Shown piece by piece: positions 1-64,000 of a stretch of DNA of 64,000 nucleotides; positions within the stretch are counted from its first letter, which is position 1; each line of letters starts with the position of its first letter. The DNA is taken from contig NZ_VFPG01000001.1 of NCBI RefSeq assembly GCF_006716565.1, positions 5,766,001-5,830,000 of the forward strand. The letters are read 5' to 3'. Position numbers and translations under genes: made by a program. The notes under the pieces are model-generated. The model had not been told where the DNA came from, ran no database searches, and saw only the letters and a program-made list of their open reading frames with translations. Source of the stretch: Nocardia bhagyanarayanae. Lineage in GTDB: Bacteria > Actinomycetota > Actinomycetes > Mycobacteriales > Mycobacteriaceae.

Positions 1-72
1 ATCGGGGATGGCCGCACGGCCCCCGGGCCTCACAAAGCCGTGAGCGCCAGGCCCCACAACGCAGTGAGCTGA
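1..72 (+). CDS. Possible 3' end of an upstream gene (partial)
   Basis: The frame is open from base 1 to a TGA at 70-72, four bases before the M56 peptidase start. The 23 residues visible show no recognisable motif. Genes of the BlaR1/M56 type often follow a BlaI-type repressor gene, so this could be the repressor's tail, but nothing in these residues proves it. It could also be non-coding. Confidence 0.3.
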   Translation: MGDGRTAPGPHKAVSARPHNAVS

Positions 73-76
73 GTCG

Positions 77-1015
77 ATGAACGCAACCGCGCCGGTCTTC
101 GCCGGTCTCGCCTTGCTTCTCGCGGGGCCCGCCCCTGCGCTGCTCAGCCGCGCGACCTGGCCGTACCGGACACCGCGCGCGGCACTGGTGTTGTGGCAGG
201 CCATCGCGCTCGCCGCCGTGCTCAGCGCCTTCGGTTCCGGCCTCGCCATCGCCGCCGAACTGTTGGTGCCCGGGCCCGACGGGCGTCCCACCACCTCCCC
301 CACCCGCGAGATCGACGCACTGGGCCTGCCCCTGTGGCTGGCCTACGTCACCGTCTTCGCGCTGACCCTGTTGATCGGCGCCCGGCTGATCTTCTCGGTG
401 ATCCGCGTCGGCGTGCACACCCGCAGGCGCCGGGCGCGCCACCGCATGCTGGTCGACCTGCTCGACCAGAGCGGTCCGCACCGGCCCGCGCACGACATCC
501 GCGTCCTCGCCGCGACCGAACCGATCGCCTACTGCCTGCCCGGCCTGCGCCAGCGGGTGGTGCTGAGCGAAGGCACGCTGACCAACCTGGACCACTCCGA
601 GGTCAAGGCGATCGTCAGCCACGAGCGCTCGCACCTGCGGGCCCGACACGATCTGGTGCTCGAGGCGTTCACCGCGGTGCACGAGGCGTTTCCGCGGGTG
701 GTGCGCAGCAAGGCCGCGCTCGGCTCGGTCAAGCTGCTCATCGAGTTGCTCGCCGACGACTCCGCCGTCAAGGTCACCGGTCCCAAACCGCTCGCACGGG
801 CACTGGTGGCGTGCGCGAAGTCGACCGCGCCGCAGGGCGCGCTGGCCGCGGGTGGTCCGAGCACACTGATCCGCATCCAGCGGCTGAGCGGGCGGATCGG
901 CGATTTCCGGGTGGCCTCGGCCGCGTACCTCGGCTCGGTCGCCATCCTCGTGGTTCCCACGTTGGCCGTCGCGGTACCCTGGCTGGTCGAACTCAGTCGG
1001 TTGTTCCGCCACTGA
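77..1015 (+). CDS. M56-family (BlaR1-like) membrane zinc metallopeptidase
   Basis: A 312-residue integral membrane protein with hydrophobic segments near residues 5-25, 35-62, 85-112 and close to the C-terminus. The zinc-peptidase motif HExxH is present as HERSH at about residues 182-186, in a cytoplasmic stretch after the third membrane segment, as in the M56 family. Unlike true BlaR1 it has no C-terminal penicillin-binding sensor domain. This is the short actinobacterial form usually encoded next to a BlaI-type repressor, which it may cleave. The repressor gene, if present, lies outside the window. The substrate is unknown. Confidence 0.8.
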   Translation: MNATAPVFAGLALLLAGPAPALLSRATWPYRTPRAALVLWQAIALAAVLSAFGSGLAIAAELLVPGPDGRPTTSPTREIDALGLPLWLAYVTVFALTLLIGARLIFSVIRVGVHTRRRRARHRMLVDLLDQSGPHRPAHDIRVLAATEPIAYCLPGLRQRVVLSEGTLTNLDHSEVKAIVSHERSHLRARHDLVLEAFTAVHEAFPRVVRSKAALGSVKLLIELLADDSAVKVTGPKPLARALVACAKSTAPQGALAAGGPSTLIRIQRLSGRIGDFRVASAAYLGSVAILVVPTLAVAVPWLVELSRLFRH

Positions 1016-1142
1016 CCTCCTCGATCCGGCGGTCGCGCCGGTCGCCTCGCTTCACCCCGTTCAGGACGTCGCGGTCCGCCGCGCCCGTTCGCGTGCCGAG
1101 CAGTGCTCGCGCCACGTCGAAACCACGAAAGGCATTCACCCG

Positions 1143-2888
1143 TTGACTCCCTCGCCCGCCGCCGCGGCGCCCAGCGTCACCTTCGCTGATCTGGGCCTGC
1201 CCGTTCCGCTCGTCCAGGCGCTACGCCGCGACGGCATCGAGGCGCCCTTCCCCATCCAGGCCGCGACGGTCCCGGACACGCTGGCGGGCAAGGACGTGCT
1301 CGGGCGCGGCCCGACCGGATCCGGCAAGACGCTCGCCTTCGGGCTGCCCATGCTGGCGCGGCTCGCGGGCGGCGCCGCCAAGCCGGGGCGGCCGCGCGGA
1401 CTGGTGCTGGTGCCGACCAGGGAGCTGGCCGCGCAGATCGAGCGGGCGCTCGACGAGCCCGCGCTCGCGCTCGGCCTGCGCATCGCTTCGGTCGTGGGCG
1501 GCGCGCCGATCAAGCGCCAGGCCGACCGGCTGGCGCGCGGCGTCGACCTGCTCATCGCCACTCCCGGCCGATTGCAGGACCTGGTCCTGCAAGGCTCGGC
1601 CGACCTGTCCGACGTGGTCATCACCGCGCTGGACGAGGCCGACCACATGGCCGACATGGGCTTCCTTCCGCAGGTCACCAAGTTGCTCGACCGGACGCCG
1701 AAAGACGGTCAGCGGCTTCTGTTCTCCGCGACCCTCGACGGCGACGTCGACAAGCTGGTCAAGCGCTACCTGCGCTCGCCGGTGACGCATTCCACCGCGC
1801 CGCCGTCGGCCGCGGTCGCCACCATGTCGCACCATCTGCTGTACGTCCGCAAGGCCGACAAGCGTGACGTCGTCGCCGAGATCGCGTCCCGCGACGGGCT
1901 CACCATCCTGTTCGTCCGCACCAAGCACGGCGCGGACCGGCTGGCCAAGCAGCTGCGCGCCGCCGGTGTCGCGGCCGGCGCGCTGCACGGCGGCAAGGCG
2001 CAGAACAACCGAACCCGGACGCTCGCGGCGTTCGCCGACGGCAGTGTCCCGGTGCTCGTCACCACCGACGTCGCCGCCCGCGGCATCCACGTCGACGGCA
2101 TCTCCCTCGTCGTGCACGTCGACCCGCCCGCGGAGCCCAAGGCCTACCTGCACCGGGCGGGCCGCACCGCCCGCGCGGGCGAGGACGGCGTCGTCGTCAC
2201 CTTGGTCACCGAGGTCGAGCGGACCGACGTGGAGAAGATGACCCGCAAGGCCGGGGTGGATATCGAAGGTCTCGAGGTCGCGCCCGGGGATCGGCAGCTG
2301 GCCGCGATCACGGGTGCGCGGAGGCCGTCGGGAGTTCCGGTCACCCTGCCCGGGGCCACGGTGGTGAAGTCCGAGGCCGACGAACGCGGCTCTTCGGGCG
2401 CAGCGAAGGGCAACGGACGCCGGTCGTCGGCGGGCGCGAAGTCCACTGGGAACCGGGCCGCCTCGGGTGCGAAGACCGCTGGAAGCCGGGCTGCCACGAG
2501 CGGGAAGTCCAGCGGTCGTCGGGCCGCCGCGGGTGTGCAGTCCAACGGATCTCGCGCTGCCGCGGCGACGGAGTTCGACGGACACGGGGCCGCACGCGGA
2601 GCCAAGTCCGACGGGCCGCGAGCTGCCGCAGCGCCCAAGTCCAACGGACGCGGGGCTGCCGCAGCCACCACGTCCGACGGGCGCCGCGCCCCTGCCGAAG
2701 GGAAGTTCGGCGGACGACGCGGTGCGCGTTCGACGACTCCTGATCGCGCCGCGCCGCGCGCCGACGGCTCCGCACCAGCCCCGCGTACCCGCTCCGGCCG
2801 CCGCTCCGGAGACACGACGCCGACCCGGGATACCACCGGCCAGCCGCGCCGCCGCGGCACCGGGGGCCAACGCCGCCGCACCAGCTGA
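1143..2888 (+). CDS. DEAD-box ATP-dependent RNA helicase with repetitive basic tail
   Basis: A 581-residue superfamily 2 RNA helicase starting at TTG 1143, with GAAAGG about 10 bases upstream. The order of motifs is canonical: Q motif (FPIQAATVP), Walker A GPTGSGKT, PTRELA, TPGR, DEAD in LDEADHMADMGF, SAT (FSATLDG), then the second RecA domain with ARGIHVDG and HRAGRTARAG. It probably remodels RNA or ribosome precursors in the cytoplasm. From about residue 420 the protein becomes a low-complexity, Arg/Ala/Gly-rich tail built of 11-residue repeats, likely a disordered RNA-binding extension. The gene stands alone, about 170 bases before the next gene. Confidence 0.92.
   Translation: MTPSPAAAAPSVTFADLGLPVPLVQALRRDGIEAPFPIQAATVPDTLAGKDVLGRGPTGSGKTLAFGLPMLARLAGGAAKPGRPRGLVLVPTRELAAQIERALDEPALALGLRIASVVGGAPIKRQADRLARGVDLLIATPGRLQDLVLQGSADLSDVVITALDEADHMADMGFLPQVTKLLDRTPKDGQRLLFSATLDGDVDKLVKRYLRSPVTHSTAPPSAAVATMSHHLLYVRKADKRDVVAEIASRDGLTILFVRTKHGADRLAKQLRAAGVAAGALHGGKAQNNRTRTLAAFADGSVPVLVTTDVAARGIHVDGISLVVHVDPPAEPKAYLHRAGRTARAGEDGVVVTLVTEVERTDVEKMTRKAGVDIEGLEVAPGDRQLAAITGARRPSGVPVTLPGATVVKSEADERGSSGAAKGNGRRSSAGAKSTGNRAASGAKTAGSRAATSGKSSGRRAAAGVQSNGSRAAAATEFDGHGAARGAKSDGPRAAAAPKSNGRGAAAATTSDGRRAPAEGKFGGRRGARSTTPDRAAPRADGSAPAPRTRSGRRSGDTTPTRDTTGQPRRRGTGGQRRRTS
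2400..2729 (+). repeat. Coding minisatellite, about ten 33-bp units
   Basis: Ten in-frame 33-bp units encode an 11-residue repeat of the form GAKSxGxRAAA in the helicase tail. Units begin at 2400 and follow each other without gaps. They have diverged by substitution, yet the unit length stays exactly 33 bp. This suggests tandem expansion with selection for basic, small residues. Confidence 0.85.
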
Positions 2889-3057
2889 CCACTCGAACAG
2901 CCATCTCCCACAACGCTTTCGCACGCCTCCCGCAGACGCGGGTGCTGTGACTGTGCGGGCGATGTGCGCCAGGCGCGACACGCCCGGGATGCAAAGGCGA
3001 CGCGCCGGATGCGGAGGGCGAACGGGCGGGTCGGCTATCTCAGGGCAAACTTAGCCG

Positions 3058-3903
3058 ATGCCGCATCATCCGTTGGGGGCCGTGGTCTGCGCGCTCGCCG
3101 CCGCGCTGTTGTTCGCGGTGGCGGCGGTCGCGCAACAGCATGCCGCGGCGGCGGTGCCGGAGGAGCAGTCGTTGATCGGGGCGCTCGTGCGGAGTCCGCG
3201 GTGGTGGGCCGGGGTCGGCGGGGATGTGGGCGGATACGGGATGCAGGTCGCGGCGCTCGCGCTGGGACCGGTGCTGCTGGTGCAGCCGATTCTGGTCAGT
3301 TCGCTGGTGTTCGCGCTGCCGCTGTCGGCGCGGCTCAACAGGCGGCGGGTCGGAGCGCGTAAATGGGCGGCCGCGTCGGCGCTCGTCGCGGCCTTGGCCT
3401 GCTTTCTCCTGGTCGGCAACCCATCGGAAGGCGATTCGACTGCGCCGCTGCGGGATTGGGTAGTCCCGCTGGCGATTCTGCTCGGCGCGGTCGCCGCCGC
3501 GGTCGCCGTCGCGCTCGGCAGCGCCGATCGCGGCCGCCGTGCGCTGCTGTTCGGCGCGGCGGGCGGCGCGCTGTACGGGCTCGCCGCCGCGCTGACCTCC
3601 TACGTCACCGATCTGTTCGAGCACGGCCTCGGCCACGTGCTCGGCAGCTGGCAGACGTGGGCGCTGGTCGCCTCCGGCTTGGTCGGCGTCTACTTCCAGC
3701 AGCGCGCTTTCCAAGCCGGTTCGCTCACCGCCTCGCTCCCCGCCGTCACCATCGCCGAACCGCTGGCCGCCGCCTTCCTCGGCCTCACCGTGCTCGACGA
3801 GAACCTGCGCACCAACGATTTCGGAGTGGTGATCACCGCGCTCGCCGTAGTCGTCATGTGCGCCACCACGATCCAGCTCTCCCGCGCACAAGCCGCCGCC
3901 TGA
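3058..3903 (+). CDS. DMT-superfamily (EamA/NIPA-like) membrane transporter
   Basis: A 281-residue protein made almost entirely of hydrophobic helices; I count about nine membrane segments. The N-terminal pattern (small-residue-rich helix, then QQHAAAAVPEE and a GYGMQVAALALGPV helix) resembles the drug/metabolite transporter proteins common in Nocardia and Mycobacterium. The substrate cannot be told. It is not obviously in an operon: 169 bases separate it from the helicase, and guaB1 has its own promoter downstream. Confidence 0.75.
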   Translation: MPHHPLGAVVCALAAALLFAVAAVAQQHAAAAVPEEQSLIGALVRSPRWWAGVGGDVGGYGMQVAALALGPVLLVQPILVSSLVFALPLSARLNRRRVGARKWAAASALVAALACFLLVGNPSEGDSTAPLRDWVVPLAILLGAVAAAVAVALGSADRGRRALLFGAAGGALYGLAAALTSYVTDLFEHGLGHVLGSWQTWALVASGLVGVYFQQRAFQAGSLTASLPAVTIAEPLAAAFLGLTVLDENLRTNDFGVVITALAVVVMCATTIQLSRAQAAA

Positions 3904-3997
3904 CGAAGCGATCCCCGACGGGCCCATGCCGAATGCTCGGCGCGCTTGTCCACCGTCCGCGGTTCGTTCGGCTCGCCACCACGCCGACTGTCCGTAA

Positions 3998-5608
<1,611 letters not shown>

Positions 5609-5630
5609 GCACCGACACGCGAACAGCGCC

Positions 5631-5668
5631 GCTACCGGCCGACGCGATCCGCCGCGTCGGCCGGTAGC
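5631..5668 (+). terminator. Intrinsic terminator after guaB1
   Basis: A perfect 16-bp stem (5631-5646 with 5653-5668) closes a six-base loop 22 bases after the guaB1 stop. There is no U-tract, which is usual for actinobacterial terminators. Confidence 0.8.
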
Positions 5669-5723
5669 ATGGTGGTTGCCGGGTCCGCCCGGCGCCACGA
5701 TTCCGCATGCCGAAAGGAACAAG

Positions 5724-5789
5724 TTGTCACCCGCGTCCGAGGGCGCCGCACAGGAGGGCTCCTCTACCGAGCCGGGTGACAAACCCGGC
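5724..5789 (+). promoter_or_regulatory. Leader with two mutually exclusive hairpins upstream of the CorC genes
   Basis: TTGTCACCCG at 5724-5733 can pair perfectly with CGGGTGACAA at 5773-5782. The latter segment is also the 3' half of the stem and the loop of a second hairpin, GCCGGGT (5771-5777) with ACCCGGC (5783-5789). The two structures cannot form together. Such arrangements are typical of riboswitches or translation-controlled attenuators, and CorC/HlyC genes are often regulated by metal ions. I recognise no known riboswitch class. Confidence 0.45.
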
Positions 5790-5870
5790 GCTCTCCTTCT
5801 CGCAGCAAGCCAGCCCGAACCAGCTTTTCCCCGCGCGTCCCGTAACTACGCGCTTCGCGGGCGGTGTTGA
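5724..5870 (+). CDS. Possible upstream open reading frame (leader peptide)
   Basis: A TTG at 5724, with AAAGGA five bases upstream, opens a 48-codon frame whose stop (TGA 5868-5870) overlaps the GTG start of the first CorC gene at 5864. That would allow translational coupling, and ribosomes on it would disrupt the leader hairpins. The peptide is Ser/Pro/Ala-rich with no recognised motif. It may simply be open by chance in GC-rich DNA. Confidence 0.25.
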   Translation: MSPASEGAAQEGSSTEPGDKPGALLLAASQPEPAFPRASRNYALRGRC

Positions 5871-7261
5871 TCGTGTCCACCGTCCTCACCATTCTCAGCC
5901 TGGTCGGGTTCGTCGCACTCACCGCAGGCACCGCGCTGTTCGTCGCGGCCGAATTCTCCCTCACCGCCCTGGAACGCAGCACCGTCGAGGCGCACGCCCG
6001 CACCGGTGACGTGCGCTCGCGAATGGTCCGGCAGGCGCACCGCACGCTGTCGTTCCAGCTGTCCGGCGCCCAGCTCGGCATCACCATCACCACGCTGATC
6101 ACGGGCTACATCGCCGAGCCGGTGATCGCCCGCCTGCTCGCGCCGGTGTTCACCGCGGTCGGCTTGAACTCCAGTGCGGCCAACGGCGTCTCGCTGGCAC
6201 TGGCCCTGGTGCTGGCCACCTCGCTGTCGATGATCTATGGCGAGCTGGTGCCCAAGAACATCGCCATCGCCAAGCCGATGGCGACCGCGCGGATGACCGC
6301 GGGCCCGATGATCGCCTTCTCGGTGGTGTTCAAGTGGATGATCCACTTCCTCAACAGCACCGCGAACTGGGTGGTGCGCCGCCTCGGCGTGGAACCGGCG
6401 GAGGAGTTGCGCTCGGCGCGTTCGCCGCAGGAACTCGGCTCGCTGGTGCGCACCTCGGCGCAGCGCGGCGCGCTGGATCAGCGCACCGCGTTGGTGATGG
6501 ACCGCTCGCTGCAGTTCGGCGAGCGCAGCGCCGAGGAGCTGATGACGCCGCGGGTGAAGGTGGAGTCGCTGGACAAGTCCGACACCATCGCCGATCTGAT
6601 CGCCGCCGCCAGCCGCACCGGCTACTCCCGGTTCCCGGTGATCGACGGCGATCTCGACAACACTCTCGGCGTCGTGCACGTCAAGCAGGCGTTCACCCAT
6701 CCGGCGAACGCGCGGCGCACCATCCCGTTGCAGCTGCTGGCGCGCCCCGTTCCGGTGGTGCCCGCCAGCCTCGACGGTGACGAGGTGCTCGAACGTGTCC
6801 GCGCCGACGGCATGCAGGTCGCGCTGGTCGTGGACGAGTACGGCGGCACCGCGGGCATGGTCACCATGGAGGACCTGATCGAGGAGATCCTCGGCGACGT
6901 GCGTGACGAGCACGACGAGGAGGAGCGCGACGTGCGTCGGGTCTCCGACGGCTGGGACTGCTCGGGCCTGCTGCGCATCGACGAGGTCTCCCGCGCCACC
7001 GGCTACGACGCGCCCGAGGGCGAATACGAGACGCTCGGCGGCCTGGTGCTGACCGGTCTCGGCCGCATCCCCGTGGTCGGCGACGAGGTGGTCCTGCCCA
7101 ATTCGACCGCCAACCACAGGCAGTCGTACGAAACCCACCAGGGCGGCTGGATCGCCAGGGTCGAACGCATGGACGGACGCCGCATCGACCGCGTCCGGCT
7201 GATCCCCGTCACGCCGGAGGCGCTGATCGCCCACACGTCGCAGGAGCACAGCCATGGGTGA
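5864..7261 (+). CDS. CorC/HlyC-family membrane protein with CNNM and CBS domains (first of pair)
   Basis: A 465-residue inner-membrane protein. Residues 1-200 form the CNNM (DUF21) domain with four hydrophobic segments; a CBS pair follows at about 215-340 (including AEELMTPRVKVESL and VVDEYGGTAGMVTMEDLIEEILG), then a CorC_HlyC transporter-associated domain. The architecture is complete. Family members are linked to magnesium or cobalt efflux and resistance; ion specificity cannot be read here. The start is GTG 5864, with TTG 5867 and GTG 5873 as alternatives. It overlaps the second CorC gene by eight bases, so the two are co-translated and may form a heterodimer. Confidence 0.88.
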   Translation: MLIVSTVLTILSLVGFVALTAGTALFVAAEFSLTALERSTVEAHARTGDVRSRMVRQAHRTLSFQLSGAQLGITITTLITGYIAEPVIARLLAPVFTAVGLNSSAANGVSLALALVLATSLSMIYGELVPKNIAIAKPMATARMTAGPMIAFSVVFKWMIHFLNSTANWVVRRLGVEPAEELRSARSPQELGSLVRTSAQRGALDQRTALVMDRSLQFGERSAEELMTPRVKVESLDKSDTIADLIAAASRTGYSRFPVIDGDLDNTLGVVHVKQAFTHPANARRTIPLQLLARPVPVVPASLDGDEVLERVRADGMQVALVVDEYGGTAGMVTMEDLIEEILGDVRDEHDEEERDVRRVSDGWDCSGLLRIDEVSRATGYDAPEGEYETLGGLVLTGLGRIPVVGDEVVLPNSTANHRQSYETHQGGWIARVERMDGRRIDRVRLIPVTPEALIAHTSQEHSHG

Positions 7262-8318
7262 TCTGTTCGGTGTCCTGCTCACGGTGGTGCTGCTGGCGGG
7301 CAACGCCTTCTTCGTCGCCGCCGAATTCGCGCTGATCTCCGCGCGCCGCGACCGCCTCGAGGCGCTGGCCGCCCAGGGCAAGCGCAACGCCACCACGGTC
7401 ATCCGGGCCGGTGAGAACCTGTCGATGATGCTGGCCGCCGCGCAGCTGGGCATCACGATCTGTTCGATCCTGCTCGGCCGCGTCGGCGAACCGGCCGTCG
7501 CACACCTGCTGGAGGGGCCGTTCGAGCTGCTCGGCCTGCCCGACCAGCTGCTGCATCCGGTGGCCTTCGCCATCGCGCTCACCATCGTGGTGATCCTGCA
7601 CATCCTCTTCGGCGAGATGATCCCGAAGAACATCGCGCTGGCCGGGCCGGAACGCAGTGCGCTGCTGCTCGTTCCGATGCACCTGGTGTGGTTGCGGGTG
7701 GCTCGTCCGCTGATCGCGATCTACAACATGGCGGCGAATCTGTCGCTGCGGCTGCTGCGCATCGAGCCCAAGGACGAGCTGGAGGCCACCGTCTCCAGCG
7801 TGGAGCTCGCCGAGATGATCGGCGAGTCCCGTTCGGAGGGTCTGCTCGACGAGGAGGAGCACCGCCGCCTGACCCAGGCGCTCGGCACCTCCGATCGGAT
7901 CGTCGCCGACGTGCTGGTGCCGCTGGCCGCCACCCGCTCGATTCCGTTGCGCGGCAACGGAACCACGCTCGGCGACATCGAGACCGCGGTCGCGGAGACC
8001 GGCTTCTCCCGCTACCCGGTGCGCGCCAGCGACGGTTCGCTGGTCGGCTACCTGCACGTGAAGGACGTGCTGGACAAGGTCGCCGACGAGTCCGCGGGCC
8101 CGAGCACCCCGATCCCGCGCACCGACATCCGCCCGCTGCCGACGGTCGGCACGGGCACCACGCTCTTCGAGGCGCTGGCCCGGCTGCGCCGCACCAGCAG
8201 CCACCTGGGACGCGTCGTCGACACCCGCGGCAACACCGTGGGCATCGTCGCGCTGGAGGATCTGGTCGAGGAGTTCGTCGGCACGGTTCGCGACACCACG
8301 CACCGGATCACCGAGTGA
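7254..8318 (+). CDS. CorC/HlyC-family membrane protein (second of pair, shorter)
   Basis: A 354-residue paralogue of the preceding gene. Its CNNM domain (residues 1-190) keeps the FFVAAEFALISARRDRLEAL signature, and the CBS pair follows, ending GIVALEDLVEEFVG. The protein stops there, so the C-terminal CorC_HlyC domain of its neighbour is missing. ATG 7254 lies inside the end of the first gene. A long/short pair of this kind is common in actinobacteria and suggests obligate heteromers. The gene is convergent with the amine oxidase gene, 76 bases away. Confidence 0.88.
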   Translation: MGDLFGVLLTVVLLAGNAFFVAAEFALISARRDRLEALAAQGKRNATTVIRAGENLSMMLAAAQLGITICSILLGRVGEPAVAHLLEGPFELLGLPDQLLHPVAFAIALTIVVILHILFGEMIPKNIALAGPERSALLLVPMHLVWLRVARPLIAIYNMAANLSLRLLRIEPKDELEATVSSVELAEMIGESRSEGLLDEEEHRRLTQALGTSDRIVADVLVPLAATRSIPLRGNGTTLGDIETAVAETGFSRYPVRASDGSLVGYLHVKDVLDKVADESAGPSTPIPRTDIRPLPTVGTGTTLFEALARLRRTSSHLGRVVDTRGNTVGIVALEDLVEEFVGTVRDTTHRITE

Positions 8319-8394
8319 CGCGGGGCGCCAACGTCTTCGAGGGCGAGAGTGGCCGTTCGAGGCGGTGGCGCCGCGTGGTTCCGCGACCGGCGGT

Positions 8395-9753
8395 CTATCG
8401 CGCTCGGCTCAGGCTGGCCAGTACGGCCTTCGCCGCTCGCTCGCCCGACGTAGCCGCGTCGGCGAGCGACGGCAGGTCGAGTTGGTAGTCGCCGGCGAGG
8501 TAGATGTTGTCGAGCGGGTCGCGCAATGTCGGAAGGGACTTGCGCCGACCTGGCGCCCAGAACGGCACGACCCGGCGGTGCCTGCGCAGGATGCCCTCTC
8601 CCAGTTTGCCTTTCAGCTCGGGCAGCACGGTGATCAGGTCGTTCGCGAAGCGCGACACGATCTGCTCGTCGGGCAGGTCGAGCAACGCGTCGGCCTTGCC
8701 GCCACCCGCGAAACAGGCCAGGGCGCCGCCCGGCTTGCGGTCGCTTCCGGTGCGCAGCGCCGCGGCGTGGTTGAACACCGCCTGGAACGACAGCTGCGGC
8801 GTGGAGATGACGAAGTTGTCGTCCCAGCGTTGCGGCCCGACTTCGTCGGTGAAGAAACCGACGACCACGTAGCGGCCGTAGGTGATGTCGTTGAACGCGT
8901 TGCGGTACTGCTGCGGGAGGTCCGGGACGATCCGCTCGGTGACATCGGCGGGGGCGGTCACGATCGCGCGCTCGGCCCGCAACCGCGCCGGCCGGCCATT
9001 GTCGAGATAGTCGACGACTACGCCGTCGCCGTCGCGCCGCACCGATTGCACCGCAGCGTTCAGCCGGATGCGGGCACCGAGCTCTTCGGTCAGCACGTCG
9101 GTCAGCGTCTGGTTACCACCGTCGGGCAGCGAGAAGTTCGGGACCTTCGCCGGGTCGGTCAGCGCGATGCCGATCGAGGTGACGAGCTGGGTGGCGGCGG
9201 TCTCGTTCAGGTCGCATCCCATCCACTGCGCCGACCACGACCGGACGATGGTGGCGGCCAGTTCCGAGCGGACACCGTTCAGCAGATACGACGCGAGCTT
9301 GGTGTCGAGCCGGGCGCGGACCCGCTGAGCGAAACGGCTTTCCGATTCGAGGAACGGTGCGGCCGCGAGGATGCGCGCGCCGACGATGGCAAGACCGAGA
9401 CGGTCCATCATTGTCATCCGCGTGCGGAACATGAGGGCGAAGGGATTCGAGGTGTCGACCGTCGCACCGTTGAGGTGCAGCGCGACGCTCTTGCCCGCGA
9501 GCGAGCCCATCTCGATACCGTGCCGGTCGAGGGCATCGATCAGCGTGCCGGTGCCCTCGGTGAATTGAGTGCCGACGTTGATCCAGTAGTCGCCCTGCCG
9601 GACGGTGTCGACGCGTCCGCCCGTGCGATCGGTGGATTCGAGCACGACGACCTCGGCCGCGGGTGCGAGAGTGGTCGCCGCAGTCAGGCCCGCCATTCCG
9701 GCGCCGACGACGACCACCTCGGTGGTCTCTTCCTGTATTTCCTGCGTTGTCAT
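8395..9753 (-). CDS. Flavin-containing monoamine oxidase
   Basis: A 452-residue FAD enzyme of the amine oxidase family. The N-terminal dinucleotide fold is clear: VVVVGAGMAGL at about residue 13, then ESTDRTGGRVDTV, the usual GG-R signature of flavin amine oxidases. The C-terminus ends with YLAGDYQLDLPSLADAATSGERAA, matching the second FAD-binding segment. The start is ATG 9753, with AGGAG five bases upstream. It would oxidise an amine to imine, then aldehyde or ketone plus ammonia, making hydrogen peroxide. It sits 44 bases downstream of a membrane protein gene and shares that gene's operator-controlled promoter. The substrate is not known. Confidence 0.85.
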   Translation of the reverse strand: MTTQEIQEETTEVVVVGAGMAGLTAATTLAPAAEVVVLESTDRTGGRVDTVRQGDYWINVGTQFTEGTGTLIDALDRHGIEMGSLAGKSVALHLNGATVDTSNPFALMFRTRMTMMDRLGLAIVGARILAAAPFLESESRFAQRVRARLDTKLASYLLNGVRSELAATIVRSWSAQWMGCDLNETAATQLVTSIGIALTDPAKVPNFSLPDGGNQTLTDVLTEELGARIRLNAAVQSVRRDGDGVVVDYLDNGRPARLRAERAIVTAPADVTERIVPDLPQQYRNAFNDITYGRYVVVGFFTDEVGPQRWDDNFVISTPQLSFQAVFNHAAALRTGSDRKPGGALACFAGGGKADALLDLPDEQIVSRFANDLITVLPELKGKLGEGILRRHRRVVPFWAPGRRKSLPTLRDPLDNIYLAGDYQLDLPSLADAATSGERAAKAVLASLSRAR

Positions 9754-9796
9754 AGAAACTCCTGACTCGAGATCGATCGTGGGAAGGTCCGGCGAA

Positions 9797-10492
9797 TCAG
9801 GCCGTGACCGGCGCGCCGCCGCTGACCGCCTGCGCGTCGACGCGCTTGTTGTAGGCGTCGAAGGCCCGGTACGCGCGGTAGTACACGCACATCTGCAGGC
9901 CCCACGTGGACAGCGCGAGGATGTAGAAGATCGTGTGCTCGGCGTCGTCGCCCGGGATGTGGACGAAGTCGTAGATCGAGGCGATGACGAAGGCGCAGGC
10001 GGTGGCGACGGCGGCCCACACGGCGTGCCCGCGCTCATCGATATCCCACAGGCGCTTGACGAAGTAGCCCAGGAAGATCGTGGTGAGCACATTGACCACG
10101 ATGAAGAAGACCTTGGCGGGGGTGCCGATGTTCTCGGAGTAGCCGAGCAGGATCCAGCCCGCCACGGCCGCGAGGGCGAACGCGCCGATGTCCATCGCCA
10201 CCGACGGCTTGTACCGGTGGGTGACCTGCATCAGTCCGAGGACCAGGATCAGCGTGATACCGACGGACCGGGAGAACGCGTCGAGGAAAGACGCGGCGGT
10301 GTACATCGGGCTGTCGTGGCCTGCCTTGACGATGCCGTAGACCAGGAAGTTCGAGCCCGACGTCGCCACGATGATCCACTCGAGGCCGAGCAGGTAATTC
10401 TTGTAGTTCCGGATGAACAGGATCCCGTAGGTGAATCCGACGGCGATCATCCAGATGTCCGCGACCGCGAAAAGCAGTTCCTTGATGGACAT
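9797..10492 (-). CDS. Seven-helix membrane protein of unknown function in the amine regulon
   Basis: A 231-residue protein with about seven hydrophobic segments and little else. I do not recognise the family. ATG 10492 is preceded by AAGGAG at a good distance, which is better than the in-frame ATG 24 bases upstream. It is the first gene of a two-gene unit with the amine oxidase and lies directly behind a promoter whose -35 box is inside the 23-bp regulon operator. Context suggests substrate uptake, sensing or membrane anchoring for the oxidase. This is inference only. Confidence 0.7.
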   Translation of the reverse strand: MSIKELLFAVADIWMIAVGFTYGILFIRNYKNYLLGLEWIIVATSGSNFLVYGIVKAGHDSPMYTAASFLDAFSRSVGITLILVLGLMQVTHRYKPSVAMDIGAFALAAVAGWILLGYSENIGTPAKVFFIVVNVLTTIFLGYFVKRLWDIDERGHAVWAAVATACAFVIASIYDFVHIPGDDAEHTIFYILALSTWGLQMCVYYRAYRAFDAYNKRVDAQAVSGGAPVTA

Positions 10493-10669
10493 GATCTTCT
10501 CCTTGAAAGGTGACACCCGCCGACCAGCGGCAATGGGTCGTTTCGTCAGCGCTGCCGAACGATCGAGAACAGGTGGTCGTCTCGCTTCGGCGATTCATGG
10601 GTTCGACATCTGCCGTCGAGCGGGGTGCGCGTAGCCCCGACGCAGAGCTGGGGTGTGATGCCTGTCATA

Positions 10670-10708
10670 ACGGTACCGGGAGTGAGTCATATGATCAAGG
10701 CAATTGAC
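10670..10708 (-). promoter_or_regulatory. Promoter and operator A (membrane protein/amine oxidase unit)
   Basis: On the minus strand, TTGATC (10698-10693), 17 bases, then TACCGT (10675-10670) make a -35/-10 pair. The -35 lies inside the inverted repeat GTCAnnTG-N7-CAnnTGAC at 10686-10708. The same promoter and operator geometry recurs at 19421-19459, so a repressor would block both in the same way. Confidence 0.7.
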
Positions 10709-10911
10709 CCACTAATTCTCGACATGTCGATCAGCCGACCGGGCCACGGTCGTGGTAGGGCGCCCGAACGCACAACCGCCGAACCACAGCGTGCGCGGGT
10801 TCGGCGGTGCGGTGCATCCCGACCTGATCGTCGGCATCTGTCTATATCGGATGACTATGTTCGTGAGAGCACTCGGCCGGCCGAGGCGAGCCGATACAGA
10901 CTTTCCACGCG

Positions 10912-10959
10912 TCACGCCGGCCGTCGACGGCGAGCGCCATTCCTCGACGGCCGGCGTGA
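10912..10959 (-). terminator. Terminator of the long catabolic operon
   Basis: A perfect 16-bp stem (10912-10927 with 10944-10959), 16-base loop, begins 13 bases past the stop of the FAD oxidoreductase gene on the minus strand. A second 11-bp stem at 10775-10808 could serve as a backup. Confidence 0.75.
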
Positions 10960-10972
10960 ACCGGTGCGGTGA

Positions 10973-12271
10973 TTACTTCCTGAGCGCGGCCAAACGGTCG
11001 GCGGCGCGGTCCGCGAGCCAACCCAGATACAGCGCGGGATTACCGACGAAGCTGGGCCAGAACCGCTTGCCGCCGTGCCAGATCGCCTCCAAGTCCTCGT
11101 GCCGCGGCGCGCCGGTGACGTGGTCGGCCAGCATATGGCCCACGTACTGCGCCTGGGCGAAGCCGTGGCCGTTGCAGGCGAGCGAGTAGAGCACGTTGTC
11201 GGAGGCTTCCCCCGCGACGGGGAGCCACGTGGAACTCATGCCGATCCAGCCGCCCCAAGCTCGCTGCGGCTCGATATCCCGCAGGCCAGGGAAGCGATCG
11301 TGAAAGCCGCGGACGAGGTCGTCGGCGACGTGCGGCGCGGGGGTGCGATCCGGCAGCGGGTTGCGGCCCGCCTGCACTCGGCGCGTGCCGAACACGATGG
11401 TGCCCCGCGGCGTGACGCGGTAGCTCTCCAGGATCATGTGCAGCGTGACCATGGGGGCCCGGCTGGTCCAGCCGATCTCGTCGAGCCGCTCGGGCGCGAT
11501 GGGTTCGGTTTCGACCAGAGAGGTCCACACCGGGGTGGCGAGGTGCTTGGGGGCGAGGGGCAGTCCGTTGCTCGCGGCATTGGTGGTCAGCAGAGCCTTG
11601 CGAGCCCTGATCTTTCCGCGCGGAGTCTCGACGACGACACCGCCGCCGACGTCGGCGATGTCGCGTGCGGGAGTGGACTCGTAGACACGCACACCCGCAG
11701 CGATCGTCGCGGCGCGCAGACCGAGCGCGAACTTGCCCGGATTCACCGTGCCGCCCACGCCCTCGCGGATGCCACCGAGGAAGCCCTCCGGCAGACCTGC
11801 CTCGGGGCCTTCGACCCATTCGCCCGACGATCCGGCCTCGGCCAGGACCTTCGCGTTGCGGCGCGCGTGCCGCAACTGCCCCTTCGACACCGCGGCCATC
11901 ACGATGCCCTCCTGCCGATAATCGCAGTCGATCGCGTGGCGCTCGATCGCCTCCTCGGCGAAATACACCGCGTGCTCGGCGTAGCGATACAGCTCGCGCA
12001 AGCGCTCACGCGAGAGCAGGAATCCCAGCAATTCCGGATCGGCGGCGACCGAGTTCGTGATGTATCCGGCGTTGCGCGAGGTGGCGCCCCAGCCGAGGGT
12101 CTTCGCCTCGAGCAGTACGACGTCGACGCCCTTCTCGGCGAGGCGGAGTGCGGCCGACATGCCGCCGCCACCGCCGCCGATCACCACGACATCGCAGTCG
12201 ATGTCACCGGTCAGCGGCGGTTCGACTGTCGTGGGTTGACCGGCCCAACCGGTGTCGTGGATCAACTCCAT
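10973..12271 (-). CDS. DAO-type FAD-dependent amine/amino-acid oxidoreductase
   Basis: A 432-residue enzyme of the D-amino-acid oxidase superfamily. The FAD-binding fold reads VVVIGGGGGGMSAALRLAEKG, followed by WGATSRNAGYI, a pattern typical of PuuB-like (gamma-glutamylputrescine oxidase) and related deaminating oxidases. The C-terminal LYSLACNGHGFAQAQYVGHMLAD segment is the usual second FAD contact. With a glutamine-synthetase-like ligase and a gamma-glutamyl hydrolase in the same regulon, oxidation of a gamma-glutamylated amine is plausible. It is the last gene of the minus-strand operon that begins with the acyl-CoA ligase. Its start lies six bases beyond the stop of the hotdog gene. Confidence 0.85.
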   Translation of the reverse strand: MELIHDTGWAGQPTTVEPPLTGDIDCDVVVIGGGGGGMSAALRLAEKGVDVVLLEAKTLGWGATSRNAGYITNSVAADPELLGFLLSRERLRELYRYAEHAVYFAEEAIERHAIDCDYRQEGIVMAAVSKGQLRHARRNAKVLAEAGSSGEWVEGPEAGLPEGFLGGIREGVGGTVNPGKFALGLRAATIAAGVRVYESTPARDIADVGGGVVVETPRGKIRARKALLTTNAASNGLPLAPKHLATPVWTSLVETEPIAPERLDEIGWTSRAPMVTLHMILESYRVTPRGTIVFGTRRVQAGRNPLPDRTPAPHVADDLVRGFHDRFPGLRDIEPQRAWGGWIGMSSTWLPVAGEASDNVLYSLACNGHGFAQAQYVGHMLADHVTGAPRHEDLEAIWHGGKRFWPSFVGNPALYLGWLADRAADRLAALRK

Positions 12272-12276
12272 GGCGC

Positions 12277-12651
12277 CTACTCCGTTCCGTCCGCGGGGAT
12301 GACCGCGGTGCCGCGAGCACGAACCGCGACCAGGGGAGGGTCCAGGACCTGCGCGCGACCCGTGTCATCGGAGCCACGACAGATCACCCGAAGCTCGAAA
12401 TCGACTGTGCGGCTTCGGTTTCCCTTCTTCACCAGGGTGGCCTCGGCCTCCACGACGTCGCCGCCGCGGACCGGAGCGAGGAATTCGACCGACGAGTAGC
12501 CGGCGAACAGGCCCTCGTGTCCGTCCATTTCGATCGCCAGATTGGTGCCGACATCGCCGAACAGCTTCAGGGCGTAGGCGCCGTCGACCAAATTACCGGC
12601 GTAGTGCGCGTCGGAGAAGGCGACGTACCGCCGGTGGACTGCCTTGCTCAT
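12277..12651 (-). CDS. Hotdog-fold protein resembling 3-aminobutyryl-CoA ammonia-lyase
   Basis: A 124-residue hotdog protein. The block DAHYAGNLVDGAYALKLFGD, then DGHEGLFAGY, VEFLAPVRGGD and KKGNRSR strongly recall Kal, the 3-aminobutyryl-CoA ammonia-lyase of lysine fermentation, which releases ammonia from a beta-aminoacyl-CoA to give an enoyl-CoA. That recognition is from memory of the family; a thioesterase or dehydratase role is possible. ATG 12651 overlaps the BVMO stop as ATGA, and a GGAG precedes it. An ammonia-lyase beside an enoyl-CoA hydratase would fit removal of nitrogen at the CoA-ester stage. Confidence 0.7.
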   Translation of the reverse strand: MSKAVHRRYVAFSDAHYAGNLVDGAYALKLFGDVGTNLAIEMDGHEGLFAGYSSVEFLAPVRGGDVVEAEATLVKKGNRSRTVDFELRVICRGSDDTGRAQVLDPPLVAVRARGTAVIPADGTE

Positions 12652-14312
12652 GCGATCTCCTCGTGAATCGGGCCGAGTGTGCGCGACTGCGCTTCGCCGT
12701 CGAGGGCGACGCCGGGGTAGCCCCGCTTGGCGATCTCGGTGCACATGCGGCGGTATTTGCCGACACCACCCACGTAACCCATGAAGGTGTTGGGCTTGCC
12801 TTCGATGTTGGAGCCCCGATACCAGGAGTCGGTGGTCGCGTACAGCGTCTGCGCGACGGTTCCCTCGGTGATGTCGACCCACTCCTGCTGTGCCTCGGGG
12901 GTGGCCTCGATCACCGTGGCGCCGTTGTCGCGGGCGTGCTCGATGAGGTCGGCGATCCAGTCGACGGCCTGCTCGATCGTCACCACCACATTGCTGGCCA
13001 GCGCGGGACTGAGCGGTCCGCCGACCATGAAGAAATTGGGGAAGTCGGCGGCCATGATCCCGAGGTAGGAGCGGATACCGTCGCCCCAGGCCTCCTGCAG
13101 CTTCTCGCCGGACGCCCCGGTGAGACCGAGCCCGTACAGCGGGCCGGTGAAGGCGTCGAACCCGATCGCGAGCACGATGGCGTCCACCTCGTAGGAGCCC
13201 TTCGAGGTGACGATCGCGTTCGCGGTCATCGTCTCGATCGTCTCCTCACGCAGCGACACCAGCGACACGTTCGGGCGGTTGTAGGTCTCGTAGTAGTCGG
13301 TGCCGAAGACGCTGCGCTTGGCGCCCAGCGGGTGGTACTTGGGCACCAGCAGTTCCGCGGTGACCGGGTCCTTCACGATCTCGCGGATCTTGTCGTGGAT
13401 GAATTCCGACGCGGTCCGGTTCGCCTCGGCGTCGAAGAGCAGGTCGGCGAACTCGGCGCCGACGCCCTGGAAGCCGCTGCGCTCGTAGGCCTCCTCGTAG
13501 CGCCGTTTGCGCTCCTCGTCCGAGACGTCGAAGGCCCGGTCGGTGACGGGGCGATCGGGGATGCCGCCGGGTGAGTGCCTGCATTCCTCACGGATGGCCA
13601 GGTAGTCGTCCTTGACGGCGGCGACCTGGTCCGGGGAGAGTTCGGCGTTGCGCGCGGGCATCACGTAGTTCGGGGTGCGCTGGAACACCGTCAGGTGCTC
13701 GGCGACCTCGGCGATGAGCGGAATGGCCTGCACGCCGGAAGACCCGGTGCCGATCACGGCGACGCGCTTGCCCGCGAGATCGTCGAGGGAGATGTTCCAC
13801 CGGCTCGTCGACACCTTCGTACCGGCGAAGTTCGACAGGCCGGGCACGTCGAAGTCCTTCGGGGTGGACAGGCCGCCCGCACCCGAGATCAGGTAGCGGC
13901 TGCGCCGGGTCTCCCCGTTGTCGAGCCGCACCTCCCACAGGCTGTCTGCGGCGTTCCAGGTCGAGGCCACCACCCGGGTGTTGAAGGTGAAGTGCTTGCG
14001 CAGGTCGAAGCGGTCGGCGACGTGCTCGATATAGCTGAGGATCTCGGCCTGCGGGGCGAACCGCTGGCTCCACGTCCACTCCTGCTGGAGCGCCTCGTCG
14101 AACGAGTACGAGTAGTAGATGCTCTCGACGTCACAGCGCGCGCCCGGATAGGTGTTCCAGAACCAGGTGCCGCCGACGCTGGGCCCGGCTTCGAAGCCCG
14201 CGAAGGTCCAGCCCGCTGTCGTCAGCCGGTGCGAGAGGTAGATGCCGGTGAAGCCGGCGCCGACACCGATGACGTCGACAACGCCGGGATCGACAGTGGA
14301 GGTGGAGTTCAT
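12648..14312 (-). CDS. Type I Baeyer-Villiger-like flavin monooxygenase (first copy)
   Basis: A 554-residue FAD/NADPH monooxygenase of the cyclohexanone monooxygenase group. Visible are the FAD site GVGAGFTGIYL, the GGTWFWNTYPGARCDVES block, the NADPH site IGTGSSGVQAIP, and the AKRS-GTDYYETYNRPNV segment that carries the catalytic arginine in known BVMOs. The BVMO fingerprint FxGxxxHxxxW is present at residues 162-172 but with Ser168 in place of histidine. The reaction expected is ketone to ester or lactone. The start is ATG 14312, with only a weak GAAAG upstream. It is very similar to the copy at 24382-26037 and overlaps the next gene by ATGA. Confidence 0.87.
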   Translation of the reverse strand: MNSTSTVDPGVVDVIGVGAGFTGIYLSHRLTTAGWTFAGFEAGPSVGGTWFWNTYPGARCDVESIYYSYSFDEALQQEWTWSQRFAPQAEILSYIEHVADRFDLRKHFTFNTRVVASTWNAADSLWEVRLDNGETRRSRYLISGAGGLSTPKDFDVPGLSNFAGTKVSTSRWNISLDDLAGKRVAVIGTGSSGVQAIPLIAEVAEHLTVFQRTPNYVMPARNAELSPDQVAAVKDDYLAIREECRHSPGGIPDRPVTDRAFDVSDEERKRRYEEAYERSGFQGVGAEFADLLFDAEANRTASEFIHDKIREIVKDPVTAELLVPKYHPLGAKRSVFGTDYYETYNRPNVSLVSLREETIETMTANAIVTSKGSYEVDAIVLAIGFDAFTGPLYGLGLTGASGEKLQEAWGDGIRSYLGIMAADFPNFFMVGGPLSPALASNVVVTIEQAVDWIADLIEHARDNGATVIEATPEAQQEWVDITEGTVAQTLYATTDSWYRGSNIEGKPNTFMGYVGGVGKYRRMCTEIAKRGYPGVALDGEAQSRTLGPIHEEIA

Positions 14313-14343
14313 GGCAGCAGCCGCTTTCGTCGAAGGTCGTTCA

Positions 14344-15801
14344 TTACAGGGGAAGATCGGGAGAATCGACGCCGACCACGCGGTCGCCGCAGAACACCCG
14401 GACGGACTCACCGGGGGCGTGACCGCCGATTCCCGAAGTGCCCCAGAAGCTTTGGGCCGAGCCGTCGGCCAAGTCGGCGACCTTGGCGCCGTTCACGCGC
14501 ACCTCGCCGGACAGCACCCGGGATCCGACCTCGATGGCGCGGTCCAGGTCGCTGCCGAACACGTACGCGTCCAGACCCGACGGGTTGGCGTTGGCCACGC
14601 GCAGTGCGTCCTCGTCGGACTCCACGGCGTGCAGGGTGACGAGCGGGCCGAACAACTCGGCGGTCGCCACCGACGCGTCGACTCCCGAAGCGATGGTGGG
14701 TGAAAGGAAGAACCCGTCGAGCCCGGGGAGCTTCGCGGGCTGATGGATGGTCGCGCCCTTGGCCCGCAGCTCGTCGATCCGGCTTCGCAGCGTGGCGAAA
14801 TGCGGGGCGTTCGAGATCGGGCCCAGCTGGGTGTCCTCGTCCAGCGAGTGCCCGACCTCGATGCCGGCGATGCGATCGAGCAGCGCGTCGAGGAGCGGCT
14901 CCACCAGACTCTTGTGCGCCAGCACCTTTCCGGGGCCCTCGCACCACTGACCGTTGAGCTTGGTCATTCCCTCGAGGATGCCGTCGGCCGCGACGTCGAT
15001 GTCGGCGTCGTCCAGCACCAGAGCCGGGTTGTTGCCACCGAGCTCGAGCTGGAGCACCTTGAAGTCCTCCGCGGCCGCGCGGGCGATCGCGCGACCGGCG
15101 TTCGGGCCGCCGGTGAACGAGACGATCTTCACCCGGTGATCGCCGGTGATCGCCGCGCCCACATCGCCCGCACCGTGAACGAGCTGCAGCGCACCGTCGG
15201 GCAACCCGGCCTTGACGAAGCATTCGACGATGATCTGGGCGCTGCTCGGCGCGTGCTCCGACGGTTTGAGGATGACGGGGCAACCGGCGGCCAACGCGCT
15301 CACCATCTTGGCGGCGGGGATGAAACTGGGGCCGTTCCACGGGGTGAGGATCGCCGCGGGACCCCACGGCACCTTGTACAGCCGCACGTCGCGGCCACCG
15401 GCCTCGAGCGCGGTGCGACGCGGGATGGCGCGCAGCTCCGCGGCCGCCGCGCGGATCCGGTGCGGGAGGAACTGCGCGACCAGCCGAGCCTTCGCGATCG
15501 GGACGCCGCTGGTGAGGGCATCGGTGCGGGCGATGTCCTCGATCCGGGTCTCCACGAGGTCGGCCGCGCGCTCGATCATCGCCGCGCGTTCCTCGCTCGC
15601 CGCGTCGTCCCAGCGTTCGAAGCCGTAGGACCGCTCGGCATGCCGCAGGGCACGCTCCACGTCGTCCGGGCTGGTGGTGACGGCGCGGTGGACGGGTTGG
15701 CCGGTGTTGGGGTCGAGATTCCACGCGTCCGGGATCGTCCGGCACTCGGACCATTCGTCGGCGATGTAGTTGATCGGTTGGGGCAGTTGCGGATTCGACA
15801 T
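14344..15801 (-). CDS. NAD(P)-dependent aldehyde dehydrogenase
   Basis: A 485-residue aldehyde dehydrogenase with all landmarks: TPWN (oxyanion asparagine), KPSEHAPSS (cofactor lysine), FTGGPNAGR loop, LELGGNNP with the general-base glutamate, and the nucleophilic cysteine in GQWCEGPGK. It would oxidise the aldehyde made by the neighbouring alcohol dehydrogenase or amine oxidase to a carboxylate ready for the CoA ligase. It sits within the minus-strand operon, 34 bases from the upstream alcohol dehydrogenase and 31 from the downstream BVMO start. Confidence 0.92.
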   Translation of the reverse strand: MSNPQLPQPINYIADEWSECRTIPDAWNLDPNTGQPVHRAVTTSPDDVERALRHAERSYGFERWDDAASEERAAMIERAADLVETRIEDIARTDALTSGVPIAKARLVAQFLPHRIRAAAAELRAIPRRTALEAGGRDVRLYKVPWGPAAILTPWNGPSFIPAAKMVSALAAGCPVILKPSEHAPSSAQIIVECFVKAGLPDGALQLVHGAGDVGAAITGDHRVKIVSFTGGPNAGRAIARAAAEDFKVLQLELGGNNPALVLDDADIDVAADGILEGMTKLNGQWCEGPGKVLAHKSLVEPLLDALLDRIAGIEVGHSLDEDTQLGPISNAPHFATLRSRIDELRAKGATIHQPAKLPGLDGFFLSPTIASGVDASVATAELFGPLVTLHAVESDEDALRVANANPSGLDAYVFGSDLDRAIEVGSRVLSGEVRVNGAKVADLADGSAQSFWGTSGIGGHAPGESVRVFCGDRVVGVDSPDLPL

Positions 15802-15835
15802 CAGGGGCTCCTTCGGTGCTCGAACAGGGAGGGGG

Positions 15836-16930
15836 TCAGACGGTGAGATCGGCGACGATGCGGGTGACCTCGCCGGACTTCATCGCCTCGAAGCCCTTGC
15901 CGATGTCGTGGAACGGGACGACATCGCTGACCATCTCGTCGAGCAGCAGCCGGCCCTGCTGGTACAGACGGGCGAACTGGGCGATGTCCTCCTGCGCCTG
16001 GCCCGAACCCATGTAGGAACCGATGAGTCGCTTCTCGCTGAAGAAGAAGTTCCAGGCGGGCAGCGTCAGGTCGGTCCCGTCGGGGGCGATGCCGACCATG
16101 CACGCGGTGCCGGTGGCGCGCAGGACCGCCAGCGCGGTGGCCGCGGTCCGCGCGCTGCCGACGGCCTCGAACGAGTAGTCCACGCCGTCGCCGAGCAGGT
16201 TCTGGATCTCGGCAGGCACGTCGGCGGCACCGTTCACGACGTGGGTGGCGCCGTAGGTGCGGGCCGCGGCGAGGCGGGCGTCGTCGAGATCCACGGCGAC
16301 GATCGCCGAGGCACCGGCCAGACGCGCGCCCTGGATGATGGCCGAACCCACACCGCCGCAACCGATGACGGCGACGGTCGCACCCGGCCGCACCCGCGCG
16401 GCGCGGAACACGGCGCCGATACCGGTGATGACGCAGCACGAGAGCAGGCAGCCCACGTGCAGCCCGACCTCGTCGGACACCTTCACCAGCGCGTTCTCCC
16501 GCATCAGGGTGTGGCGGGAGAACGCGCCGACGTCACCGAGCCGGTGCACGACCTGACCGCCGGGCAGTTGGAAGGCGGGCCGGGGCCGCTGCCGGATCTG
16601 CGCGATGCGCTGACACTGGGTCGAGTGCCCGACCTGGCAGTTGCGGCACAATCCGCACGAGGGCGTGAGGGCGCCGACGACCCGGTCGCCGGGGGCCAAC
16701 GTGGTCACCGCGGAGCCGACCGACTCGACCACACCCGCCAATTCGTGGCCGACCACCACGGGCAGGTCCGCGCCGACGGTTCCGGTCATGTAGTGCAGGT
16801 CGCTGTGGCACAGACCGACATTCGAGACGGCCAGGCGGACCTCGTTGGGTTCCGGGTCGTCGACCAGGATCTCGGTGAATTCCAGCGGTTCGTTCACCGC
16901 GGTGAGGACTGCTGCTTCGGTGGTGATCAT
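15836..16930 (-). CDS. Zinc-dependent alcohol dehydrogenase (class III-like MDR)
   Basis: A 364-residue medium-chain dehydrogenase. Catalytic zinc ligands are seen in NVGLCHSDLH and GHELAG. The structural-zinc lobe CGLCRNCQVGHSTQC carries four cysteines, and the NAD fold reads IGCGGVGSAII. Two adjacent ATGs exist; the second (16930) lies six bases from GGAG and is preferred over 16933. It probably oxidises the hydroxy-acid or alcohol released after ester hydrolysis. It lies 14 bases downstream of the enoyl-CoA hydratase gene. Confidence 0.9.
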   Translation of the reverse strand: MITTEAAVLTAVNEPLEFTEILVDDPEPNEVRLAVSNVGLCHSDLHYMTGTVGADLPVVVGHELAGVVESVGSAVTTLAPGDRVVGALTPSCGLCRNCQVGHSTQCQRIAQIRQRPRPAFQLPGGQVVHRLGDVGAFSRHTLMRENALVKVSDEVGLHVGCLLSCCVITGIGAVFRAARVRPGATVAVIGCGGVGSAIIQGARLAGASAIVAVDLDDARLAAARTYGATHVVNGAADVPAEIQNLLGDGVDYSFEAVGSARTAATALAVLRATGTACMVGIAPDGTDLTLPAWNFFFSEKRLIGSYMGSGQAQEDIAQFARLYQQGRLLLDEMVSDVVPFHDIGKGFEAMKSGEVTRIVADLTV

Positions 16931-16944
16931 CATCGTCTCCGATC

Positions 16945-17724
16945 TCAATTGCTCTTCGCGGGCGCCGTCGGCGCCGTGTTCTTCGATGCCCAGAAGCCCT
17001 CGATGCCCTCGGTGAAGGCGCCGGACTCCCACGACTCGCGGGCGGCGTCGTCCTCGCGCGCGAAGGCGGCCTCGATGTCTTCGGGGCGCGGCCGCAGCAG
17101 ACTCAGGTGCAGCGCGGTGGTACGCGGATCGGAGTTCCACTGCCTGACCACCTCGACGGCGCGGTCCAGCAGTGCCTCCGCGGGCACGATCTCGTCGAGC
17201 AGCCCGATCCGCAGGGCCTCGTCCGCGCCGATTCGCTGGGAGCCCAGGATGATTCGCATCGCGTGGTTGCGCACCAGGCGCCCCATGAGGAAGCTCGAGG
17301 CGTTGGAGATGATGATCCCGCGGTGGTTCTCCGGCTGGAAGTACTCGGCGGCGGGGGTGCCGATCCGCGAGTCGCAGCACAGCGTGATCTCCGAGGCGCC
17401 GCCGACCGCGATTCCGTTCACGGCCGCGATCACCGGGATCTTCGTCTCGAGGATCGCGCGGGTGATGTCGTGGAAGGTCGCGAAGGCCTCGCGGATCTCG
17501 TCGTAGGTGGTCGGCACCGTCTGCAGGTCCTCACCGGCGGAGAAGGCCCGCCCCGTGCCCGTGAGCACGATCCCGCGGACGAGATCACCCGTCCCGAACC
17601 GGCGGATCGTCTGGGCGAGCTGCACTCGCGTGGCCACGTCCAGCACGTTCAGCTTGGCGGGGCGGTTCAGCGTGAGCACCGCGACGTCGACGTCGATGCG
17701 CACGTCCAGGTAGTTGTCGGTCAT
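16945..17724 (-). CDS. Enoyl-CoA hydratase/isomerase (crotonase family)
   Basis: A 259-residue crotonase. The oxyanion-hole blocks are RAFSAGEDLQ and NGIAVGGASEITLCCDSRIG, at the usual distances. The second catalytic glutamate lies in the FQPENHRGI segment. ATG 17724 is seven bases behind GGAG, and the gene begins ten bases after the ligase stop. It would hydrate enoyl-CoA intermediates in beta-oxidation of the acid produced by this pathway. Exact chemistry (hydratase, isomerase or hydrolase) cannot be settled from the sequence. Confidence 0.88.
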   Translation of the reverse strand: MTDNYLDVRIDVDVAVLTLNRPAKLNVLDVATRVQLAQTIRRFGTGDLVRGIVLTGTGRAFSAGEDLQTVPTTYDEIREAFATFHDITRAILETKIPVIAAVNGIAVGGASEITLCCDSRIGTPAAEYFQPENHRGIIISNASSFLMGRLVRNHAMRIILGSQRIGADEALRIGLLDEIVPAEALLDRAVEVVRQWNSDPRTTALHLSLLRPRPEDIEAAFAREDDAARESWESGAFTEGIEGFWASKNTAPTAPAKSN

Positions 17725-17734
17725 GTCTGGCTCC

Positions 17735-19351
17735 TCAGTTGCCGTCGGTGCGCGACGGCCGCAGGTCGTAGGTGGTGCCGGGATGCTCGGCGGCACGCGC
17801 CTTCAGCGCCGGCTTGGACACCCGCTCGGACGGGGTGCGCGGGAAATCGGCGACGAACTCGACGTAGCGCGGAACCTTGAAGCGCGCCAACTGGTTTCGC
17901 GCGCCATCGATGATCCGCTCCGCGGTCGCGCGGCTCTCCTCGACGCCGGGAGCCAGCTGCACGAAGGCCTTGACCTCCTCGCCGAACAGCTCGTCCGAGA
18001 CGCCGACCACCGCCGTCGCGACGACGGCGTCGTCGCGCTCGAGGACGCGTTCGACCTCGGCGCTGGCGATGTTCTCCCCGCCGCGGCGGACCATGTCCTT
18101 GATCCGGCCGACCAAGCGGTAGCTGTCCGCCTCGCGGACCGCGACATCGCCGGTGTGCAGCCAACCGTCGCGCAGGACCCGCGCGGTGTCTTCGGGCCGG
18201 TTCCAGTAGCCGAGCATCATCGGTTTGCCCGACGTGATCAGCTCTCCGGATTCGCCCTCGGCGACCTCCCGACCCTCCGGATCGACCACCCGGACCTGCT
18301 TAGTGGGGACCGGCTGCCCCAGCCTTCCGCTCCCGACGTCAGCCGTGTTCTCCGGGAGGCTGACCAGGTCGGCCCCGGTCTCGGTCATGCCGAAGATCTC
18401 CCGCCACGGCGCGCCCCAACGCTGTTCGAGCTCCGCGTGCAGCGCGACCGGGATCGCCGAGCACAGCACGAGGCGCAGGTCGTTGTCCCGGTCCTCGGGG
18501 GCGGGCGGCTGCTTGAACAGCAGCGTCGGCATCGAGCCGAGCACGTAGCAGAACGTGGCCCGGTGCCTGCGGACGTCCGCCATGAAACCCGAGGCGGAGA
18601 ACCGGGGTAGCACCACCAGCGGCGCGCCGATCGTGAGGCACAGCGAAGTGTTCCACTGGGGGTCCATGTAGGAGAACGGCTGTGAGGTCAGCACCACGTC
18701 GTCCGGCCCGAGGTCGGCCGCGTTCGCGCACACCCAGCCCAGTCGAGTCCAATAGTCGTGGGTCAGCATGCACGCCTTGGGGAATCCGGTTGTCCCCGAG
18801 GTGTACTGGAGGTTCGCGAGCGTGTCGCCGGAGACGACGACCATCGGCCGGTCCGCCGGGTACTGGTCGAGCTCGCCGCGCGACGCGGCTTCGACGATCC
18901 GGACATCCTCCAGATCGCCGTTCGCGGCGCGCACCTCTGCGACGAGCGGGGTGTGCGCGGCGTCGGTGAAGATCACCCGAGCGCCGGAGTCCCGGAGCAC
19001 GAATTCCAAGTCCGCGCGCTGGTACGACGAGTTCACCGGCACCGCGACACCGCCTGCCTTCAGGATCGCGAGCCAGGCGATCGGCCACTGCACCACGTTG
19101 GGCAGCATGATCGCGACCCGGTCGCCCGCGCTGACCCCGTCTTCGGCGACCAGTCGCCGCGCCAGGCGCGAGGTCCAGTCGTCGACCTCGCCGAAGGTCC
19201 ACGACCCTTCGGCGAACCGGAGGAACTCGCGGTCGGGAGCACTAACGGCTTGGCTCGCGAGCAGGCCGACGAGGGTGTCGATCGGCGGGTCCATAGCCAT
19301 GCGATCGCGTGCGATCGCGCGTTCCCGGTGTGCTGATTCGACTTCGGTCAT
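17735..19351 (-). CDS. Acyl-CoA ligase (AMP-dependent synthetase)
   Basis: A 538-residue ANL-superfamily enzyme, first gene of the seven-gene minus operon. It has the AMP-binding motif YTSGTTGFPK, the FGMTETG core, the GYWNRPEDTARVLRDGWLHTGD hinge region (shown in part) and the C-terminal GRIKDMVRRGGENI; a lysine lies in the SERVSKPAL segment near the end, where the catalytic lysine is expected. It would activate the acid product to a CoA thioester. ATG 19351 has AAGGA four bases upstream and is preferred to an in-frame ATG about 90 bases further up, which would place the coding region over the promoter. Expression starts at the operator-bearing promoter 19421-19459. Confidence 0.9.
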   Translation of the reverse strand: MTEVESAHRERAIARDRMAMDPPIDTLVGLLASQAVSAPDREFLRFAEGSWTFGEVDDWTSRLARRLVAEDGVSAGDRVAIMLPNVVQWPIAWLAILKAGGVAVPVNSSYQRADLEFVLRDSGARVIFTDAAHTPLVAEVRAANGDLEDVRIVEAASRGELDQYPADRPMVVVSGDTLANLQYTSGTTGFPKACMLTHDYWTRLGWVCANAADLGPDDVVLTSQPFSYMDPQWNTSLCLTIGAPLVVLPRFSASGFMADVRRHRATFCYVLGSMPTLLFKQPPAPEDRDNDLRLVLCSAIPVALHAELEQRWGAPWREIFGMTETGADLVSLPENTADVGSGRLGQPVPTKQVRVVDPEGREVAEGESGELITSGKPMMLGYWNRPEDTARVLRDGWLHTGDVAVREADSYRLVGRIKDMVRRGGENIASAEVERVLERDDAVVATAVVGVSDELFGEEVKAFVQLAPGVEESRATAERIIDGARNQLARFKVPRYVEFVADFPRTPSERVSKPALKARAAEHPGTTYDLRPSRTDGN

Positions 19352-19420
19352 GTCGTCCTTCGAGGTGTGGCGGTGGTGCGGAGGGCCGTCGTCGATCGAC
19401 GGCATGTGATGCCAGTCATA

Positions 19421-19459
19421 ACGGTAGCGAAACTGGGTCAAATGATCAAGGCAAATGAC
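19421..19459 (-). promoter_or_regulatory. Promoter and operator B (seven-gene catabolic operon)
   Basis: On the minus strand TTGATC (19449-19444), 17 bases, TACCGT (19426-19421). The inverted repeat GTCAnnTG-N7-CAnnTGAC spans 19437-19459 and covers the -35 box. The core between the half sites, ATCAAGG, is identical to operator A. The divergent TetR gene starts 111 bases away. Confidence 0.75.
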
Positions 19460-19569
19460 TAAGAAGGTCCGTACGGTGATCGACTGGCGCGTTCGCGCTT
19501 GCCGATCCAGCTGGTAGCGTTGGGAATTGACTTGATCAATCGTTCATATTGATCCGACAGGAGGAACGC

Positions 19570-20250
19570 ATGGCTCGCATTCCCGCCGCCGAACGTCGCA
19601 CCGAATTGGTGGCGGCGGCCGTGCGCATGATCGCCGCCCACGGCGTGGACGGCGCCACCACACGCCGCATCGCGCAGGAGGCGAACGCCCCGCTGGCCAC
19701 GCTGCACTACTGCTTCGCCACGAAGGAGGCACTGTTCGCGGCGGTCTACGAGTACGTCGCCGGGCAGTATCGAGAAGTGTTGTTGCGAAGCGATGTCCAC
19801 GGCGACGTCGCGACCACCGCGCGTGGCCTGTTGCGCGGCGTGATGGAGTGGTACCTGGCGAATCCGGACTTCGGCGCCGCGATCATCGAGCTGATCAGCT
19901 GGGCCCAGCGTCAGGAGGGCGAGCAGGCCGAGATGGTGTACAGCGAGGCGTACGGGACCACGCGGCCGATCCTCGAGGCCGCCGCGACCGCCGCGGGTCA
20001 GACGATCGACTCGAATACCGTCGACGCGCTGACCTACATCGTGTCCGCGTTGTCCGACGGATTCGCGCTCAACTGGCTGGTGTTCAGCGACCGTACAGCG
20101 GCGCAGGCGCAGGTCGAGCTCACCCTCGGCGTGCTCGACGCCTGGATGGCCGCCAACCTCGGCGCTGCCTCCGCGGCGCCGGCCCCGGAACCGAAGACTC
20201 CGCCCGCGGAAACCATGCGTTCGCTCGTGTCCTGGGTGAGCGCGCGTTGA
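19570..20250 (+). CDS. TetR-family regulator, probable repressor of the catabolic island
   Basis: A 226-residue TetR protein with the N-terminal helix-turn-helix at about residues 8-55 (ATTRRIAQEANAPLATLHYCF is the recognition region, given in part). The C-terminal ligand domain is not specific enough to name a ligand. A strong ribosome-binding site GGAGG stands six bases before ATG 19570. The gene is divergent from the acyl-CoA ligase operon and next to operator B, so it is the best candidate to bind the 23-bp repeat found at four sites. No copy of that repeat lies directly over its own start. Confidence 0.85.
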   Translation: MARIPAAERRTELVAAAVRMIAAHGVDGATTRRIAQEANAPLATLHYCFATKEALFAAVYEYVAGQYREVLLRSDVHGDVATTARGLLRGVMEWYLANPDFGAAIIELISWAQRQEGEQAEMVYSEAYGTTRPILEAAATAAGQTIDSNTVDALTYIVSALSDGFALNWLVFSDRTAAQAQVELTLGVLDAWMAANLGAASAAPAPEPKTPPAETMRSLVSWVSAR

Positions 20251-20270
20251 TACCGCGCTGACACCGAACC

Positions 20271-20307
20271 GACTGTGGCCGCCACCGCGAAGGTGGCGGC
20301 CACAGTC
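20271..20307. terminator. Bidirectional terminator between convergent genes
   Basis: A perfect 16-bp stem (20271-20286 with 20292-20307) and a five-base loop lie between the TetR gene on the plus strand and the gamma-glutamyl hydrolase gene on the minus strand. It can serve both. Confidence 0.85.
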
Positions 20308-20320
20308 CTGCTCGGCCCGC

Positions 20321-21085
20321 TCAGCGCCGCTCGGCGGCTGCTTCGACGAGCCAGCGCAGCGCACCGTCGTCGCTTTCCATCCACTCGGGATGCCACTGCA
20401 CCCCGAGTACCGCGGCACCGGGGAGCTCGATGCTCTCGGCGACACCATCTGCGGTGCGACCGGTGACCACCAGCCCGTCCCCGCAGACATCGACTGCCTG
20501 GTGGTGCCACGAATTGGTCACCAGCCGATCGCCGAACACCTTCTGGGCGATCGTCCCCGCATCGAAGGTGACGGCATGCTCCGGGTCGCCGTCCGACAGC
20601 GGCCCCGTCGACATGAGGTGCTCGATCGGCCCGGTCGGCAGGTCGGGAATCAGCGTGCCGCCCAGAGTCACATTGAGCACCTGCATGCCGCGGCACACGC
20701 CGAGCAGCGGGATCTGCCGCTCCAGCGCCACCCGGGTCAACGCGATCTCGAACTCGTCCCGGCTGGGATCGTGGACGGAGGGGTCGGCGACCGGATCGAT
20801 CTCGCTGACCACCGACTCGTCGCCGCCCCAGCAGCTCGGATGCACGTCCTGACCACCGGTGATCACCACACCCGACAGCCAGTCACCCAGGTCCGCCGGA
20901 TCGGCGTCGTAGGGCAGATTCACCGGCACACCGCCCGCGCGGGTGATCCGCTCCGCGAAATCGGCGAAGAAGGCGTCGGTGAGACGCCGGCTGTACCCGG
21001 GGTGGCTGCCTTGGATCAGCCCCATCCTGAACCGCCTGCCCGTGAGCCCGATCAGCGGCTTCGCGGTGGTCGAGCGCGCGGTCAC
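20321..21085 (-). CDS. Gamma-glutamyl-amide hydrolase (PuuD-like class I amidotransferase fold)
   Basis: A 254-residue peptidase C26 protein. The nucleophile elbow GVCRGMQVLNV and the catalytic His/Glu in VQWHPEWM are intact, as in gamma-glutamyl-gamma-aminobutyrate hydrolase PuuD. It should cleave a gamma-glutamyl amide to glutamate plus the free amine or amino acid. GTG 21085 overlaps the stop of the ligase gene as GTGA, so the two are coupled. Together with the ligase this forms the activation and release arms of a gamma-glutamylation route. Confidence 0.85.
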   Translation of the reverse strand: MTARSTTAKPLIGLTGRRFRMGLIQGSHPGYSRRLTDAFFADFAERITRAGGVPVNLPYDADPADLGDWLSGVVITGGQDVHPSCWGGDESVVSEIDPVADPSVHDPSRDEFEIALTRVALERQIPLLGVCRGMQVLNVTLGGTLIPDLPTGPIEHLMSTGPLSDGDPEHAVTFDAGTIAQKVFGDRLVTNSWHHQAVDVCGDGLVVTGRTADGVAESIELPGAAVLGVQWHPEWMESDDGALRWLVEAAAERR

Positions 21086-22437
21086 GGGAACTCGAAGTAG
21101 CGCGTGGACTCCCACTCCGACAGCTCGGCGAACGGGTCGCCGCCGGTCGTGTGGAACTGCATCCATTCCCAGCGTCGCGTGCCGACCCAGTAGTCGACGA
21201 ACTCGTCACCGAGCTGCTCGCGCAGGATCAGATCCGACTCGAGCGCATCGGCCGCCTTGGTGATGGTGTCGGGCAGCCGTTCCAGGTCGGGGGCGCACCA
21301 GGCCATGTCGCTGATGGGGTCGGCCGGTTCGAGTTTGCCGTCGATCCCGGCGATCACGCCCGCCAGGATCGTCGCGACCGCGAGGTACAGGTTGGCGTCG
21401 GCGCCCGGAACGCGGTATTCGAGACGGGAGTACTTCGGGTGACCGACCACCGCGCGCACCGCGGTCGTCTTGTTGGCGATGCCCCAGGTCACCGTGGTGG
21501 GCGGTCCGCTCAGGTCGACCAGGCGACGGAAGGAGGTGATCTGCGGCAGCATGACCGAGGTCGCGCCGCGCATCGTCGCGAGCAACCCGGCGACCGCGTG
21601 CCGCATGGTGTCCGACGGCCCGTCGGCGGCGTAGAACGCGTTGACGCCGTCGCGCTGCAGTGACAGGTTGACGTGCGAGGCCTGGCCGTAGCCTGCGGTC
21701 GGCTTGGCCATGAAGGTGACGGTGTGGCCGAGTTCGAAGGCCACCTCGCGCATCACCTGCCTGGCGCGGGCCCAGTTGTCGCACACCGAGATCGGGTCGG
21801 CGGGAACGAGATTGAGTTCGACCTGACCGGCCGCGTCCTCGTCGCTCCACGCCTCCCACTCGATGCCGATCTGCTCGAGCCGGCGCGCGACCGCCGACAT
21901 GTAGTCGACCCAGTCCTTCGACTTCGCCAGGTTGTAGGCGGTACCCGCCGAGCCGCCGAGGGGGGTGAGATCGCGATAGCCCTTGGCCCTGGCCTCGTGC
22001 ACCGACTCCTGGAAGAGGGTGGCTTCGATCTCGACCGCGATGGTCGCGGTGAAACCACGGGTGGCGAGCCGCTCGACCATCGCGCGCGCGAGATTGCGCG
22101 GACAGGTGCCGATCGGGGTGCCGTCGGGCTGCCAGTAGTCACCGATCACCGACTGGACACCGGGCGCCCATTGCACCAGCGTCGAGAGGTCGGGCCGGAA
22201 CTGCAGGTCGGCGAGATGACCGCGCCAGGCGGGGTAGGCGAAGCCGAGGGTCGGCGCGTTGCCGAGGTCGAGGCCGAAGAGCAGGTCGGCCATCGCGAAA
22301 CCCGATTCCGCGCACGCGGCGAACTTCGCGGGCGCGACGTTCTTGCCGTGGAAGGAGCCGTCGTGGTTGGTGGACTCGATCCGGACAGTGTGCACGTCGG
22401 CCTCGAGAGCCGTTGCGGTGGTGGCGATTTCAGACAT
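21082..22437 (-). CDS. Glutamine-synthetase-like gamma-glutamylamine ligase
   Basis: A 451-residue member of the glutamine synthetase superfamily of the PuuA/aniline-ligase kind: ATP-dependent joining of glutamate to an amine. The TFMAKP motif is present. The usual GSGMHxHxSL that follows is altered to GQASHVNLSL, keeping the first histidine but losing the glycine-rich turn and the second histidine. VEIEATLF holds the glutamates expected at the metal site. The change suggests a substrate other than ammonia. It overlaps the upstream gene by eight bases and the downstream hydrolase by four. Confidence 0.82.
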   Translation of the reverse strand: MSEIATTATALEADVHTVRIESTNHDGSFHGKNVAPAKFAACAESGFAMADLLFGLDLGNAPTLGFAYPAWRGHLADLQFRPDLSTLVQWAPGVQSVIGDYWQPDGTPIGTCPRNLARAMVERLATRGFTATIAVEIEATLFQESVHEARAKGYRDLTPLGGSAGTAYNLAKSKDWVDYMSAVARRLEQIGIEWEAWSDEDAAGQVELNLVPADPISVCDNWARARQVMREVAFELGHTVTFMAKPTAGYGQASHVNLSLQRDGVNAFYAADGPSDTMRHAVAGLLATMRGATSVMLPQITSFRRLVDLSGPPTTVTWGIANKTTAVRAVVGHPKYSRLEYRVPGADANLYLAVATILAGVIAGIDGKLEPADPISDMAWCAPDLERLPDTITKAADALESDLILREQLGDEFVDYWVGTRRWEWMQFHTTGGDPFAELSEWESTRYFEFP

Positions 22438-23092
22438 CGTAACGAACCTTCCAGGATGCGCCGACCAGCACGGACAGCTGCGAGAGAGTGCCGCGTACGC
22501 CGACGAGGCCGGTGGACAGGGCAGCGAGCAGGTCGACCGCGCCAGTGAAGACGGCGGCGAGCAGATCCGGCGGGCCGGCGATGACGTAGTGGGTCTCCCC
22601 CTCGCCGGCGACGACCTGCTCCACGCCGTCGGGACCTTCGACGACGGCGACCAGCATGTCGGGGATGCCGGGGACCGAGCGGGCCTTGTCCCAGAAGCTC
22701 ACCGCGGCGGTCTTCCAGTCCGGCAGCGGCGGTGACAGCAACGCGGTGGCCACACCGAGGAACTCGGGGGCGCCCGCGGGCTCGCCGACCGGGGCGAAGA
22801 ACTGGTTCAGGTCGACGGTGATGTCGAGGTCGGGCTCGACCAGCACTCCGCCCGACACCGCGATCGCGCCGTCGGCGAGGGTGATCGTGGCGGCCTGCGG
22901 GGTGTCGTGGGAGCGGATCGCGATCGCGCCGTGCAGCCCGGCGGGCAGCAGCGAGCTGTCGGCGCGGAGGGAGTCGGTGATGGTCCGGGCGATGAGCCGG
23001 ACGATCGGACTGGCGTCGTCCTCGATACGAATGTCGACCCCGCCGACCGCGTCAGCCCCGCGTGTCGCGGGACCGATCGTCGTTTCGGTCAT
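22430..23092 (-). CDS. Hypothetical protein, possibly SCP2/sterol-carrier-like
   Basis: A 220-residue soluble protein, first gene of the three-gene unit with the glutamine-synthetase-like ligase. The segment ATITLADGAIAVSGG followed by PDLDITVDL resembles the strand pattern of SCP2-type lipid-binding domains, in which a hydrophobic cavity carries acyl-CoAs or sterols. The similarity is weak and I would not name a function. ATG 23092 has AAGGA six bases upstream. The promoter region contains operator C. Confidence 0.55.
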   Translation of the reverse strand: MTETTIGPATRGADAVGGVDIRIEDDASPIVRLIARTITDSLRADSSLLPAGLHGAIAIRSHDTPQAATITLADGAIAVSGGVLVEPDLDITVDLNQFFAPVGEPAGAPEFLGVATALLSPPLPDWKTAAVSFWDKARSVPGIPDMLVAVVEGPDGVEQVVAGEGETHYVIAGPPDLLAAVFTGAVDLLAALSTGLVGVRGTLSQLSVLVGASWKVRYDV

Positions 23093-23172
23093 CTTTCTGT
23101 CCTTTCGATTCGACGAGATCGTGTGCGCGGTACAGCGTCAGCAGCGAATCCCAAACGGAACGTGAACTTATA

Positions 23173-23195
23173 GTCAAATGTCTCAGTCACGTGAC
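23173..23195. promoter_or_regulatory. Operator C between divergent units
   Basis: GTCAAATG-TCTCAGT-CACGTGAC fits the regulon repeat GTCAnnTG-N7-CAnnTGAC exactly. It lies between the ligase unit (minus) and the HSL-type hydrolase (plus). TATGAT at 23196-23201 is a good -10 for the hydrolase, so the operator fills its spacer and -35. Confidence 0.72.
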
Positions 23196-23248
23196 TATGA
23201 TGGTGAGGCACAGATCACTTCTTGTCAACGAGTTGCGAGGTTTCCGAG

Positions 23249-24214
23249 ATGACCGACCACACCCCCGCCTGCTGGGATCTGCTCGACGACCAGGCGAAGG
23301 CCGCCGCCCGGATGATCGCCTACGTAGTGCCGAAACCCCTCCGCGAGCTCGGGCCGGAGCAGGCCAGGGCGCTGCTGAACTCGGCACCGGCCGCCGAGCC
23401 GAGCACACCGCTCGACCACGTCGAACAGCTGACCGTGCCGACCCGCGCGGGTGCGATCCGGGCTCGCCTGTACCGCGCGGACGACACCGGCCGGGACGGC
23501 GGCAACCCGGCCCTGGCCTACCTGCACGGCGGAGGTTTCGTCCTGGGCACTCTGGACGGAGCCGACGAGGTGTGCCGCGCGATCGCCGCCGGATCCGGCT
23601 GGACGGTCGTGTCCCTGGACTACCGCCTGGCGCCCGAGAACCGGTACCCGGCCGCGCTGGAAGACTGCCTCGACGCCTACGCGTGGCTGACCCGGACGGC
23701 ACCGGAACTCGGCATCGATCCGGAACGCATCGCGATCGGCGGCGACTCCGCGGGCGGCAACCTCGCCGCCGCCCTCTGCCTGCACCGACGCGATGCAGAC
23801 CTCCACCTTCCCGTGACCCAAGTGCTCGTCTACCCCGCCGTCGACGGGACATTCACCGCGCCGTCCTGGTCGGAATTCGCCGACGCACCCATGCTGACCG
23901 CCGCGGACGCGCGCTGGTGCTGGGACGCGTACGTCGGGGAGGGACATCGAGGGGACGACCACCTCGCGGCGCCCATGCGCGCCGAGTCGCTGCGCGGCCT
24001 GCCGCCCGCCCTGATCCTGACGGCGGAGGTCGATCCGATCCGCGACGACGCGGAGGCGTACGCCGCACGACTGCGGCGCGAGGGGGTCACCGTCTCGCTG
24101 ACCAGGTATCCCGGCGTCTTCCACGGCTTCTTCACCGAGATCGGTGTGTTCGCGCAGGCCAAGCAGGCGGTCGACGAGGTGTGCCTGCACCTGCGCGAAG
24201 TCGCGCGGGCATAG
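23249..24214 (+). CDS. Alpha/beta hydrolase of the HSL/acetyl-hydrolase family
   Basis: A 321-residue esterase. The oxyanion motif HGGGF, the nucleophile elbow GDSAGG, the acid in EVDPIRDD and the histidine in FHGFF form a complete hormone-sensitive-lipase-type site. It is a good candidate to open the ester or lactone made by the BVMOs. ATG 23249 is preferred; a TTG 27 bases upstream has no better ribosome-binding site. It is divergent from the ligase unit across operator C and precedes BVMO copy two, which has its own operator. Confidence 0.9.
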   Translation: MTDHTPACWDLLDDQAKAAARMIAYVVPKPLRELGPEQARALLNSAPAAEPSTPLDHVEQLTVPTRAGAIRARLYRADDTGRDGGNPALAYLHGGGFVLGTLDGADEVCRAIAAGSGWTVVSLDYRLAPENRYPAALEDCLDAYAWLTRTAPELGIDPERIAIGGDSAGGNLAAALCLHRRDADLHLPVTQVLVYPAVDGTFTAPSWSEFADAPMLTAADARWCWDAYVGEGHRGDDHLAAPMRAESLRGLPPALILTAEVDPIRDDAEAYAARLRREGVTVSLTRYPGVFHGFFTEIGVFAQAKQAVDEVCLHLREVARA

Positions 24215-24243
24215 CCGCGCACCCGCGGCGTCCGCGCGCTCTA

Positions 24244-24299
24244 TTGACGTCCGCGGAGCCGCGACGCTACTTTCAAGTCAAGTGACATAGTCAGTTGAT
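24244..24299 (+). promoter_or_regulatory. Promoter and operator D (second BVMO)
   Basis: TTGACG (24244-24249), 18 bases, TACTTT (24268-24273). The operator GTCAAGTG-ACATAGT-CAGTTGAT follows at 24277-24299, overlapping the expected transcription start. It matches the regulon repeat except for the last base. Confidence 0.68.
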
Positions 24300-24381
24300 C
24301 ACGATCGAGCCTCCCTCGCTCTCAGCACCGACCGTTCACCTGCGCGATGCTCACGCATCCGGACACCATGAAGGCAGTCCC

Positions 24382-26037
24382 ATGACACACCCCACTACCG
24401 AACCCCTCGACGTCATCTGTGTCGGAGCCGGTTTCTCCGGCCTGTACGTCGCGTACCAGGCGAGCCGGAAGAACTGGTCGTTCGCCGGGTTCGAGACCGC
24501 GCCGGATGTCGGCGGCACCTGGTTCTGGAACACCTACCCCGGCGCCCGCTGCGATGTCGAGAGCATCTACTACTCCTACTCGTTCAGCGAGGAGCTGCAG
24601 CAGGAGTGGACATGGAGCGAGCGCTTCGCCCCGCAGGCGGAGATCCTGCGCTACATCAATCACGTGGCGGACCGTTTCGACCTGCGTAAGTACTTCACCT
24701 TCAACACCAAGGTGACCTCGGCGCGGTGGCTGCCCGACGAACACCTCTGGGAGGTTTCGCTCGATTCCGGCGCGGTCCACCACTGCCGGTACCTGATCTC
24801 GGGCGCGGGCGGCCTGTCGACACCGAAGGACTTCGACGTTCCCGGGATCGAGAACTTCACCGGAATCAAGGTCTCCACCAGCCGCTGGACCATCCCGCTG
24901 GAAGAACTGGCCGGCAAGCGCGTCGCCGTGATCGGCACCGGTTCCTCTGCGGTGCAAGCCATTCCGCACATCGCCGCCGTCGCCGAACACCTCACCGTCT
25001 TCCAGCGCACACCGAACTACGTCTTCCCCGCGCGCAACGCCCCGCTGACGTCCGACTTCGTCGACGAGATCAAGAGCAACTACGCCGCGATCCGCGAGGA
25101 GTGCCGCCACTCCCCCGGCGGCATCCCGGACCGCCCGGTGGATACCAAAGCCTTCGACGTCAGCGACGAGGAACGCCTGCGCCGCTACGAGGAAGCCTAC
25201 GAGCGCAGCGGTTTCCAGGGCGTGGGCGCCGAGTTCGCCGACCTGCTCATCGACCCCGAGGCGAACAAGACCGCGACGGACTTCATGTGCGGCAAGATCC
25301 GCGAGATCGTCCACGACCCGAAAACCGCCGCGCTGCTCGAGCCGCGTTTCCATCCACTCGGCGCCAAGCGCAGCGTCTTCGGCACCGACTACTACGAGAC
25401 CTTCAACCGCCCGAACGTCTCGCTCGTCTCGCTGCGCGAGGAGCCCATCGAGACGATGACGGCCGACAGCATCGTCACCAGCGCGGGCGCCTACGACGTC
25501 GACGCGATCGTCCTCGGCATCGGATTCGACGCGTTCACCGGCCCGCTGTTCGGCCTGAACCTCTCGACCCCGCAGACCGGCACCCTGCGGCAGGCGTGGA
25601 GCGAGGGCGTTCGCACCTACCTCGGCATGATGACCGCGGGCTTCCCCAACTTCTTCATGGTCGGCGGCCCGCAGAGCCCGGCCATCGTCAGCAATGTGCT
25701 CGTCACGATCGAGCAGGCGGTCGACTGGATCACCGACCTGATCGACCACGCCCGCGGCAAGGGCGCCGAGGTCATCGAGGCGACGACCGAGGCACAGGAC
25801 GAGTGGGTGACCATCACCGAGGACATCGTCGGCAAAACTCTGTACGCCACCACCGACTCCTGGTACCGCGGCTCCAACGTGACCGGCAAGGTGTCCACCT
25901 TCCTCGGCTACGTGGGCGGAGTCGGCAAATACCGCAGGATGTGCACCGAAATCGCGCGCCGCGGCTACCCCGGCGTGCAGATCGACGGTGAAGCCGTCGA
26001 CCGCAAGATCGGCCGGATCGACGAGGAAATCGACTGA
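24382..26037 (+). CDS. Type I Baeyer-Villiger-like flavin monooxygenase (second copy)
   Basis: A 551-residue paralogue of the BVMO at 12648-14312, alike over its full length. FAD site CVGAGFSGLYV, GGTWFWNTYPGARCDVES, NADPH site IGTGSSAVQAIP and AKRSVFGTDYYETFNRPNV are intact. The fingerprint carries the same substitution, Ser165 where histidine is expected in FxGxxxHxxxW. ATG 24382 has AAGG eight bases upstream; an in-frame ATG at 24295 would lie inside operator D and is rejected. It is transcribed alone from operator D. Confidence 0.87.
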   Translation: MTHPTTEPLDVICVGAGFSGLYVAYQASRKNWSFAGFETAPDVGGTWFWNTYPGARCDVESIYYSYSFSEELQQEWTWSERFAPQAEILRYINHVADRFDLRKYFTFNTKVTSARWLPDEHLWEVSLDSGAVHHCRYLISGAGGLSTPKDFDVPGIENFTGIKVSTSRWTIPLEELAGKRVAVIGTGSSAVQAIPHIAAVAEHLTVFQRTPNYVFPARNAPLTSDFVDEIKSNYAAIREECRHSPGGIPDRPVDTKAFDVSDEERLRRYEEAYERSGFQGVGAEFADLLIDPEANKTATDFMCGKIREIVHDPKTAALLEPRFHPLGAKRSVFGTDYYETFNRPNVSLVSLREEPIETMTADSIVTSAGAYDVDAIVLGIGFDAFTGPLFGLNLSTPQTGTLRQAWSEGVRTYLGMMTAGFPNFFMVGGPQSPAIVSNVLVTIEQAVDWITDLIDHARGKGAEVIEATTEAQDEWVTITEDIVGKTLYATTDSWYRGSNVTGKVSTFLGYVGGVGKYRRMCTEIARRGYPGVQIDGEAVDRKIGRIDEEID

Positions 26038-26260
26038 CGGTCACCGGCCGACGCCGGATCGCTCCGACGCGCACCGCCCCACGGCCCGTGCCGACGGCGC
26101 GTTCGCGCTCAGCCGGCACGAGGCATTTCGCTGCGCCACCTCGGCGATCGCCGTCGACCGCAGGGCATACCGGCACGCCCTGCCGGACCGACCGTGCACC
26201 GCTACCGAACCGGCGGGACGGCGGGGAGTGGCCCGTAGACCGGTGCGGGAGAATGGCCAG

Positions 26261-27208
26261 GTGAGCGCGCACTACCACCTCGACCACTCCGCCGACCTGC
26301 GGGTATTACCGGCGGTCGAGTGGCAGGCCGCCGCGCGGGCGCATCGAGAGCGGCTCGACCATCTTGTCGGGCCGTATCTCGAGCGCCGCGCGGCGGGGCG
26401 CGCGCATCCGGTGATCGACTTCCTGTTCACCTACTACGGCAACAAGCCCGCCCAGTTGCGGCGTTGGCATCCTGGCTTCGGCGTCGGCTTGGCCGGGGCG
26501 CGCGAGTACGAAGGGGCGCGGGGGTACCACCGCGTCGCGGCGGACGAGCCGACCGGCGACCGCGCGGGCGGGCTGCAGGTCGTGTACGCGGCGGATCCCG
26601 CGTATCTGGCGCGCCGCCGCGACACCCTCGAGTTCGTCGCGACACTGTTGCGTGCCACGGCGTCACGGCCCGCGCAGCTGTCCTGTTTCGGGCTGCACGA
26701 GTGGGCGATGGTCTACCGCACCGACGACGTCCGCCACCGGCAGGTGCCACTGCGGCTGGGGTCCGCGGGCACCGACGCGGTGGTCGAATCGATGTCGTTG
26801 CGCTGCACCCACTTCGACGCGTTCCGCTTCTTCACCCCCGAGGCCGTCGGCCGCAACGCCCAGCCGCTCACCCGCGCCGACCAAGTCGCGCGAGAACAAC
26901 CCGGTTGCCTGCACGCGAACATGGACCTCTACAAGTGGAGCTTCAAACTCGTCCCGCTGGTCTCCTCCGAGCTGGTCTTGGACTGCTTCGAATTGGCCTG
27001 TGACGCACGCGAACTCGACATGCGCGCCAGCCCGTACGACCTCACCGACTACGGTTACACCCCGATCCCGATCGAAACGCCGTCCGGGCGAGCGGAATAC
27101 GTCCGCAGCCAGGCCCAGATCGCCGAGCGGTCCGCCACATTGCGCGCCGCCCTGCTCGACGCCTGCGACCACCTGCTCGCAGCGAGGGGGGACCACGCCG
27201 CCGGGTAA
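26261..27208 (+). CDS. 3-methyladenine DNA glycosylase family protein (actinobacterial type)
   Basis: A 315-residue protein with blocks HPVIDFLFTYYGNKPAQLRRW and QLSCFGLHEWAMVYR that I recall from actinobacterial proteins annotated as 3-methyladenine DNA glycosylase. It does not show the classic AlkA or Tag motifs, so the repair function rests on the family label only. GTG 26261 is nine bases behind GGGAG. Its last 82 bases and the 66 following form copy A of a 148-bp direct repeat. Confidence 0.7.
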   Translation: MSAHYHLDHSADLRVLPAVEWQAAARAHRERLDHLVGPYLERRAAGRAHPVIDFLFTYYGNKPAQLRRWHPGFGVGLAGAREYEGARGYHRVAADEPTGDRAGGLQVVYAADPAYLARRRDTLEFVATLLRATASRPAQLSCFGLHEWAMVYRTDDVRHRQVPLRLGSAGTDAVVESMSLRCTHFDAFRFFTPEAVGRNAQPLTRADQVAREQPGCLHANMDLYKWSFKLVPLVSSELVLDCFELACDARELDMRASPYDLTDYGYTPIPIETPSGRAEYVRSQAQIAERSATLRAALLDACDHLLAARGDHAAG

Positions 27209-27274
27209 GAGCGAGACGGCCGACGCGACCCTCGACACCGGCCCGACGGCACAGCTCCGGCTTCCCAGCATCGC
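27127..27274 (+). repeat. 148-bp direct repeat, copy A
   Basis: The end of the glycosylase gene and 66 bases beyond it recur at 30595-30742 in the same orientation without gaps; I count 11 mismatches. The sequence is intact coding DNA here and a fragment in copy B. Confidence 0.9.
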
Positions 27275-27329
27275 ACACAGCAGTGTCGCTGCCGGACCGA
27301 CCGAACAAGGAGTAAGCCCGTCAACCCAC

Positions 27330-27660
27330 GTGTCGAACCGCCCGGTCCAGCAGTTTCCGCACCCACGGTTCCGGCTACCGCTCCTCGGAGACGTCCTCAC
27401 GATCAACCCTGCCAAGCCAACCCAGGCGTCGATGGCCGATGCCCGCCGCTATGGGCCGATCTTCGAATCAAGCTGATGCGCCCCATCGCCCGTGACGGCC
27501 TGTTCACCGCCTACAACCACGAGCCGAACTGGTCAAAGGCACACAACATTCTGAGCTCCGCATTCACCCAGGATGCGATGCGGCGCTATCACCAGGCCAT
27601 GACCGACACCGTCTTCGACCTTCTCGACTACTGGTCGACGCGGCAAGACCAGCTGTCGCG
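27330..27660 (+). pseudogene. Remnant of a CYP102-like cytochrome P450
   Basis: Two pieces of a P450 of the BM3/CYP102 kind are visible in different frames. From 27330 the frame reads PHPRFRLPLLGDVLTINPAKPTQ and ends RRYGPIFE; from about 27470 another frame reads DGLFTAYNHEPNWSKAHNIL and then FTQDAMRRYHQAM. In P450 BM3 about 50-60 residues separate these blocks; here they nearly touch, so an internal deletion with frameshift has occurred. The gene stops about 120 residues in, before the oxygen-binding and haem-cysteine regions, where the opposing gene begins. It cannot make a working enzyme. Confidence 0.8.
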
Positions 27661-27677
27661 CACCCGCTCTCGATTGG

Positions 27678-28358
27678 TTACGACTTCGAGCCGGTGACCG
27701 GGCAGCCGTGGGCCAGGGGGCCGAGCAGTGTGCTGTTGTCGTAGAAGTGTTCGAGCTCGAGGATGCGGAGGTCGTCGCTGACTCTGGCGATTGTGGCGCC
27801 GAACATCTCGATCAGCTCGCCGGTGGGCTGGTGTTCGCGGTAGGGGCCGTCGTAGTTGCCCCAGTGCCGCCAGCGGAAGGTGACATTCGGCGGGCCCGCC
27901 GTCACTTCCAGTACCTCCCAGAAGAATCCGTTCGGCATCGCGGTGTGGAAGATGTGGTGCGAGCTCTCGAAGGTCTCGTTCTCGGCGTCGTAATAGGGGT
28001 TGTCGCCGATCAGGATGTTGTAGCTACCGATCCGCGCGAATTCCTCGGCGTTCCGCCACGGTCCGCCGTTGACGCGGCCACGGTAGTGTTCGGCCACAAG
28101 CGAGACCCAGGTCGCCGGATCCTTCTTGTGTGAGATCTCCATCTCGAAGACCCGGACCAGGTCTTCGACGATCGCCTCGAGCGATCCCGGCGCGTGTTGG
28201 GTGGTTCGCTCGCGCGGGACGGTGAGCTCGGTCAGGTGGTAGTCCGGCGCTCCGTCGCGCCAGTCCTCGGGCTCGGCCGCCGCGACCACGGCATCGCGGC
28301 CTCGCAGCCACAGTGGTGTTTCCGCGGCCGACGTCGAATCTGTTGCGTCAACTGTCAT
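27678..28358 (-). CDS. NTF2/SnoaL-like protein of the pathogen-related type
   Basis: A 226-residue protein of the cystatin-like NTF2 fold, resembling the plant and fungal pathogen-related family: blocks GRVNGGPWRNAEEFARIGSYN and HHIFHTAMPNGFFWEVLEV (both given in part). Members often bind small hydrophobic ligands or act as cyclases; no substrate can be assigned. Its 3' end abuts the P450 remnant, so the rearrangement that broke the P450 may have brought it in. It is divergent from the MHYT gene. Confidence 0.65.
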   Translation of the reverse strand: MTVDATDSTSAAETPLWLRGRDAVVAAAEPEDWRDGAPDYHLTELTVPRERTTQHAPGSLEAIVEDLVRVFEMEISHKKDPATWVSLVAEHYRGRVNGGPWRNAEEFARIGSYNILIGDNPYYDAENETFESSHHIFHTAMPNGFFWEVLEVTAGPPNVTFRWRHWGNYDGPYREHQPTGELIEMFGATIARVSDDLRILELEHFYDNSTLLGPLAHGCPVTGSKS

Positions 28359-28649
28359 TTCGTTCTCGTCCCGTAGGCTGTGTCGGACGCGAAGACGTTA
28401 ACAGCAGACCATCGCGCAGGAAAGCTATTGCGCAACTGAGACATTGGCTCGACCGTGCGCGTGATGGGCACGCAAGGAGGCGTCGCCGTCGACGTTCTCG
28501 AAGCTGCCCCTTCCGGCGAACGCGATGTGACTGAAGACACTGTCCCCGTTCGTGCTTTGCGGCACGCCCGGCCGGACCTCACCGTTAACGTGTGGGCCGA
28601 CAGACTGCTTCGAAATTCACGACTGAAGCCAGCCGGTAGCGGGGATCAA

Positions 28650-29477
28650 ATGCTGCACATTTACCACTTCAGCTACGGATGGCTGACGCCCGCGCTGGCC
28701 TACCTCATGTCCTTCGTCGGATCACTGCTCGGATTGCAGTGCGCCGCGCGCGCCCGCGCGGGTGAGCACCGGGCGCTCTGGCTCGGACTGGCCGCGCTGG
28801 CCATCGGCGGCACCGGCATCTGGGTCATGCATTTCATTGCGATGCTGGGGTTTTCGATCCAGGACGCGCAGATCCGCTTCGACCTTCCGATCACGCTGTT
28901 GAGCGCGGCCACCGCCATCGTCGTGGTCGGTATCGGCTTGGCGCTCGTGCAGGCGCCCCGGCCGCGTCCGCTGGCGCTCGGGGCGGGCGGCGCGATCACT
29001 GGCCTCGGCGTCGGCGGTATGCACTACACGGGCATGTACGCGATGAGATCCGACGCGACGATCGGCTACGACTGGCGGGTCGTCACGCTGTCGCTGATCA
29101 TCGCGGTCGTCGCCGCCACCGCAGCGCTGTGGTTCACCGTGCACGTGCGTGGCATGACCGCCGCCGTCGGCGCCGCGTTCATCATGGGCGTCGCGGTCTG
29201 CGGCATGCACTACACCGGCATGGCGGGTATACACGCGCACCGCGGCCATCACGGCACCCCGACGGGCACCGACCCGCTGACCATGCTCGCACCGCTGATC
29301 GTCGTCATCAGCCTGGTCACGATGCTGTTGCTCATCGCGGTCAGCCTGACCTCGATCGAACGCGACATCGACCTTCCGCCCATGCGGCCCACGGCCGTGC
29401 GTCCGGTCACCGAGGATATCGCCCCTCCGCCGAAAGGTTCGCCTTCCGGAACCGGATACCCCCTGTCGGGCCGGTGA
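28650..29477 (+). CDS. MHYT-domain membrane sensor protein
   Basis: A 275-residue integral membrane protein with seven hydrophobic segments and three MHYT-type motifs: MHFIAMLGF, MHYTGMYAM and MHYTGMAG. This domain is proposed to bind copper and sense oxygen, CO or NO. No output domain (GGDEF, EAL, kinase) follows; the C-terminus is a short Pro-rich tail. ATG 28650 begins the conserved helix; an upstream in-frame start would add 65 residues of poor quality. Confidence 0.82.
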   Translation: MLHIYHFSYGWLTPALAYLMSFVGSLLGLQCAARARAGEHRALWLGLAALAIGGTGIWVMHFIAMLGFSIQDAQIRFDLPITLLSAATAIVVVGIGLALVQAPRPRPLALGAGGAITGLGVGGMHYTGMYAMRSDATIGYDWRVVTLSLIIAVVAATAALWFTVHVRGMTAAVGAAFIMGVAVCGMHYTGMAGIHAHRGHHGTPTGTDPLTMLAPLIVVISLVTMLLLIAVSLTSIERDIDLPPMRPTAVRPVTEDIAPPPKGSPSGTGYPLSGR

Positions 29478-29664
29478 TCCAGGTGACCGCAAGCCTCCGC
29501 GGAGGTCGCGCAGTTGTCGGGGGTTACATGTCGGTTAGCACTCGTCGAATGCCGCTGAGCGGGCTGACCGAAGCGGCCAGCACGACGTCCCGAAAGATCA
29601 ATGGCGCCAGTACATCTGACGCCGACAGAGCGCACCATCATGCCGAATTCAGGGCATTGCCGGA

Positions 29665-30228
29665 TCAGCGACAGGCCAGTAGCAATTCGAAGGCGCTGTG
29701 CAGGTCGGGCTCGTCGAAGATCTGATGTTCGTCGTCCGAGGCGGTGTGATGCCAGACGACGTAATGGGCAGCCAGATAGCGCAAATCTCCCCACGGCTCC
29801 TGCGCGTGGACTCGCGCCAGCACCCGACCGCACCGCAGGCATTCGATCCACGGGACGACGAGCAGGCCCGTCAGGGCAGAGCCCGTGATGCCGACTTGGG
29901 CTGGGTCGACCGGTGTCGAGCGATCATCCGGCAGCAGTCGGATGGAATTCGCGTCAGCGGAATCCCTGACAGACGACAGGATTTCGTCATGTCGGGCCAG
30001 TCGTTCGCCCCAGTGCTCGGCCAGCACTTCCATCTCGGCGCGCGTTCGGTCGCTGACAGGCACCTGATGCTCGAGCAGCCGCTGCACCAACATCCACAGC
30101 CCGGCTTCCTGATGCCCGCTCTCTCGGCAGTCGCGAAAGCTGTCGGCATCCTCGATCGAGGGCAGCAGCGCGGCCAATCGTTCCCACAGGTCGACTTCGT
30201 ATGCCTCGTAACGGCTATCGCTACCCAC
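29665..30228 (-). CDS. Hypothetical protein with CxxC
   Basis: A 187-residue soluble, acidic protein I do not recognise. It has an N-terminal helical half and a C-terminal half with ECLRCGR, possibly a metal or redox site, followed by a WHHT segment. GTG 30228 is chosen because TAGGGT, a TAnnnT -10 box at 30241-30236, ends seven bases upstream, giving a leaderless mRNA. It lies between the two copies of the 148-bp repeat. Confidence 0.6.
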   Translation of the reverse strand: MGSDSRYEAYEVDLWERLAALLPSIEDADSFRDCRESGHQEAGLWMLVQRLLEHQVPVSDRTRAEMEVLAEHWGERLARHDEILSSVRDSADANSIRLLPDDRSTPVDPAQVGITGSALTGLLVVPWIECLRCGRVLARVHAQEPWGDLRYLAAHYVVWHHTASDDEHQIFDEPDLHSAFELLLACR

Positions 30229-30794
30229 CGTCGCGACCCTACTGGACAGAATTCGAGCACGAACCGGCCAGCTCACGCCACGTCGTTGCCCAACGAGCAA
30301 GCACACTCATCTACCGCAGATCGAGTGGACCGAGCCCAGCTGAGCTTCGGGGCGGCGGGCCCAGGCCCTGCCGCCGGACCGCGGACCCGGGACAGGCGCG
30401 GACGGAGGTCCCCAGATCGGTCTTCGACCACATCACTACCTCTCCGACACAGTTCGAGCACCCGCGCATCGGCATTTCAGGATACTTGCCGACTTGGTGG
30501 CGAAATAAGATCGCCGAGCTCGAGTGGGTCAACCCGGTGTTGCGTTCTGCGAGTGCGTATTTCGCCTCGGAGCTCGACCAGACCCGGAGGTGGGGCGGTC
30601 CGCCACCCTCCGCGCCGCCTTGCTCGACGCCTGCGATCACCTGCTCGCAGCGAGCAGGGACCACGCCGCCGGGTAAAAGCGGGACGGCCGACGCTACGCT
30701 CGACACCGGCCCGACGGCACAGCTCCGGCTTCCCAGCATCGCGATTCGCGGGTACGACGCACTGGAGCCGCACGCCGGATTGTTAGCGTGGAAT
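30229..30794. other. Intergenic region with gene remnants, 566 bases
   Basis: It holds the leaderless promoter of the hypothetical gene on its left, copy B of the 148-bp repeat (30595-30742), and the -10 box TAGCGT (30784-30789) of the XRE gene. The frame in front of copy B stays open but shows no known motif. I see no intact gene. Confidence 0.65.
30595..30742 (+). repeat. 148-bp direct repeat, copy B
   Basis: This matches 27127-27274 along its whole length with 11 mismatches by my count. It encodes the last 25 or so residues of a glycosylase-like protein, ending with the same stop, with no rest of the gene in front. It is therefore a duplicated fragment, 3.3 kb from its source. Confidence 0.9.
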
Positions 30795-31649
30795 ATGCCC
30801 AGCGAATCCCCCGTGGCGGCGACTCTGCGCCGCGAGCAGCTCCGCGATTTCCTGCGCACCCGCCGCGCCCGGCTCACCCCTGATGACGTCGGTCTGATCG
30901 CCGCGGGCAAGCGGCGCACGCCGGGGCTGCGCAGGGAAGAGGTCGCGATGCTGGCCGGGGTCGGCGTGTCCTGGTACACGTGGCTCGAGCAGGGACGCGA
31001 CATCAAGGTATCCAGCGAGGTCCTCGACGCGGTAGGCCGCGCGCTGCGGCTGACCGAGGCCGAGCGCGCGCACCTGTACGTGCTGGCCGGTCTCAATCCA
31101 CCTCGGGCGGGTGCGGCCCGCGACACCGAGGTCTCGCCACAGCTTCGGCAGGTGGTCGACGCGTGGGCGCCGCGCCCGGCGATCCTGCGCGACCGCTATT
31201 GGAACCTGCTCGCGATCAACGAGGCGACGCGCGCCGTCTTCGGTTACGACGACACCGACCACAACTGCATCGTCTCGTTCTTCACCAACGCCCGCTACCG
31301 CGCCATGCACGACCCGTGGACGACCATCGCGCCCGCGGTCGTCGCCGCCTTCCGCGCCGATGCCGATCAAGCCCCCGACGATCCGGAGTTCCGCCGCGTC
31401 ATCGACGAACTCGCCGCGGCGAGTGGCGAATTCGCCGAGTTGTGGGCCCGGCACGACGTCGGCGTTCCGGGGCAGGGCGTGAAAGCGGTGCGCCACCCGG
31501 AGGCGGGCGAGCTGTTCTTCGATGTGACGACCCTGGTGGTCGCGGACCGCCCCGATCGCCACCTGGAGCTGTACCACCCGCGGCCGGGCACCGCGACCGA
31601 GGAGCGGGTCGCCCAGCTCTTGCGGACTCCCGTCGCCACGTCGGTCTGA
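30795..31649 (+). CDS. XRE-family regulator with MmyB-like ligand domain
   Basis: A 284-residue regulator. The helix-turn-helix at about residues 10-75 has the actinobacterial pattern RRTPGLRREEVAMLAGVGVS (start of the domain) and TWLEQGRDIKVS; the rest is an MmyB-like PAS-type ligand domain (PAILRDRYWNLLAINEATRA). -10 box TAGCGT lies five bases before ATG 30795, so the mRNA is probably leaderless. It is followed after 76 bases by an SDR gene on the same strand, a common pairing in which the regulator controls the oxidoreductase. Confidence 0.85.
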   Translation: MPSESPVAATLRREQLRDFLRTRRARLTPDDVGLIAAGKRRTPGLRREEVAMLAGVGVSWYTWLEQGRDIKVSSEVLDAVGRALRLTEAERAHLYVLAGLNPPRAGAARDTEVSPQLRQVVDAWAPRPAILRDRYWNLLAINEATRAVFGYDDTDHNCIVSFFTNARYRAMHDPWTTIAPAVVAAFRADADQAPDDPEFRRVIDELAAASGEFAELWARHDVGVPGQGVKAVRHPEAGELFFDVTTLVVADRPDRHLELYHPRPGTATEERVAQLLRTPVATSV

Positions 31650-31725
31650 TCACCAGGGTGGTGTTGCCAGACCCAGGTTGAGCACGCACTGTTTGCCCCG
31701 CGCCGGGCCCGGCAGGCTGAATGCC

Positions 31726-32505
31726 ATGACGCACAACACTTCCGGCACCTTCCGATTCCAGGACAAGATCGCGCTCGTCACCGGCGGCTCCAGCGGGATG
31801 GGCCTGGCAACCGCGCGGCGGCTGCTTGCCGAGGGCGCTTCCGTGGTGATCACCGGCCGGGACAAGGCGCGGCTCGACGCCGCGGTCCAGGAACTCGGCG
31901 GCGGTGATCGACTCCTCGCGATGCCCGGTGACGCGTCCAGCCTCACCGATCTCGACGCGCTGACCGACGCGATCCGGGAACGCTTCGGACGCCTGGACGT
32001 GGTCTTCGCCAATGCCGGTGTCGCCTCGTTCCAGCCGCACGCCGACGTCACCGAGAACGAGTTCGACCGCGTGGTCGACATCAACTTCAAGGGCGTGTTC
32101 TTCACGCTCCAGAAGACCCTGCCGCTGCTCTCGGACGGCGCGGCGATCGTCGTCAACGCCTCGTGGACCCTGCACCGCGGCATGCCGGGCGCTTCGCTCT
32201 ATGCGGCGACCAAGGCGGCGGTCCACAACCTCGCGCATACCCTGGCTGCGGAATTGGGCCCGCGACGGATCCGCGTCAACTCGGTGAGCCCCGGCTACAT
32301 CGCGACCCCGATGTTCCACGCCGAAGTTTCCGCGGAGGCGCAGACCACCGTCGTCGGCGAGGTGGTCGCCGGACGCGTCGGCACCGCGGAGGACGTCGCC
32401 GACGCCGTCGCCTTCCTCGCCTCCGCCGAGGCGTCCTACGTCAACGGCCAGGACCTGATCATCGACGGCGGCCTGGTCGCCTCGATCCCGGGCAAGCTCC
32501 TCTGA
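31726..32505 (+). CDS. SDR-family oxidoreductase
   Basis: A 259-residue classical short-chain dehydrogenase. The cofactor motif is TGGSSGMG near the start; NAG appears in FANAGVAS; the active site has a serine in VVNASW and YAATK. The C-terminus QDLIIDGGLVAS is typical. The arginine in ITGRDKARL suggests NADP(H) preference. The product is not predictable. It probably belongs with the XRE regulator upstream. Confidence 0.88.
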   Translation: MTHNTSGTFRFQDKIALVTGGSSGMGLATARRLLAEGASVVITGRDKARLDAAVQELGGGDRLLAMPGDASSLTDLDALTDAIRERFGRLDVVFANAGVASFQPHADVTENEFDRVVDINFKGVFFTLQKTLPLLSDGAAIVVNASWTLHRGMPGASLYAATKAAVHNLAHTLAAELGPRRIRVNSVSPGYIATPMFHAEVSAEAQTTVVGEVVAGRVGTAEDVADAVAFLASAEASYVNGQDLIIDGGLVASIPGKLL

Positions 32506-32630
32506 GCTCGTCGGCCGAAGTTCAACGGCAACATTCGAATCAGTGCTGGTCTCAGGGCTTTCCCCGATGTCGGGACCCGGCGGGTCGATCTACCGTTTCG
32601 GCGTAACGGGTAGCGCGAACGGAGAACCCC

Positions 32631-33605
32631 ATGAAGGCGATCATGCAGGACCGGTACGGATCACCGGACGATCTCGAGTTCGGGGACGTCGACCCACCGG
32701 TACCCGGCGACGACGAGGTGCTCGTCCGGGTGCACGCCGCTGCGGTCAACGCCCTGGATTGGCATGTGATGCGCGGAGATCCGTACCTGGCCCGGCCGAT
32801 GATGGGACTGCGCGCGCCGCGGGCGAAGATCCGCGGCCGCGATTTCGCGGGCCGGGTCGAGTCCGTTGGGCGCAACGTGACACGGTTGAAGGCCGGTGAC
32901 GAAGTGTTCGGCGAGGCCGACGGCGCCTTCGCCGAGTACGTAGCCGCGCCGGAAGACGTGGTCGCGCACAAACCGGCTCGCCTGACATTCGAGCAGGCGG
33001 CCGCGATTCCCTTGGCGGGCAATACCGCACTCATGGGACTGCGGGATCTCGGGCAGGTCCAGCCGGGACATCGCGTTCTGATCAACGGCGCCTCCGGTGG
33101 CGTCGGCACGTTCGCCGTGCAGATCGCCAAGGCATTCGGCGCGGACGTGACCGGAGTGTGCAGCACCAAGAACATCGAGCAGGCGCTGTCACTCGGCGCG
33201 GACCACGTCGTCGACTACACCAAGGACGACTTCACCACCGGCACAACGCGATACGACCTGATCTTCGATCTCGTCGGCAACCGCTCGCTGATCGAATCGC
33301 GGCGAATGCTGACACCGACCGGCAAGCTCGTCCTGTCCGGCGGCGGCGTGTACCGCGGCGGCTCGATCGTCGGGCCGATGGCGCTGATGATGACGGGAAT
33401 GGTGTTGGCGCGCTTCGCTCATTGGGTCGACGTCCTCCAGGTGGAACAGCGCGCCGCCAATCTCACCGCGCTCGCCGAACTGGCGGAAGCCGGAAAGCTC
33501 ACACCGGTGATCGACCGGACCTATCCGCTCGGCGAGGCCGCCTCGGCCATGCGCTACCTGGAGACCGAGCACGCGCGCGCGAAGGTCGTCATCACGGTCC
33601 GATGA
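32631..33605 (+). CDS. Zinc-free MDR oxidoreductase (quinone reductase-like)
   Basis: A 324-residue medium-chain reductase with the NAD(P) motif INGASGGVGTFAVQIAKAFG. It lacks the cysteine-rich structural zinc lobe and the catalytic-zinc Cys/His pair, so it falls with quinone oxidoreductases and enoyl reductases, not alcohol dehydrogenases. ATG 32631 is preceded by GGAG at seven bases. It stands alone, 125 bases after the SDR. Confidence 0.85.
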   Translation: MKAIMQDRYGSPDDLEFGDVDPPVPGDDEVLVRVHAAAVNALDWHVMRGDPYLARPMMGLRAPRAKIRGRDFAGRVESVGRNVTRLKAGDEVFGEADGAFAEYVAAPEDVVAHKPARLTFEQAAAIPLAGNTALMGLRDLGQVQPGHRVLINGASGGVGTFAVQIAKAFGADVTGVCSTKNIEQALSLGADHVVDYTKDDFTTGTTRYDLIFDLVGNRSLIESRRMLTPTGKLVLSGGGVYRGGSIVGPMALMMTGMVLARFAHWVDVLQVEQRAANLTALAELAEAGKLTPVIDRTYPLGEAASAMRYLETEHARAKVVITVR

Positions 33606-34165
33606 CGACCGCCGCGGCAGCGCGTGCCGCGGCCGCAACTGCGATCGGGGCATCGGCGAGCAAACCCGGCACGTGCGTGAGCTTCATCAACCAGCCGTTC
33701 GTCCGCTGGTTCGAGGGGGTGTCCAAAAGTACCCCGCCGAGTGCTCCGATCGCTGAATGGTGTTGTAGGCCAACGTGACACAGCGTTTTCGGTGCGACGA
33801 TTCCGCCAGCCGACCACCGCACTCCTCAACTCCGCAGCGACCGGCATTAAGTTACTCATCATTACTCATTTGCTTCTCATGAAGGACGCCCGCGACGGTT
33901 CGCCGACTCGCGGCACGCCCGCGTCAGTGTCCGACGCGACGAAGTCGCGAAAGATGCGCACTACCGCTTATCAGCACCACCGAGGAGTCGGTGGAGCAGC
34001 GCTCTTCGGGCCGAACGGGCACGCGCGGAACCAACGTTGAGCAAAACGCGGACAGCACTCCAACGAGCTGTTAAGTTAATAGCAATTCCTCGACTGCGCG
34101 GCGGGTAAGCATGGGCTGTTCGCCGCGCGTTCGGGGTCTGCTCGTACTCGATGAGGAGTGACGTC
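33606..34165. other. Intergenic region before lcp, 560 bases
   Basis: No credible gene is present. It contains two direct repeats TTACTCAT at 33852-33859 and 33862-33869, spaced exactly ten bases and so on one face of the helix. An AT-rich stretch TTAAGTTAATAG near 34071 is the best place for the lcp promoter. A GC stem (34096-34103 with 34121-34128) lies in the lcp leader. The repeats are a candidate activator or repressor site. Confidence 0.55.
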
Positions 34166-35407
34166 ATGGATGGACTCAACAGACGTGATGCGTTGAAGGC
34201 CAGTGGGATCCTCGGGGCGCTCGGCGCCTTGGCGATCGTTTCGCCCGCGCGGGCGGAGCCGTGGACGTGGTCACCGCAGGGCTCGGTGGCCGGATCCGGT
34301 TCCGGCGCCGACCCGATGACGGTGTGGGATCCCGAGGCCGACGACTTGGTCGCCGGATTGATCGATAGGGGCGAAGTCCCCCGGGTCAACGAGTTGCTGC
34401 GGACTTGGACCAGGAACGGCCAACCTCTGCCCGACGGATTGCCCTCGGACCTGCGCGATTTCATGGAGTACGCGCGTCAGCTGCCGCAGTGGACCGACCG
34501 GGCCAAGTTGGGCACCGCGATCGAGTTCAACAAGAAGCGTGGCCTGTACCTCGGTGTGCTCTACGGCTTCGCCAGCGGCATGATGAGTACCGTCATTCCC
34601 AAGGAGGCGCGGGCGGTCTACTACTCCAAAGGCGGTCAAGACCTCAAGGACCGCATCTCCAAGACCGCCAAACTCGGGTACGACATCGGCAGCAACAACG
34701 CCTACGGTCCCGACGGGGAGATGGTCGTCACCTGCGTGAAAACCCGGCTGGTCCACGCGGCGGTGCGACACCTGTTGCCGCAGTCACCGCACTGGGTGCA
34801 CTCCGCCGAGGAAGACATTCCGATCAGCCAGAACGACATCATGGTCACCTGGCACAGCCTGCCCACGACGGTCATGAAGCACCTGACCGCCTGGAAAGTG
34901 CCGATCCCGCCGCACGAATCGGAGGCGTTCCTGCACTCCTGGCAGGTGGCCGCGCACATGCTCGGCGTGCGCGACGAATACATTCCCAACTCGTGGCCCG
35001 AAGCCAATTCCCAAGCGGCGCAGGTCCTCGATCCCATCATCGCGGCGACGCCCGAGGGCGCCAGGCTGGCCGACCGACTCCTCGGACTGGGCGCCAACAT
35101 CGACTTCGCCGTCCTCAGCAAGCCGGTCCTCGGCTCGTTCACCCGCTTCTTGCTCGGCGACAAGATCGCCGACGGATTGTCCATCCCCCGGGAACCGGTG
35201 TGGGACCCGCTGCTCCGATTCAGTTGGGGCCCTTTCATCGCCGTGCGTGAGGGACTGCTCACCGCCGTGCCGCCCGCGGCGGACGCCTACTGGCTCCTCG
35301 ACGAATTTCTCCGCAAAGCCGCCCTGATCTATCTGGCCGAATTGCGGATGCCGATCAGCATCGAACTCCCGACGATGAACCGCGACATGAGCGTGCCGCC
35401 GCGCTGA
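34166..35407 (+). CDS. lcp: Latex-clearing-protein-type rubber oxygenase (DUF2236, Tat-exported)
   Basis: A 413-residue DUF2236 protein. The N-terminus [19 protein letters not shown], ending SPARA, is a twin-arginine signal. The core [20 protein letters not shown], then [20 protein letters not shown] and [21 protein letters not shown], matches my memory of Lcp, the secreted b-type haem dioxygenase that cleaves poly(cis-1,4-isoprene) endo-wise. The Lys, Thr and His expected near the haem appear in these blocks. ATG 34166 follows GAGGAG by seven bases. A truncated haemoglobin gene follows 14 bases downstream. Confidence 0.82.
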
Positions 35408-35421
35408 ATCACGGTGAAACG

Positions 35422-35826
35422 ATGTCCGCCGCTTTCTCTTTCGAGCCCACGCCGGAACCGAGCGAGGCCGCGCCGATCTATGAGCGGATCGGTGGCCGCC
35501 AAGCCCTGGAGACCGTCGTCGAAGACTTCTACACGCGCGTCCTCGCCGACGAGGAACTGCGCCCATTCTTCGCCGGTACCAACATGTCCCGCATGAAAGG
35601 GCGACAGGTCGAGTTCTTCGCCGCCACCCTCGGCGGACCCGACCCGTACGTCGGCGCCCCGATGAAACAGGTACACCGAGGCCGCGGCATCACCCGGCGT
35701 CAGTTCGCCCTCGTCGCAGGCCACCTCACCGATGCCATGACCGCCGCGGGAGTGCCGCCGGAACTGGTCGCCCAAATCATTGCCACGGTGTCACCACTTG
35801 CCGATGACATCGCCTCGAACCCGTGA
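35422..35826 (+). CDS. Group I truncated haemoglobin
   Basis: A 134-residue 2-on-2 globin. [20 protein letters not shown] is the N-terminal signature, the [18 protein letters not shown] segment carries helices B-E, and the proximal histidine lies in [15 protein letters not shown]. It could bind oxygen or NO in the cytoplasm. It starts 14 bases after lcp and must share its transcript. A role in haem or oxygen handling for the exported oxygenase, or in peroxide/NO defence, is inference. Confidence 0.88.
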
Positions 35827-35851
35827 CTGATTACCTACTAGGAGCGCGATA

Positions 35852-36199
35852 ATGCGTACCACCCTCCGCCTCGCCGCCGCCTCGGTGGCGGCAGCCAGCC
35901 TCGTCGGCACCGCGGCGGGCGCGACGGCCGATCCGAGCCCCGCCCCGACCTTCACCCCGGTGGCCGCTCCGGAACCCGGAACCGGCTCGTCGGCGGTCGA
36001 CTCCGGATCCGCGGCGGCCCGCTCGGCCGTCGACTTCCTCCAGCACGGCGACATCATCGGAATCATCGTCCTCCTCGGCGTCACCCCCTTCCAGATGCTG
36101 ACCGGAGGCATCTGCGACCTGGCCACCCTGTCGGCCCTGCCGAATCCATGCAGGCCGGGCAATCCCCGATACGCGGCGACAAGCCCTGTTTCGAATTAG
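35852..36199 (+). CDS. Small secreted protein
   Basis: A 115-residue protein with a clear signal peptide (MRTTLRLAAASVAAASLVG, cleavage near ATA-DP), a Pro/Ala/Ser-rich linker, then a hydrophobic segment (IIGIIVLLGVTPFQML) and two cysteines in the last third. ATG 35852 has AGGAG seven bases upstream. It is the third gene of the lcp unit by position (25 bases after the globin). I do not recognise the family. Confidence 0.65.
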   Translation: MRTTLRLAAASVAAASLVGTAAGATADPSPAPTFTPVAAPEPGTGSSAVDSGSAAARSAVDFLQHGDIIGIIVLLGVTPFQMLTGGICDLATLSALPNPCRPGNPRYAATSPVSN

Positions 36200-36248
36200 G
36201 ACCGCAGAGCCAGCATGGAGGGCAGCCGAACCGAAGGCTGGTCCACCG

Positions 36249-36989
36249 TCAGTCGGTCCGGTCGTCACCGTTCTCGGCCGCTGGAATTCCGACGAGGTCG
36301 GCCATGAGATTCATCTGGTGGTCGAAGTAGTCGGCTCTGGCTTCGATGGCGCCTTCCAGGCGGCCGAAGATCTCGAAGCCGATCAGGCCGAAAAGCTGTG
36401 TCCAGGAGGCGAATACACGGCCGAGCGTTTCCTCGGGGAGGTCGGAGACGAGTTGTTCGGCCTGTACGCGCTGGTCGATCAGCGCACGCAGGTCCGCGCG
36501 GACGGGCGCGGGGAGATGTGTCGACAGGCGTGGAGGGTCGATGCGCCCCGCGGCCGTCGCGGCCATGGCTATGTCGGTCAGGAGGAGTACGACGGTCGAG
36601 GCCGGGCGGATGGTGTCTCGCGGGGCGTTGTAGCCGGGGACCGGGTTGCCGTAGAGGAGGCCGTATTCGGTCGGGTGGGCCAGGGCCCAGTCGCGAACGG
36701 CATGACAGACGGCGATCCATCGGCCGCGGTAGTCGACCTCCGATACCGCTGCCGCGGCGGAAGTGGCTGCCGCGCCGAGGGATTCATAACCCTCCAGGAT
36801 CAGGGCGGTGAGCAGGTCGTCGCGGCTCGGGAAGTACCGGTAGAGCGCTGACGCGACGATGCCCATATCGCGCGCTACGCCGCGCAGCGACAGAGCGGCC
36901 CCGTCCACGGCCAGCCGCCGGCGCGCGACGGCCTTGATCTCCTCGATCATTTCCGTGCGGACGCGGGCGCGGAGCGAAGGAGCTGACAT
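36249..36989 (-). CDS. TetR-family regulator of the divergent epimerase gene
   Basis: A 246-residue TetR protein: helix-turn-helix LSLRGVARDMGIVASALYRY (given in part) and a C-terminal TetR_C-like domain with WTQLFGLIGFEIFGRLEG. A -10 box TACACT (37001-36996) ends six bases before ATG 36989, so the mRNA is probably leaderless and the in-frame ATG 24 bases further up is rejected. It is divergent from the NAD-dependent epimerase gene, with two strong palindromes between them that it is likely to bind. Confidence 0.85.
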   Translation of the reverse strand: MSAPSLRARVRTEMIEEIKAVARRRLAVDGAALSLRGVARDMGIVASALYRYFPSRDDLLTALILEGYESLGAAATSAAAAVSEVDYRGRWIAVCHAVRDWALAHPTEYGLLYGNPVPGYNAPRDTIRPASTVVLLLTDIAMAATAAGRIDPPRLSTHLPAPVRADLRALIDQRVQAEQLVSDLPEETLGRVFASWTQLFGLIGFEIFGRLEGAIEARADYFDHQMNLMADLVGIPAAENGDDRTD

Positions 36990-37038
36990 ACCCCCAGTGT
37001 AGAGATCGGGCATCCGATATGAGAACTGTCGACGGTTT

Positions 37039-37109
37039 CGAGAACACTGTTCTTGACAGCGTTCCTCCTCGGGCTCTATGGTGGAACCGTAGCGAGAACA
37101 CCGTTCTCG
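37039..37109 (+). promoter_or_regulatory. Twin palindromic operators and promoter for the epimerase gene
   Basis: CGAGAACACTGTTCTTG at 37039-37055 and CGAGAACACCGTTCTCG at 37093-37109 share the palindrome CGAGAAC-N3-GTTCTCG. The promoter TTGACA (37053-37058), 18 bases, TATGGT (37077-37082) lies between them: the first operator touches the -35, the second sits just downstream of the start point. This is a classic double-block repression layout. Confidence 0.8.
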
Positions 37110-37141
37110 AAACGGAACAGCTGACAGAATCGAGGACCACC

Positions 37142-38071
37142 ATGTCCCTGCACGTCGTCGTTGGAGCCGGACCCGTCGGAACGGCCACCGCCCTGCTACT
37201 GGCCGAGCGAGGCGACGACGTTCGCCTGCTCAGCCGCAGCGGATCAGGACCCGAGCATCCACGCATCGCACGCATCCGAGTCGACGCCACCGACGCCGCC
37301 GCCCTCACAGCTCAGTGCGCGGGAGCGAGGGCACTCCATCACTGCGCCGGGCTCGACTATGCCCGGTGGGCAACCGGTTTCCCGCCGCTCATCCACGCCG
37401 CGATCCACGCGGCGGAAGCCTCCGGCGCCCTGCTGCTCACCGTCGGAAACCTGTACGGCTATGGCGAATTCGACGGCCCGGTCGACGAGTCCCACCCACT
37501 GCGCCCCAACTCTGCCAAAGGGCGCGTGCGCGCCGACCTCTGGAACCAGGCCCTCACCGCGCATCAGCAGGGCCGCATTCGCACCGCGGAAGTCCGCGGC
37601 TCCGATTACCTGGGAGTCGACGCCAACTCGACCTTCACCGCCGTGGTCCTGCCCGCCGTCGTCGCGGGCAAGACGGCGCTGTTCCCAGGCGACCCCGACA
37701 CTCCGCACAGCTGGACAGCCATCGACGACATGGCACGCACTCTCCTCGCGGTGGCCGATGACGAAACGTCGTGGGGCAGAGCATGGCACGCGCCCACCGC
37801 CGCTCCCATGCCTGTCCGCGCCCTCGCCGAATTGACCACCACCCTCACCGGCGCACCCCCGGCACGAGTCCGCCGCATGCCGTCACCCCTGCTGCGGGCC
37901 GCCGGGCTGTTCAATGCCGACGCCCGCGAAATCCGCGAGCTGCGCTACCAATTCGACCGTCCGTTCGTGATGGACTCCACGGCCGCGACCAAGAAATTCC
38001 AGCCCGAGCCCACATCCACGCGAACAGCCCTGAGTCTGACACTCGAGGCCAGGAACCTCGCCCGGCCCTGA
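37142..38071 (+). CDS. NAD-dependent epimerase/dehydratase-like reductase
   Basis: A 309-residue extended-SDR-like protein. The N-terminus VVVGAGPVGTATALLLAERG is the dinucleotide fold; TVGNLYGYG and a YLG segment stand where the active-site region lies. It resembles nucleoside-sugar epimerase-like reductases used in small-molecule metabolism, but the catalytic YxxxK is not clear. ATG 37142 follows GAGGACC. It is controlled by the TetR operators upstream. Confidence 0.78.
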   Translation: MSLHVVVGAGPVGTATALLLAERGDDVRLLSRSGSGPEHPRIARIRVDATDAAALTAQCAGARALHHCAGLDYARWATGFPPLIHAAIHAAEASGALLLTVGNLYGYGEFDGPVDESHPLRPNSAKGRVRADLWNQALTAHQQGRIRTAEVRGSDYLGVDANSTFTAVVLPAVVAGKTALFPGDPDTPHSWTAIDDMARTLLAVADDETSWGRAWHAPTAAPMPVRALAELTTTLTGAPPARVRRMPSPLLRAAGLFNADAREIRELRYQFDRPFVMDSTAATKKFQPEPTSTRTALSLTLEARNLARP

Positions 38072-38077
38072 GCGGGG

Positions 38078-38194
38078 TTATCCGACGTACCTCCACCCTT
38101 CCGGCCGCCATCCCTCGGGCATGTTCTCCAACCCGTAGTCGATGAGGATCCGGATGAGCGGAGTCCATGCTGTTACTGCGAAGTGCCGCACCAC
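38078..38194 (-). CDS. Possible 38-residue small protein or gene remnant
   Basis: A GTG at 38194 opens a 38-codon frame that overlaps the last bases of the GH18-like gene and ends at 38078. The peptide is not low-complexity: WTPLIRILIDYGLENMPEGW and then RPEGWRYVG, with a hydrophobic helix followed by two GW turns. It could be a translated coupled peptide or the tail of a lost gene. There is no clear ribosome-binding site. Confidence 0.25.
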   Translation of the reverse strand: MVRHFAVTAWTPLIRILIDYGLENMPEGWRPEGWRYVG

Positions 38195-39228
38195 TCACGG
38201 CGGTAGGTGGCCCAATCCGCGGGCGTCGCAGCGAAATCGACATACAGCGCCACACCGAAGGCCGGTCGCCGGGGGTCGTTTCGGCTCAATGCCAATCGGA
38301 TCGCGCGCACCGCGTTGGCGACGGTCTCCGCCGCGCCGTGATGCCCGGGATCGTCCGCCCAGAAGGCGGGCAGGCCCATCAGCAGGTCGACACTCGCCGG
38401 GGTGACCTCGAGCGCGAGCGCGGTCTGCTGAGCGACGTACCCGCCGTACAGGGAGCCCCACGGCATAGCGGTGTCGTACGACATCAGCGCTACCTGATCC
38501 ACGCGGCGCGCCACATCGGCGAAATACCTTTGCGACCACCACTTTCCGTGATCGAACAGAGCGATTCCGACCGAGTGCAGCCCCGGCAGTGGGTCGATCT
38601 GCGGAGCCGACACCGACAGCGGTGCGCCTCGGCTCGCGGTGACGGCGCGCACCTGGTCCAGCAGCGTCAGGTAGCCGGACGTGCCCGACCGTACCGGCTC
38701 CAGATCCAGGTGGACGCCGTCGAAACCGAGGTCGAGAACCCTGGTGGCGGAGGCGGTGATACGGTCGCGGACGGCGGCTTCGTCCAGATGTAGGCCGTCG
38801 AATTCGGGGGCGACGACGTCGCCGAGCCAGGACTGCACCCGTATCCCGGGCAGTGCACGATGTACCGCATCGACGAACCACTGTGCCCGCGGATGTAATT
38901 CGCCGCGCAGACTACCGTCGTGCTCGAGCGGGCCGGTGTGCACGTAGAGGTCCTTGATGCCGGTGCCGGCCAACGTAGTCACCAATCCAGCCAGGTCGGC
39001 GTCGGTCTTGCGGCCGTCGACCCAAGCGTGACCGAGCCACACCGCGTCCCGACCTCTGGTGCGCGCTTCCGCGCTGGGGTCACCCGCGAACTCGAATCGC
39101 AATGCGACCGCAGCCGCTCCCACTGGAAGCAGCAGGATCGCAAGCACCAGCCCCGTGGCTACCACGGCGCGGCGGCGCCGCGACCAACCCCGCCACCGAA
39201 TTCCCGCACTCCGCAACCAGCCCCGCAC
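38173..39228 (-). CDS. GH18-like (chitinase-fold) membrane-anchored glycosidase
   Basis: A 351-residue protein with an N-terminal Arg-rich stretch and one membrane helix (VVATGLVLAILLLPVGAAAV), the rest exported. FDGVHLDLEPV carries the DGxxxDxE pattern of glycoside hydrolase family 18, and the QVALMSYDTAMPWGSLYGG block fits the later beta strand. GTG 39228 is preferred because GGGGAGGGG stands six bases upstream. The substrate is unknown; the family includes chitinases and peptidoglycan-related endoglycosidases. Confidence 0.72.
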   Translation of the reverse strand: MRGWLRSAGIRWRGWSRRRRAVVATGLVLAILLLPVGAAAVALRFEFAGDPSAEARTRGRDAVWLGHAWVDGRKTDADLAGLVTTLAGTGIKDLYVHTGPLEHDGSLRGELHPRAQWFVDAVHRALPGIRVQSWLGDVVAPEFDGLHLDEAAVRDRITASATRVLDLGFDGVHLDLEPVRSGTSGYLTLLDQVRAVTASRGAPLSVSAPQIDPLPGLHSVGIALFDHGKWWSQRYFADVARRVDQVALMSYDTAMPWGSLYGGYVAQQTALALEVTPASVDLLMGLPAFWADDPGHHGAAETVANAVRAIRLALSRNDPRRPAFGVALYVDFAATPADWATYRREWCGTSQ

Positions 39229-39643
39229 TCTTGTCCCCTCCCCGAGCTGAAAGCTGAGACCGAGCCGCCTGTCTTGCTCGCGGCTCGCCTCGGTCGATCC
39301 CGACACTACCAACCCGCGTGCCACGACCGCGGCGCGAGATCGACGGCTGCCACAGCAAACTCAGCCTGGCTGCCCAAATCCACAACGCCCAGGCGAGGGA
39401 AAGCTCGTCCCACCTGCGTCGCCAAGACAGGCGAATACGGCCGGCACGCCCGGCACCATCGGGACGCCAATATGCGGCTGACCTGGACACCAGCATCCAC
39501 GACGGACGAATCAGCACAAGTTCTAGAAATTATCCGAATCCGTTCCGGAAGTTACTCGCGGTTACTACTATGCAGTCAGATCGCGCCACTGTCCCAGTCA
39601 GGGCGCGTGACGACCGCGAACAAGGAAGTGGGGGGTCGCAACG
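39229..39643. other. Divergent intergenic region, 415 bases
   Basis: It separates the GH18-like gene from the LVIVD-repeat gene. TACTAT at 39566-39571 is a candidate -10 for the plus-strand gene. No repeats, structure or small gene of note were seen. The frames that run across it are shadows. Confidence 0.55.
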
Positions 39644-41218
39644 ATGCACTCTCTGTCACGATTGCGCCGCATCAGACCGGTCGCACTGCTCACCGCGGCG
39701 GTGATCGCCGCGATGATGATGCCCGGCAGCGCCTCTGCCGATCTGCAATCCGATATCGCCACCGCCGTCCAGGAATTTCTCGATGTCGGACGAAAGTCGG
39801 TGCCGCGCGCGGAATGTGGGCCGGATTCGATGCCGGAACCCGGCCTCCAAGGCGACGTGCCCGCCGCCGATCGCGACAGCGGGCGCAGCACGCTGGGCTA
39901 CCGGTGCAACATGTCGATAGTCGGCCAATTCGCCGGGCGCGGAGCCGGTATCACCTCCACAAGCTTCGAACACTGCGCCTACATGGGCTCCTTCTTTCCC
40001 GGCGATCTGATCAGCGAAGGCCGCGGCGTCCAGGTGCTCGACGTCTCGGATCCGGCCAACCCGCGCCCGACGGTCACGCTCACCGAACCCGCGATGCTCG
40101 CGGGCACCTGGGAAAGCCTGAAGGTCAATGCCGAGCGCAAACTGCTGGTCGGCACCGGCGTCCCGGTCGGCATCGGCGTCGGATATCTGTCCGTCTACGA
40201 CATCTCCGACTGCGCCCACCCGCGCCTGCTCAACCCCGGTCCCGGCACCAATGTGGCGATGCCCCTGCCGATCACAACCCACGAGGGCGGCTTCTCCCCC
40301 GACGGACGCACCTACTGGGCCTCCGGCATCGCCCCCGGTTTCCTCAGCGCCGTCGACCTCACCGACCCGGCCAACCCGCGCGTCGTCTGGCAGGGCTTGA
40401 CCGGCATCGAAGCGCACGGCTTCGGCATCAGCCCGGACGGCAACCGCATGTACCTGTCCGCGCTCGGCGGTTTCACCGTGCTCGACATCAGCGCCGTGCA
40501 GCGCCGCGACCCGCATCCGCAGGTGCACCACATCGGCCGCACGTTCTGGACCGACGGCTGGGCGACCCAGCACAGCATCCCCGTCAGCTACGACGGCAAG
40601 CCGTACCTGTTCACCGTCGACGAGGGCGGTTCCGGCGGCGTGAAACTCATCGACGTCTCCGACGACACCGCACCCAAGGTCGCCAACAAACTGAAGCTCG
40701 AGATCAACCTGCCGCAACACCTCGACGCGAATATCGGCTCCTCCATGGGCGGTTCGGCGTTCGCCTACGAATCGCACTACTGCGCTGCCGACCGCCAGGA
40801 GAATCCGACGGCACTCGCTTGCGGGTGGATATCCTCCGGAATCCGGGTCTTCGACGTGCGCAATCCTTTCGCGGTGCGCGAGATCGCCTACTTCAACCCG
40901 CCCGCGCGCACCGGACGCAATCTCGAACTGTGGAACTCCCCGCACGCCCTCGCCTCGATCATCGGCGTACCGCTGATGAGCGCACCGCCCGCGGCGCGCG
41001 CGGTGCTGGAGGGACAGTTCAACCCGGCCGACGCGCTCACACCCCGCACCGGGCGGCTCGCCTTCGGCGACGTCTCCACCGACTGGTGCTTCTCCCCGCC
41101 CGAATGGCGCGGCAACGACCTGTATGTCGCGTGCTCGGACAACGGGTTCATGGTGTTGCGGCTCGACGAGGCGGTCTACAGCCCGCCCGCCGACCAGCGC
41201 TCGATCGTCGGCTCGTGA
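39644..41218 (+). CDS. Secreted LVIVD-repeat beta-propeller-like protein
   Basis: A 524-residue exported protein. The signal peptide spans about residues 1-33 (VALLTAAVIAAMMMPGSASA). The body has repeats of the LVIVD type, each with a VLDVSDPANPRP-like turn: VQVLDVSDPANPRP, LSVYDISDCAHPRL, SAVDLTDPANPRV, VKLIDVSDDTAPKV and IRVFDVRNPFAVRE. Such repeats build beta-propellers at the cell surface. Several cysteines suggest disulfides. The ribosome-binding site is GGAAG. The DUF305 gene overlaps its stop as GTGA, so both are made together. Confidence 0.82.
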   Translation: MHSLSRLRRIRPVALLTAAVIAAMMMPGSASADLQSDIATAVQEFLDVGRKSVPRAECGPDSMPEPGLQGDVPAADRDSGRSTLGYRCNMSIVGQFAGRGAGITSTSFEHCAYMGSFFPGDLISEGRGVQVLDVSDPANPRPTVTLTEPAMLAGTWESLKVNAERKLLVGTGVPVGIGVGYLSVYDISDCAHPRLLNPGPGTNVAMPLPITTHEGGFSPDGRTYWASGIAPGFLSAVDLTDPANPRVVWQGLTGIEAHGFGISPDGNRMYLSALGGFTVLDISAVQRRDPHPQVHHIGRTFWTDGWATQHSIPVSYDGKPYLFTVDEGGSGGVKLIDVSDDTAPKVANKLKLEINLPQHLDANIGSSMGGSAFAYESHYCAADRQENPTALACGWISSGIRVFDVRNPFAVREIAYFNPPARTGRNLELWNSPHALASIIGVPLMSAPPAARAVLEGQFNPADALTPRTGRLAFGDVSTDWCFSPPEWRGNDLYVACSDNGFMVLRLDEAVYSPPADQRSIVGS

Positions 41219-41856
41219 GCGTGCCGCGCGGGGTTCGGATCGCCGCGTTCGCCTCGCTCGCCCTGTTCCTGCTGGCGCTCGGGGCGGCGCTGCGACCGCT
41301 GGCGTTACCCGAAAAACACTCGGCCGCACCTGTTCTCGATGCTATCGAAATCGGATTCGCACAGGACATGACCGCGCACCACCAGCAGGCGCTGCTGATG
41401 ACCCAGCGCCTCGATCCGGCCGCGTCGCCGACCGTCCGCCGCGTCGCCGAGCAGCTGGCCGACGCCCAGCGGGTCGAGATCGGCACCATGCTGGGCTGGC
41501 TGCGCCTCGCCGACGCGTCGCCGCTGTCGCCGCGGCCGATGGCGTGGATGACGGATACTCTTGCGTCGCACCGACATTCGGCGCACGCACCGGACACGCC
41601 GATGCCCGGCATGGCGACGACGGCCGAACTCGACGCGCTCGCCGCGTCGCGCGGTCGCGACGCGGAGATCTTGTTCCTGCAACTCGTGATTCGCCACCAC
41701 CAGGGCGGCATCGCGATGGCGCAGGCGGCCGACCGGCAGCTGACCGAAGGGCCGGTCAAGGAGGCGGCCCGCGCGATGATCCAGTCCCAAGGCCAGGAGG
41801 TCGGGGTGATGAGCCTGTTGCTGACCCAGCTCGGCGGCGCGCTGCTCCCCCGGTGA
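41215..41856 (+). CDS. DUF305 exported metal-binding-like protein
   Basis: A 213-residue DUF305 protein: one N-terminal hydrophobic anchor (IAAFASLALFLLALGAAL), then a four-helix ferritin-like region with two histidine motifs, MTAHHQQALLM and IRHHQGGIAMAQ. DUF305 proteins are often linked to copper or other metals. GTG 41215 overlaps the upstream stop as GTGA (GTG 41221 is the alternative). The Met/His-rich segment HRHSAHAPDTPMPGM supports metal binding. Confidence 0.85.
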   Translation: MSVPRGVRIAAFASLALFLLALGAALRPLALPEKHSAAPVLDAIEIGFAQDMTAHHQQALLMTQRLDPAASPTVRRVAEQLADAQRVEIGTMLGWLRLADASPLSPRPMAWMTDTLASHRHSAHAPDTPMPGMATTAELDALAASRGRDAEILFLQLVIRHHQGGIAMAQAADRQLTEGPVKEAARAMIQSQGQEVGVMSLLLTQLGGALLPR

Positions 41857-41945
41857 TCCCCGGCCGCTGTCGGCGCTGTCCGGACCCCTCGGTATCGTCG
41901 GATGCCGATGGACGGCCGCGGCCGGGAGAGGGTTGGTGTGAGTCG

Positions 41946-42671
41946 ATGATCCAGGTGGACGAGATCACCATTCCCGAACACATCCACGGCTATCCGGACG
42001 TCGCCTTCGGCGGTTTCGTCGCCGGTGTCCTCGCGACCCGCTGTCCGGCGCCGACCGCGCGCGTCGATTTCCGCGCCAAGGTGCCGGTCGGCACACCGCT
42101 CGCGCTGACCTCCACCGCCGTGAACGGCACCGCACTCACCGACGCGGACGGGAAAGTCCTCGCCGAGATCGGCGAGGCGACATTGTCCCTCGATATTCCG
42201 CCCGCACCGAGCTGGGCCGAGGCCGAAGCCCTCACGACGGGTGTCCTCGCCTCGGGCGAACGCCGCGTCACCGACTGCTACGGCTGTGGCGCAGCGTGCG
42301 CCCCGGGCCGGGGCCTGCGCCTGTTCCCCTGGGTGCTGCCCGGCCGCGATCTCGCCGCCGCCGCATGGGTGCCGGACCCGGCGCTCGGCGCGGCGGACGG
42401 CGCCGTCACCACCGAGAACGTGTGGGCCGCGCTCGACTGCCCCGGCGGCCACGCGGGATTCCTGCTGTCCGGCATGCGCCAAGGCGCGGTCACCGCCGCC
42501 CTCACCGCGACCCTGCTGCGACCGATCCGGGTGGGCGAGCCGCACATCGCGCACGCCTGGCCGATCGGAAAGGACGGTCGCAAGTACACCGTGGGCGTCG
42601 CCCTGTCGACAGCGTCGGGCGAACTCTGCGCTGTCTCCGAGGCGCTCTGGATCGAGCCGCGCGGCCTGTAG
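41946..42671 (+). CDS. Double-hotdog thioesterase-like protein
   Basis: A 241-residue protein with a hotdog-like N-terminal part (HIHGYPDVAFGGFVAGVLA, then VDFRAKVPVGTPL) and a second half that again reads like a hotdog domain (GQ-rich region, LLRPIRVGEPH). Between them is a CYGCGAACAPGRGL segment with three cysteines. PaaI/4HBT-type thioesterases are the nearest group I can name; the catalytic residue is not certain. ATG 41946 is the only reasonable start. Confidence 0.6.
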   Translation: MIQVDEITIPEHIHGYPDVAFGGFVAGVLATRCPAPTARVDFRAKVPVGTPLALTSTAVNGTALTDADGKVLAEIGEATLSLDIPPAPSWAEAEALTTGVLASGERRVTDCYGCGAACAPGRGLRLFPWVLPGRDLAAAAWVPDPALGAADGAVTTENVWAALDCPGGHAGFLLSGMRQGAVTAALTATLLRPIRVGEPHIAHAWPIGKDGRKYTVGVALSTASGELCAVSEALWIEPRGL

Positions 42672-42695
42672 GCGAGAAAGCCCGAAATAGGAAGA

Positions 42696-42720
42696 ACCCC
42701 CGGCTGAAAAGGCCAGGGGT
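42696..42720. terminator. Terminator shared by the hotdog gene and the small peptide gene
   Basis: ACCCC (42696-42700) pairs with GGGGT (42716-42720), continued after one mismatch by GGC/GCC around a GAAA-type loop. On the minus strand it is followed by a T-rich tail (TTCTTCC). Confidence 0.65.
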
Positions 42721-42743
42721 CCTCGTGCTCGATCAGCGCGAAA

Positions 42744-42845
42744 TCACAGCGGAGGAAAACCCGCCGAGCCCGTGGCCAGCCAATTCCAGAAGGCCGCAGC
42801 ACGGTTGGTGATCAGGGCGACGATGTCGAGAACGGTGCTTCCCAT
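42744..42845 (-). CDS. Probable 33-residue hydrophobic peptide gene
   Basis: ATG 42845 has AAGGAAAG one base upstream within a purine-rich leader, and a TAGGGT -10 box lies 37 bases further up (42887-42882). The product, starting MGSTVLDIVALITNRAAAFW and ending ATGSAGFPPL, forms one amphipathic hydrophobic helix with two tryptophans and a Gly/Pro tail. A terminator follows the stop. Promoter, ribosome-binding site, frame and terminator together argue for a real gene. I do not recognise the family. Small helical porins of corynebacteria have a similar size, but I see no sequence match. Confidence 0.55.
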   Translation of the reverse strand: MGSTVLDIVALITNRAAAFWNWLATGSAGFPPL

Positions 42846-42946
42846 ACTTTCCTTACCTCTCAGATTTGCAAATGCTCGCCAACCCTACTCAATCGAGCCA
42901 GGTCAGAAGCAGTTTTCTCACTCCACGCTGAGCGGCGAGCACTGCC

Positions 42947-42968
42947 AGTGTGCCAACAGTGTGCCAAC
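42947..42968. repeat. Tandem 11-bp repeat upstream of the small peptide gene
   Basis: AGTGTGCCAAC occurs twice without a gap (42947-42957 and 42958-42968). An 11-bp period matches one helical turn, so this may be a paired protein-binding site upstream of the peptide gene's promoter. The rest of the space 42846-43085 shows no gene. Confidence 0.6.
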
Positions 42969-43085
42969 GCGAGGGAACCCGCCCCCTTCCTCGGGTCACG
43001 GCGGCCGTGGACCCGGCCGGTCCGGATTCCCACCGATGCCAGCGGCCTATCGAGGACACAACCTAGTCCGCACAAGCACAAGCGA

Positions 43086-44030
43086 TCACGCGTGCGCGGT
43101 CTTCCCACCGTCGATGACCAGTTGCGCCCCGGTGAGGTACTGGTGCTCCGGCGCGGCCAGTGTCAGGGCGAACGCCGCGATCTCCTCCGGCGTCGCAAGC
43201 CTACCGAGACCTGGCACATTGGACTTCGCCCACTGGCGCATCGCCACCTGGTAGGCGTCGTCCGGGAGTCCGCCGATCGGGCTGAGATTGCGTACCAACT
43301 CGGTGTCGGTGGTGCCAGGGACGAGCGCGTTCACCCGGATGCCCGCGCCGGCGTAGTCGAGCGCGGCGGACTGCACCAGGCCGACGAGGCCGCGTTTGCT
43401 CGCGGTGTAGGCGCTGCGCTGGGAATCGGTAGCTATGGCATTCGACGACGAGGTGACGACGATGGTGCCGCCGCCCGCGCGGATCATATGTGGCACTTGG
43501 TACTTCATCGCGAGAAAGGCGCCGCGCAGGTTGGTGTTCACGACTCGATCGAATTCGTCGGCACTGTATTCGTGGAGCTGCTTCTGAATCGTGATGCCCG
43601 CGTTGTTGAAGGCGACGTGCAGTCCACCGTATTTCGCGGCGGCCGCGTCCACGAAAGCGCGGATGTCGTCCTCCACCAGCACGTCCGCGCGGTAGTAGGT
43701 GGCTTCGCCGCCCGCGTCGCGGATCGCGCGCTCCACCGCGCGGCCACGCTCGATTCGCCTGCCGCAGAATGCCACTCGGGCGCCCTCGGCCGCGAACAAC
43801 CGGGCCGCCGCCGCCCCGATGCCGGAGGTGGCGCCGGTGATCACGACGACCCTGTTCTCGAAGCGGCGCAGTGCGGTCGTCGTGTGCGGCGGATTGGTGT
43901 CCGCGCCGAGCGCGACCCCGGCGGCCAATCCGGCAGCGCCTGCCGCGACGCCGGTGGCGGCGATGGCGCCGAGTAGCCGGCGCCTGCTCGACGTCGGGTC
44001 GGGGGACGGTGTGGTGTCGTCATCGGTCAT
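43086..44030 (-). CDS. Tat-exported SDR-family oxidoreductase
   Basis: A 314-residue short-chain dehydrogenase with an N-terminal twin-arginine signal: SSRRRLLGAIAATGVAAGAA. The mature part has TGATSGIG, NNAG, an active serine in VTSSSN and YTASK, with a C-terminal QLVIDGGKTAHA. An exported SDR is unusual because NAD(P) is cytoplasmic; Tat export would carry the enzyme out folded with cofactor. It is divergent from a two-component operon, with a 20-bp palindrome between them. Confidence 0.85.
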   Translation of the reverse strand: MTDDDTTPSPDPTSSRRRLLGAIAATGVAAGAAGLAAGVALGADTNPPHTTTALRRFENRVVVITGATSGIGAAAARLFAAEGARVAFCGRRIERGRAVERAIRDAGGEATYYRADVLVEDDIRAFVDAAAAKYGGLHVAFNNAGITIQKQLHEYSADEFDRVVNTNLRGAFLAMKYQVPHMIRAGGGTIVVTSSSNAIATDSQRSAYTASKRGLVGLVQSAALDYAGAGIRVNALVPGTTDTELVRNLSPIGGLPDDAYQVAMRQWAKSNVPGLGRLATPEEIAAFALTLAAPEHQYLTGAQLVIDGGKTAHA

Positions 44031-44106
44031 GCACCGACTGTGTCCGATGCCGCGGTCGACCGGATCGACCCGCGGGACCGTTTCCCGCGGCCGTCGGAAC
44101 GAGCCG

Positions 44107-44126
44107 TCTCCTCCCTAGGGAGGAGA
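44107..44126. promoter_or_regulatory. Perfect 20-bp palindrome between the SDR and the kinase operon
   Basis: TCTCCTCCCT at 44107-44116 is followed at once by its complement AGGGAGGAGA (44117-44126). It ends 20 bases before the kinase -10 box CATGAT (44147-44152), in the place of a -35 or operator. A dimeric regulator, such as the LuxR-type response regulator encoded here, could bind it and control both divergent units. Confidence 0.6.
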
Positions 44127-44158
44127 TCAGCGCGCACAGCGGCAGGCATGATGTGAAC

Positions 44159-45334
44159 GTGAGCAATCCGGACACCGGCGTGACACGCTCGGAGGCGACC
44201 GGCGTGACGCGCGGCATCGAGTGGCTGCTCTCGGTGCGCTCGCTCCCGGTACGGCTGGCCGTGCTCCTGGCGTTGGCCGCCGGGTGCATGATCTGGTTGA
44301 CCGAGTCCGCGACGGTCCTCGATTGGGCGATCGCGGTGGCGGCGGTGGGTGCTACGGCTATCGCGGTGTGGCGACCGTTGGAGGCCTCGTTGCTGACGAC
44401 AGCGCTGCTGGCCGTCGGATTCGAGTTCGGGACGACGGGTCCGTTGGCCGTCAAGGTGAGCGCCGCCGTGGTGCTCACGGAATTGGCGGCTCGACACGGG
44501 AGTTGGCGGCCGTGGCTCGGCGCCGCCGCGCTCGTCTGCGCGTATCTGCTGCACGACGACGGCGGACTCGGCGCGACCGGATACCGTGCGCTGGTGATGG
44601 CCGGGGTGCCCCTGCTGATCGGCGGGCTGCTCCGCGGCGCGCTCGAAAGCGCCGCCCGAGCGCGCCGAGCGGCCGAGGAGCTCGGCATGCATCGCGCGGC
44701 GGAGGTAGCGGCGGCGCGGATGGCCGAGCGCACCGCCATCGCGCGGGAATTGCACGACCTCATCGCGCATCACGTGTCCTCGACGGTGCTGCGCGTGGGA
44801 GTGGCGCGGCATGCGATACCGGAAGCTTCCCCGGCCGTGCGGGAGGTGCTCGACGACATTCACGCCAGCGGCAAGGAGACTCTCGCCGACCTACGAAAAC
44901 TGGTGACGATACTGCGTGATCCGGACGCCGCCGGCGAATCGTTCGTCGCACCGGGTGATCTGCTCACGGCCATCGAGACGGCGGTGCTGCGCACGCGTCG
45001 ACTCGGCAACGTGGTGACGGACGAGATCGGCGATGTCGCCTCGGTCGACGCGCTGTCGGCGCTCACCCTGCTGCGGCTGACGCAGGAAGGACTGGCCAAC
45101 GTGGTCGAGCACGGCGGACCCGGTGCCTCGGCACGGCTGGTGGTCGACGCGCTCGACGGCGTGCACTTCCTTTTGGACAGCACGATCTCGAACGGCCACA
45201 CGAAGTCGCGCCCGAGCGGCGTCGGCCTGATCGGTCTGGCCGAGCGGGTCGAACTACTCGGCGGCAGCTTCACCGCGGGCCCCAGTGCGACCGGCTGGCG
45301 GCTCGCGGCTCACCTTCCCGGACGAGCGTCGTGA
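44159..45334 (+). CDS. Sensor histidine kinase (HisKA_3/DHp NarL-type)
   Basis: A 391-residue membrane kinase. Four or five hydrophobic segments fill residues 20-165; the dimerisation helix has ERTAIARELHDLIAHHVSS, with the phospho-accepting histidine, and the N-box of the ATPase domain reads LRLTQEGLANVVEHG. The stop overlaps the response regulator start as GTGA. GTG 44159 is chosen because CATGAT ends six bases before it, giving a leaderless mRNA. The signal is unknown. Confidence 0.88.
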   Translation: MSNPDTGVTRSEATGVTRGIEWLLSVRSLPVRLAVLLALAAGCMIWLTESATVLDWAIAVAAVGATAIAVWRPLEASLLTTALLAVGFEFGTTGPLAVKVSAAVVLTELAARHGSWRPWLGAAALVCAYLLHDDGGLGATGYRALVMAGVPLLIGGLLRGALESAARARRAAEELGMHRAAEVAAARMAERTAIARELHDLIAHHVSSTVLRVGVARHAIPEASPAVREVLDDIHASGKETLADLRKLVTILRDPDAAGESFVAPGDLLTAIETAVLRTRRLGNVVTDEIGDVASVDALSALTLLRLTQEGLANVVEHGGPGASARLVVDALDGVHFLLDSTISNGHTKSRPSGVGLIGLAERVELLGGSFTAGPSATGWRLAAHLPGRAS

Positions 45335-45975
45335 CCATCCGGGTACTGCTCGTCGACGATCAGCAACTGGTGCGCGCCGGACTGCGGATGCTGTGCGAAA
45401 CCGCGGGCGACCTCGAAGTAGTGGGCGAGGCCGCCACCGGCGCCGACGCCGTGCGCCTTGCCGGCCGCACCCGCCCCGACGTGGTGCTGATGGATCTGCG
45501 AATGCCAGGAATGGACGGAATCCGGGCTACCGCAACCATACTCGCCGAACGACCGGCCACCCGCGTGCTTGCCCTGACCACCTTCGACGACGACGAACAC
45601 CTCTACCCGGCGCTGTCCGCGGGCGCCTGCGGATTCCTCGTCAAGGACGCCTCACCGACCGACCTGCTCGACGGCATCCGCCGGGCCGCCGCGGGCGACC
45701 GCCCCTTCTCTCCCGGCGTGCTCGGCCGGGTGGTCGATTCCGCGCTGATCGCGCACACTCATCGCGAAACCCCATCAGCTCCTTCCTTTCCCGGCCTGAC
45801 AGCCCGGGAATCCGAGGTCCTCGAGCTGGTCACCGACGGCCTGTCGAATGCCGAGATCGCCGACCGACTGCAGGTCGGCATCACGACCGTGAAGACCCAC
45901 ATCACCAACCTGATGACCAAAACCGGTGCCACCAACCGGGTTCGGCTGGCCGTGCTCGGGCTTCGCGGTTACTAG
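45331..45975 (+). CDS. NarL/FixJ-family response regulator
   Basis: A 214-residue regulator. The receiver domain has LLVDDQQLVR, the phosphorylated aspartate in VLMDLRMPG, a threonine in ALTTFDD and the lysine in FLVKDAS. The LuxR-type DNA-binding domain follows with LTARESEVLELVTDGLSNAE. It pairs with the kinase encoded just before it. The palindrome at 44107-44126 is its likely autoregulatory site. Confidence 0.92.
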   Translation: MTIRVLLVDDQQLVRAGLRMLCETAGDLEVVGEAATGADAVRLAGRTRPDVVLMDLRMPGMDGIRATATILAERPATRVLALTTFDDDEHLYPALSAGACGFLVKDASPTDLLDGIRRAAAGDRPFSPGVLGRVVDSALIAHTHRETPSAPSFPGLTARESEVLELVTDGLSNAEIADRLQVGITTVKTHITNLMTKTGATNRVRLAVLGLRGY

Positions 45976-46115
45976 GCAGCGTCTCCGGCGCGCAGCCACC
46001 ACGACCGGTACGAACCGATCAGCTCGGTCTCAGCCGTAGCGACCAACACTTCGGCTGCGCGCGGCAAGGGTTCTGAAATGCCGAGCCACGGTGCTTCGTT
46101 CGGTGCTTCAATTCG

Positions 46116-46850
46116 GTGGTGAGGATTCGCAAGCTACTCGAAATGGCCGGCGTCGCAGTGACCGATCTGCCAGGCGAGTACGCGAAACCGGGCAAGGTCC
46201 GCCGCATCGGGTTCGTCGAAGACCATCAAGCCATGGCCGTCGGCTTGGCGGCCATCCTCTCGCAACAGCCGGATCTGACCGTGGTCGCCTTGGCACCGAC
46301 CGTTCCGGAATTGCTCTCTCAGACAACGGAAATGGATTTGGCGATCCTGGACTTGCGGCTGCCGGACGGCTCGAGCCCGCGTGCCAACGTCGAACTGCTC
46401 CGCCGACACGGGATCGACTGCCTTGTCTACACCACCGGCACCACCGGGGATTGGCGTGACCTTGTCCGTTCGGCCGCTCGGGCAGGCGTTTTGGGCGTCG
46501 CGCTCAAGAACGAACCGATAGATCTGACGATCGCGATGATTCGCGCCGCCGCCTCGGGCAGACAAGTCGCCACGATGGCGTGGGCGGCCGCCATCGATAC
46601 CGACCCGGCACTGCCCAGGATCGATCTTCCGCCGCGGCAACGACAGGTGCTCGAGCTGTACGCGAATGGCGAGACTGCCGGGGCCGTCGCCCGCAAACTC
46701 GGCCTGTCCGATCACACGGTCAACGACTATCTGGCTCGAATTCGTCGGCGGTACGCGGAAGCCGGCCGGCCGGTCCGTTCTCGCATCGACCTCTATAGAG
46801 AGGCGGCCAAAGATGGTTTCGTCAAAGGTGACCGCCCCTCCTCCGAGTAG
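46116..46850 (+). CDS. LuxR-type response regulator of the kinase-like/GTPase region
   Basis: A 244-residue protein with a receiver domain (GFVEDHQAMAVGLAAIL, aspartate in LAILDLRLPDG, lysine in GVALKNE) and a C-terminal LuxR helix-turn-helix (LPPRQRQVLELYANGETAGA, then KLGLSDHTVNDYLARIRRR). GTG 46116 is the longest start; ATG 46143 is possible. It overlaps the next gene by 38 bases. It is distinct from the regulator at 45331. Confidence 0.82.
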   Translation: MVRIRKLLEMAGVAVTDLPGEYAKPGKVRRIGFVEDHQAMAVGLAAILSQQPDLTVVALAPTVPELLSQTTEMDLAILDLRLPDGSSPRANVELLRRHGIDCLVYTTGTTGDWRDLVRSAARAGVLGVALKNEPIDLTIAMIRAAASGRQVATMAWAAAIDTDPALPRIDLPPRQRQVLELYANGETAGAVARKLGLSDHTVNDYLARIRRRYAEAGRPVRSRIDLYREAAKDGFVKGDRPSSE

Positions 46851-48048
46851 GTCGGCGGCGCCGCGGCCGGTCCCCGTTCCCGAGCGCAGCGCCGAGGAGC
46901 GGCTCACCCGCGGAGGCGGCTTGTTCGTCGGGACCGGCGGACTCTTCTACGCCGCGCTCACGGTGCAACCGGCGCTGTCGCAAACACACCTCGCCGCGAC
47001 ATGGTGGACGCCAACGGCTTTGGCGGCGATCTACCTACCGCCTGCACTGATGGTGCTCGCGGCGGCACTATGGCGACTGGATTTGCTCCGATACGCAGTG
47101 CTGGCATTCGCGGGCGGATACGGCGTCGCGATCGCGTCCTGGTTGCTGGTTCGCACCGGTCACACGGTCGGTAACGAGACGACGCTCTGGATCGTGTGGA
47201 TGCCCGGACTTCCCGCCGTCGCGATGTGCCTGTTCCGGCACCGCACACCGTTCGTGTACTTGGCCGTCGTGTCCGTACTCAGTCAGCTCGCGACCATGCT
47301 GGTCCGCACCGACTACGACGGCGGCCTGCTGCTGAGCGACATCCTGTTCGCCGTCTCCTATTCGGCGCTGCCCGCTGCGGCCTGCGTCGGCCTGATCAGG
47401 ACCGGCCGCATTCTCGACGAGACATCCCACGCCGTGACGGCTGCAGCCGCCGACAACGCCGCTGCCGAGGCGCGTCGCTTCGAACGGCGACGCTTCGACG
47501 GGCTCACCCACGATGGCGTCATCGCGACGCTGCTCCAGGCATCACGCGCCGCCAATACTCCGTTACTCGCCGGCTATGGGCGGTCCACACTCGAGAGTCT
47601 GGACGGCTTGCGCTCGGGCGCCGCCCCGGCCGAGCATGTCGAAATTGTTCGATGGTTGGCGAATCTGCGCGCCGTTGTCGCTGACATCGATGACACGGTT
47701 CCGGTGCTGGTCAACGAATCCGCGGATCGCCTCGGCCCGATGCCGGGAATGGTAGCGACGCTGCTGGTGAGCGCGACCGGTGAAGCCGTGCGCAACTGGC
47801 AGCGACACGCGAGCACACCCGTGCGGGCGGCCGTGTGCGAGGTGACCGTCACCGTCGAGCGGACGGCGGTGACGGTCGAGATAACGGACGACGGCGCCGG
47901 CTTCGATACGACCGCCGTACCGTCCGTTCGAATCGGATTGCGCGCCAATATTATCGAGGCATTCGCGGACCTGCCCGGCGGTTGGTCCAGTATCGACTCC
48001 CTGCCCGGCCGGGGCTGTCGTGTGTGCGTCGGGTGGACGACGACATGA
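46813..48048 (+). CDS. Membrane sensor histidine-kinase-like protein
   Basis: A 411-residue protein with about six membrane helices in the first half. The second half has FERRRFDGLTHDGVIATLL, a possible phospho-accepting helix with a histidine, a weak N-box (VSATGEAVRNWQRH) and a clear G1 box (ITDDGAGFD). The ATPase domain is reduced compared with the kinase at 44159, but it is likely functional or recently so. The ATG lies within the end of the response regulator gene, and its own stop overlaps the next start as ATGA. Confidence 0.72.
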   Translation: MVSSKVTAPPPSRSAAPRPVPVPERSAEERLTRGGGLFVGTGGLFYAALTVQPALSQTHLAATWWTPTALAAIYLPPALMVLAAALWRLDLLRYAVLAFAGGYGVAIASWLLVRTGHTVGNETTLWIVWMPGLPAVAMCLFRHRTPFVYLAVVSVLSQLATMLVRTDYDGGLLLSDILFAVSYSALPAAACVGLIRTGRILDETSHAVTAAAADNAAAEARRFERRRFDGLTHDGVIATLLQASRAANTPLLAGYGRSTLESLDGLRSGAAPAEHVEIVRWLANLRAVVADIDDTVPVLVNESADRLGPMPGMVATLLVSATGEAVRNWQRHASTPVRAAVCEVTVTVERTAVTVEITDDGAGFDTTAVPSVRIGLRANIIEAFADLPGGWSSIDSLPGRGCRVCVGWTTT

Positions 48049-49142
48049 CCTCGCACCCGGACGATCCACAAGACGTCCGCGATGTCCTCGGCATGCGGAC
48101 GCCAGCGGCATGGGGACTGTACGGCCTATTCGTCGCGACGATGTTCACCATGGCGTTCTCGGCGACCGAGGGGGTCCGGCACGTCTGGGTCATGGCGTTG
48201 GCGGCCGCGGTCCTCGCGGTAGCGGGTCTCGGCGTCATCGTCGCGCCGGGTGATCCGCTGCGGCACCGCTATGCCGCGCCGATGGCGGCGGCCGCGCCCA
48301 TCGGCGCCGTCCTCGGCCTTTCCCAGTTGCCTGTGCCGATCGCGAACGCAACCCAGCTCTGGTTCCTCGGCGCGGCGTCCGCCTACCTCAACTTCATGTG
48401 CATCCGGGCCGCCTCGGCGTGGGCTTGGGCGGCGCTCGCCGCGCAGGTCGTGGTCTGCACGGTGTGGACGGCGAACACTCGCCAGGGGTTCATGACGGGG
48501 CTCGGGTTCTCTTTCATCAACGCCGCGCCACTGTTGATGGCGACCTTCTTCTCCCGCGTTGTACGACCGATGGCACAGTCGATTCTGAGTCTGCGAAGAC
48601 AGGCGGCCGAGCGCTCGGCGGCGGAAGCCGCCGCCGAAGCCGGTCAGCAAGAACGCGACACGCGCTTGAACCATCTCGACAACGCTGCCCGCCCCTTGCT
48701 GGAAACGATCGCGAGCGGAAGGCCTCTCAGCGCTGCTGAACAGGAGCAATGCCAGCTGCTCGAAGCCGAACTCCGCGACGAGATCCTCGGCGGCCGCATG
48801 GTCGACCGCGACATCATGGCGGCCGCGCGGAAGGCACGCGGTCGCGGCGTGGCGGTCGTACTCGATGACGGCGGCGGTCTCGACGCGGCCGGTGCGGACC
48901 TCACGGGTGTGGTCCGCTCGGTGGTGCGCCGAGCGCTCGACCATGCCGACTCCGGCGAAGTGATCGCGCGGGTCCTACCCCCTGGCCGCGATCTGGTGGC
49001 TTCGGTGCTGCTGCGTGGGGCGACCGAGCTCCGAATCGAAGTGGAGCCCACGGGCACGGTGCGGTCGGACCTCGACGCGGAGATCTTTAGCGGCGCGAAC
49101 CAAGACCCCGAACCTGCGGGCCGAGAAGTCGCGGATTTCTGA
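48045..49142 (+). CDS. Membrane protein related to sensor kinases but lacking a catalytic domain
   Basis: A 365-residue protein with about five hydrophobic segments to residue 180, then a coiled region (SLRRQAAERSAAEAAAEAGQ) and a soluble domain with no H-box, N-box or G-box that I can see. It sits in the place of a second kinase after the regulator and the first kinase-like protein, with ATGA coupling. It may be a signalling partner or decoy for the kinase-like protein upstream. I do not recognise a family. Confidence 0.62.
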   Translation: MTSHPDDPQDVRDVLGMRTPAAWGLYGLFVATMFTMAFSATEGVRHVWVMALAAAVLAVAGLGVIVAPGDPLRHRYAAPMAAAAPIGAVLGLSQLPVPIANATQLWFLGAASAYLNFMCIRAASAWAWAALAAQVVVCTVWTANTRQGFMTGLGFSFINAAPLLMATFFSRVVRPMAQSILSLRRQAAERSAAEAAAEAGQQERDTRLNHLDNAARPLLETIASGRPLSAAEQEQCQLLEAELRDEILGGRMVDRDIMAAARKARGRGVAVVLDDGGGLDAAGADLTGVVRSVVRRALDHADSGEVIARVLPPGRDLVASVLLRGATELRIEVEPTGTVRSDLDAEIFSGANQDPEPAGREVADF

Positions 49143-49144
49143 CG

Positions 49145-49166
49145 TCACCGTATGCACGTACGGTGA
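49145..49166. promoter_or_regulatory. 22-bp inverted repeat upstream of the GTPase operon
   Basis: TCACCGTA (49145-49152) and TACGGTGA (49159-49166) form a perfect 8-bp inverted repeat around six bases. It starts three bases after the previous stop and about 100 bases before the GTPase start. It could be an operator for the response regulator at 46116, or a weak terminator; there is no T-tract. Confidence 0.5.
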
Positions 49167-49266
49167 TTCGAGCTGCGCGCGAACCATTTTCGGCACGGAA
49201 TTCCGCCACTGTCGCTATTCCCGCGCATGCTCATTCGGACGGAAATTCGGCGCGTGAAGGAAACAC

Positions 49267-50109
49267 ATGTTCGAAAAGCTGCAGCTGCAGAAGATCATGA
49301 CCGCATTGAAACTGCAGAACCCGCACATCAGCGAAGCGCAATGGGCCGAGACCGAGGCGCGCCTGGCCGAGCGCATCAAGAATGTCTCGCCGCCGACGAT
49401 CGCACTCATCGGGCTGGCCGGCGTCGGCAAGTCATCGACCATCAACGCCTTGTTCAACGCGGGCGCGAAGGTCAGCCATCACGAGCCGTGCACCCGGGTC
49501 GCGCAGCCGATCGTGGGCGATCTGTACGAGTACACCGGCCGTAAAGGCAACATCATTGTTTACGATATGCCGGGTCTCGGCGAGAACCTCATGGCCGACG
49601 AGACGCACTACGAGACGTATTCGAAGGTGCTGCCGAACGTCGACGTGGCGATCTGGGTCATCGATGCGCCGAGCCGGGTGATATCGCCGATCGAAGTCGC
49701 ACTGCGGAGGTTGCGCGCGGAGAACGGCAACGCGCTGGTCGACAAAATAGTCTTCGCGGCGAACAAGATCGACCGGATCGATCCGGGCGAGGAAGCCTGG
49801 ATCCGTCAGGCGAACGTCCCGAGCAAGCAGCAGCAGCGAACGATCGGACTGTACGAGCGGTTCTTGCGCGATGCACTGAAGAACGAGGTGAGCAGCGCCG
49901 AGGACAGCATCGTCTGCTACTCGGCGAAGCGCCGCTACAACCTGGAGCTGCTCCTGGAGAAGGTCGGCATGCACGCGCCCGATGATCGTGCGTGGCTGTT
50001 GGGCCGGGTGGCCGACGTGGCCGACTTCCGGGAATTCGTGGACCCGCGCCTGCTCGGGTGGATCGAGGCGAACCGAGATCAGCTGAGCCAGTTCAACGGT
50101 CGGCGGTGA
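49267..50109 (+). CDS. HSR1/dynamin-like small GTPase
   Basis: A 280-residue GTPase. P-loop GLAGVGKSS at residues 49-57, switch threonine in CTRVAQ, G3 YDMPGLGEN near 97 and G4 NKID near 165 are all intact. A helical extension of about 40 residues precedes the G domain. The class is the Era/HSR1/IRG-like group, not elongation factors. It is the first gene of a tight trio (4-base gap, then 1-base overlap) with the small helical protein and the zinc-ribbon protein. ATG 49267 has GGA four bases upstream. Confidence 0.85.
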   Translation: MFEKLQLQKIMTALKLQNPHISEAQWAETEARLAERIKNVSPPTIALIGLAGVGKSSTINALFNAGAKVSHHEPCTRVAQPIVGDLYEYTGRKGNIIVYDMPGLGENLMADETHYETYSKVLPNVDVAIWVIDAPSRVISPIEVALRRLRAENGNALVDKIVFAANKIDRIDPGEEAWIRQANVPSKQQQRTIGLYERFLRDALKNEVSSAEDSIVCYSAKRRYNLELLLEKVGMHAPDDRAWLLGRVADVADFREFVDPRLLGWIEANRDQLSQFNGRR

Positions 50110-50113
50110 CCTC

Positions 50114-50392
50114 GTGGCGCACATGATCGGCCCGGAAGACCCGGAGTGGGAGGAGGTCGCGGCCCGGCTCTACGACTTCATGGGACAGATGGACAGCAGC
50201 CACGCCAGGCGTTTACAAGCGGACGAGGTTTCCTTCCGGAAGTTCTGCGCCTACGCCGTGGAGCAGATCGCCGCGAGGCTGGGCTACGCCCTCGCGAGTC
50301 TCGACGAATTCGTGCGCGACATGAGCTGGGCTGCGAAGAAGGGCTTCGCGAGCGGTATGGAGCGCGCCAGGGCGAAGAGCGTGCGGTCGTGA
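50114..50392 (+). CDS. Small helical protein of the GTPase operon
   Basis: A 92-residue, mostly helical, charged protein with no cysteines outside FCAYAVEQ and no signal. GTG 50114 lies four bases after the GTPase stop; ATG 50123 is an alternative. Its last base overlaps the zinc-ribbon start. No family recognised. It may be an adaptor between the GTPase and the zinc-ribbon protein. Confidence 0.65.
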   Translation: MAHMIGPEDPEWEEVAARLYDFMGQMDSSHARRLQADEVSFRKFCAYAVEQIAARLGYALASLDEFVRDMSWAAKKGFASGMERARAKSVRS

Positions 50393-50796
50393 TGAATTCG
50401 TCGATGTATCTTCCGCTGCCGTTCCCCGCGTGCCCGTCGTGTCAGCTTTCCTGGGCGACGTGCGTTCATCGACATTGCGGCGGCGAAATCGAAGTCGAGC
50501 CGACGACGCGCTCGGTGCGATGCCAGGCCTGCCGCGGCAACTGGAACATCATGGCCTCGGTGTTCTATTGCTCGTGCGGTCACAGTTTCTCAGCCGTGGA
50601 AGTCGCCGAGGCGATCGACGGCCTCATGGACACCTGTCGACGCTTGCTCACCGTCATCGATGACACGAGCAGATCGGATGCGGCGTTTCGCGCGCGAACC
50701 GACAGCAGTCTGCGGCGATTCGTCAGCGAGATCGCGCACGCCCTGGGGGACGCGGCTGGCTACGCGATCGGAAAACTGCTCGCTCGTTTTCTCTAA
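50392..50796 (+). CDS. Zinc-ribbon protein of the GTPase operon
   Basis: A 134-residue protein with cysteines at 14, 17, 24, 29, 44, 47, 60 and 62 plus His64, making at least two probable zinc sites (CPSC, CQAC, CSCGH). The layout recalls TerY-C-type zinc domains of tellurite-resistance-like systems, but this is a loose likeness. The C-terminal half is helical and ends in an IGKLLARFL segment that might touch membrane. TGA/ATG of the neighbours share a base. Confidence 0.68.
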   Translation: MNSSMYLPLPFPACPSCQLSWATCVHRHCGGEIEVEPTTRSVRCQACRGNWNIMASVFYCSCGHSFSAVEVAEAIDGLMDTCRRLLTVIDDTSRSDAAFRARTDSSLRRFVSEIAHALGDAAGYAIGKLLARFL

Positions 50797-50826
50797 CCAG
50801 GATTCCGATAACCAGAAAGGAAAACA

Positions 50827-51258
50827 ATGAAACTCGTTTCCGCACTGATGGTTCCGGCTGCGACCGTCTGCGCCCTGCTGGTCGCGAGCCCGGCCAACGC
50901 GCACACGACGCAATCTCCCGCGACACCGTCGAACGATGGCCCGCACCCGTGGGCTGTCCACCCCTCCGAGTCGAGCGCGTGCTCTACCCCGGGGATCAGT
51001 GTCTCGTCGGTGTTCTGGGTCTACGACTTCAATCACGCGTGCAAGCACCACGACGGCTGCTATGAGGGGTTCCCGCGCAACGGCAAGCCGACGCATTGGG
51101 TCAGCCGCAAGCAGTGCGACGACTGGTTCTTGGGCGACATGTTCGCCTCCTGCCAGTTCTCATGGGACTCACGGAGCTGCCTCAGCTGGATGGCCACCTA
51201 CTACAACGGGGTCAGGATCGGCGGCGGCCCCGGCTACCGCGGGCCGGTCAACGACTGA
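50827..51258 (+). CDS. Secreted prokaryotic phospholipase A2
   Basis: A 143-residue exported protein. Signal peptide about residues 1-26 (LVSALMVPAATVCALLVASP, cleavage after ANA). The core FNHACKHHDGCYEGFPRNG has the catalytic His-Asp pair of prokaryotic phospholipase A2, flanked by cysteines for two or more disulfides. It would release fatty acid from phospholipids outside the cell. ATG 50827 follows AGGAAAAC. A strong terminator hairpin lies 23 bases after the stop. Confidence 0.88.
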   Translation: MKLVSALMVPAATVCALLVASPANAHTTQSPATPSNDGPHPWAVHPSESSACSTPGISVSSVFWVYDFNHACKHHDGCYEGFPRNGKPTHWVSRKQCDDWFLGDMFASCQFSWDSRSCLSWMATYYNGVRIGGGPGYRGPVND

Positions 51259-51280
51259 CGCCCGCGCGGTGTTACCCGAT

Positions 51281-51308
51281 CGCCGCCCCGGTCACGGCCG
51301 GGGCGGCG
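51281..51308 (+). terminator. Terminator after the phospholipase gene
   Basis: A perfect 11-bp GC stem (51281-51291 with 51298-51308) and a six-base loop, 23 bases after the stop. Confidence 0.8.
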
Positions 51309-51418
51309 CTCAATGGGCCGGCAGGTGTTGTTAGTCGAGAGGTCGTCGAGGGTGCCGAGATCGCCGTCTCTGCCGCCCATTCGACAAGCAGCCGATTTTG
51401 CGGAGGCTGCCGCGATTC

Positions 51419-51817
51419 TCATCTCTCGGTGCGGGCGAGTAAGTAGGACCGGACGACGAGACGCAACTCCTCGACCAGTGCCGGGCATTGCTCCTGGTTG
51501 GCCTCGACGATCAAGGGCATCATGCCACGGAGCAGTTGGATCGCCACCGTGGTCGTTCGATGCCGGTCCTCGGGACCCAGCTGCGGAAACGCTGCGCCCA
51601 CAAGGGTTTCTACCTGCGCGTGGATCGCGACGTGTGCGGGCGCGATGGTCGCACGCAGCGTGGCGGGCATGTCCGTGCGGGCGAACAACGCCTGTGAGAT
51701 CCCGGCTGCTGCGGCCACGGCGTTGGTAATCGTGCCCTCGTATCCGCGCTCGGCGAAGACCGCCTCCATGCTCGGATCGTCGCCAACCGTCGCCCGATCC
51801 CCATCCGTCGGTGACAT
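51419..51817 (-). pseudogene. Truncated TetR regulator
   Basis: A 132-residue frame whose N-terminus matches only the first half of a TetR helix-turn-helix (MEAVFAERGYEGTITNAVAA, then AGISQALFA). The recognition helix and the following SKE-L helix are missing, and it goes directly into a normal TetR C-terminal domain (VAIHAQVETLVGAAF, LLRGMMPLIVEANQEQ). Family members have about 190 residues. The deletion removes the DNA contact, so it probably cannot bind DNA on its own. Confidence 0.65.
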
Positions 51818-51952
51818 TAGCGCCGCTTATGAGAAGCGTTGCAGGGGAGCCGCTCCACGGGGAGCCCCGTCCCGGCAGTGCCAGTTGCGGCAGGACGAGG
51901 CGGGGCAGCGATGCCAGCCGGCATAACTGGCCGCCGACACTCCGTCCCATTT

Positions 51953-51974
51953 AATATGTATCTCATAACATATT
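51953..51974. promoter_or_regulatory. AT-rich inverted repeat upstream of the XRE gene
   Basis: AATATGT (51953-51959) and ACATATT (51968-51974) flank eight bases. It lies in an unusually AT-rich patch between the truncated TetR gene and the XRE gene, as a TetR operator would. Confidence 0.5.
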
Positions 51975-52060
51975 GTCGACATACTTGATTACCGCTTCGA
52001 TCACCCGCTCGATGCCCGGACAACAAGTGCGTCGTAGAGACCCGAAAGGGCGGACCCGGG

Positions 52061-52915
52061 GTGGCAGAGTCCCAGTTGTCGAAGTTCCTTCGTTCGCGGC
52101 GTGATCGCCTCGAACCGCGCGATGCGGGGCTGGTCGACATGCCCAGGCGTCGCCGCGTTCCGGGTTTACGACGCGAGGACGTGGCGCAGCTGGCCGGGGT
52201 CAGTGTGGACTACTACACCCGGCTCGAGCAGGGGCGTTCTTCGAATGTCTCCGACTCCGTGCTCGTCGCGGTGGCCAAGGCGCTGCTGTTGGATCCCGAC
52301 GAGCGCGAGTATCTGGTTCAAATCACCCGCGCCCACGCAGAAAGGCACATCGTCTTTCCACAAGCGGATGAGACAGCGAGACGGTTGTTGAGGTGGATTT
52401 CGGCGCCAGCGCTGGTGCTCAACCCCCGTCTGGATGTACTCGCAAGCAACGAGCCCGCTGAACTTCTCCTTGTGGAAGGGGATTCAGCTGCCGCACAACG
52501 AAACCTCGCCCGCATACAACTCCTAGGCGCCAACTCGCGCGAGCGTTTCCCGGATCAGCGCGTTATCGCTCACGAGTTCGCAGCTCACCTGCGCATGATG
52601 ACGAGCAGATTCCCCTTCGATGACGCCTTGACCACATTGATCGATGAGTTGTACAGCCACAGTGCGAGTTTCCGCGCCGAGTGGGAATCGTATCCCGTGC
52701 GATCGATATCAGGCGGGGTCACCACGATAGATCACCACCGATGGGGTCTACTGAGTCTTCATTACGAAGTCGCCACAGTCACGCCCGATCTCCAGCACCT
52801 GTTGTGGATCTACACCGCCACGCCGGGCTCACAAGAGGAGCGAACATTGCGCGCATACGCCACAAGTTCGCCAGCGGCGGATACTCCGCCCTCTCGCCTT
52901 CCTGGCAGCCGATGA
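52061..52915 (+). CDS. XRE-family regulator with MmyB-like ligand domain
   Basis: A 284-residue regulator like those at 30795 and 59004. The helix-turn-helix has RRVPGLRREDVAQLAGVSVD and YYTRLEQGRSSNVS; the MmyB-type domain follows with LRWISAPALVLNPRLDVLAS. GTG 52061 is the start that fits the family; a GAAAGG is visible but about ten bases too far for certainty. It is likely to control a neighbouring operon, possibly the type VII-like pair downstream, but no operator links them. Confidence 0.8.
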   Translation: MAESQLSKFLRSRRDRLEPRDAGLVDMPRRRRVPGLRREDVAQLAGVSVDYYTRLEQGRSSNVSDSVLVAVAKALLLDPDEREYLVQITRAHAERHIVFPQADETARRLLRWISAPALVLNPRLDVLASNEPAELLLVEGDSAAAQRNLARIQLLGANSRERFPDQRVIAHEFAAHLRMMTSRFPFDDALTTLIDELYSHSASFRAEWESYPVRSISGGVTTIDHHRWGLLSLHYEVATVTPDLQHLLWIYTATPGSQEERTLRAYATSSPAADTPPSRLPGSR

Positions 52916-53345
52916 GGTAAACCCCCATGGTGCGATAGGAATACGTCGCTGCGGCGCTGTCATCTCAGACAATTGGCGCGCTCGCCAACCACCAGCACAG
53001 CGCTTCACGCGTCGAGCACAGCGCACAGGCACCACTCCTGCGAGCGCCTGCAGGCCTGCCTCGGCGCGGCGGATGTCGCTGGAATCGATTGGCCGCGAAC
53101 AACTCTGGCGTGAATCGGCGTCAGGCGGCGACGAACCGACGTACGGCTGCGGCAAGAGAACATGTTCGGAGCGACGCGGAGGGTGTCGACGACCATGGTG
53201 GTTCTGCCGAACCTAGGCTCGCGCAGCCGAGGGATCGACAGCCTCTGGCTGATTCGCCTCGGCCAACCCAAGATTGGCATCGAAGGCGGCGAATACGAAG
53301 CAGCCGCCAGCGTCCGGTTGCACGACCTGCGATCAGGAGGTCCGA
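52916..53345. other. Intergenic region with one small open frame, 430 bases
   Basis: No strong promoter or repeat is visible. A 63-codon frame at 53162-53353 is described separately. Other frames here are shadows. Confidence 0.5.
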
Positions 53346-53353
53346 GTGAGTGA
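53162..53353 (+). CDS. Possible 63-residue protein overlapping the type VII-like gene
   Basis: An ATG at 53162 opens a frame that runs to 53353 and overlaps the next start by eight bases. The product has no low-complexity bias (it includes GSRSRGIDSLWLIRLGQPK) and codon third positions are moderately GC-rich. The ribosome-binding site is poor. It may be a coupled leader protein or chance. Confidence 0.28.
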   Translation: MFGATRRVSTTMVVLPNLGSRSRGIDSLWLIRLGQPKIGIEGGEYEAAASVRLHDLRSGGPSE

Positions 53354-55184
53354 GACCAGCGCGACCAATCCTTGGCAGATATTGCGCGTTCAGGCGCACG
53401 ACGGTGCTCTCGAATTCCATCCAGAGGCCGCGCTCGACGTTGTCGAATTGGCGACAGAGCTCGTCGGCGGTGTGCTGGCGATTCGCGAGAACGCAACAGG
53501 GGTGGAGCATTTCGAGGCGCTGTCGAACTTGTCGTCAGGTGCGGCGCTCGCGGCCAAGTTCGCGCAAAAGGGCGCCGAACTGGGCCAGATCCTGGACGGA
53601 CATATCACTGTTCTCGAGACCATGATCGACACCTTCGTCGCCGCGGGCCGGGAGTACGCCCGCGCCGATGACCTGAACGCGGACGAACTCGGGCGCATCA
53701 CCGTGCCGCGCGAAGCATCGACCACGCTCGGACGCTCACCGGAATCGACGCCCATCGTCGGCGAGCTCGACAGCGAAGGACACTATTCGGACCCCGGCTA
53801 TTGGCTGGAACCTCATGTCGCCCACGACATCGAGCCCATGTCGAGACGGCTGCGAGAACACGACGAATTCGAGCCGACAACGATCGCGGACGACACCGAG
53901 AACGCCAACGCACTGACCTACGAGGACCTCTACCAACTCGGCCGAAGCATCCGCGCCCAGCAGGTCGCCGACGCCGGCGGGCGCTGGAAGTGGATGAGTC
54001 AGCGAATCCGCGCGATCTTCGTCGAATACGCCAATCATGTCGAAACCGTGACAGTGGAGCAGTGGCGCGGCGAAGGGCGTGAAGCGGCTGTCGCCGCGGT
54101 GCGGGCCTACGCCCACGCCGCTCGACAACTGTCCAACAGCATGGCGGTCATGGCAGACAACCTCGCATACACCGCCGGGTGGTTGGAAGCGACTCGGGTG
54201 AGTATGCCTCAGGATCCGGTCAATCCTGCCGGTTCTTCTAGCACCCAGTACGTTCCCATGGGGCCCTACGGCACCTATTCGATGCCTGTCACAGTGGAGG
54301 ATCCCACCCCGGAGTATCAGGAGGCTCTGCGCCAGACGTACGGGGTCGGGATCGATGCTTCGGCCGTTCGTGTTCCCGTCTTACCGCCAGTCGAGACAGC
54401 CTTTGCCCAGGTGCCTGTCATCGAGGAGGGCGTAGCGGGCGGCGGAAGCGACCGCGGTCCCGGTGGAAACGGAGCCGCGGAAAGCCTCGCCGATACGAGG
54501 ACGGAGGCGCTGACGCAGCCGGTCTCGACCGCCGGTGCGCAGATGCCGACCATGCCTGTTTCCGCCGTGGGCGCCGAGACTTCGATGAGGCCAGTGACCT
54601 ACCCGCAACCGGACGATGGTCAGGTGCGGACGACTCCTGCGGCAGCCGGTTCGTTCCCACCCAGCGCGGGACAGCGCAAGGACAACGCACCGGACTTCGC
54701 GCGACCGCAATCGAGTGACCTCGGGCAGAATCTGGCGGGAACTCTTGCGCGAGCAGTCCAACAGGCATCGCCCGACCGACGCCCGCTGTCGGCTCCCCTA
54801 TCCTCGGCATCACCCAATTCGATTCCACACCAGTCGTCTCCGGCGCGCACGGCGGCGGACGGATCCGGCGGGCGCGGAGTGGGAGGTGCGGCGTCGGCCG
54901 GTGCGGCATCCGACGCACATCGCGACCCTGCCCGCATGGCGAAACTGTTTCCCCGTGCCACCTCCGTCCCCATCGAGCCGGGTGGGGCCGCCGCGGCACC
55001 TCGCTCGAGCACCGCGCCGGTCGCTCCTGCCATGGGCGGTCCTGCCGGGATGGGTGGAGCCGCCAACGGTGCGGACAAGCGCGACGGGCACCGGCGAGCC
55101 GCCTACCTCGACTCGCCGCACCATTTCGAGGAGGCGCTGGGTGAGGCGCCTCGTGTGGTCAACACTCCGGTGATCGAACGATGA
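53346..55184 (+). CDS. Type VII (ESX)-associated protein with WxG-type and Pro/Ala-rich domains
   Basis: A 612-residue protein. Residues 10-110 form helices like an Esx/ESAT-6 hairpin (LDVVELATELVGGVLAIREN, GQILDGHITVLETMIDTFVAAG, each in part). Residues 200-300 are PPE/WXG100-like with QWRGEGREAAVAAVRAY. The rest is Pro/Ser/Gly/Ala-rich, probably disordered. GTG 53346 follows GGAGG by five bases. It overlaps the EspG gene by ATGA. The pair is not inside an ESX core locus (no EccB/C/D seen here), so it is an orphan substrate and chaperone. Confidence 0.78.
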   Translation: MSETSATNPWQILRVQAHDGALEFHPEAALDVVELATELVGGVLAIRENATGVEHFEALSNLSSGAALAAKFAQKGAELGQILDGHITVLETMIDTFVAAGREYARADDLNADELGRITVPREASTTLGRSPESTPIVGELDSEGHYSDPGYWLEPHVAHDIEPMSRRLREHDEFEPTTIADDTENANALTYEDLYQLGRSIRAQQVADAGGRWKWMSQRIRAIFVEYANHVETVTVEQWRGEGREAAVAAVRAYAHAARQLSNSMAVMADNLAYTAGWLEATRVSMPQDPVNPAGSSSTQYVPMGPYGTYSMPVTVEDPTPEYQEALRQTYGVGIDASAVRVPVLPPVETAFAQVPVIEEGVAGGGSDRGPGGNGAAESLADTRTEALTQPVSTAGAQMPTMPVSAVGAETSMRPVTYPQPDDGQVRTTPAAAGSFPPSAGQRKDNAPDFARPQSSDLGQNLAGTLARAVQQASPDRRPLSAPLSSASPNSIPHQSSPARTAADGSGGRGVGGAASAGAASDAHRDPARMAKLFPRATSVPIEPGGAAAAPRSSTAPVAPAMGGPAGMGGAANGADKRDGHRRAAYLDSPHHFEEALGEAPRVVNTPVIER

Positions 55185-55963
55185 CGAAGTGGAAGCTCGA
55201 TGATCTCGAATTCGTCGTACTGTGGGAACGATTGCGCGAAGGCCTGCTGCCGCGGCCGTTCACCTTCATCAGCCGGATTCCGCTCGAACGCGACTATCAG
55301 CGGGCCCGCCACGACATTCGAGAACGGTTGCGCACCACGGTGTCCGCCGAACTCGAGCAGGCTCTGGATGTCGCCGCCCGCCCGGACATTCGAATCATCA
55401 TCCGCGGCGTCGATGCCACAAACCCCGACAATCCACACGGCAGCATTCGGATGCTCGCCGTGCGCCGCGGCGCGAACGGCTACCTACTTACTCAGCTGCC
55501 GGGCGAAACCATCCAGCACAGTGCGGGTTTCACGATCACCGAGTGCGATTCTCTGCGGCTGGCCGACGCGGTGGTGACCGCGCTGCCCGCCGCCGTCGCG
55601 GGTGCACACGACACCATCGCGCTGCCGACTCCCGACGAGACCAGCGACTACGACCAGCACTTCGCCTCGCCGCGGATATCGGCGGCCTGGCACGACACCG
55701 ACGAATCGGCAGCCCAGCGGATCCTGCGGCGACCCGCGACGCGAGTGGGGACCATCGAAATCGTCCAGGGCACTTCACGTTTCGGCCCGCGCGGCCGCCT
55801 GATCAGGCAACTCCAATGGCGGGACCTGTCCGACGATGGCCGCTACACGATCCCGAATCACCCGCCCTACACCGCCTACTCCGCCGACCCCGAACGGTTC
55901 ATCCGACTGATCAACATCGAGATCGCTGCCGTGGTATCGGCAATCAAAGAGCAGCGATCATGA
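55181..55963 (+). CDS. EspG, type VII secretion chaperone
   Basis: A 260-residue EspG-family protein. The N-terminal block WKLDDLEFVVLWERLREGLL is diagnostic of the group. EspG proteins bind the tips of PE/PPE or Esx-like substrates in the cytosol and deliver them to the matching ESX secretion machine. Here the substrate is presumably the protein encoded immediately upstream, with which it is coupled by ATGA. Confidence 0.88.
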   Translation: MTKWKLDDLEFVVLWERLREGLLPRPFTFISRIPLERDYQRARHDIRERLRTTVSAELEQALDVAARPDIRIIIRGVDATNPDNPHGSIRMLAVRRGANGYLLTQLPGETIQHSAGFTITECDSLRLADAVVTALPAAVAGAHDTIALPTPDETSDYDQHFASPRISAAWHDTDESAAQRILRRPATRVGTIEIVQGTSRFGPRGRLIRQLQWRDLSDDGRYTIPNHPPYTAYSADPERFIRLINIEIAAVVSAIKEQRS

Positions 55964-56062
55964 CCAACTCGTCCACGAACCAACTCGCCCAATGGCCAAG
56001 GACCCGGGCGGCCTGCGGACAAGCGCGTTTCAACGCATCCCACGCCCGACAAGGAGCCCTCG

Positions 56063-56608
56063 ATGTCCCGCACAGTGTCGTCCTCGGATCGCCGATTCGC
56101 GCGATCACGGCGCGCGGTCATGATCGCGTCGGTCGTATCCGCTTGCACCGCGCCGTCGGTCGCTTGTGATGCCACCGGAGATCCGGCTCCAGAGCACCTG
56201 CCCACCACCTCGGAACAGGTGCGCCGCGTCGCCGACAACGCCATGGACCGTTTCGATGCCGGCTGGCGCACTGGCGATTGGCAACCGTTCTTCGCCGTGC
56301 TGACCGACGAGTTCAGCTTCCGATTCCCCGAAGACCCCGCCCGCGGCGTCTTCACCGGCGCACAGGGACGACAGAAGATCGAGGAATGGGCACTGTTCCA
56401 CGCCCGCTCGGGCAACCGAGTCTCCGGCAACCGTATTCGCACCGACGTCGCCGGAACCCGAGTGATCTACGAATACGAATCCCACGGCACCTCCCCCACC
56501 ACGGCGGGATACCGCAACCGGGAGATCATCCTCGTGGAGATCCACGGCGACCGAATCAGCGCGCTGCACGAATACTGGGGCGACGCGCGGCCCACAACGC
56601 CAACCTGA
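56063..56608 (+). CDS. Secreted SnoaL/NTF2-like protein
   Basis: A 181-residue protein. The N-terminus RRFARSRRAVMIASVVSAC looks like a Tat or Sec signal, with VSAC as a possible lipobox. The mature part is a cystatin-like NTF2 fold (MDRFDAGWRTGDWQPFFAVL, IILVEIHGDRISALHEYWGD). ATG 56063 follows AAGGAG by seven bases. Function unknown; such proteins bind or cyclise small molecules. It is convergent with the TetR gene. Confidence 0.72.
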   Translation: MSRTVSSSDRRFARSRRAVMIASVVSACTAPSVACDATGDPAPEHLPTTSEQVRRVADNAMDRFDAGWRTGDWQPFFAVLTDEFSFRFPEDPARGVFTGAQGRQKIEEWALFHARSGNRVSGNRIRTDVAGTRVIYEYESHGTSPTTAGYRNREIILVEIHGDRISALHEYWGDARPTTPT

Positions 56609-56754
56609 CCGCCCACGGGCGCCAAGCCTGCGACAACGCCTGATCCAGCCCGATGACCGTCGCGGTCCACAGCAGCGTGACGGCCCGGCCTATCGGCTCA
56701 CCCGGCGCGGATGGCCGAGGCAAACTTGCCGGAGCGACGCTGCGTACCGGCCGC

Positions 56755-57405
56755 TCAGCGCGGCCCGGCGGTCGATCGATCGGACACGCGCGCGCCGGTC
56801 TTCGGCTCTTGGCACAGCCGGTCGAAGGCAGCCTCGATCGCGGTGAGCAGTCGGCTCGGGTCGTTGTCGGCCACAACGCGGCCGGCGAAGTAGCACGCCA
56901 TGCCGAGCTCGGCGGCAAGCGCCGCGACTTCGAGCCCCACACCTCGTTCGGTCAGTTCGGCGGTGATCCGGTCCACGTAACCACGTTGCTTGACGAGGCT
57001 GCGGGCGCGCAGTTCGGGCTGTTCGGCGATCAGCCGTTCGTAGGCGCGGTACTCCGACGGCCGTTGCACCAGCTGGGTGACGAACGCCAGGAGCAGCGCA
57101 CGCACATACGCCAGCGCGGCAGGCAGCGAGTCGCCGATCGGTCTGTCGTTCCACGTGTGCTCGACCTCGGCCAGGGCCGCCTCCAGATCGCGGCCGCTGT
57201 CGGCGAAGACCACTTCCTGTTTGTCACCGAAGTACCGGAAGAACGTCGCTCGGCCGACCTCCGCTCTAGCGGCAATGTCTGTGACGGTGACGAGGTCGAA
57301 CCCGCGTTCGGCGAACAAATCGTGCGCCGCCTCCACAATCGCCTCCCGTGCCCGCTGCTGCTTGCGCTCGCGCAGCGACATCTCGGGCTGATCCGAAGGT
57401 TCCAC
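56755..57405 (-). CDS. TetR-family regulator of the divergent secreted NTF2-like gene
   Basis: A 216-residue TetR protein with an intact helix-turn-helix (TVTDIAARAEVGRATFFRYF, given in part; GDKQEVVF follows). The C-terminal domain fits TetR_C of the AcrR kind. TAGAGT (57417-57412) lies six bases before GTG 57405, so it is likely leaderless. The palindrome at 57451-57468 lies between it and the divergent gene and is its likely operator. Confidence 0.87.
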   Translation of the reverse strand: MEPSDQPEMSLRERKQQRAREAIVEAAHDLFAERGFDLVTVTDIAARAEVGRATFFRYFGDKQEVVFADSGRDLEAALAEVEHTWNDRPIGDSLPAALAYVRALLLAFVTQLVQRPSEYRAYERLIAEQPELRARSLVKQRGYVDRITAELTERGVGLEVAALAAELGMACYFAGRVVADNDPSRLLTAIEAAFDRLCQEPKTGARVSDRSTAGPR

Positions 57406-57450
57406 GCGCCCACTCTAGCCAAGGTCGACCGAACCCAATATGATGATACT

Positions 57451-57468
57451 GAGTCTCAAATGAGACTC
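57451..57468. promoter_or_regulatory. TetR-type operator between divergent genes
   Basis: GAGTCTC (57451-57457), AAAT, GAGACTC (57462-57468): a perfect 7-bp inverted repeat. A TATGAT at 57440-57445 is a -10 box for the plus-strand gene, so the operator follows it. Confidence 0.75.
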
Positions 57469-57489
57469 GATATCTAGAGAGGTGCTGCA

Positions 57490-58002
57490 ATGCGCAAGCG
57501 TACAAACGTCGCCGTCGTCCTGAGTGCCCTGACAGTGATGGCCGGAGCAATGCTCGCCTTCGTGCCCTCGGCAGCGGCCGGTGGACCGGAGCAGCGGGCC
57601 GAGGAACAGACCCGCGCACTCCTCAACGCGTTCGAACGCAAAGACCTGAACGCCATCACCGAGAAGATCGCCCAGAACGCGACGATCACCGTCCCGCTTT
57701 CATTCACCGGCGCACCGGAACCCGCGGGTCATTTCGCCAACAAAGAAGAGGTCCTCGGCTACGTCAGCGGGGTGACCACGAACTTCCAGACCATCCGGTT
57801 CACCGACCTGCGAATCACGGTGACCGCGAAGGGAGAAACGACCTTCGCACAAGCCAACGGGGACTTCGTCACCGCCGACGGCCGCCCCTACCGCAACGTC
57901 TACATCTACCGTTTCGACTGGAAAGACGGCCTGATGGTGCACGCCGACGAATACGCCAACCCCATCACCCTGTGCGACATCTTCGAAAACCTCAACTGCT
58001 GA
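57490..58002 (+). CDS. Secreted NTF2-like protein under TetR control
   Basis: A 170-residue protein with a signal peptide (MRKRTNVAVVLSALTVMAGA, cleavage after SAAA-GG) and an NTF2-like body (EQTRALLNAFERKDLNAITE, YRNVYIYRFDWKDGLMVHAD). The C-terminal CDIFENLNC holds two cysteines. ATG 57490 follows AGAGGTG. Function unknown. Its neighbour at 56063 has the same fold but little sequence likeness. Confidence 0.75.
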   Translation: MRKRTNVAVVLSALTVMAGAMLAFVPSAAAGGPEQRAEEQTRALLNAFERKDLNAITEKIAQNATITVPLSFTGAPEPAGHFANKEEVLGYVSGVTTNFQTIRFTDLRITVTAKGETTFAQANGDFVTADGRPYRNVYIYRFDWKDGLMVHADEYANPITLCDIFENLNC

Positions 58003-58168
58003 AGCGTCTTACGCGCAACCCAGCAACGATGATCGAACTCCGCGCACCAGACAGGAACTGGGACACGCGGCCGATCAGGTCGTATCGCTGACCGAGCGTC
58101 CATGGCCCATGCAATCCTAGGTTCAGCACAACCACGACAGCGCGGTCTCGCTCGGCGAGGATATGGGC

Positions 58169-58969
58169 ATGATCCCGGTCCGCTCGAATATCCGTGATAT
58201 CGCCCGTGTTTCATGCATGACGACGGTGCTGCTGACCACCCTCGCTCTCACGACCGCCACCGGCTCCGCCGTGCAATCACCCACACCTGGGGGTCCGAGT
58301 GCACCTGTCGATACAGCACCAGCCGATCGGATCAATATCGACAGCCTCGCGGTGTCGGTATATCCCTCGCCGGGCACCCTCACTGGCGTCTCCGTCCATT
58401 TCGACCGTGCCAGTCGTACCGAAACCGGCCAGAAGCCCGCTGCCGCCAACCAATTCGTCTTCCTGTTCGACCGCTCCATCCGGCCGAACCCGCATCGATT
58501 CCCGAGCTGCTCGCGAGCGGTGCTCGCGACCAACGGAGTGGCAGCATGTCCAGCGGGATCCAAGGTCGGGACGGGTGTCGCCGACTTCTATCCCGAAGGC
58601 CGCGTCCAAGTCGTGGTTTTCAACACCGTCCACCCCAGCGGGGAATCCGGCGTGCTCATCACTATTCCGGCCACCGGCGCGATCCTGGAGAACACCTTCG
58701 AACCCGTCGCCGATGCTTATCGAGGCGAATATGGTTGGGGCTCGGACGAATTGCTGCCATCACCGCTGCCGCCGGATCAGCGTGGGGCCACCGTCCGGTT
58801 CCAGGTGTCTTTCGGTGCGACCTATACCGACGAACACGGCACCCACAGTTATCTCGAGTCCTTCGCGCTGCCCGGACAGCAGTTGCGGTTCGGACTCTGG
58901 AGCCGATTCGTGACCGGCCAGACCATACTGCCGACCGCGACCGCGCCCCGGCCTCTCCCTGTGCTGTAG
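58169..58969 (+). CDS. Secreted hypothetical protein
   Basis: A 266-residue protein with a signal-like N-terminus (VSCMTTVLLTTLALTTATGS) and then a beta-rich exported domain with two cysteines (RFPSCSRAVL, VAACPAGSK). ATG 58169 has GAGG eight bases upstream and is preferred to ATG 58163. It belongs to a type of secreted protein common in Nocardia and Mycobacterium; I cannot name a function. Confidence 0.6.
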   Translation: MIPVRSNIRDIARVSCMTTVLLTTLALTTATGSAVQSPTPGGPSAPVDTAPADRINIDSLAVSVYPSPGTLTGVSVHFDRASRTETGQKPAAANQFVFLFDRSIRPNPHRFPSCSRAVLATNGVAACPAGSKVGTGVADFYPEGRVQVVVFNTVHPSGESGVLITIPATGAILENTFEPVADAYRGEYGWGSDELLPSPLPPDQRGATVRFQVSFGATYTDEHGTHSYLESFALPGQQLRFGLWSRFVTGQTILPTATAPRPLPVL

Positions 58970-59003
58970 CGAAGGTCGGACGCCGAGCAGCCACCGGACA
59001 CGG

Positions 59004-59843
59004 TCACGGTTCGACCGCATCCCACAGTCCGCGCAGGACCTGACCTTCGCGCGACCCTCGTGCCGCGGTGTACACGAGCAGCATCTGATCGAAATCATCG
59101 GTGAGATAGGCGATCTCATATGACAGGGTCAGCCCGCCCAGCGTGGGATGCTCGAATCGCTTGAAGCCGTGGGACTTCGAGCGCACCATTTGACGATCCC
59201 ACTCCTGACGGAAGTCCGCGTTGTTGTCGCGCAGCTCCGCGATCAACTCCGTGAGTCGCGCATCATCGGGGTGTCGACCGGCAGAGTAGCGCAGGTGCCC
59301 GACGATCTCACGGACAATGAAATCCTGGTCGGGATAGTTGCTACGGACCGGCGAGTCCAGAAGGTGCAGGCGCGCGAGGTTGCGAGCATTGGAAGAGAGA
59401 AGTCCGAAGTCTGTGATCAGTCGAGTCGCCGGCTGATTCCAGGCAAGGATGTCCATCCGGTGGCCGATCACGAGTGCCGGTGCGGCGATCCAGTCCAACA
59501 GCTGATGCACACCGGCGCGAGCTTCCACGTGATCCTCCGCGGTCTGCTCGGCGCGAGGCGGACGCACCAGTCGAAACAGATGCTCGCGCTCTTGGCCGTC
59601 CAACCGCAGTGCTCGCGCGACAGCGTCGAGTACTGCGTCGGAGACGTTCGCGGTGCGACCTTGCTCGAATCGCACGTAGTAGTCGACACTCACGCCAGCG
59701 AGGTAGGCCACTTCCTCGCGCCGTAATCCCGGCACCCGTCGTCGACCACCCCCGTCGGTCAGCCCCATTTCCCGCGCACTCAGCCGAGCACGTCTGGAGA
59801 GCAGGAACTCCGTCAACGCCGAACCGTTCGCCACGCGTTCCAC
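59004..59843 (-). CDS. XRE-family regulator with MmyB-like ligand domain
   Basis: A 279-residue regulator of the same kind as those at 30795 and 52061: RRVPGLRREEVAYLAGVSVD, YYVRFEQGRTANVS and the MmyB-like LLDWIAAPALVIGHRMDILA. GTG 59843 is chosen; a GTG nine bases later is an alternative. It stands alone. The 274 bases upstream show no operator that I can support. Confidence 0.82.
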   Translation of the reverse strand: MERVANGSALTEFLLSRRARLSAREMGLTDGGGRRRVPGLRREEVAYLAGVSVDYYVRFEQGRTANVSDAVLDAVARALRLDGQEREHLFRLVRPPRAEQTAEDHVEARAGVHQLLDWIAAPALVIGHRMDILAWNQPATRLITDFGLLSSNARNLARLHLLDSPVRSNYPDQDFIVREIVGHLRYSAGRHPDDARLTELIAELRDNNADFRQEWDRQMVRSKSHGFKRFEHPTLGGLTLSYEIAYLTDDFDQMLLVYTAARGSREGQVLRGLWDAVEP

Positions 59844-60117
59844 CTTTCACGAGATCCTCCGCCCGCGGCCACCGATCGCACACCATGGCACCCGTCGATC
59901 GGCGATCTACGACCTCAGCGGTCTGTACCTACTGACGTTCGACCGGAACTGGCACGGCATCGTCGTAGACCCCGCGATGGCGGATTGTGGGTTCTGGCAT
60001 TCGACTTTAGTGAATCGAGCGATCGGGTTGTCTGGTGGCTCAACAGGATTCGCTCCCGGAGAAGGTCCGGCTGCGATCTGCCGCCTGGCGTTTGTTCATC
60101 TCGACTCTTCTGTCGAA

Positions 60118-60852
60118 TCAGAAGTTGCCGAGTTCCACGGCGGTCGCGTCGACGGCTGGTCCGCAGTTGTCGGGGAGGTGGTGTATCAAGAGGCTGACGG
60201 CCTCCGATGGGGTGTTCGCGTGTCCGATGGGTGATCGAGGTCTGGGTCCGATGATTTGGTAGGTTCCGTCGGACAGAGGAATGATCGCGGGGAGATCGTC
60301 GGTGAAAGGCTCTCGGGTGCAACGGCTAAGGCGCAACGACTCGTGGCTGGTGTAGGGGAAGAGCGTCCGTAGCCGGGGCTGGGCATAGGCCGCCTCGATC
60401 AAGTCGTGGTCGATATGGGGGGCTCGTGTTCGACGGTAGATCTTCCACTTGGTTTCGACGGGGTCGCCCCGCTCGTAGGCTTCGGCGAGTTCGCCGAACC
60501 GGACAAATGACGATGCGGCCTGTAACTCGCGCAGGCGAGACCCTGTCTGCCACAGGCCGATCGCTGCGGCCGAGGCGACCAGGTCAGCAGTGCTGCCGTG
60601 GGCCATCATGACGCCGCGTTCCCAGAAGTCCATGGTGAACCAGCGCTGTTCGCCGCCGAGGACGGTCGTCACGTGCCTGCGGTCGTCCCCGACACGGGTT
60701 GCGCAGTCCCACCAGCCGGGAGAGTTGGTCAGCGACGCTGTCAGCGTATAGCCGACGCGGTCGAGCTCGGCCTGCATCGCGGCCCGCAGGCTCCCGGCCA
60801 CCCCGACCTCGGGATACAGACGCACGATGTGTTGCCGCGGTTGCCGAGACAT
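60118..60852 (-). CDS. DUF6193-type protein
   Basis: A 244-residue soluble protein. It resembles the actinobacterial group annotated as DUF6193 natural-product biosynthesis proteins: the block GWWDCATRVGDDRRHVTTVL and FGELAEAYERGDPVETKW are what I recognise, with modest certainty. No enzyme activity is known to me for this family. ATG 60852 is chosen; ATG 60861 is possible. It is divergent from a small membrane-anchored protein, with about 107 bases between. Confidence 0.6.
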   Translation of the reverse strand: MSRQPRQHIVRLYPEVGVAGSLRAAMQAELDRVGYTLTASLTNSPGWWDCATRVGDDRRHVTTVLGGEQRWFTMDFWERGVMMAHGSTADLVASAAAIGLWQTGSRLRELQAASSFVRFGELAEAYERGDPVETKWKIYRRTRAPHIDHDLIEAAYAQPRLRTLFPYTSHESLRLSRCTREPFTDDLPAIIPLSDGTYQIIGPRPRSPIGHANTPSEAVSLLIHHLPDNCGPAVDATAVELGNF

Positions 60853-60959
60853 GACTTCCATTCTGCCGCTGCGATATCGACTTGCGCATGTGTGGATCGG
60901 GAAGTGCCGGCCTGTGAACCCGCTATTCGATCGGGACACGATGATGTTGACTGTCAGGC

Positions 60960-61295
60960 ATGTCCAACCCCAATGTTCCTGTAGCGCAACCAACCACGCA
61001 GTCACAGGCGATCGCACCAAGTGCCCGATCCAGCCACGGCCTGTTGGCGACCGCGATCGTGGTCGCCGGTCTCGGGGGTGGCATGTTGGCGTGGCACCCG
61101 TGGGATGAGAACACGGTGCAAGAGCCGCCGCCCAAAGACCCGCAGCGCATCACGATCCAACACGTCGGTGATCAGCGCGAGGCGGGAGGGGGTCCGGACT
61201 CGACACGACCGGTCTACTGCCTGACCAACGAGACCGGCGGCCTGTACTGCATCGTGATGCCCAACCGCTACACCATTATCGACAAACCACGCTGA
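60960..61295 (+). CDS. Small membrane-anchored protein
   Basis: A 111-residue protein with one N-terminal membrane helix (LLATAIVVAGLGGGMLAW) and an exported tail with two cysteines (VYCLTNETGGLYCIVMP). No family recognised. After its TGA stop the same frame stays open for another 84 codons (to 61547) and reads like ordinary protein. Confidence 0.55.
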   Translation: MSNPNVPVAQPTTQSQAIAPSARSSHGLLATAIVVAGLGGGMLAWHPWDENTVQEPPPKDPQRITIQHVGDQREAGGGPDSTRPVYCLTNETGGLYCIVMPNRYTIIDKPR

Positions 61296-61723
61296 GGCAG
61301 CGAGCCGCCCGCGAATTTCGTCCGAGCCGATTTCGCCTCCGGGCGTACGAATTTCACCGAACCGCGCCAGTGGGCTTCATCCTCGGCTGAATTCGATTGG
61401 GGCGCCGATGTTGCCAGGAAACCCGCGAATATCGAACCGCAGGATTGGGCCACCCGTAGTGGCGACGTCGGCGGCCCGTTGGAAATGATCGTGGACGCGG
61501 CCAGGCAACTGGGGCGCCAGCTCGCTGGACACGACGACTACTCCTGACCGGCCCGTGAGACGACGGATGCCCTCGACCGAGACGAACACCGTCCCTCACC
61601 CCGTGACGCAAACCAGTGATAGCCACGTCAATCGGCACACCCGAAGCCCTGAACGATGTTCCGTTTGCGAGCCGTTCCGAACCCTTTGCCGGTCGCTCGC
61701 CCGAAAATCGCGGCCACCGCACC
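61296..61723. other. Intergenic region holding an in-frame open continuation, 428 bases
   Basis: 61296-61547 is open in the frame of the preceding gene and encodes plausible protein (EFDWGADVARKPANIEPQDW, then DVGGPLEMIVDAARQLGRQL), with no usable start of its own. This could be a broken 3' half of the gene or a readthrough extension. The rest, 61548-61723, holds nothing I can support. Confidence 0.4.
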
Positions 61724-62308
61724 TCAGTGGCGGCGCAATCCTGCGATGAGAAGTTCGACCATGCGTCGCGCGTCGTAGCGGGGAGTGTTACCCGCGCCGA
61801 TGCACAGATTTCCGACGCCGCGCAAGAGCTCGTAAGCCTCCATGTCGGGGCGAATCTCGCCGGCCGCGGCAGCGGCGTCGAGCAGCTGGGTGCATACGGG
61901 GACGAGACGGTCGAGGAAATAGCTGTGCAAGGCCTCGAAGGTGGGGTCGCCGGACTGCAACGCCTCGGCCAGGCCGTGCTTGGTGACCAGGAAGTCTACG
62001 AAGAGGTTTATCCACCGCGCCAGGGCGGCGTGCGGCGTTTTGCTGTCGGCCAGCAGGGCCGGACCGGCCTCCGCGCATGCCTCGACCTGATGCTGGTAGA
62101 CGGCGACGATGAGATCGGCGCGCGTAGGGAAATGGCGATAGATCGTGCCGACGCCGACACCCGCGCGTGCGGCGATGTCGCGTACGGGGGCGTCGACGCC
62201 GGACGAGACGAAAGCCGCCGCGGCCGCGTCCAACAGTGTCTTTTCGTTACGCCGGGCGTCGGCCCGCTTCCGCGGGGCCGACGATCCCGATCCGCCGGTT
62301 TCGGCCAT
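61724..62308 (-). CDS. TetR-family regulator of the aldo-keto reductase
   Basis: A 194-residue TetR protein (VRDIAARAGVGVGTIYRHFP is the recognition region, followed by TRADLIVAVY). The C-terminal domain is TetR_C_33-like in length. ATG 62308 is the start that keeps the family N-terminus. It is divergent from the aldo-keto reductase gene, with two good palindromes between. Confidence 0.88.
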   Translation of the reverse strand: MAETGGSGSSAPRKRADARRNEKTLLDAAAAAFVSSGVDAPVRDIAARAGVGVGTIYRHFPTRADLIVAVYQHQVEACAEAGPALLADSKTPHAALARWINLFVDFLVTKHGLAEALQSGDPTFEALHSYFLDRLVPVCTQLLDAAAAAGEIRPDMEAYELLRGVGNLCIGAGNTPRYDARRMVELLIAGLRRH

Positions 62309-62341
62309 TACGCGACTACCTCCGTCACTCCGCTTGCCAAG

Positions 62342-62383
62342 CGGAACCATGTTCCGTATGTTGTTCGACGGAACAAGGTTCCG
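62342..62383. promoter_or_regulatory. Twin TetR operators of the aldo-keto reductase region
   Basis: CGGAAC-CAT-GTTCCG (62342-62356) and CGGAAC-AAG-GTTCCG (62369-62383) are two perfect 6-bp inverted repeats, centres 27 bases apart, in the divergent promoter region. They are the likely sites for the TetR protein next to them. Confidence 0.8.
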
Positions 62384-62453
62384 TTTGTTCAGGATGCCAG
62401 CACCGGCGATCCGAAGCCAACCCCCTCGCTCAACCTCTTGTGGAGGACACCTC

Positions 62454-63473
62454 ATGCAGTACCGCACCTTGGGCCGCACCGGCGTGCAGGTCCGCACCCT
62501 CGTGCTCGGCGCGATGAATTTCGGCAGTTTGGGACGCACTACTCAGGACGAGGCCACCGCCATGGTCGACGCGGCCGTGGACGCGGGGATCAATCTGATA
62601 GACACCGCCGACTGGTACAGCCAGGGAGAATCGGAGGAGATGGTCGGCAAGGCCATCGCGGGCCGCCGCGACGACCTCGTACTGGCCACGAAGGCGGCCA
62701 TGCCGATGAGCGACGAGCGCAACCACCGGGGCGGTTCGCGCCGCTGGTTGGTCACCGCCTTGGACAACAGCCTGCGCCGTCTCGGCGTCGACCATGTCGA
62801 TCTCTACCAGATCCACCGCTGGGACCCGAGCACCAGCGACGAGGAGACGCTGTCGGCGTTGACCGATCTACAGCGCGCGGGCAAGATTCGCTACTTCGGC
62901 TCCTCGACGTTCCCCGCGTACCGCATCGTGCAAGGACAGTGGGCGGCAAGAGAGAACCACCTGAGCCGTTACGTCACCGAGCAACCCTGCTACTCGATCC
63001 TGCAGCGCGGCATCGAGACTCACGTCCTACCCGTGACCGAGCAGTACGGGCTCGGCGTGCTGGCATGGAGCCCGCTGGCCTCGGGCTGGTTGTCGGGCGC
63101 GATTCGCGAGGACCGCCAAATCACCACGCACCGTTCATCGTTCATGCCGCAACGCTTCGACACGAGCATCCCGTCCAACCGGGCCAAAATGGCGGCCGTC
63201 GAACAGCTGGCCGAACTCGCCGACGCGTCCGGTCTGACGATGATCCAGCTCGCGCTCGGTTTCGTCACCGCACACCGCGCAGTGACCAGCGCGATCATCG
63301 GCCCCCGCACCATGGACCACCTGCGTTCGCAGCTCGCCGCCGCCGACACCGTGCTCTCCAGCGATGTGCTCGACGCGATCGACGCGATCGTCGCTCCCGG
63401 TGCCGACCTCGCTCCGGACGAGAAGCACGACACGCCCCCCGCCCTGCTCGACGCCACCCAGCGGCGTCGCTGA
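62454..63473 (+). CDS. Aldo/keto reductase
   Basis: A 339-residue (beta/alpha)8 reductase. The catalytic tetrad is visible: Asp and Tyr in LIDTADWYSQGESEE, Lys in VLATKAA, His in YQIHRWD. NADPH is the expected cofactor. GGAGG stands seven bases before ATG 62454. Regulation by the divergent TetR through the twin operators is likely. The substrate is unknown; aldehydes are typical. Confidence 0.9.
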   Translation: MQYRTLGRTGVQVRTLVLGAMNFGSLGRTTQDEATAMVDAAVDAGINLIDTADWYSQGESEEMVGKAIAGRRDDLVLATKAAMPMSDERNHRGGSRRWLVTALDNSLRRLGVDHVDLYQIHRWDPSTSDEETLSALTDLQRAGKIRYFGSSTFPAYRIVQGQWAARENHLSRYVTEQPCYSILQRGIETHVLPVTEQYGLGVLAWSPLASGWLSGAIREDRQITTHRSSFMPQRFDTSIPSNRAKMAAVEQLAELADASGLTMIQLALGFVTAHRAVTSAIIGPRTMDHLRSQLAAADTVLSSDVLDAIDAIVAPGADLAPDEKHDTPPALLDATQRRR

Positions 63474-63554
63474 TCGCCGGTCACAACCGAAAGAACTCGG
63501 GTCCCCTTGGGCCCGCTGCCATTGCGGCGGAGCGGGATTTGCAACGATGGTGGT

Positions 63555-64000
63555 GTGCCGCAATCCGGGAATACCAGGGCCGGTAAAGAAACACCGGCAT
63601 TGACGCCGCGGGGAGAACGAACTCGCACCAAATTGATCGAGGCCGCCGAGCTCGTCTTCGCGCGGCTGGGATACCTGGAGACCCGGGTCGCCGACATCGT
63701 CGCCGAGGCGGGGGTCGCACACGGGACCTTCTACGTCTACTTCGACTCCAAGGAAGCGATCTTCCACGCGGTGGTGCTGAATCTCATCACCGACATGCGC
63801 GCAAAGGTGCGCTCGCGGCTCGGCGCCCAGCCCCGGACCGCCGTCGAGGCGATCGAATCGGCGGTGCGGGCGTACGTCCTCGCCTTCCGCGACCACCAAC
63901 GGATGATGCTCATGTGGGCTGAAGTCGCCGGCCTCAACCCCGACATCGAGCAGCTTCGTCAAGCCGAGATCGATCTGTTCATCGACCGGGCCGAGAAGAT
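63555..64000 (+). CDS. TetR-family regulator (cut by window end)
   Basis: At least 148 residues of a TetR protein: RVADIVAEAGVAHGTFYVYF is the recognition region, followed by DSKEAIFHAVV, and a ligand domain beginning AVEAIESAVRAYVLAFRDHQ. GTG 63555 fits; no clear Shine-Dalgarno is seen. The C-terminus lies beyond the window. It is 81 bases downstream of the aldo-keto reductase, same strand. Confidence 0.82.
   Translation, partial: MPQSGNTRAGKETPALTPRGERTRTKLIEAAELVFARLGYLETRVADIVAEAGVAHGTFYVYFDSKEAIFHAVVLNLITDMRAKVRSRLGAQPRTAVEAIESAVRAYVLAFRDHQRMMLMWAEVAGLNPDIEQLRQAEIDLFIDRAEK

What the first reader, a model, noticed from the sequence alone, without database searches (positions are those of the whole stretch)
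8395..26037. Catabolic island that could link gamma-glutamyl amine activation to Baeyer-Villiger oxidation
In one 17.6-kb island sit an amine oxidase, a DAO-type FAD oxidase, a glutamine-synthetase-like ligase, a gamma-glutamyl hydrolase, two BVMOs, an HSL-type esterase, an alcohol and an aldehyde dehydrogenase, an acyl-CoA ligase, an enoyl-CoA hydratase and a Kal-like ammonia-lyase. Each family's reaction is established. Together they spell amine to ketone to ester/lactone to hydroxy-acid to diacid or acid to CoA ester. Cyclohexylamine-type routes through cyclohexanone and caprolactone are known, but I know of no described pathway that pairs gamma-glutamylation with BVMO steps. The link between the families is my inference.
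Basis: partly seen in the sequence, partly recalled or inferred. Interest (0 to 1): 0.82.

Follow-up and report, generated by a model that had tools for sequence, protein, structure and literature searches.

The report
Co-regulated amine and ketone breakdown island
A soil-bacterial gene island, found in many related bacteria with a shared DNA switch, appears to tag an amine with glutamate, cut its carbon chain with a Baeyer-Villiger-type enzyme, and then remove the tag; no substrate has been tested.

Summary
In detail: all twelve named genes lie at 8395-26037 in a probable Nocardia, including a Kal-type lyase (12277-12651). The gamma-glutamylation/BVMO link is not chance. Of 62 orthologous ligase loci from 14 genera, 61 have a BVMO-type gene within about 15 kb; the other is cut by a contig end. 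Six further loci agree 6 of 6; 11 ordinary ligase-hydrolase-ALDH loci have none. Three divergent BVMO groups fill the slot. A 23-bp operator matches exactly at only four places in 7.56 Mb, all island promoters, and tracks the TetR gene (57 of 60 loci with it, 0 of 9 without). BVMO and Kal genes overlap by 4 nt in 37 of 39 loci. Best reading: a gamma-glutamyl cap holds an amino-ketone open; BVMO and esterase cut it, ADH/ALDH oxidise the alcohol, the hydrolase frees an amino acid, and acyl-CoA ligase, Kal and ECH finish it. Substrate, order and all reactions are inferred from families; the window's BVMOs lack the signature His.

The parts
8395..9753 (-). PF01593 flavin amine oxidoreductase (AOX); remote from MAO
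   Evidence: best PDB hit E 1.3e-12; orthologues in sister clusters
9797..10492 (-). 7-TM membrane protein (MEM), often near a DAO gene in other loci
   Evidence: no Pfam family above its cut-off; AF2 pLDDT 83.5 with seven helices; no PDB match at E <= 0.001
10686..10708 (.). operator-like site GTCANNTGNNNNNGNCANNTGAY, upstream of MEM-AOX
10973..12271 (-). DAO-type FAD oxidase
   Evidence: PF01266 E 4.4e-55; weak likeness to aminophosphonate and pipecolate oxidases
12277..12651 (-). Kal-like 3-aminobutyryl-CoA ammonia-lyase
   Evidence: NF052388 161.6 bits against cut-off 160; 4HBT domain; 4-nt overlap with BVMO1
12648..14312 (-). BVMO1, phenylacetone/steroid monooxygenase type
   Evidence: 527 bits to 1w4x; variant fingerprint FAGTKVSTSRWN
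14344..15801 (-). aldehyde dehydrogenase
   Evidence: PF00171 E 2.1e-106; ELGG and NGQWC motifs
15836..16930 (-). zinc alcohol dehydrogenase (NDMA-dependent/class I-III like)
   Evidence: zinc motifs
16945..17724 (-). enoyl-CoA hydratase (crotonase) family
   Evidence: PF00378 E 4e-40
17735..19351 (-). AMP-binding acyl-CoA ligase (start 19351, 19405 or 19441 uncertain)
   Evidence: PF00501 E 1.2e-77
19437..19459 (.). operator-like site between the ACL and TetR genes
19570..20250 (+). TetR-family regulator, likely owner of the operators
   Evidence: PF00440; presence tracks the sites
20321..21088 (-). gamma-glutamyl hydrolase, peptidase C26, PuuD-like (start approximate)
   Evidence: PF07722 E 4.5e-48; GVCRG and VQWHPE; PDB hits incl. 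PuuD
21082..22437 (-). GS-like ligase, probably a gamma-glutamyl-amide synthetase
22430..23092 (-). tandem SCP2-like protein; 8-nt overlap with the ligase gene
   Evidence: AF2 pLDDT 90.5; Foldseek top hits SCP2; a relative (L081) passes PF02036
23173..23195 (.). operator-like site between SCP2-ligase-hydrolase and HSL
   Evidence: conserved position
23249..24214 (+). HSL-family esterase
   Evidence: PF07859 E 6.6e-74; HGGG and GDSAG
24277..24299 (.). operator-like site upstream of BVMO2
24382..26037 (+). BVMO2, 75% identical to BVMO1

Best explanation
The island is one co-regulated catabolic pathway (this part likely, above 0.9) in which a gamma-glutamyl group caps an amine so that a Baeyer-Villiger cleavage can be run on a neighbouring ketone (the less certain part). 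Proposed steps, all inferred from families: (1) AOX/DAO or, in other forms, MAO-like, imine-reductase-like or PhyH enzymes oxidise a hydrophobic, possibly cyclic, amine to an imine that opens to an amino-ketone; (2) the GS-like ligase, perhaps helped by the SCP2-like protein, makes gGlu-NH-(CHR)n-CO-R', which can no longer cyclise; (3) BVMO inserts oxygen, giving an ester; (4) the HSL esterase cuts it; (5) ADH and ALDH oxidise the alcohol to an acid; (6) the PuuD-like hydrolase releases glutamate and an amino acid; (7) in the window's form the acyl-CoA ligase, Kal-type lyase and ECH turn a beta-amino acid into ammonia plus a 3-hydroxyacyl-CoA; in one relative (L151) gabT and SSADH sit beside the module instead, as expected for GABA. 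A TetR protein controls the promoters through the shared 23-bp operator.
For: One pathway: (of 65 loci: BVMO 58, ester hydrolase 60, ADH 62, ALDH 63, gamma-glutamyl hydrolase 62, SCP2 62, ACL 63, ECH 58), with four of the seven BVMO misses filled by longer flanks or genome hits; 9 of 9 loci, six of them not, against 0 of 11 ordinary GS-hydrolase-ALDH loci; 3 of 3 plasmid loci fetched. Reverse test: among 60 genomes, own included, the window-type BVMO occurs 8 times in 5 genomes, each within 12 kb of the ligase. Three divergent BVMO groups (24-32% identical between groups) fill the slot. Co-regulation. Nitrogen kept through BVMO: conserved hydrolase; one-strand gene row BVMO-SCP2-GS-ADH-hydrolase-ALDH in L083, whose ALDH is best matched by PuuC at 526.6 bits (cut-off 850); no DAO or PF01593 oxidase detected in L081-L083, L086, G447, G002. 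End steps: Kal above its curated cut-off and overlapping BVMO by 4 nt in 37 of 39 distinct loci, with two unrelated BVMO groups and in either order; gabT and SSADH beside the module in L151. Non-ammonia ligase.
Against: No substrate or activity is known for any protein. The window's own ALDH is not PuuC-like (best model HpaE 276.3 bits, PuuC 175.1 bits). BVMO1/2 lack the signature His, so their Baeyer-Villiger activity is not certain; this is so for 46 of 47 PAMO-type hits, the 47th gave no motif match. Kal was found in 37 of 62 loci, 40 with longer flanks, but in type III only in L078, not in type IV, and in none of the six out-of-sample loci, so step 7 is not universal. gabT/SSADH at 40% identity or more was seen only in the locus that supplied the queries. 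AOX is too remote to assign to cyclic amines. NCBIfam scores of the ligase are near ties with true GS models. Three of 60 loci with a TetR homologue have no operator at one mismatch (L060, L081, L082). The BVMO-Kal overlap could mean another order of steps. 'Hydrophobic' rests on the SCP2 fold alone.
Confidence: 0.48

Rival explanations
1. One reading: a secondary alkyl or cycloalkyl amine is deaminated to a ketone (AOX/DAO, with or without glutamylation), which follows a Chn-like route BVMO - esterase - ADH - ALDH - acyl-CoA ligase - ECH.
For: All Chn-type families (BVMO, HSL hydrolase, Zn-ADH, ALDH) are present; amine oxidase classes recur (27 of 65 loci), and the AO2 type is related to MAO, putrescine oxidase and cyclohexylamine oxidase.
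Against: Leaves the conserved gamma-glutamyl hydrolase and the Kal lyase without a job; six type IV loci have no detected amine oxidase or DAO; the L083 ALDH is PuuC-like.
Confidence: 0.2
2. The BVMO and esterase remove or detoxify a side chain or by-product while a Puu-like pathway handles a diamine or amino alcohol: two branches of one substrate under one regulator.
For: GS, hydrolase and ALDH are a Puu-like set; 11 control loci show the same trio alone.
Against: BVMO, SCP2, GS, ADH, hydrolase and ALDH form one row on one strand in L083; the BVMO and Kal genes overlap.
Confidence: 0.14
3. A biosynthetic rather than catabolic cluster, making a small nitrogenous signal or natural product.
For: TetR control, an MFS or amino-acid permease next to some loci, patchy distribution (7 of 394 class genomes) and plasmid copies.
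Against: No assembly-line genes among the proteins I scanned (a selection); CoA ligase, lyase, hydratase and, in L151, gabT/SSADH point to breakdown.
Confidence: 0.07
4. Unrelated operons that merely lie side by side.
For: The genome carries about twenty BVMO-like genes (21 matches), so one nearby is not very rare; one of 12 control loci has a 39% BVMO within 16 kb.
Against: Conservation over genera, replacement by unlike BVMOs, shared operator.
Confidence: 0.03

Closest known systems
Puu/GlnA gamma-glutamylation pathways (E. coli puu genes; S. coelicolor GlnA2/GlnA3/GlnA4)
   Same: GS-like ligase, C26 hydrolase, ALDH and (in most type I-III loci) a DAO oxidase; the cap protects the amine until the acid stage. 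Passages of PMC9397018 seen; enzyme roles partly recalled.
   Different: No BVMO, esterase, SCP2-like protein or Kal known to me there; 'Baeyer' and 'monooxygenase' occur 0 times in the main text of that review.
Isopropylamine (Ipu) and aromatic-amine (AtdA, TdnQ, NpaA1) glutamylation routes
   Same: An organic amine is glutamylated before an oxygenase acts; GoaS-type ligases lack the GS Asp50 (PMC11335346, passages seen).
   Different: NpaA1 and AtdA work with dioxygenases, not a BVMO plus esterase (isopropylamine route recalled); 'Baeyer' occurs 0 times in that paper's main text.
Cyclohexanol/cyclohexanone (Chn) and acetone (AcmAB) routes (recalled)
   Same: BVMO, alpha/beta hydrolase, and in Chn Zn-ADH and ALDH.
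   Different: No gamma-glutamyl ligase, hydrolase, SCP2-like protein or Kal (recalled).
Lysine fermentation (Kal, Kce; recalled)
   Same: Kal-type lyase removes ammonia from a beta-aminoacyl-CoA made by cutting an amino-keto acid.
   Different: There an anaerobic CoA-dependent cleavage enzyme makes the cut; here an oxygen-dependent BVMO plus esterase would.

Membership tests
GoaS/PuuA-type gamma-glutamyl-amide synthetase | GS catalytic domain | tested here: met
   PF00120 263.8 bits
GoaS/PuuA-type gamma-glutamyl-amide synthetase | loss of the GS ammonium-site Asp50 motif | tested here: met
   DGSS/DGSA in two own GlnA-type proteins, GNAP in the window protein; placement next to a gap
GoaS/PuuA-type gamma-glutamyl-amide synthetase | curated gamma-glutamylputrescine synthetase model | tested here: not met
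   174.8 bits against a cut-off of 650; type III GS 174.0 and GlnA 172.4 nearly equal
GoaS/PuuA-type gamma-glutamyl-amide synthetase | ligates an organic amine | not testable with these tools
   needs an assay
Type I BVMO | [AG]GxWxxxx[YF]P[GM]xxxD and two GxGxx[GA] motifs | tested here: met
   both window proteins
Type I BVMO | FxGxxxHxxxW[PD] fingerprint | tested here: not met
   FAGTKVSTSRWN and FTGIKVSTSRWT in the window; canonical in the five type II-IV proteins
Type I BVMO | full-length homology to a solved BVMO | tested here: met
   phenylacetone monooxygenase 1w4x, 527 and 531 bits
3-aminobutyryl-CoA ammonia-lyase (Kal) | curated model NF052388 | tested here: met
   161.6 bits, cut-off 160, a narrow pass; substrate not tested
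Puu pathway | PuuA, PuuB, PuuC and PuuD equivalents together | tested here: inconclusive
   GS, DAO, ALDH and hydrolase present, but the PuuA, PuuC and PuuD models are not reached (174.8/650, 175.1/850, 83.5/266) and no PuuB model was listed
SCP2-like protein (22430-23092) | SCP2 fold | tested here: met
   Foldseek: 14 of the top 15 hits described as SCP2-type, one at E <= 0.001, whole-chain TM about 0.3 (two domains); window protein itself below the Pfam cut-off (13.6 against 21.3)
Chn cyclic-ketone pathway | BVMO, lactone hydrolase, hydroxy-acid ADH, ALDH | tested here: inconclusive
   families present; substrate untested

The most novel reading that the evidence does not exclude
A new mode of amine breakdown: gamma-glutamylation works as an open-chain lock on amino-ketones that would otherwise close to cyclic imines (2-substituted pyrrolines or piperideines, from alkaloid-like amines), so that a Baeyer-Villiger enzyme can cut the carbon chain. 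The end module matches the amino acid produced: Kal and ECH for beta-amino acids, gabT and SSADH for GABA. The window-type BVMOs, with Ser for the signature His, would be enzymes adapted to gamma-glutamylated ketones.
Probability: 0.27. Interest if true: 0.88.

Novelty: new variant of a known kind. Interest (0 to 1): 0.74.

Why it matters
Type I BVMOs such as phenylacetone monooxygenase are much used as catalysts, and their natural roles are often unclear (recalled). Here a clade of them has a conserved genomic home, a regulator, an operator and a set of partner enzymes, so its natural substrate can be sought directly. If the lock model holds, it adds carbon-carbon cleavage to gamma-glutamylation pathways and gives bacteria a route to amines that hide as cyclic imines.

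Tried and rejected
The Kal gene (12277-12651) was missed by my gene caller and found later.

My first version of the mechanism (note) used acyl-CoA ligase and ECH for the acyl half of the ester; the Kal gene makes the amino half the better use. Both stay possible.

A strand-swapped ORF (15770-17506 +) was rejected in favour of ADH and ECH on the minus strand. The 7-TM protein could not be named: the Foldseek hits shown are assorted GPCR-type proteins, none at E <= 0.001. Literature searches for a matching pathway listed none that I could recognise; only listings and starts of abstracts were seen, apart from the passages of four papers found by term.

A GABA end module was sought in the other loci with L151's gabT and SSADH: no further hit at 40% identity or more within the held flanks. 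Operators in loci without TetR: none at one mismatch.

Limits of the counts. treat related loci as separate, so the Fisher value (3.9e-9) overstates independence. One search counted tblastn hits at E <= 1e-12 over 80 residues or more, mostly within 10-kb flanks. L088 and L089 (26% ligase, Ensifer) are in its 65 loci but not in the 62 orthologous ones; L070 is cut by a contig end. In one search, n = 69 = 62 loci + L096 + six fetched loci, and a 'TetR' is any hit to the window's TetR at E <= 1e-10 (down to 35% identity). One search printed 42 rows; L058 twice, and L090 and L106 are longer fetches of L026 and L049, hence 39 distinct loci, the window among them. One search counted some genes twice. 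In one search only the best 23 candidates of a genome were scored. The operator pattern was written by eye from the four window sites, so only its absence elsewhere and its presence in other loci are tests.


Full report
What is there. The window lies in a 7.56-Mb genome of two contigs. The closest named relatives of its ligase are Nocardia neocaledoniensis, coubleae, ignorata and cyriacigeorgica at 95-97%, so the host is taken to be a Nocardia. The genes tested on either side (guaB1 and two CNNM genes before, three genes after 26 kb) have no hit in the related loci. Between them sits a 17.6-kb island. On the minus strand from the middle outwards: acyl-CoA ligase, ECH, Zn-ADH, ALDH, BVMO1, Kal, DAO, then a 7-TM protein and a PF01593 oxidase. 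Next to it are a TetR gene (+), SCP2-like protein - ligase - hydrolase (-), and HSL esterase and BVMO2 (+). Motifs expected of hydrolase, esterase, ALDH, ADH and acyl-CoA ligase are present.

Conservation. A scan of genome contigs with the ligase gave 64 loci; 62 are taken as orthologues (52-97% identity) in Nocardia, Rhodococcus, Antrihabitans, Hoyosella, Streptomyces, Saccharopolyspora, Skermania, Gordonia, Haloechinothrix, Prauserella, Amycolatopsis, Nocardioides, Mycobacterium and Tsukamurella. Of 65 loci compared (the 62, two Ensifer loci with a 26% ligase, and L096), within the flanks held BVMO is found in 58, ester hydrolase in 60, ALDH in 63, ADH in 62, ECH in 58, acyl-CoA ligase in 63, gamma-glutamyl hydrolase in 62, SCP2-like in 62, TetR in 55, DAO in 44, 7-TM protein in 35, amine oxidase in 27. 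The seven without a BVMO were L041, L060, L061, L070, L088, L089 and L096. Longer flanks or genome hits supply it for L041, L060, L061 and L096. L070 ends at a contig end; L088 and L089 are not orthologues. So 61 of 62 orthologous loci have one.

Tests outside that sample. A search of 394 genomes drawn across the class found the ligase in 7, own included. All nine hold BVMO, ester hydrolase, ALDH, ADH, gamma-glutamyl hydrolase and SCP2-like genes. Twelve control loci around other GS-like genes (10 relatives, 2 in the own genome) differ. Eleven show the ordinary GS-hydrolase-ALDH trio with no BVMO, esterase, ADH or SCP2 hit. One (own C2 copy, 26% ligase) has a 39% BVMO and a 31% HSL more than 11 kb away, but no hydrolase, ADH or SCP2. 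One control (G008) was cut short by its contig end. Of four plasmid records with the ligase I fetched three (Rhodococcus qingshengii, R. gordoniae, Tsukamurella); all carry BVMO-type proteins, the one in R. qingshengii with FEGAAFHSAKWR, not the canonical end. The reverse holds too: with the BVMO2 query at E <= 1e-170, 5 of 60 genomes (own included) hold 8 copies, all within 12 kb of a ligase orthologue on the same contig, although the own genome has 21 BVMO-like matches.

Four forms share the core. Type I (the window): PAMO-like BVMO with HSL. Type II (mostly Amycolatopsis): another BVMO with a 38-42% HSL. Type III: a related BVMO with a different alpha/beta hydrolase, an amine oxidase (MAO-like or AOX), an amino-acid permease in most and often a PucR regulator. 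Type IV (L081-L083, L086, and by content G447, G002, L150, L151): BVMOs of types c-e and PhyH oxygenases; no DAO or PF01593 oxidase was detected in L081-L083, L086, G447 or G002. PhyH relatives at about 30% also occur in six type I loci. PAMO-type, type c and the b/d/e group are 24-32% identical to one another, and b, d and e are 41-55%, so the slot has been refilled by unlike enzymes.

Co-regulation. By eye, four upstream regions of the island share GTCANNTGNNNNNGNCANNTGAY. In the whole genome exact matches occur at four places, all in the island: upstream of MEM-AOX, between the acyl-CoA ligase and TetR genes, between the SCP2 and HSL genes, and upstream of BVMO2; the backward pattern has none. 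In the window at up to two mismatches there are 9 matches, both strands counted, at 5 places, against 2.3 expected. In R. koreensis L032 at one mismatch there are 4 matches at 3 places against 0.04 expected. In 23 control stretches (368 kb) there are none even at one mismatch. Over 69 loci, 57 of 60 with a TetR homologue have at least one site at one mismatch or less and 0 of 9 without one do (L060, L081 and L082 are the three exceptions); 54 sites lie upstream of an SCP2-like gene.

The single proteins. SCP2-like: AlphaFold2 on 31 sequences (pLDDT 90.5), Foldseek top hits sterol carrier protein 2. 7-TM protein: no family. BVMO1: matched to phenylacetone monooxygenase over nearly the full length, but the signature His is Ser and the Pro/Asp is Asn, Thr in BVMO2. 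Of 47 PAMO-type hits scanned, some the same gene twice, 46 have this Ser and one gave no motif match. Kal: just above the curated cut-off. One search printed 42 BVMO/Kal rows; after removing repeats there are 39 distinct loci, of which 37 have a 4-nt overlap: BVMO first with PAMO-type enzymes (33), Kal first with the type II enzyme (4). Kal was found in 37 of the 62 loci (40 with longer flanks) and in none of the six out-of-sample loci. The ligase lacks the DGSS-type motif; loss of Asp50 and other residues is given as a possible reason why GoaS enzymes do not use ammonium (PMC11335346, passage). Its NCBIfam scores do not decide between GS types.

How it most likely works. A gamma-glutamyl hydrolase is needed only if the nitrogen is still amide-bound to the carbon product; a Kal lyase only if a beta-aminoacyl-CoA arises. 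Both are hard to place if the amine is first turned into a ketone. The L083 row BVMO-SCP2-ligase-ADH-hydrolase-ALDH, with an ALDH best matched by PuuC (526.6 bits, cut-off 850 not reached), reads as: cap, cut, oxidise, uncap. In R. gordoniae L151 the same module sits beside gabT and a succinate-semialdehyde dehydrogenase, as expected if the uncapped product there is GABA; no other locus showed these genes. I therefore propose that gamma-glutamylation locks an amino-ketone open for Baeyer-Villiger cleavage. Imine-reductase-like proteins in several type III and IV loci (RedAm-like domain above its cut-off in L083, just below in L073) hint at cyclic imines. Shown: gene content, conservation, shared pattern, overlaps. 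Inferred: every reaction, the order, the regulator's role and the substrate.

Novelty. No listing in the held library describes gamma-glutamylation paired with a BVMO in catabolism, nor a BVMO paired with Kal (15 of 3,249 papers listed). A review of polyamine and ethanolamine metabolism and the 1-naphthylamine paper do not contain 'Baeyer' in their main text. Each enzyme family is known; the combination, its regulation and its spread look new, so I call it a new variant of gamma-glutamylation pathways.

Noticed in passing
window 12648-14312, 24382-26037: A clade of PAMO-like flavoproteins carries Ser in place of the BVMO signature His (46 of 47 hits scanned, some genes counted twice).
   Followed up: partly
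window 9797-10492: Conserved 7-TM protein of no known family, often near the DAO oxidase; could be a transporter or an electron partner.
   Followed up: partly
L083:3803-4744, L073:17332-18210, L150:23638-24513: Imine-reductase/RedAm-like proteins with, by eye, Asp or Asn where beta-hydroxyacid dehydrogenases have Lys (residue roles recalled).
   Followed up: partly
L061:8153-9307: 3-hydroxyisobutyryl-CoA hydrolase-like protein (367.2 bits, cut-off 274) next to the SCP2 gene in Gordonia asplenii; would suit a 3-hydroxypropionyl-CoA end product.
   Followed up: no
L066:6329-7402: A called 357-aa frame beside the type II BVMO gene has no family; it may be spurious.
   Followed up: no
L150, L151, L152: The module lies on large plasmids of Rhodococcus and Tsukamurella, so it may spread between genera.
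   Followed up: partly
window 34151-35407: MPAB/latex-clearing-type oxygenase domain (PF09995) with a possible Tat signal.
   Followed up: no
window 27678-28358: SnoaL-like protein just outside the island, weak hits only.
   Followed up: no
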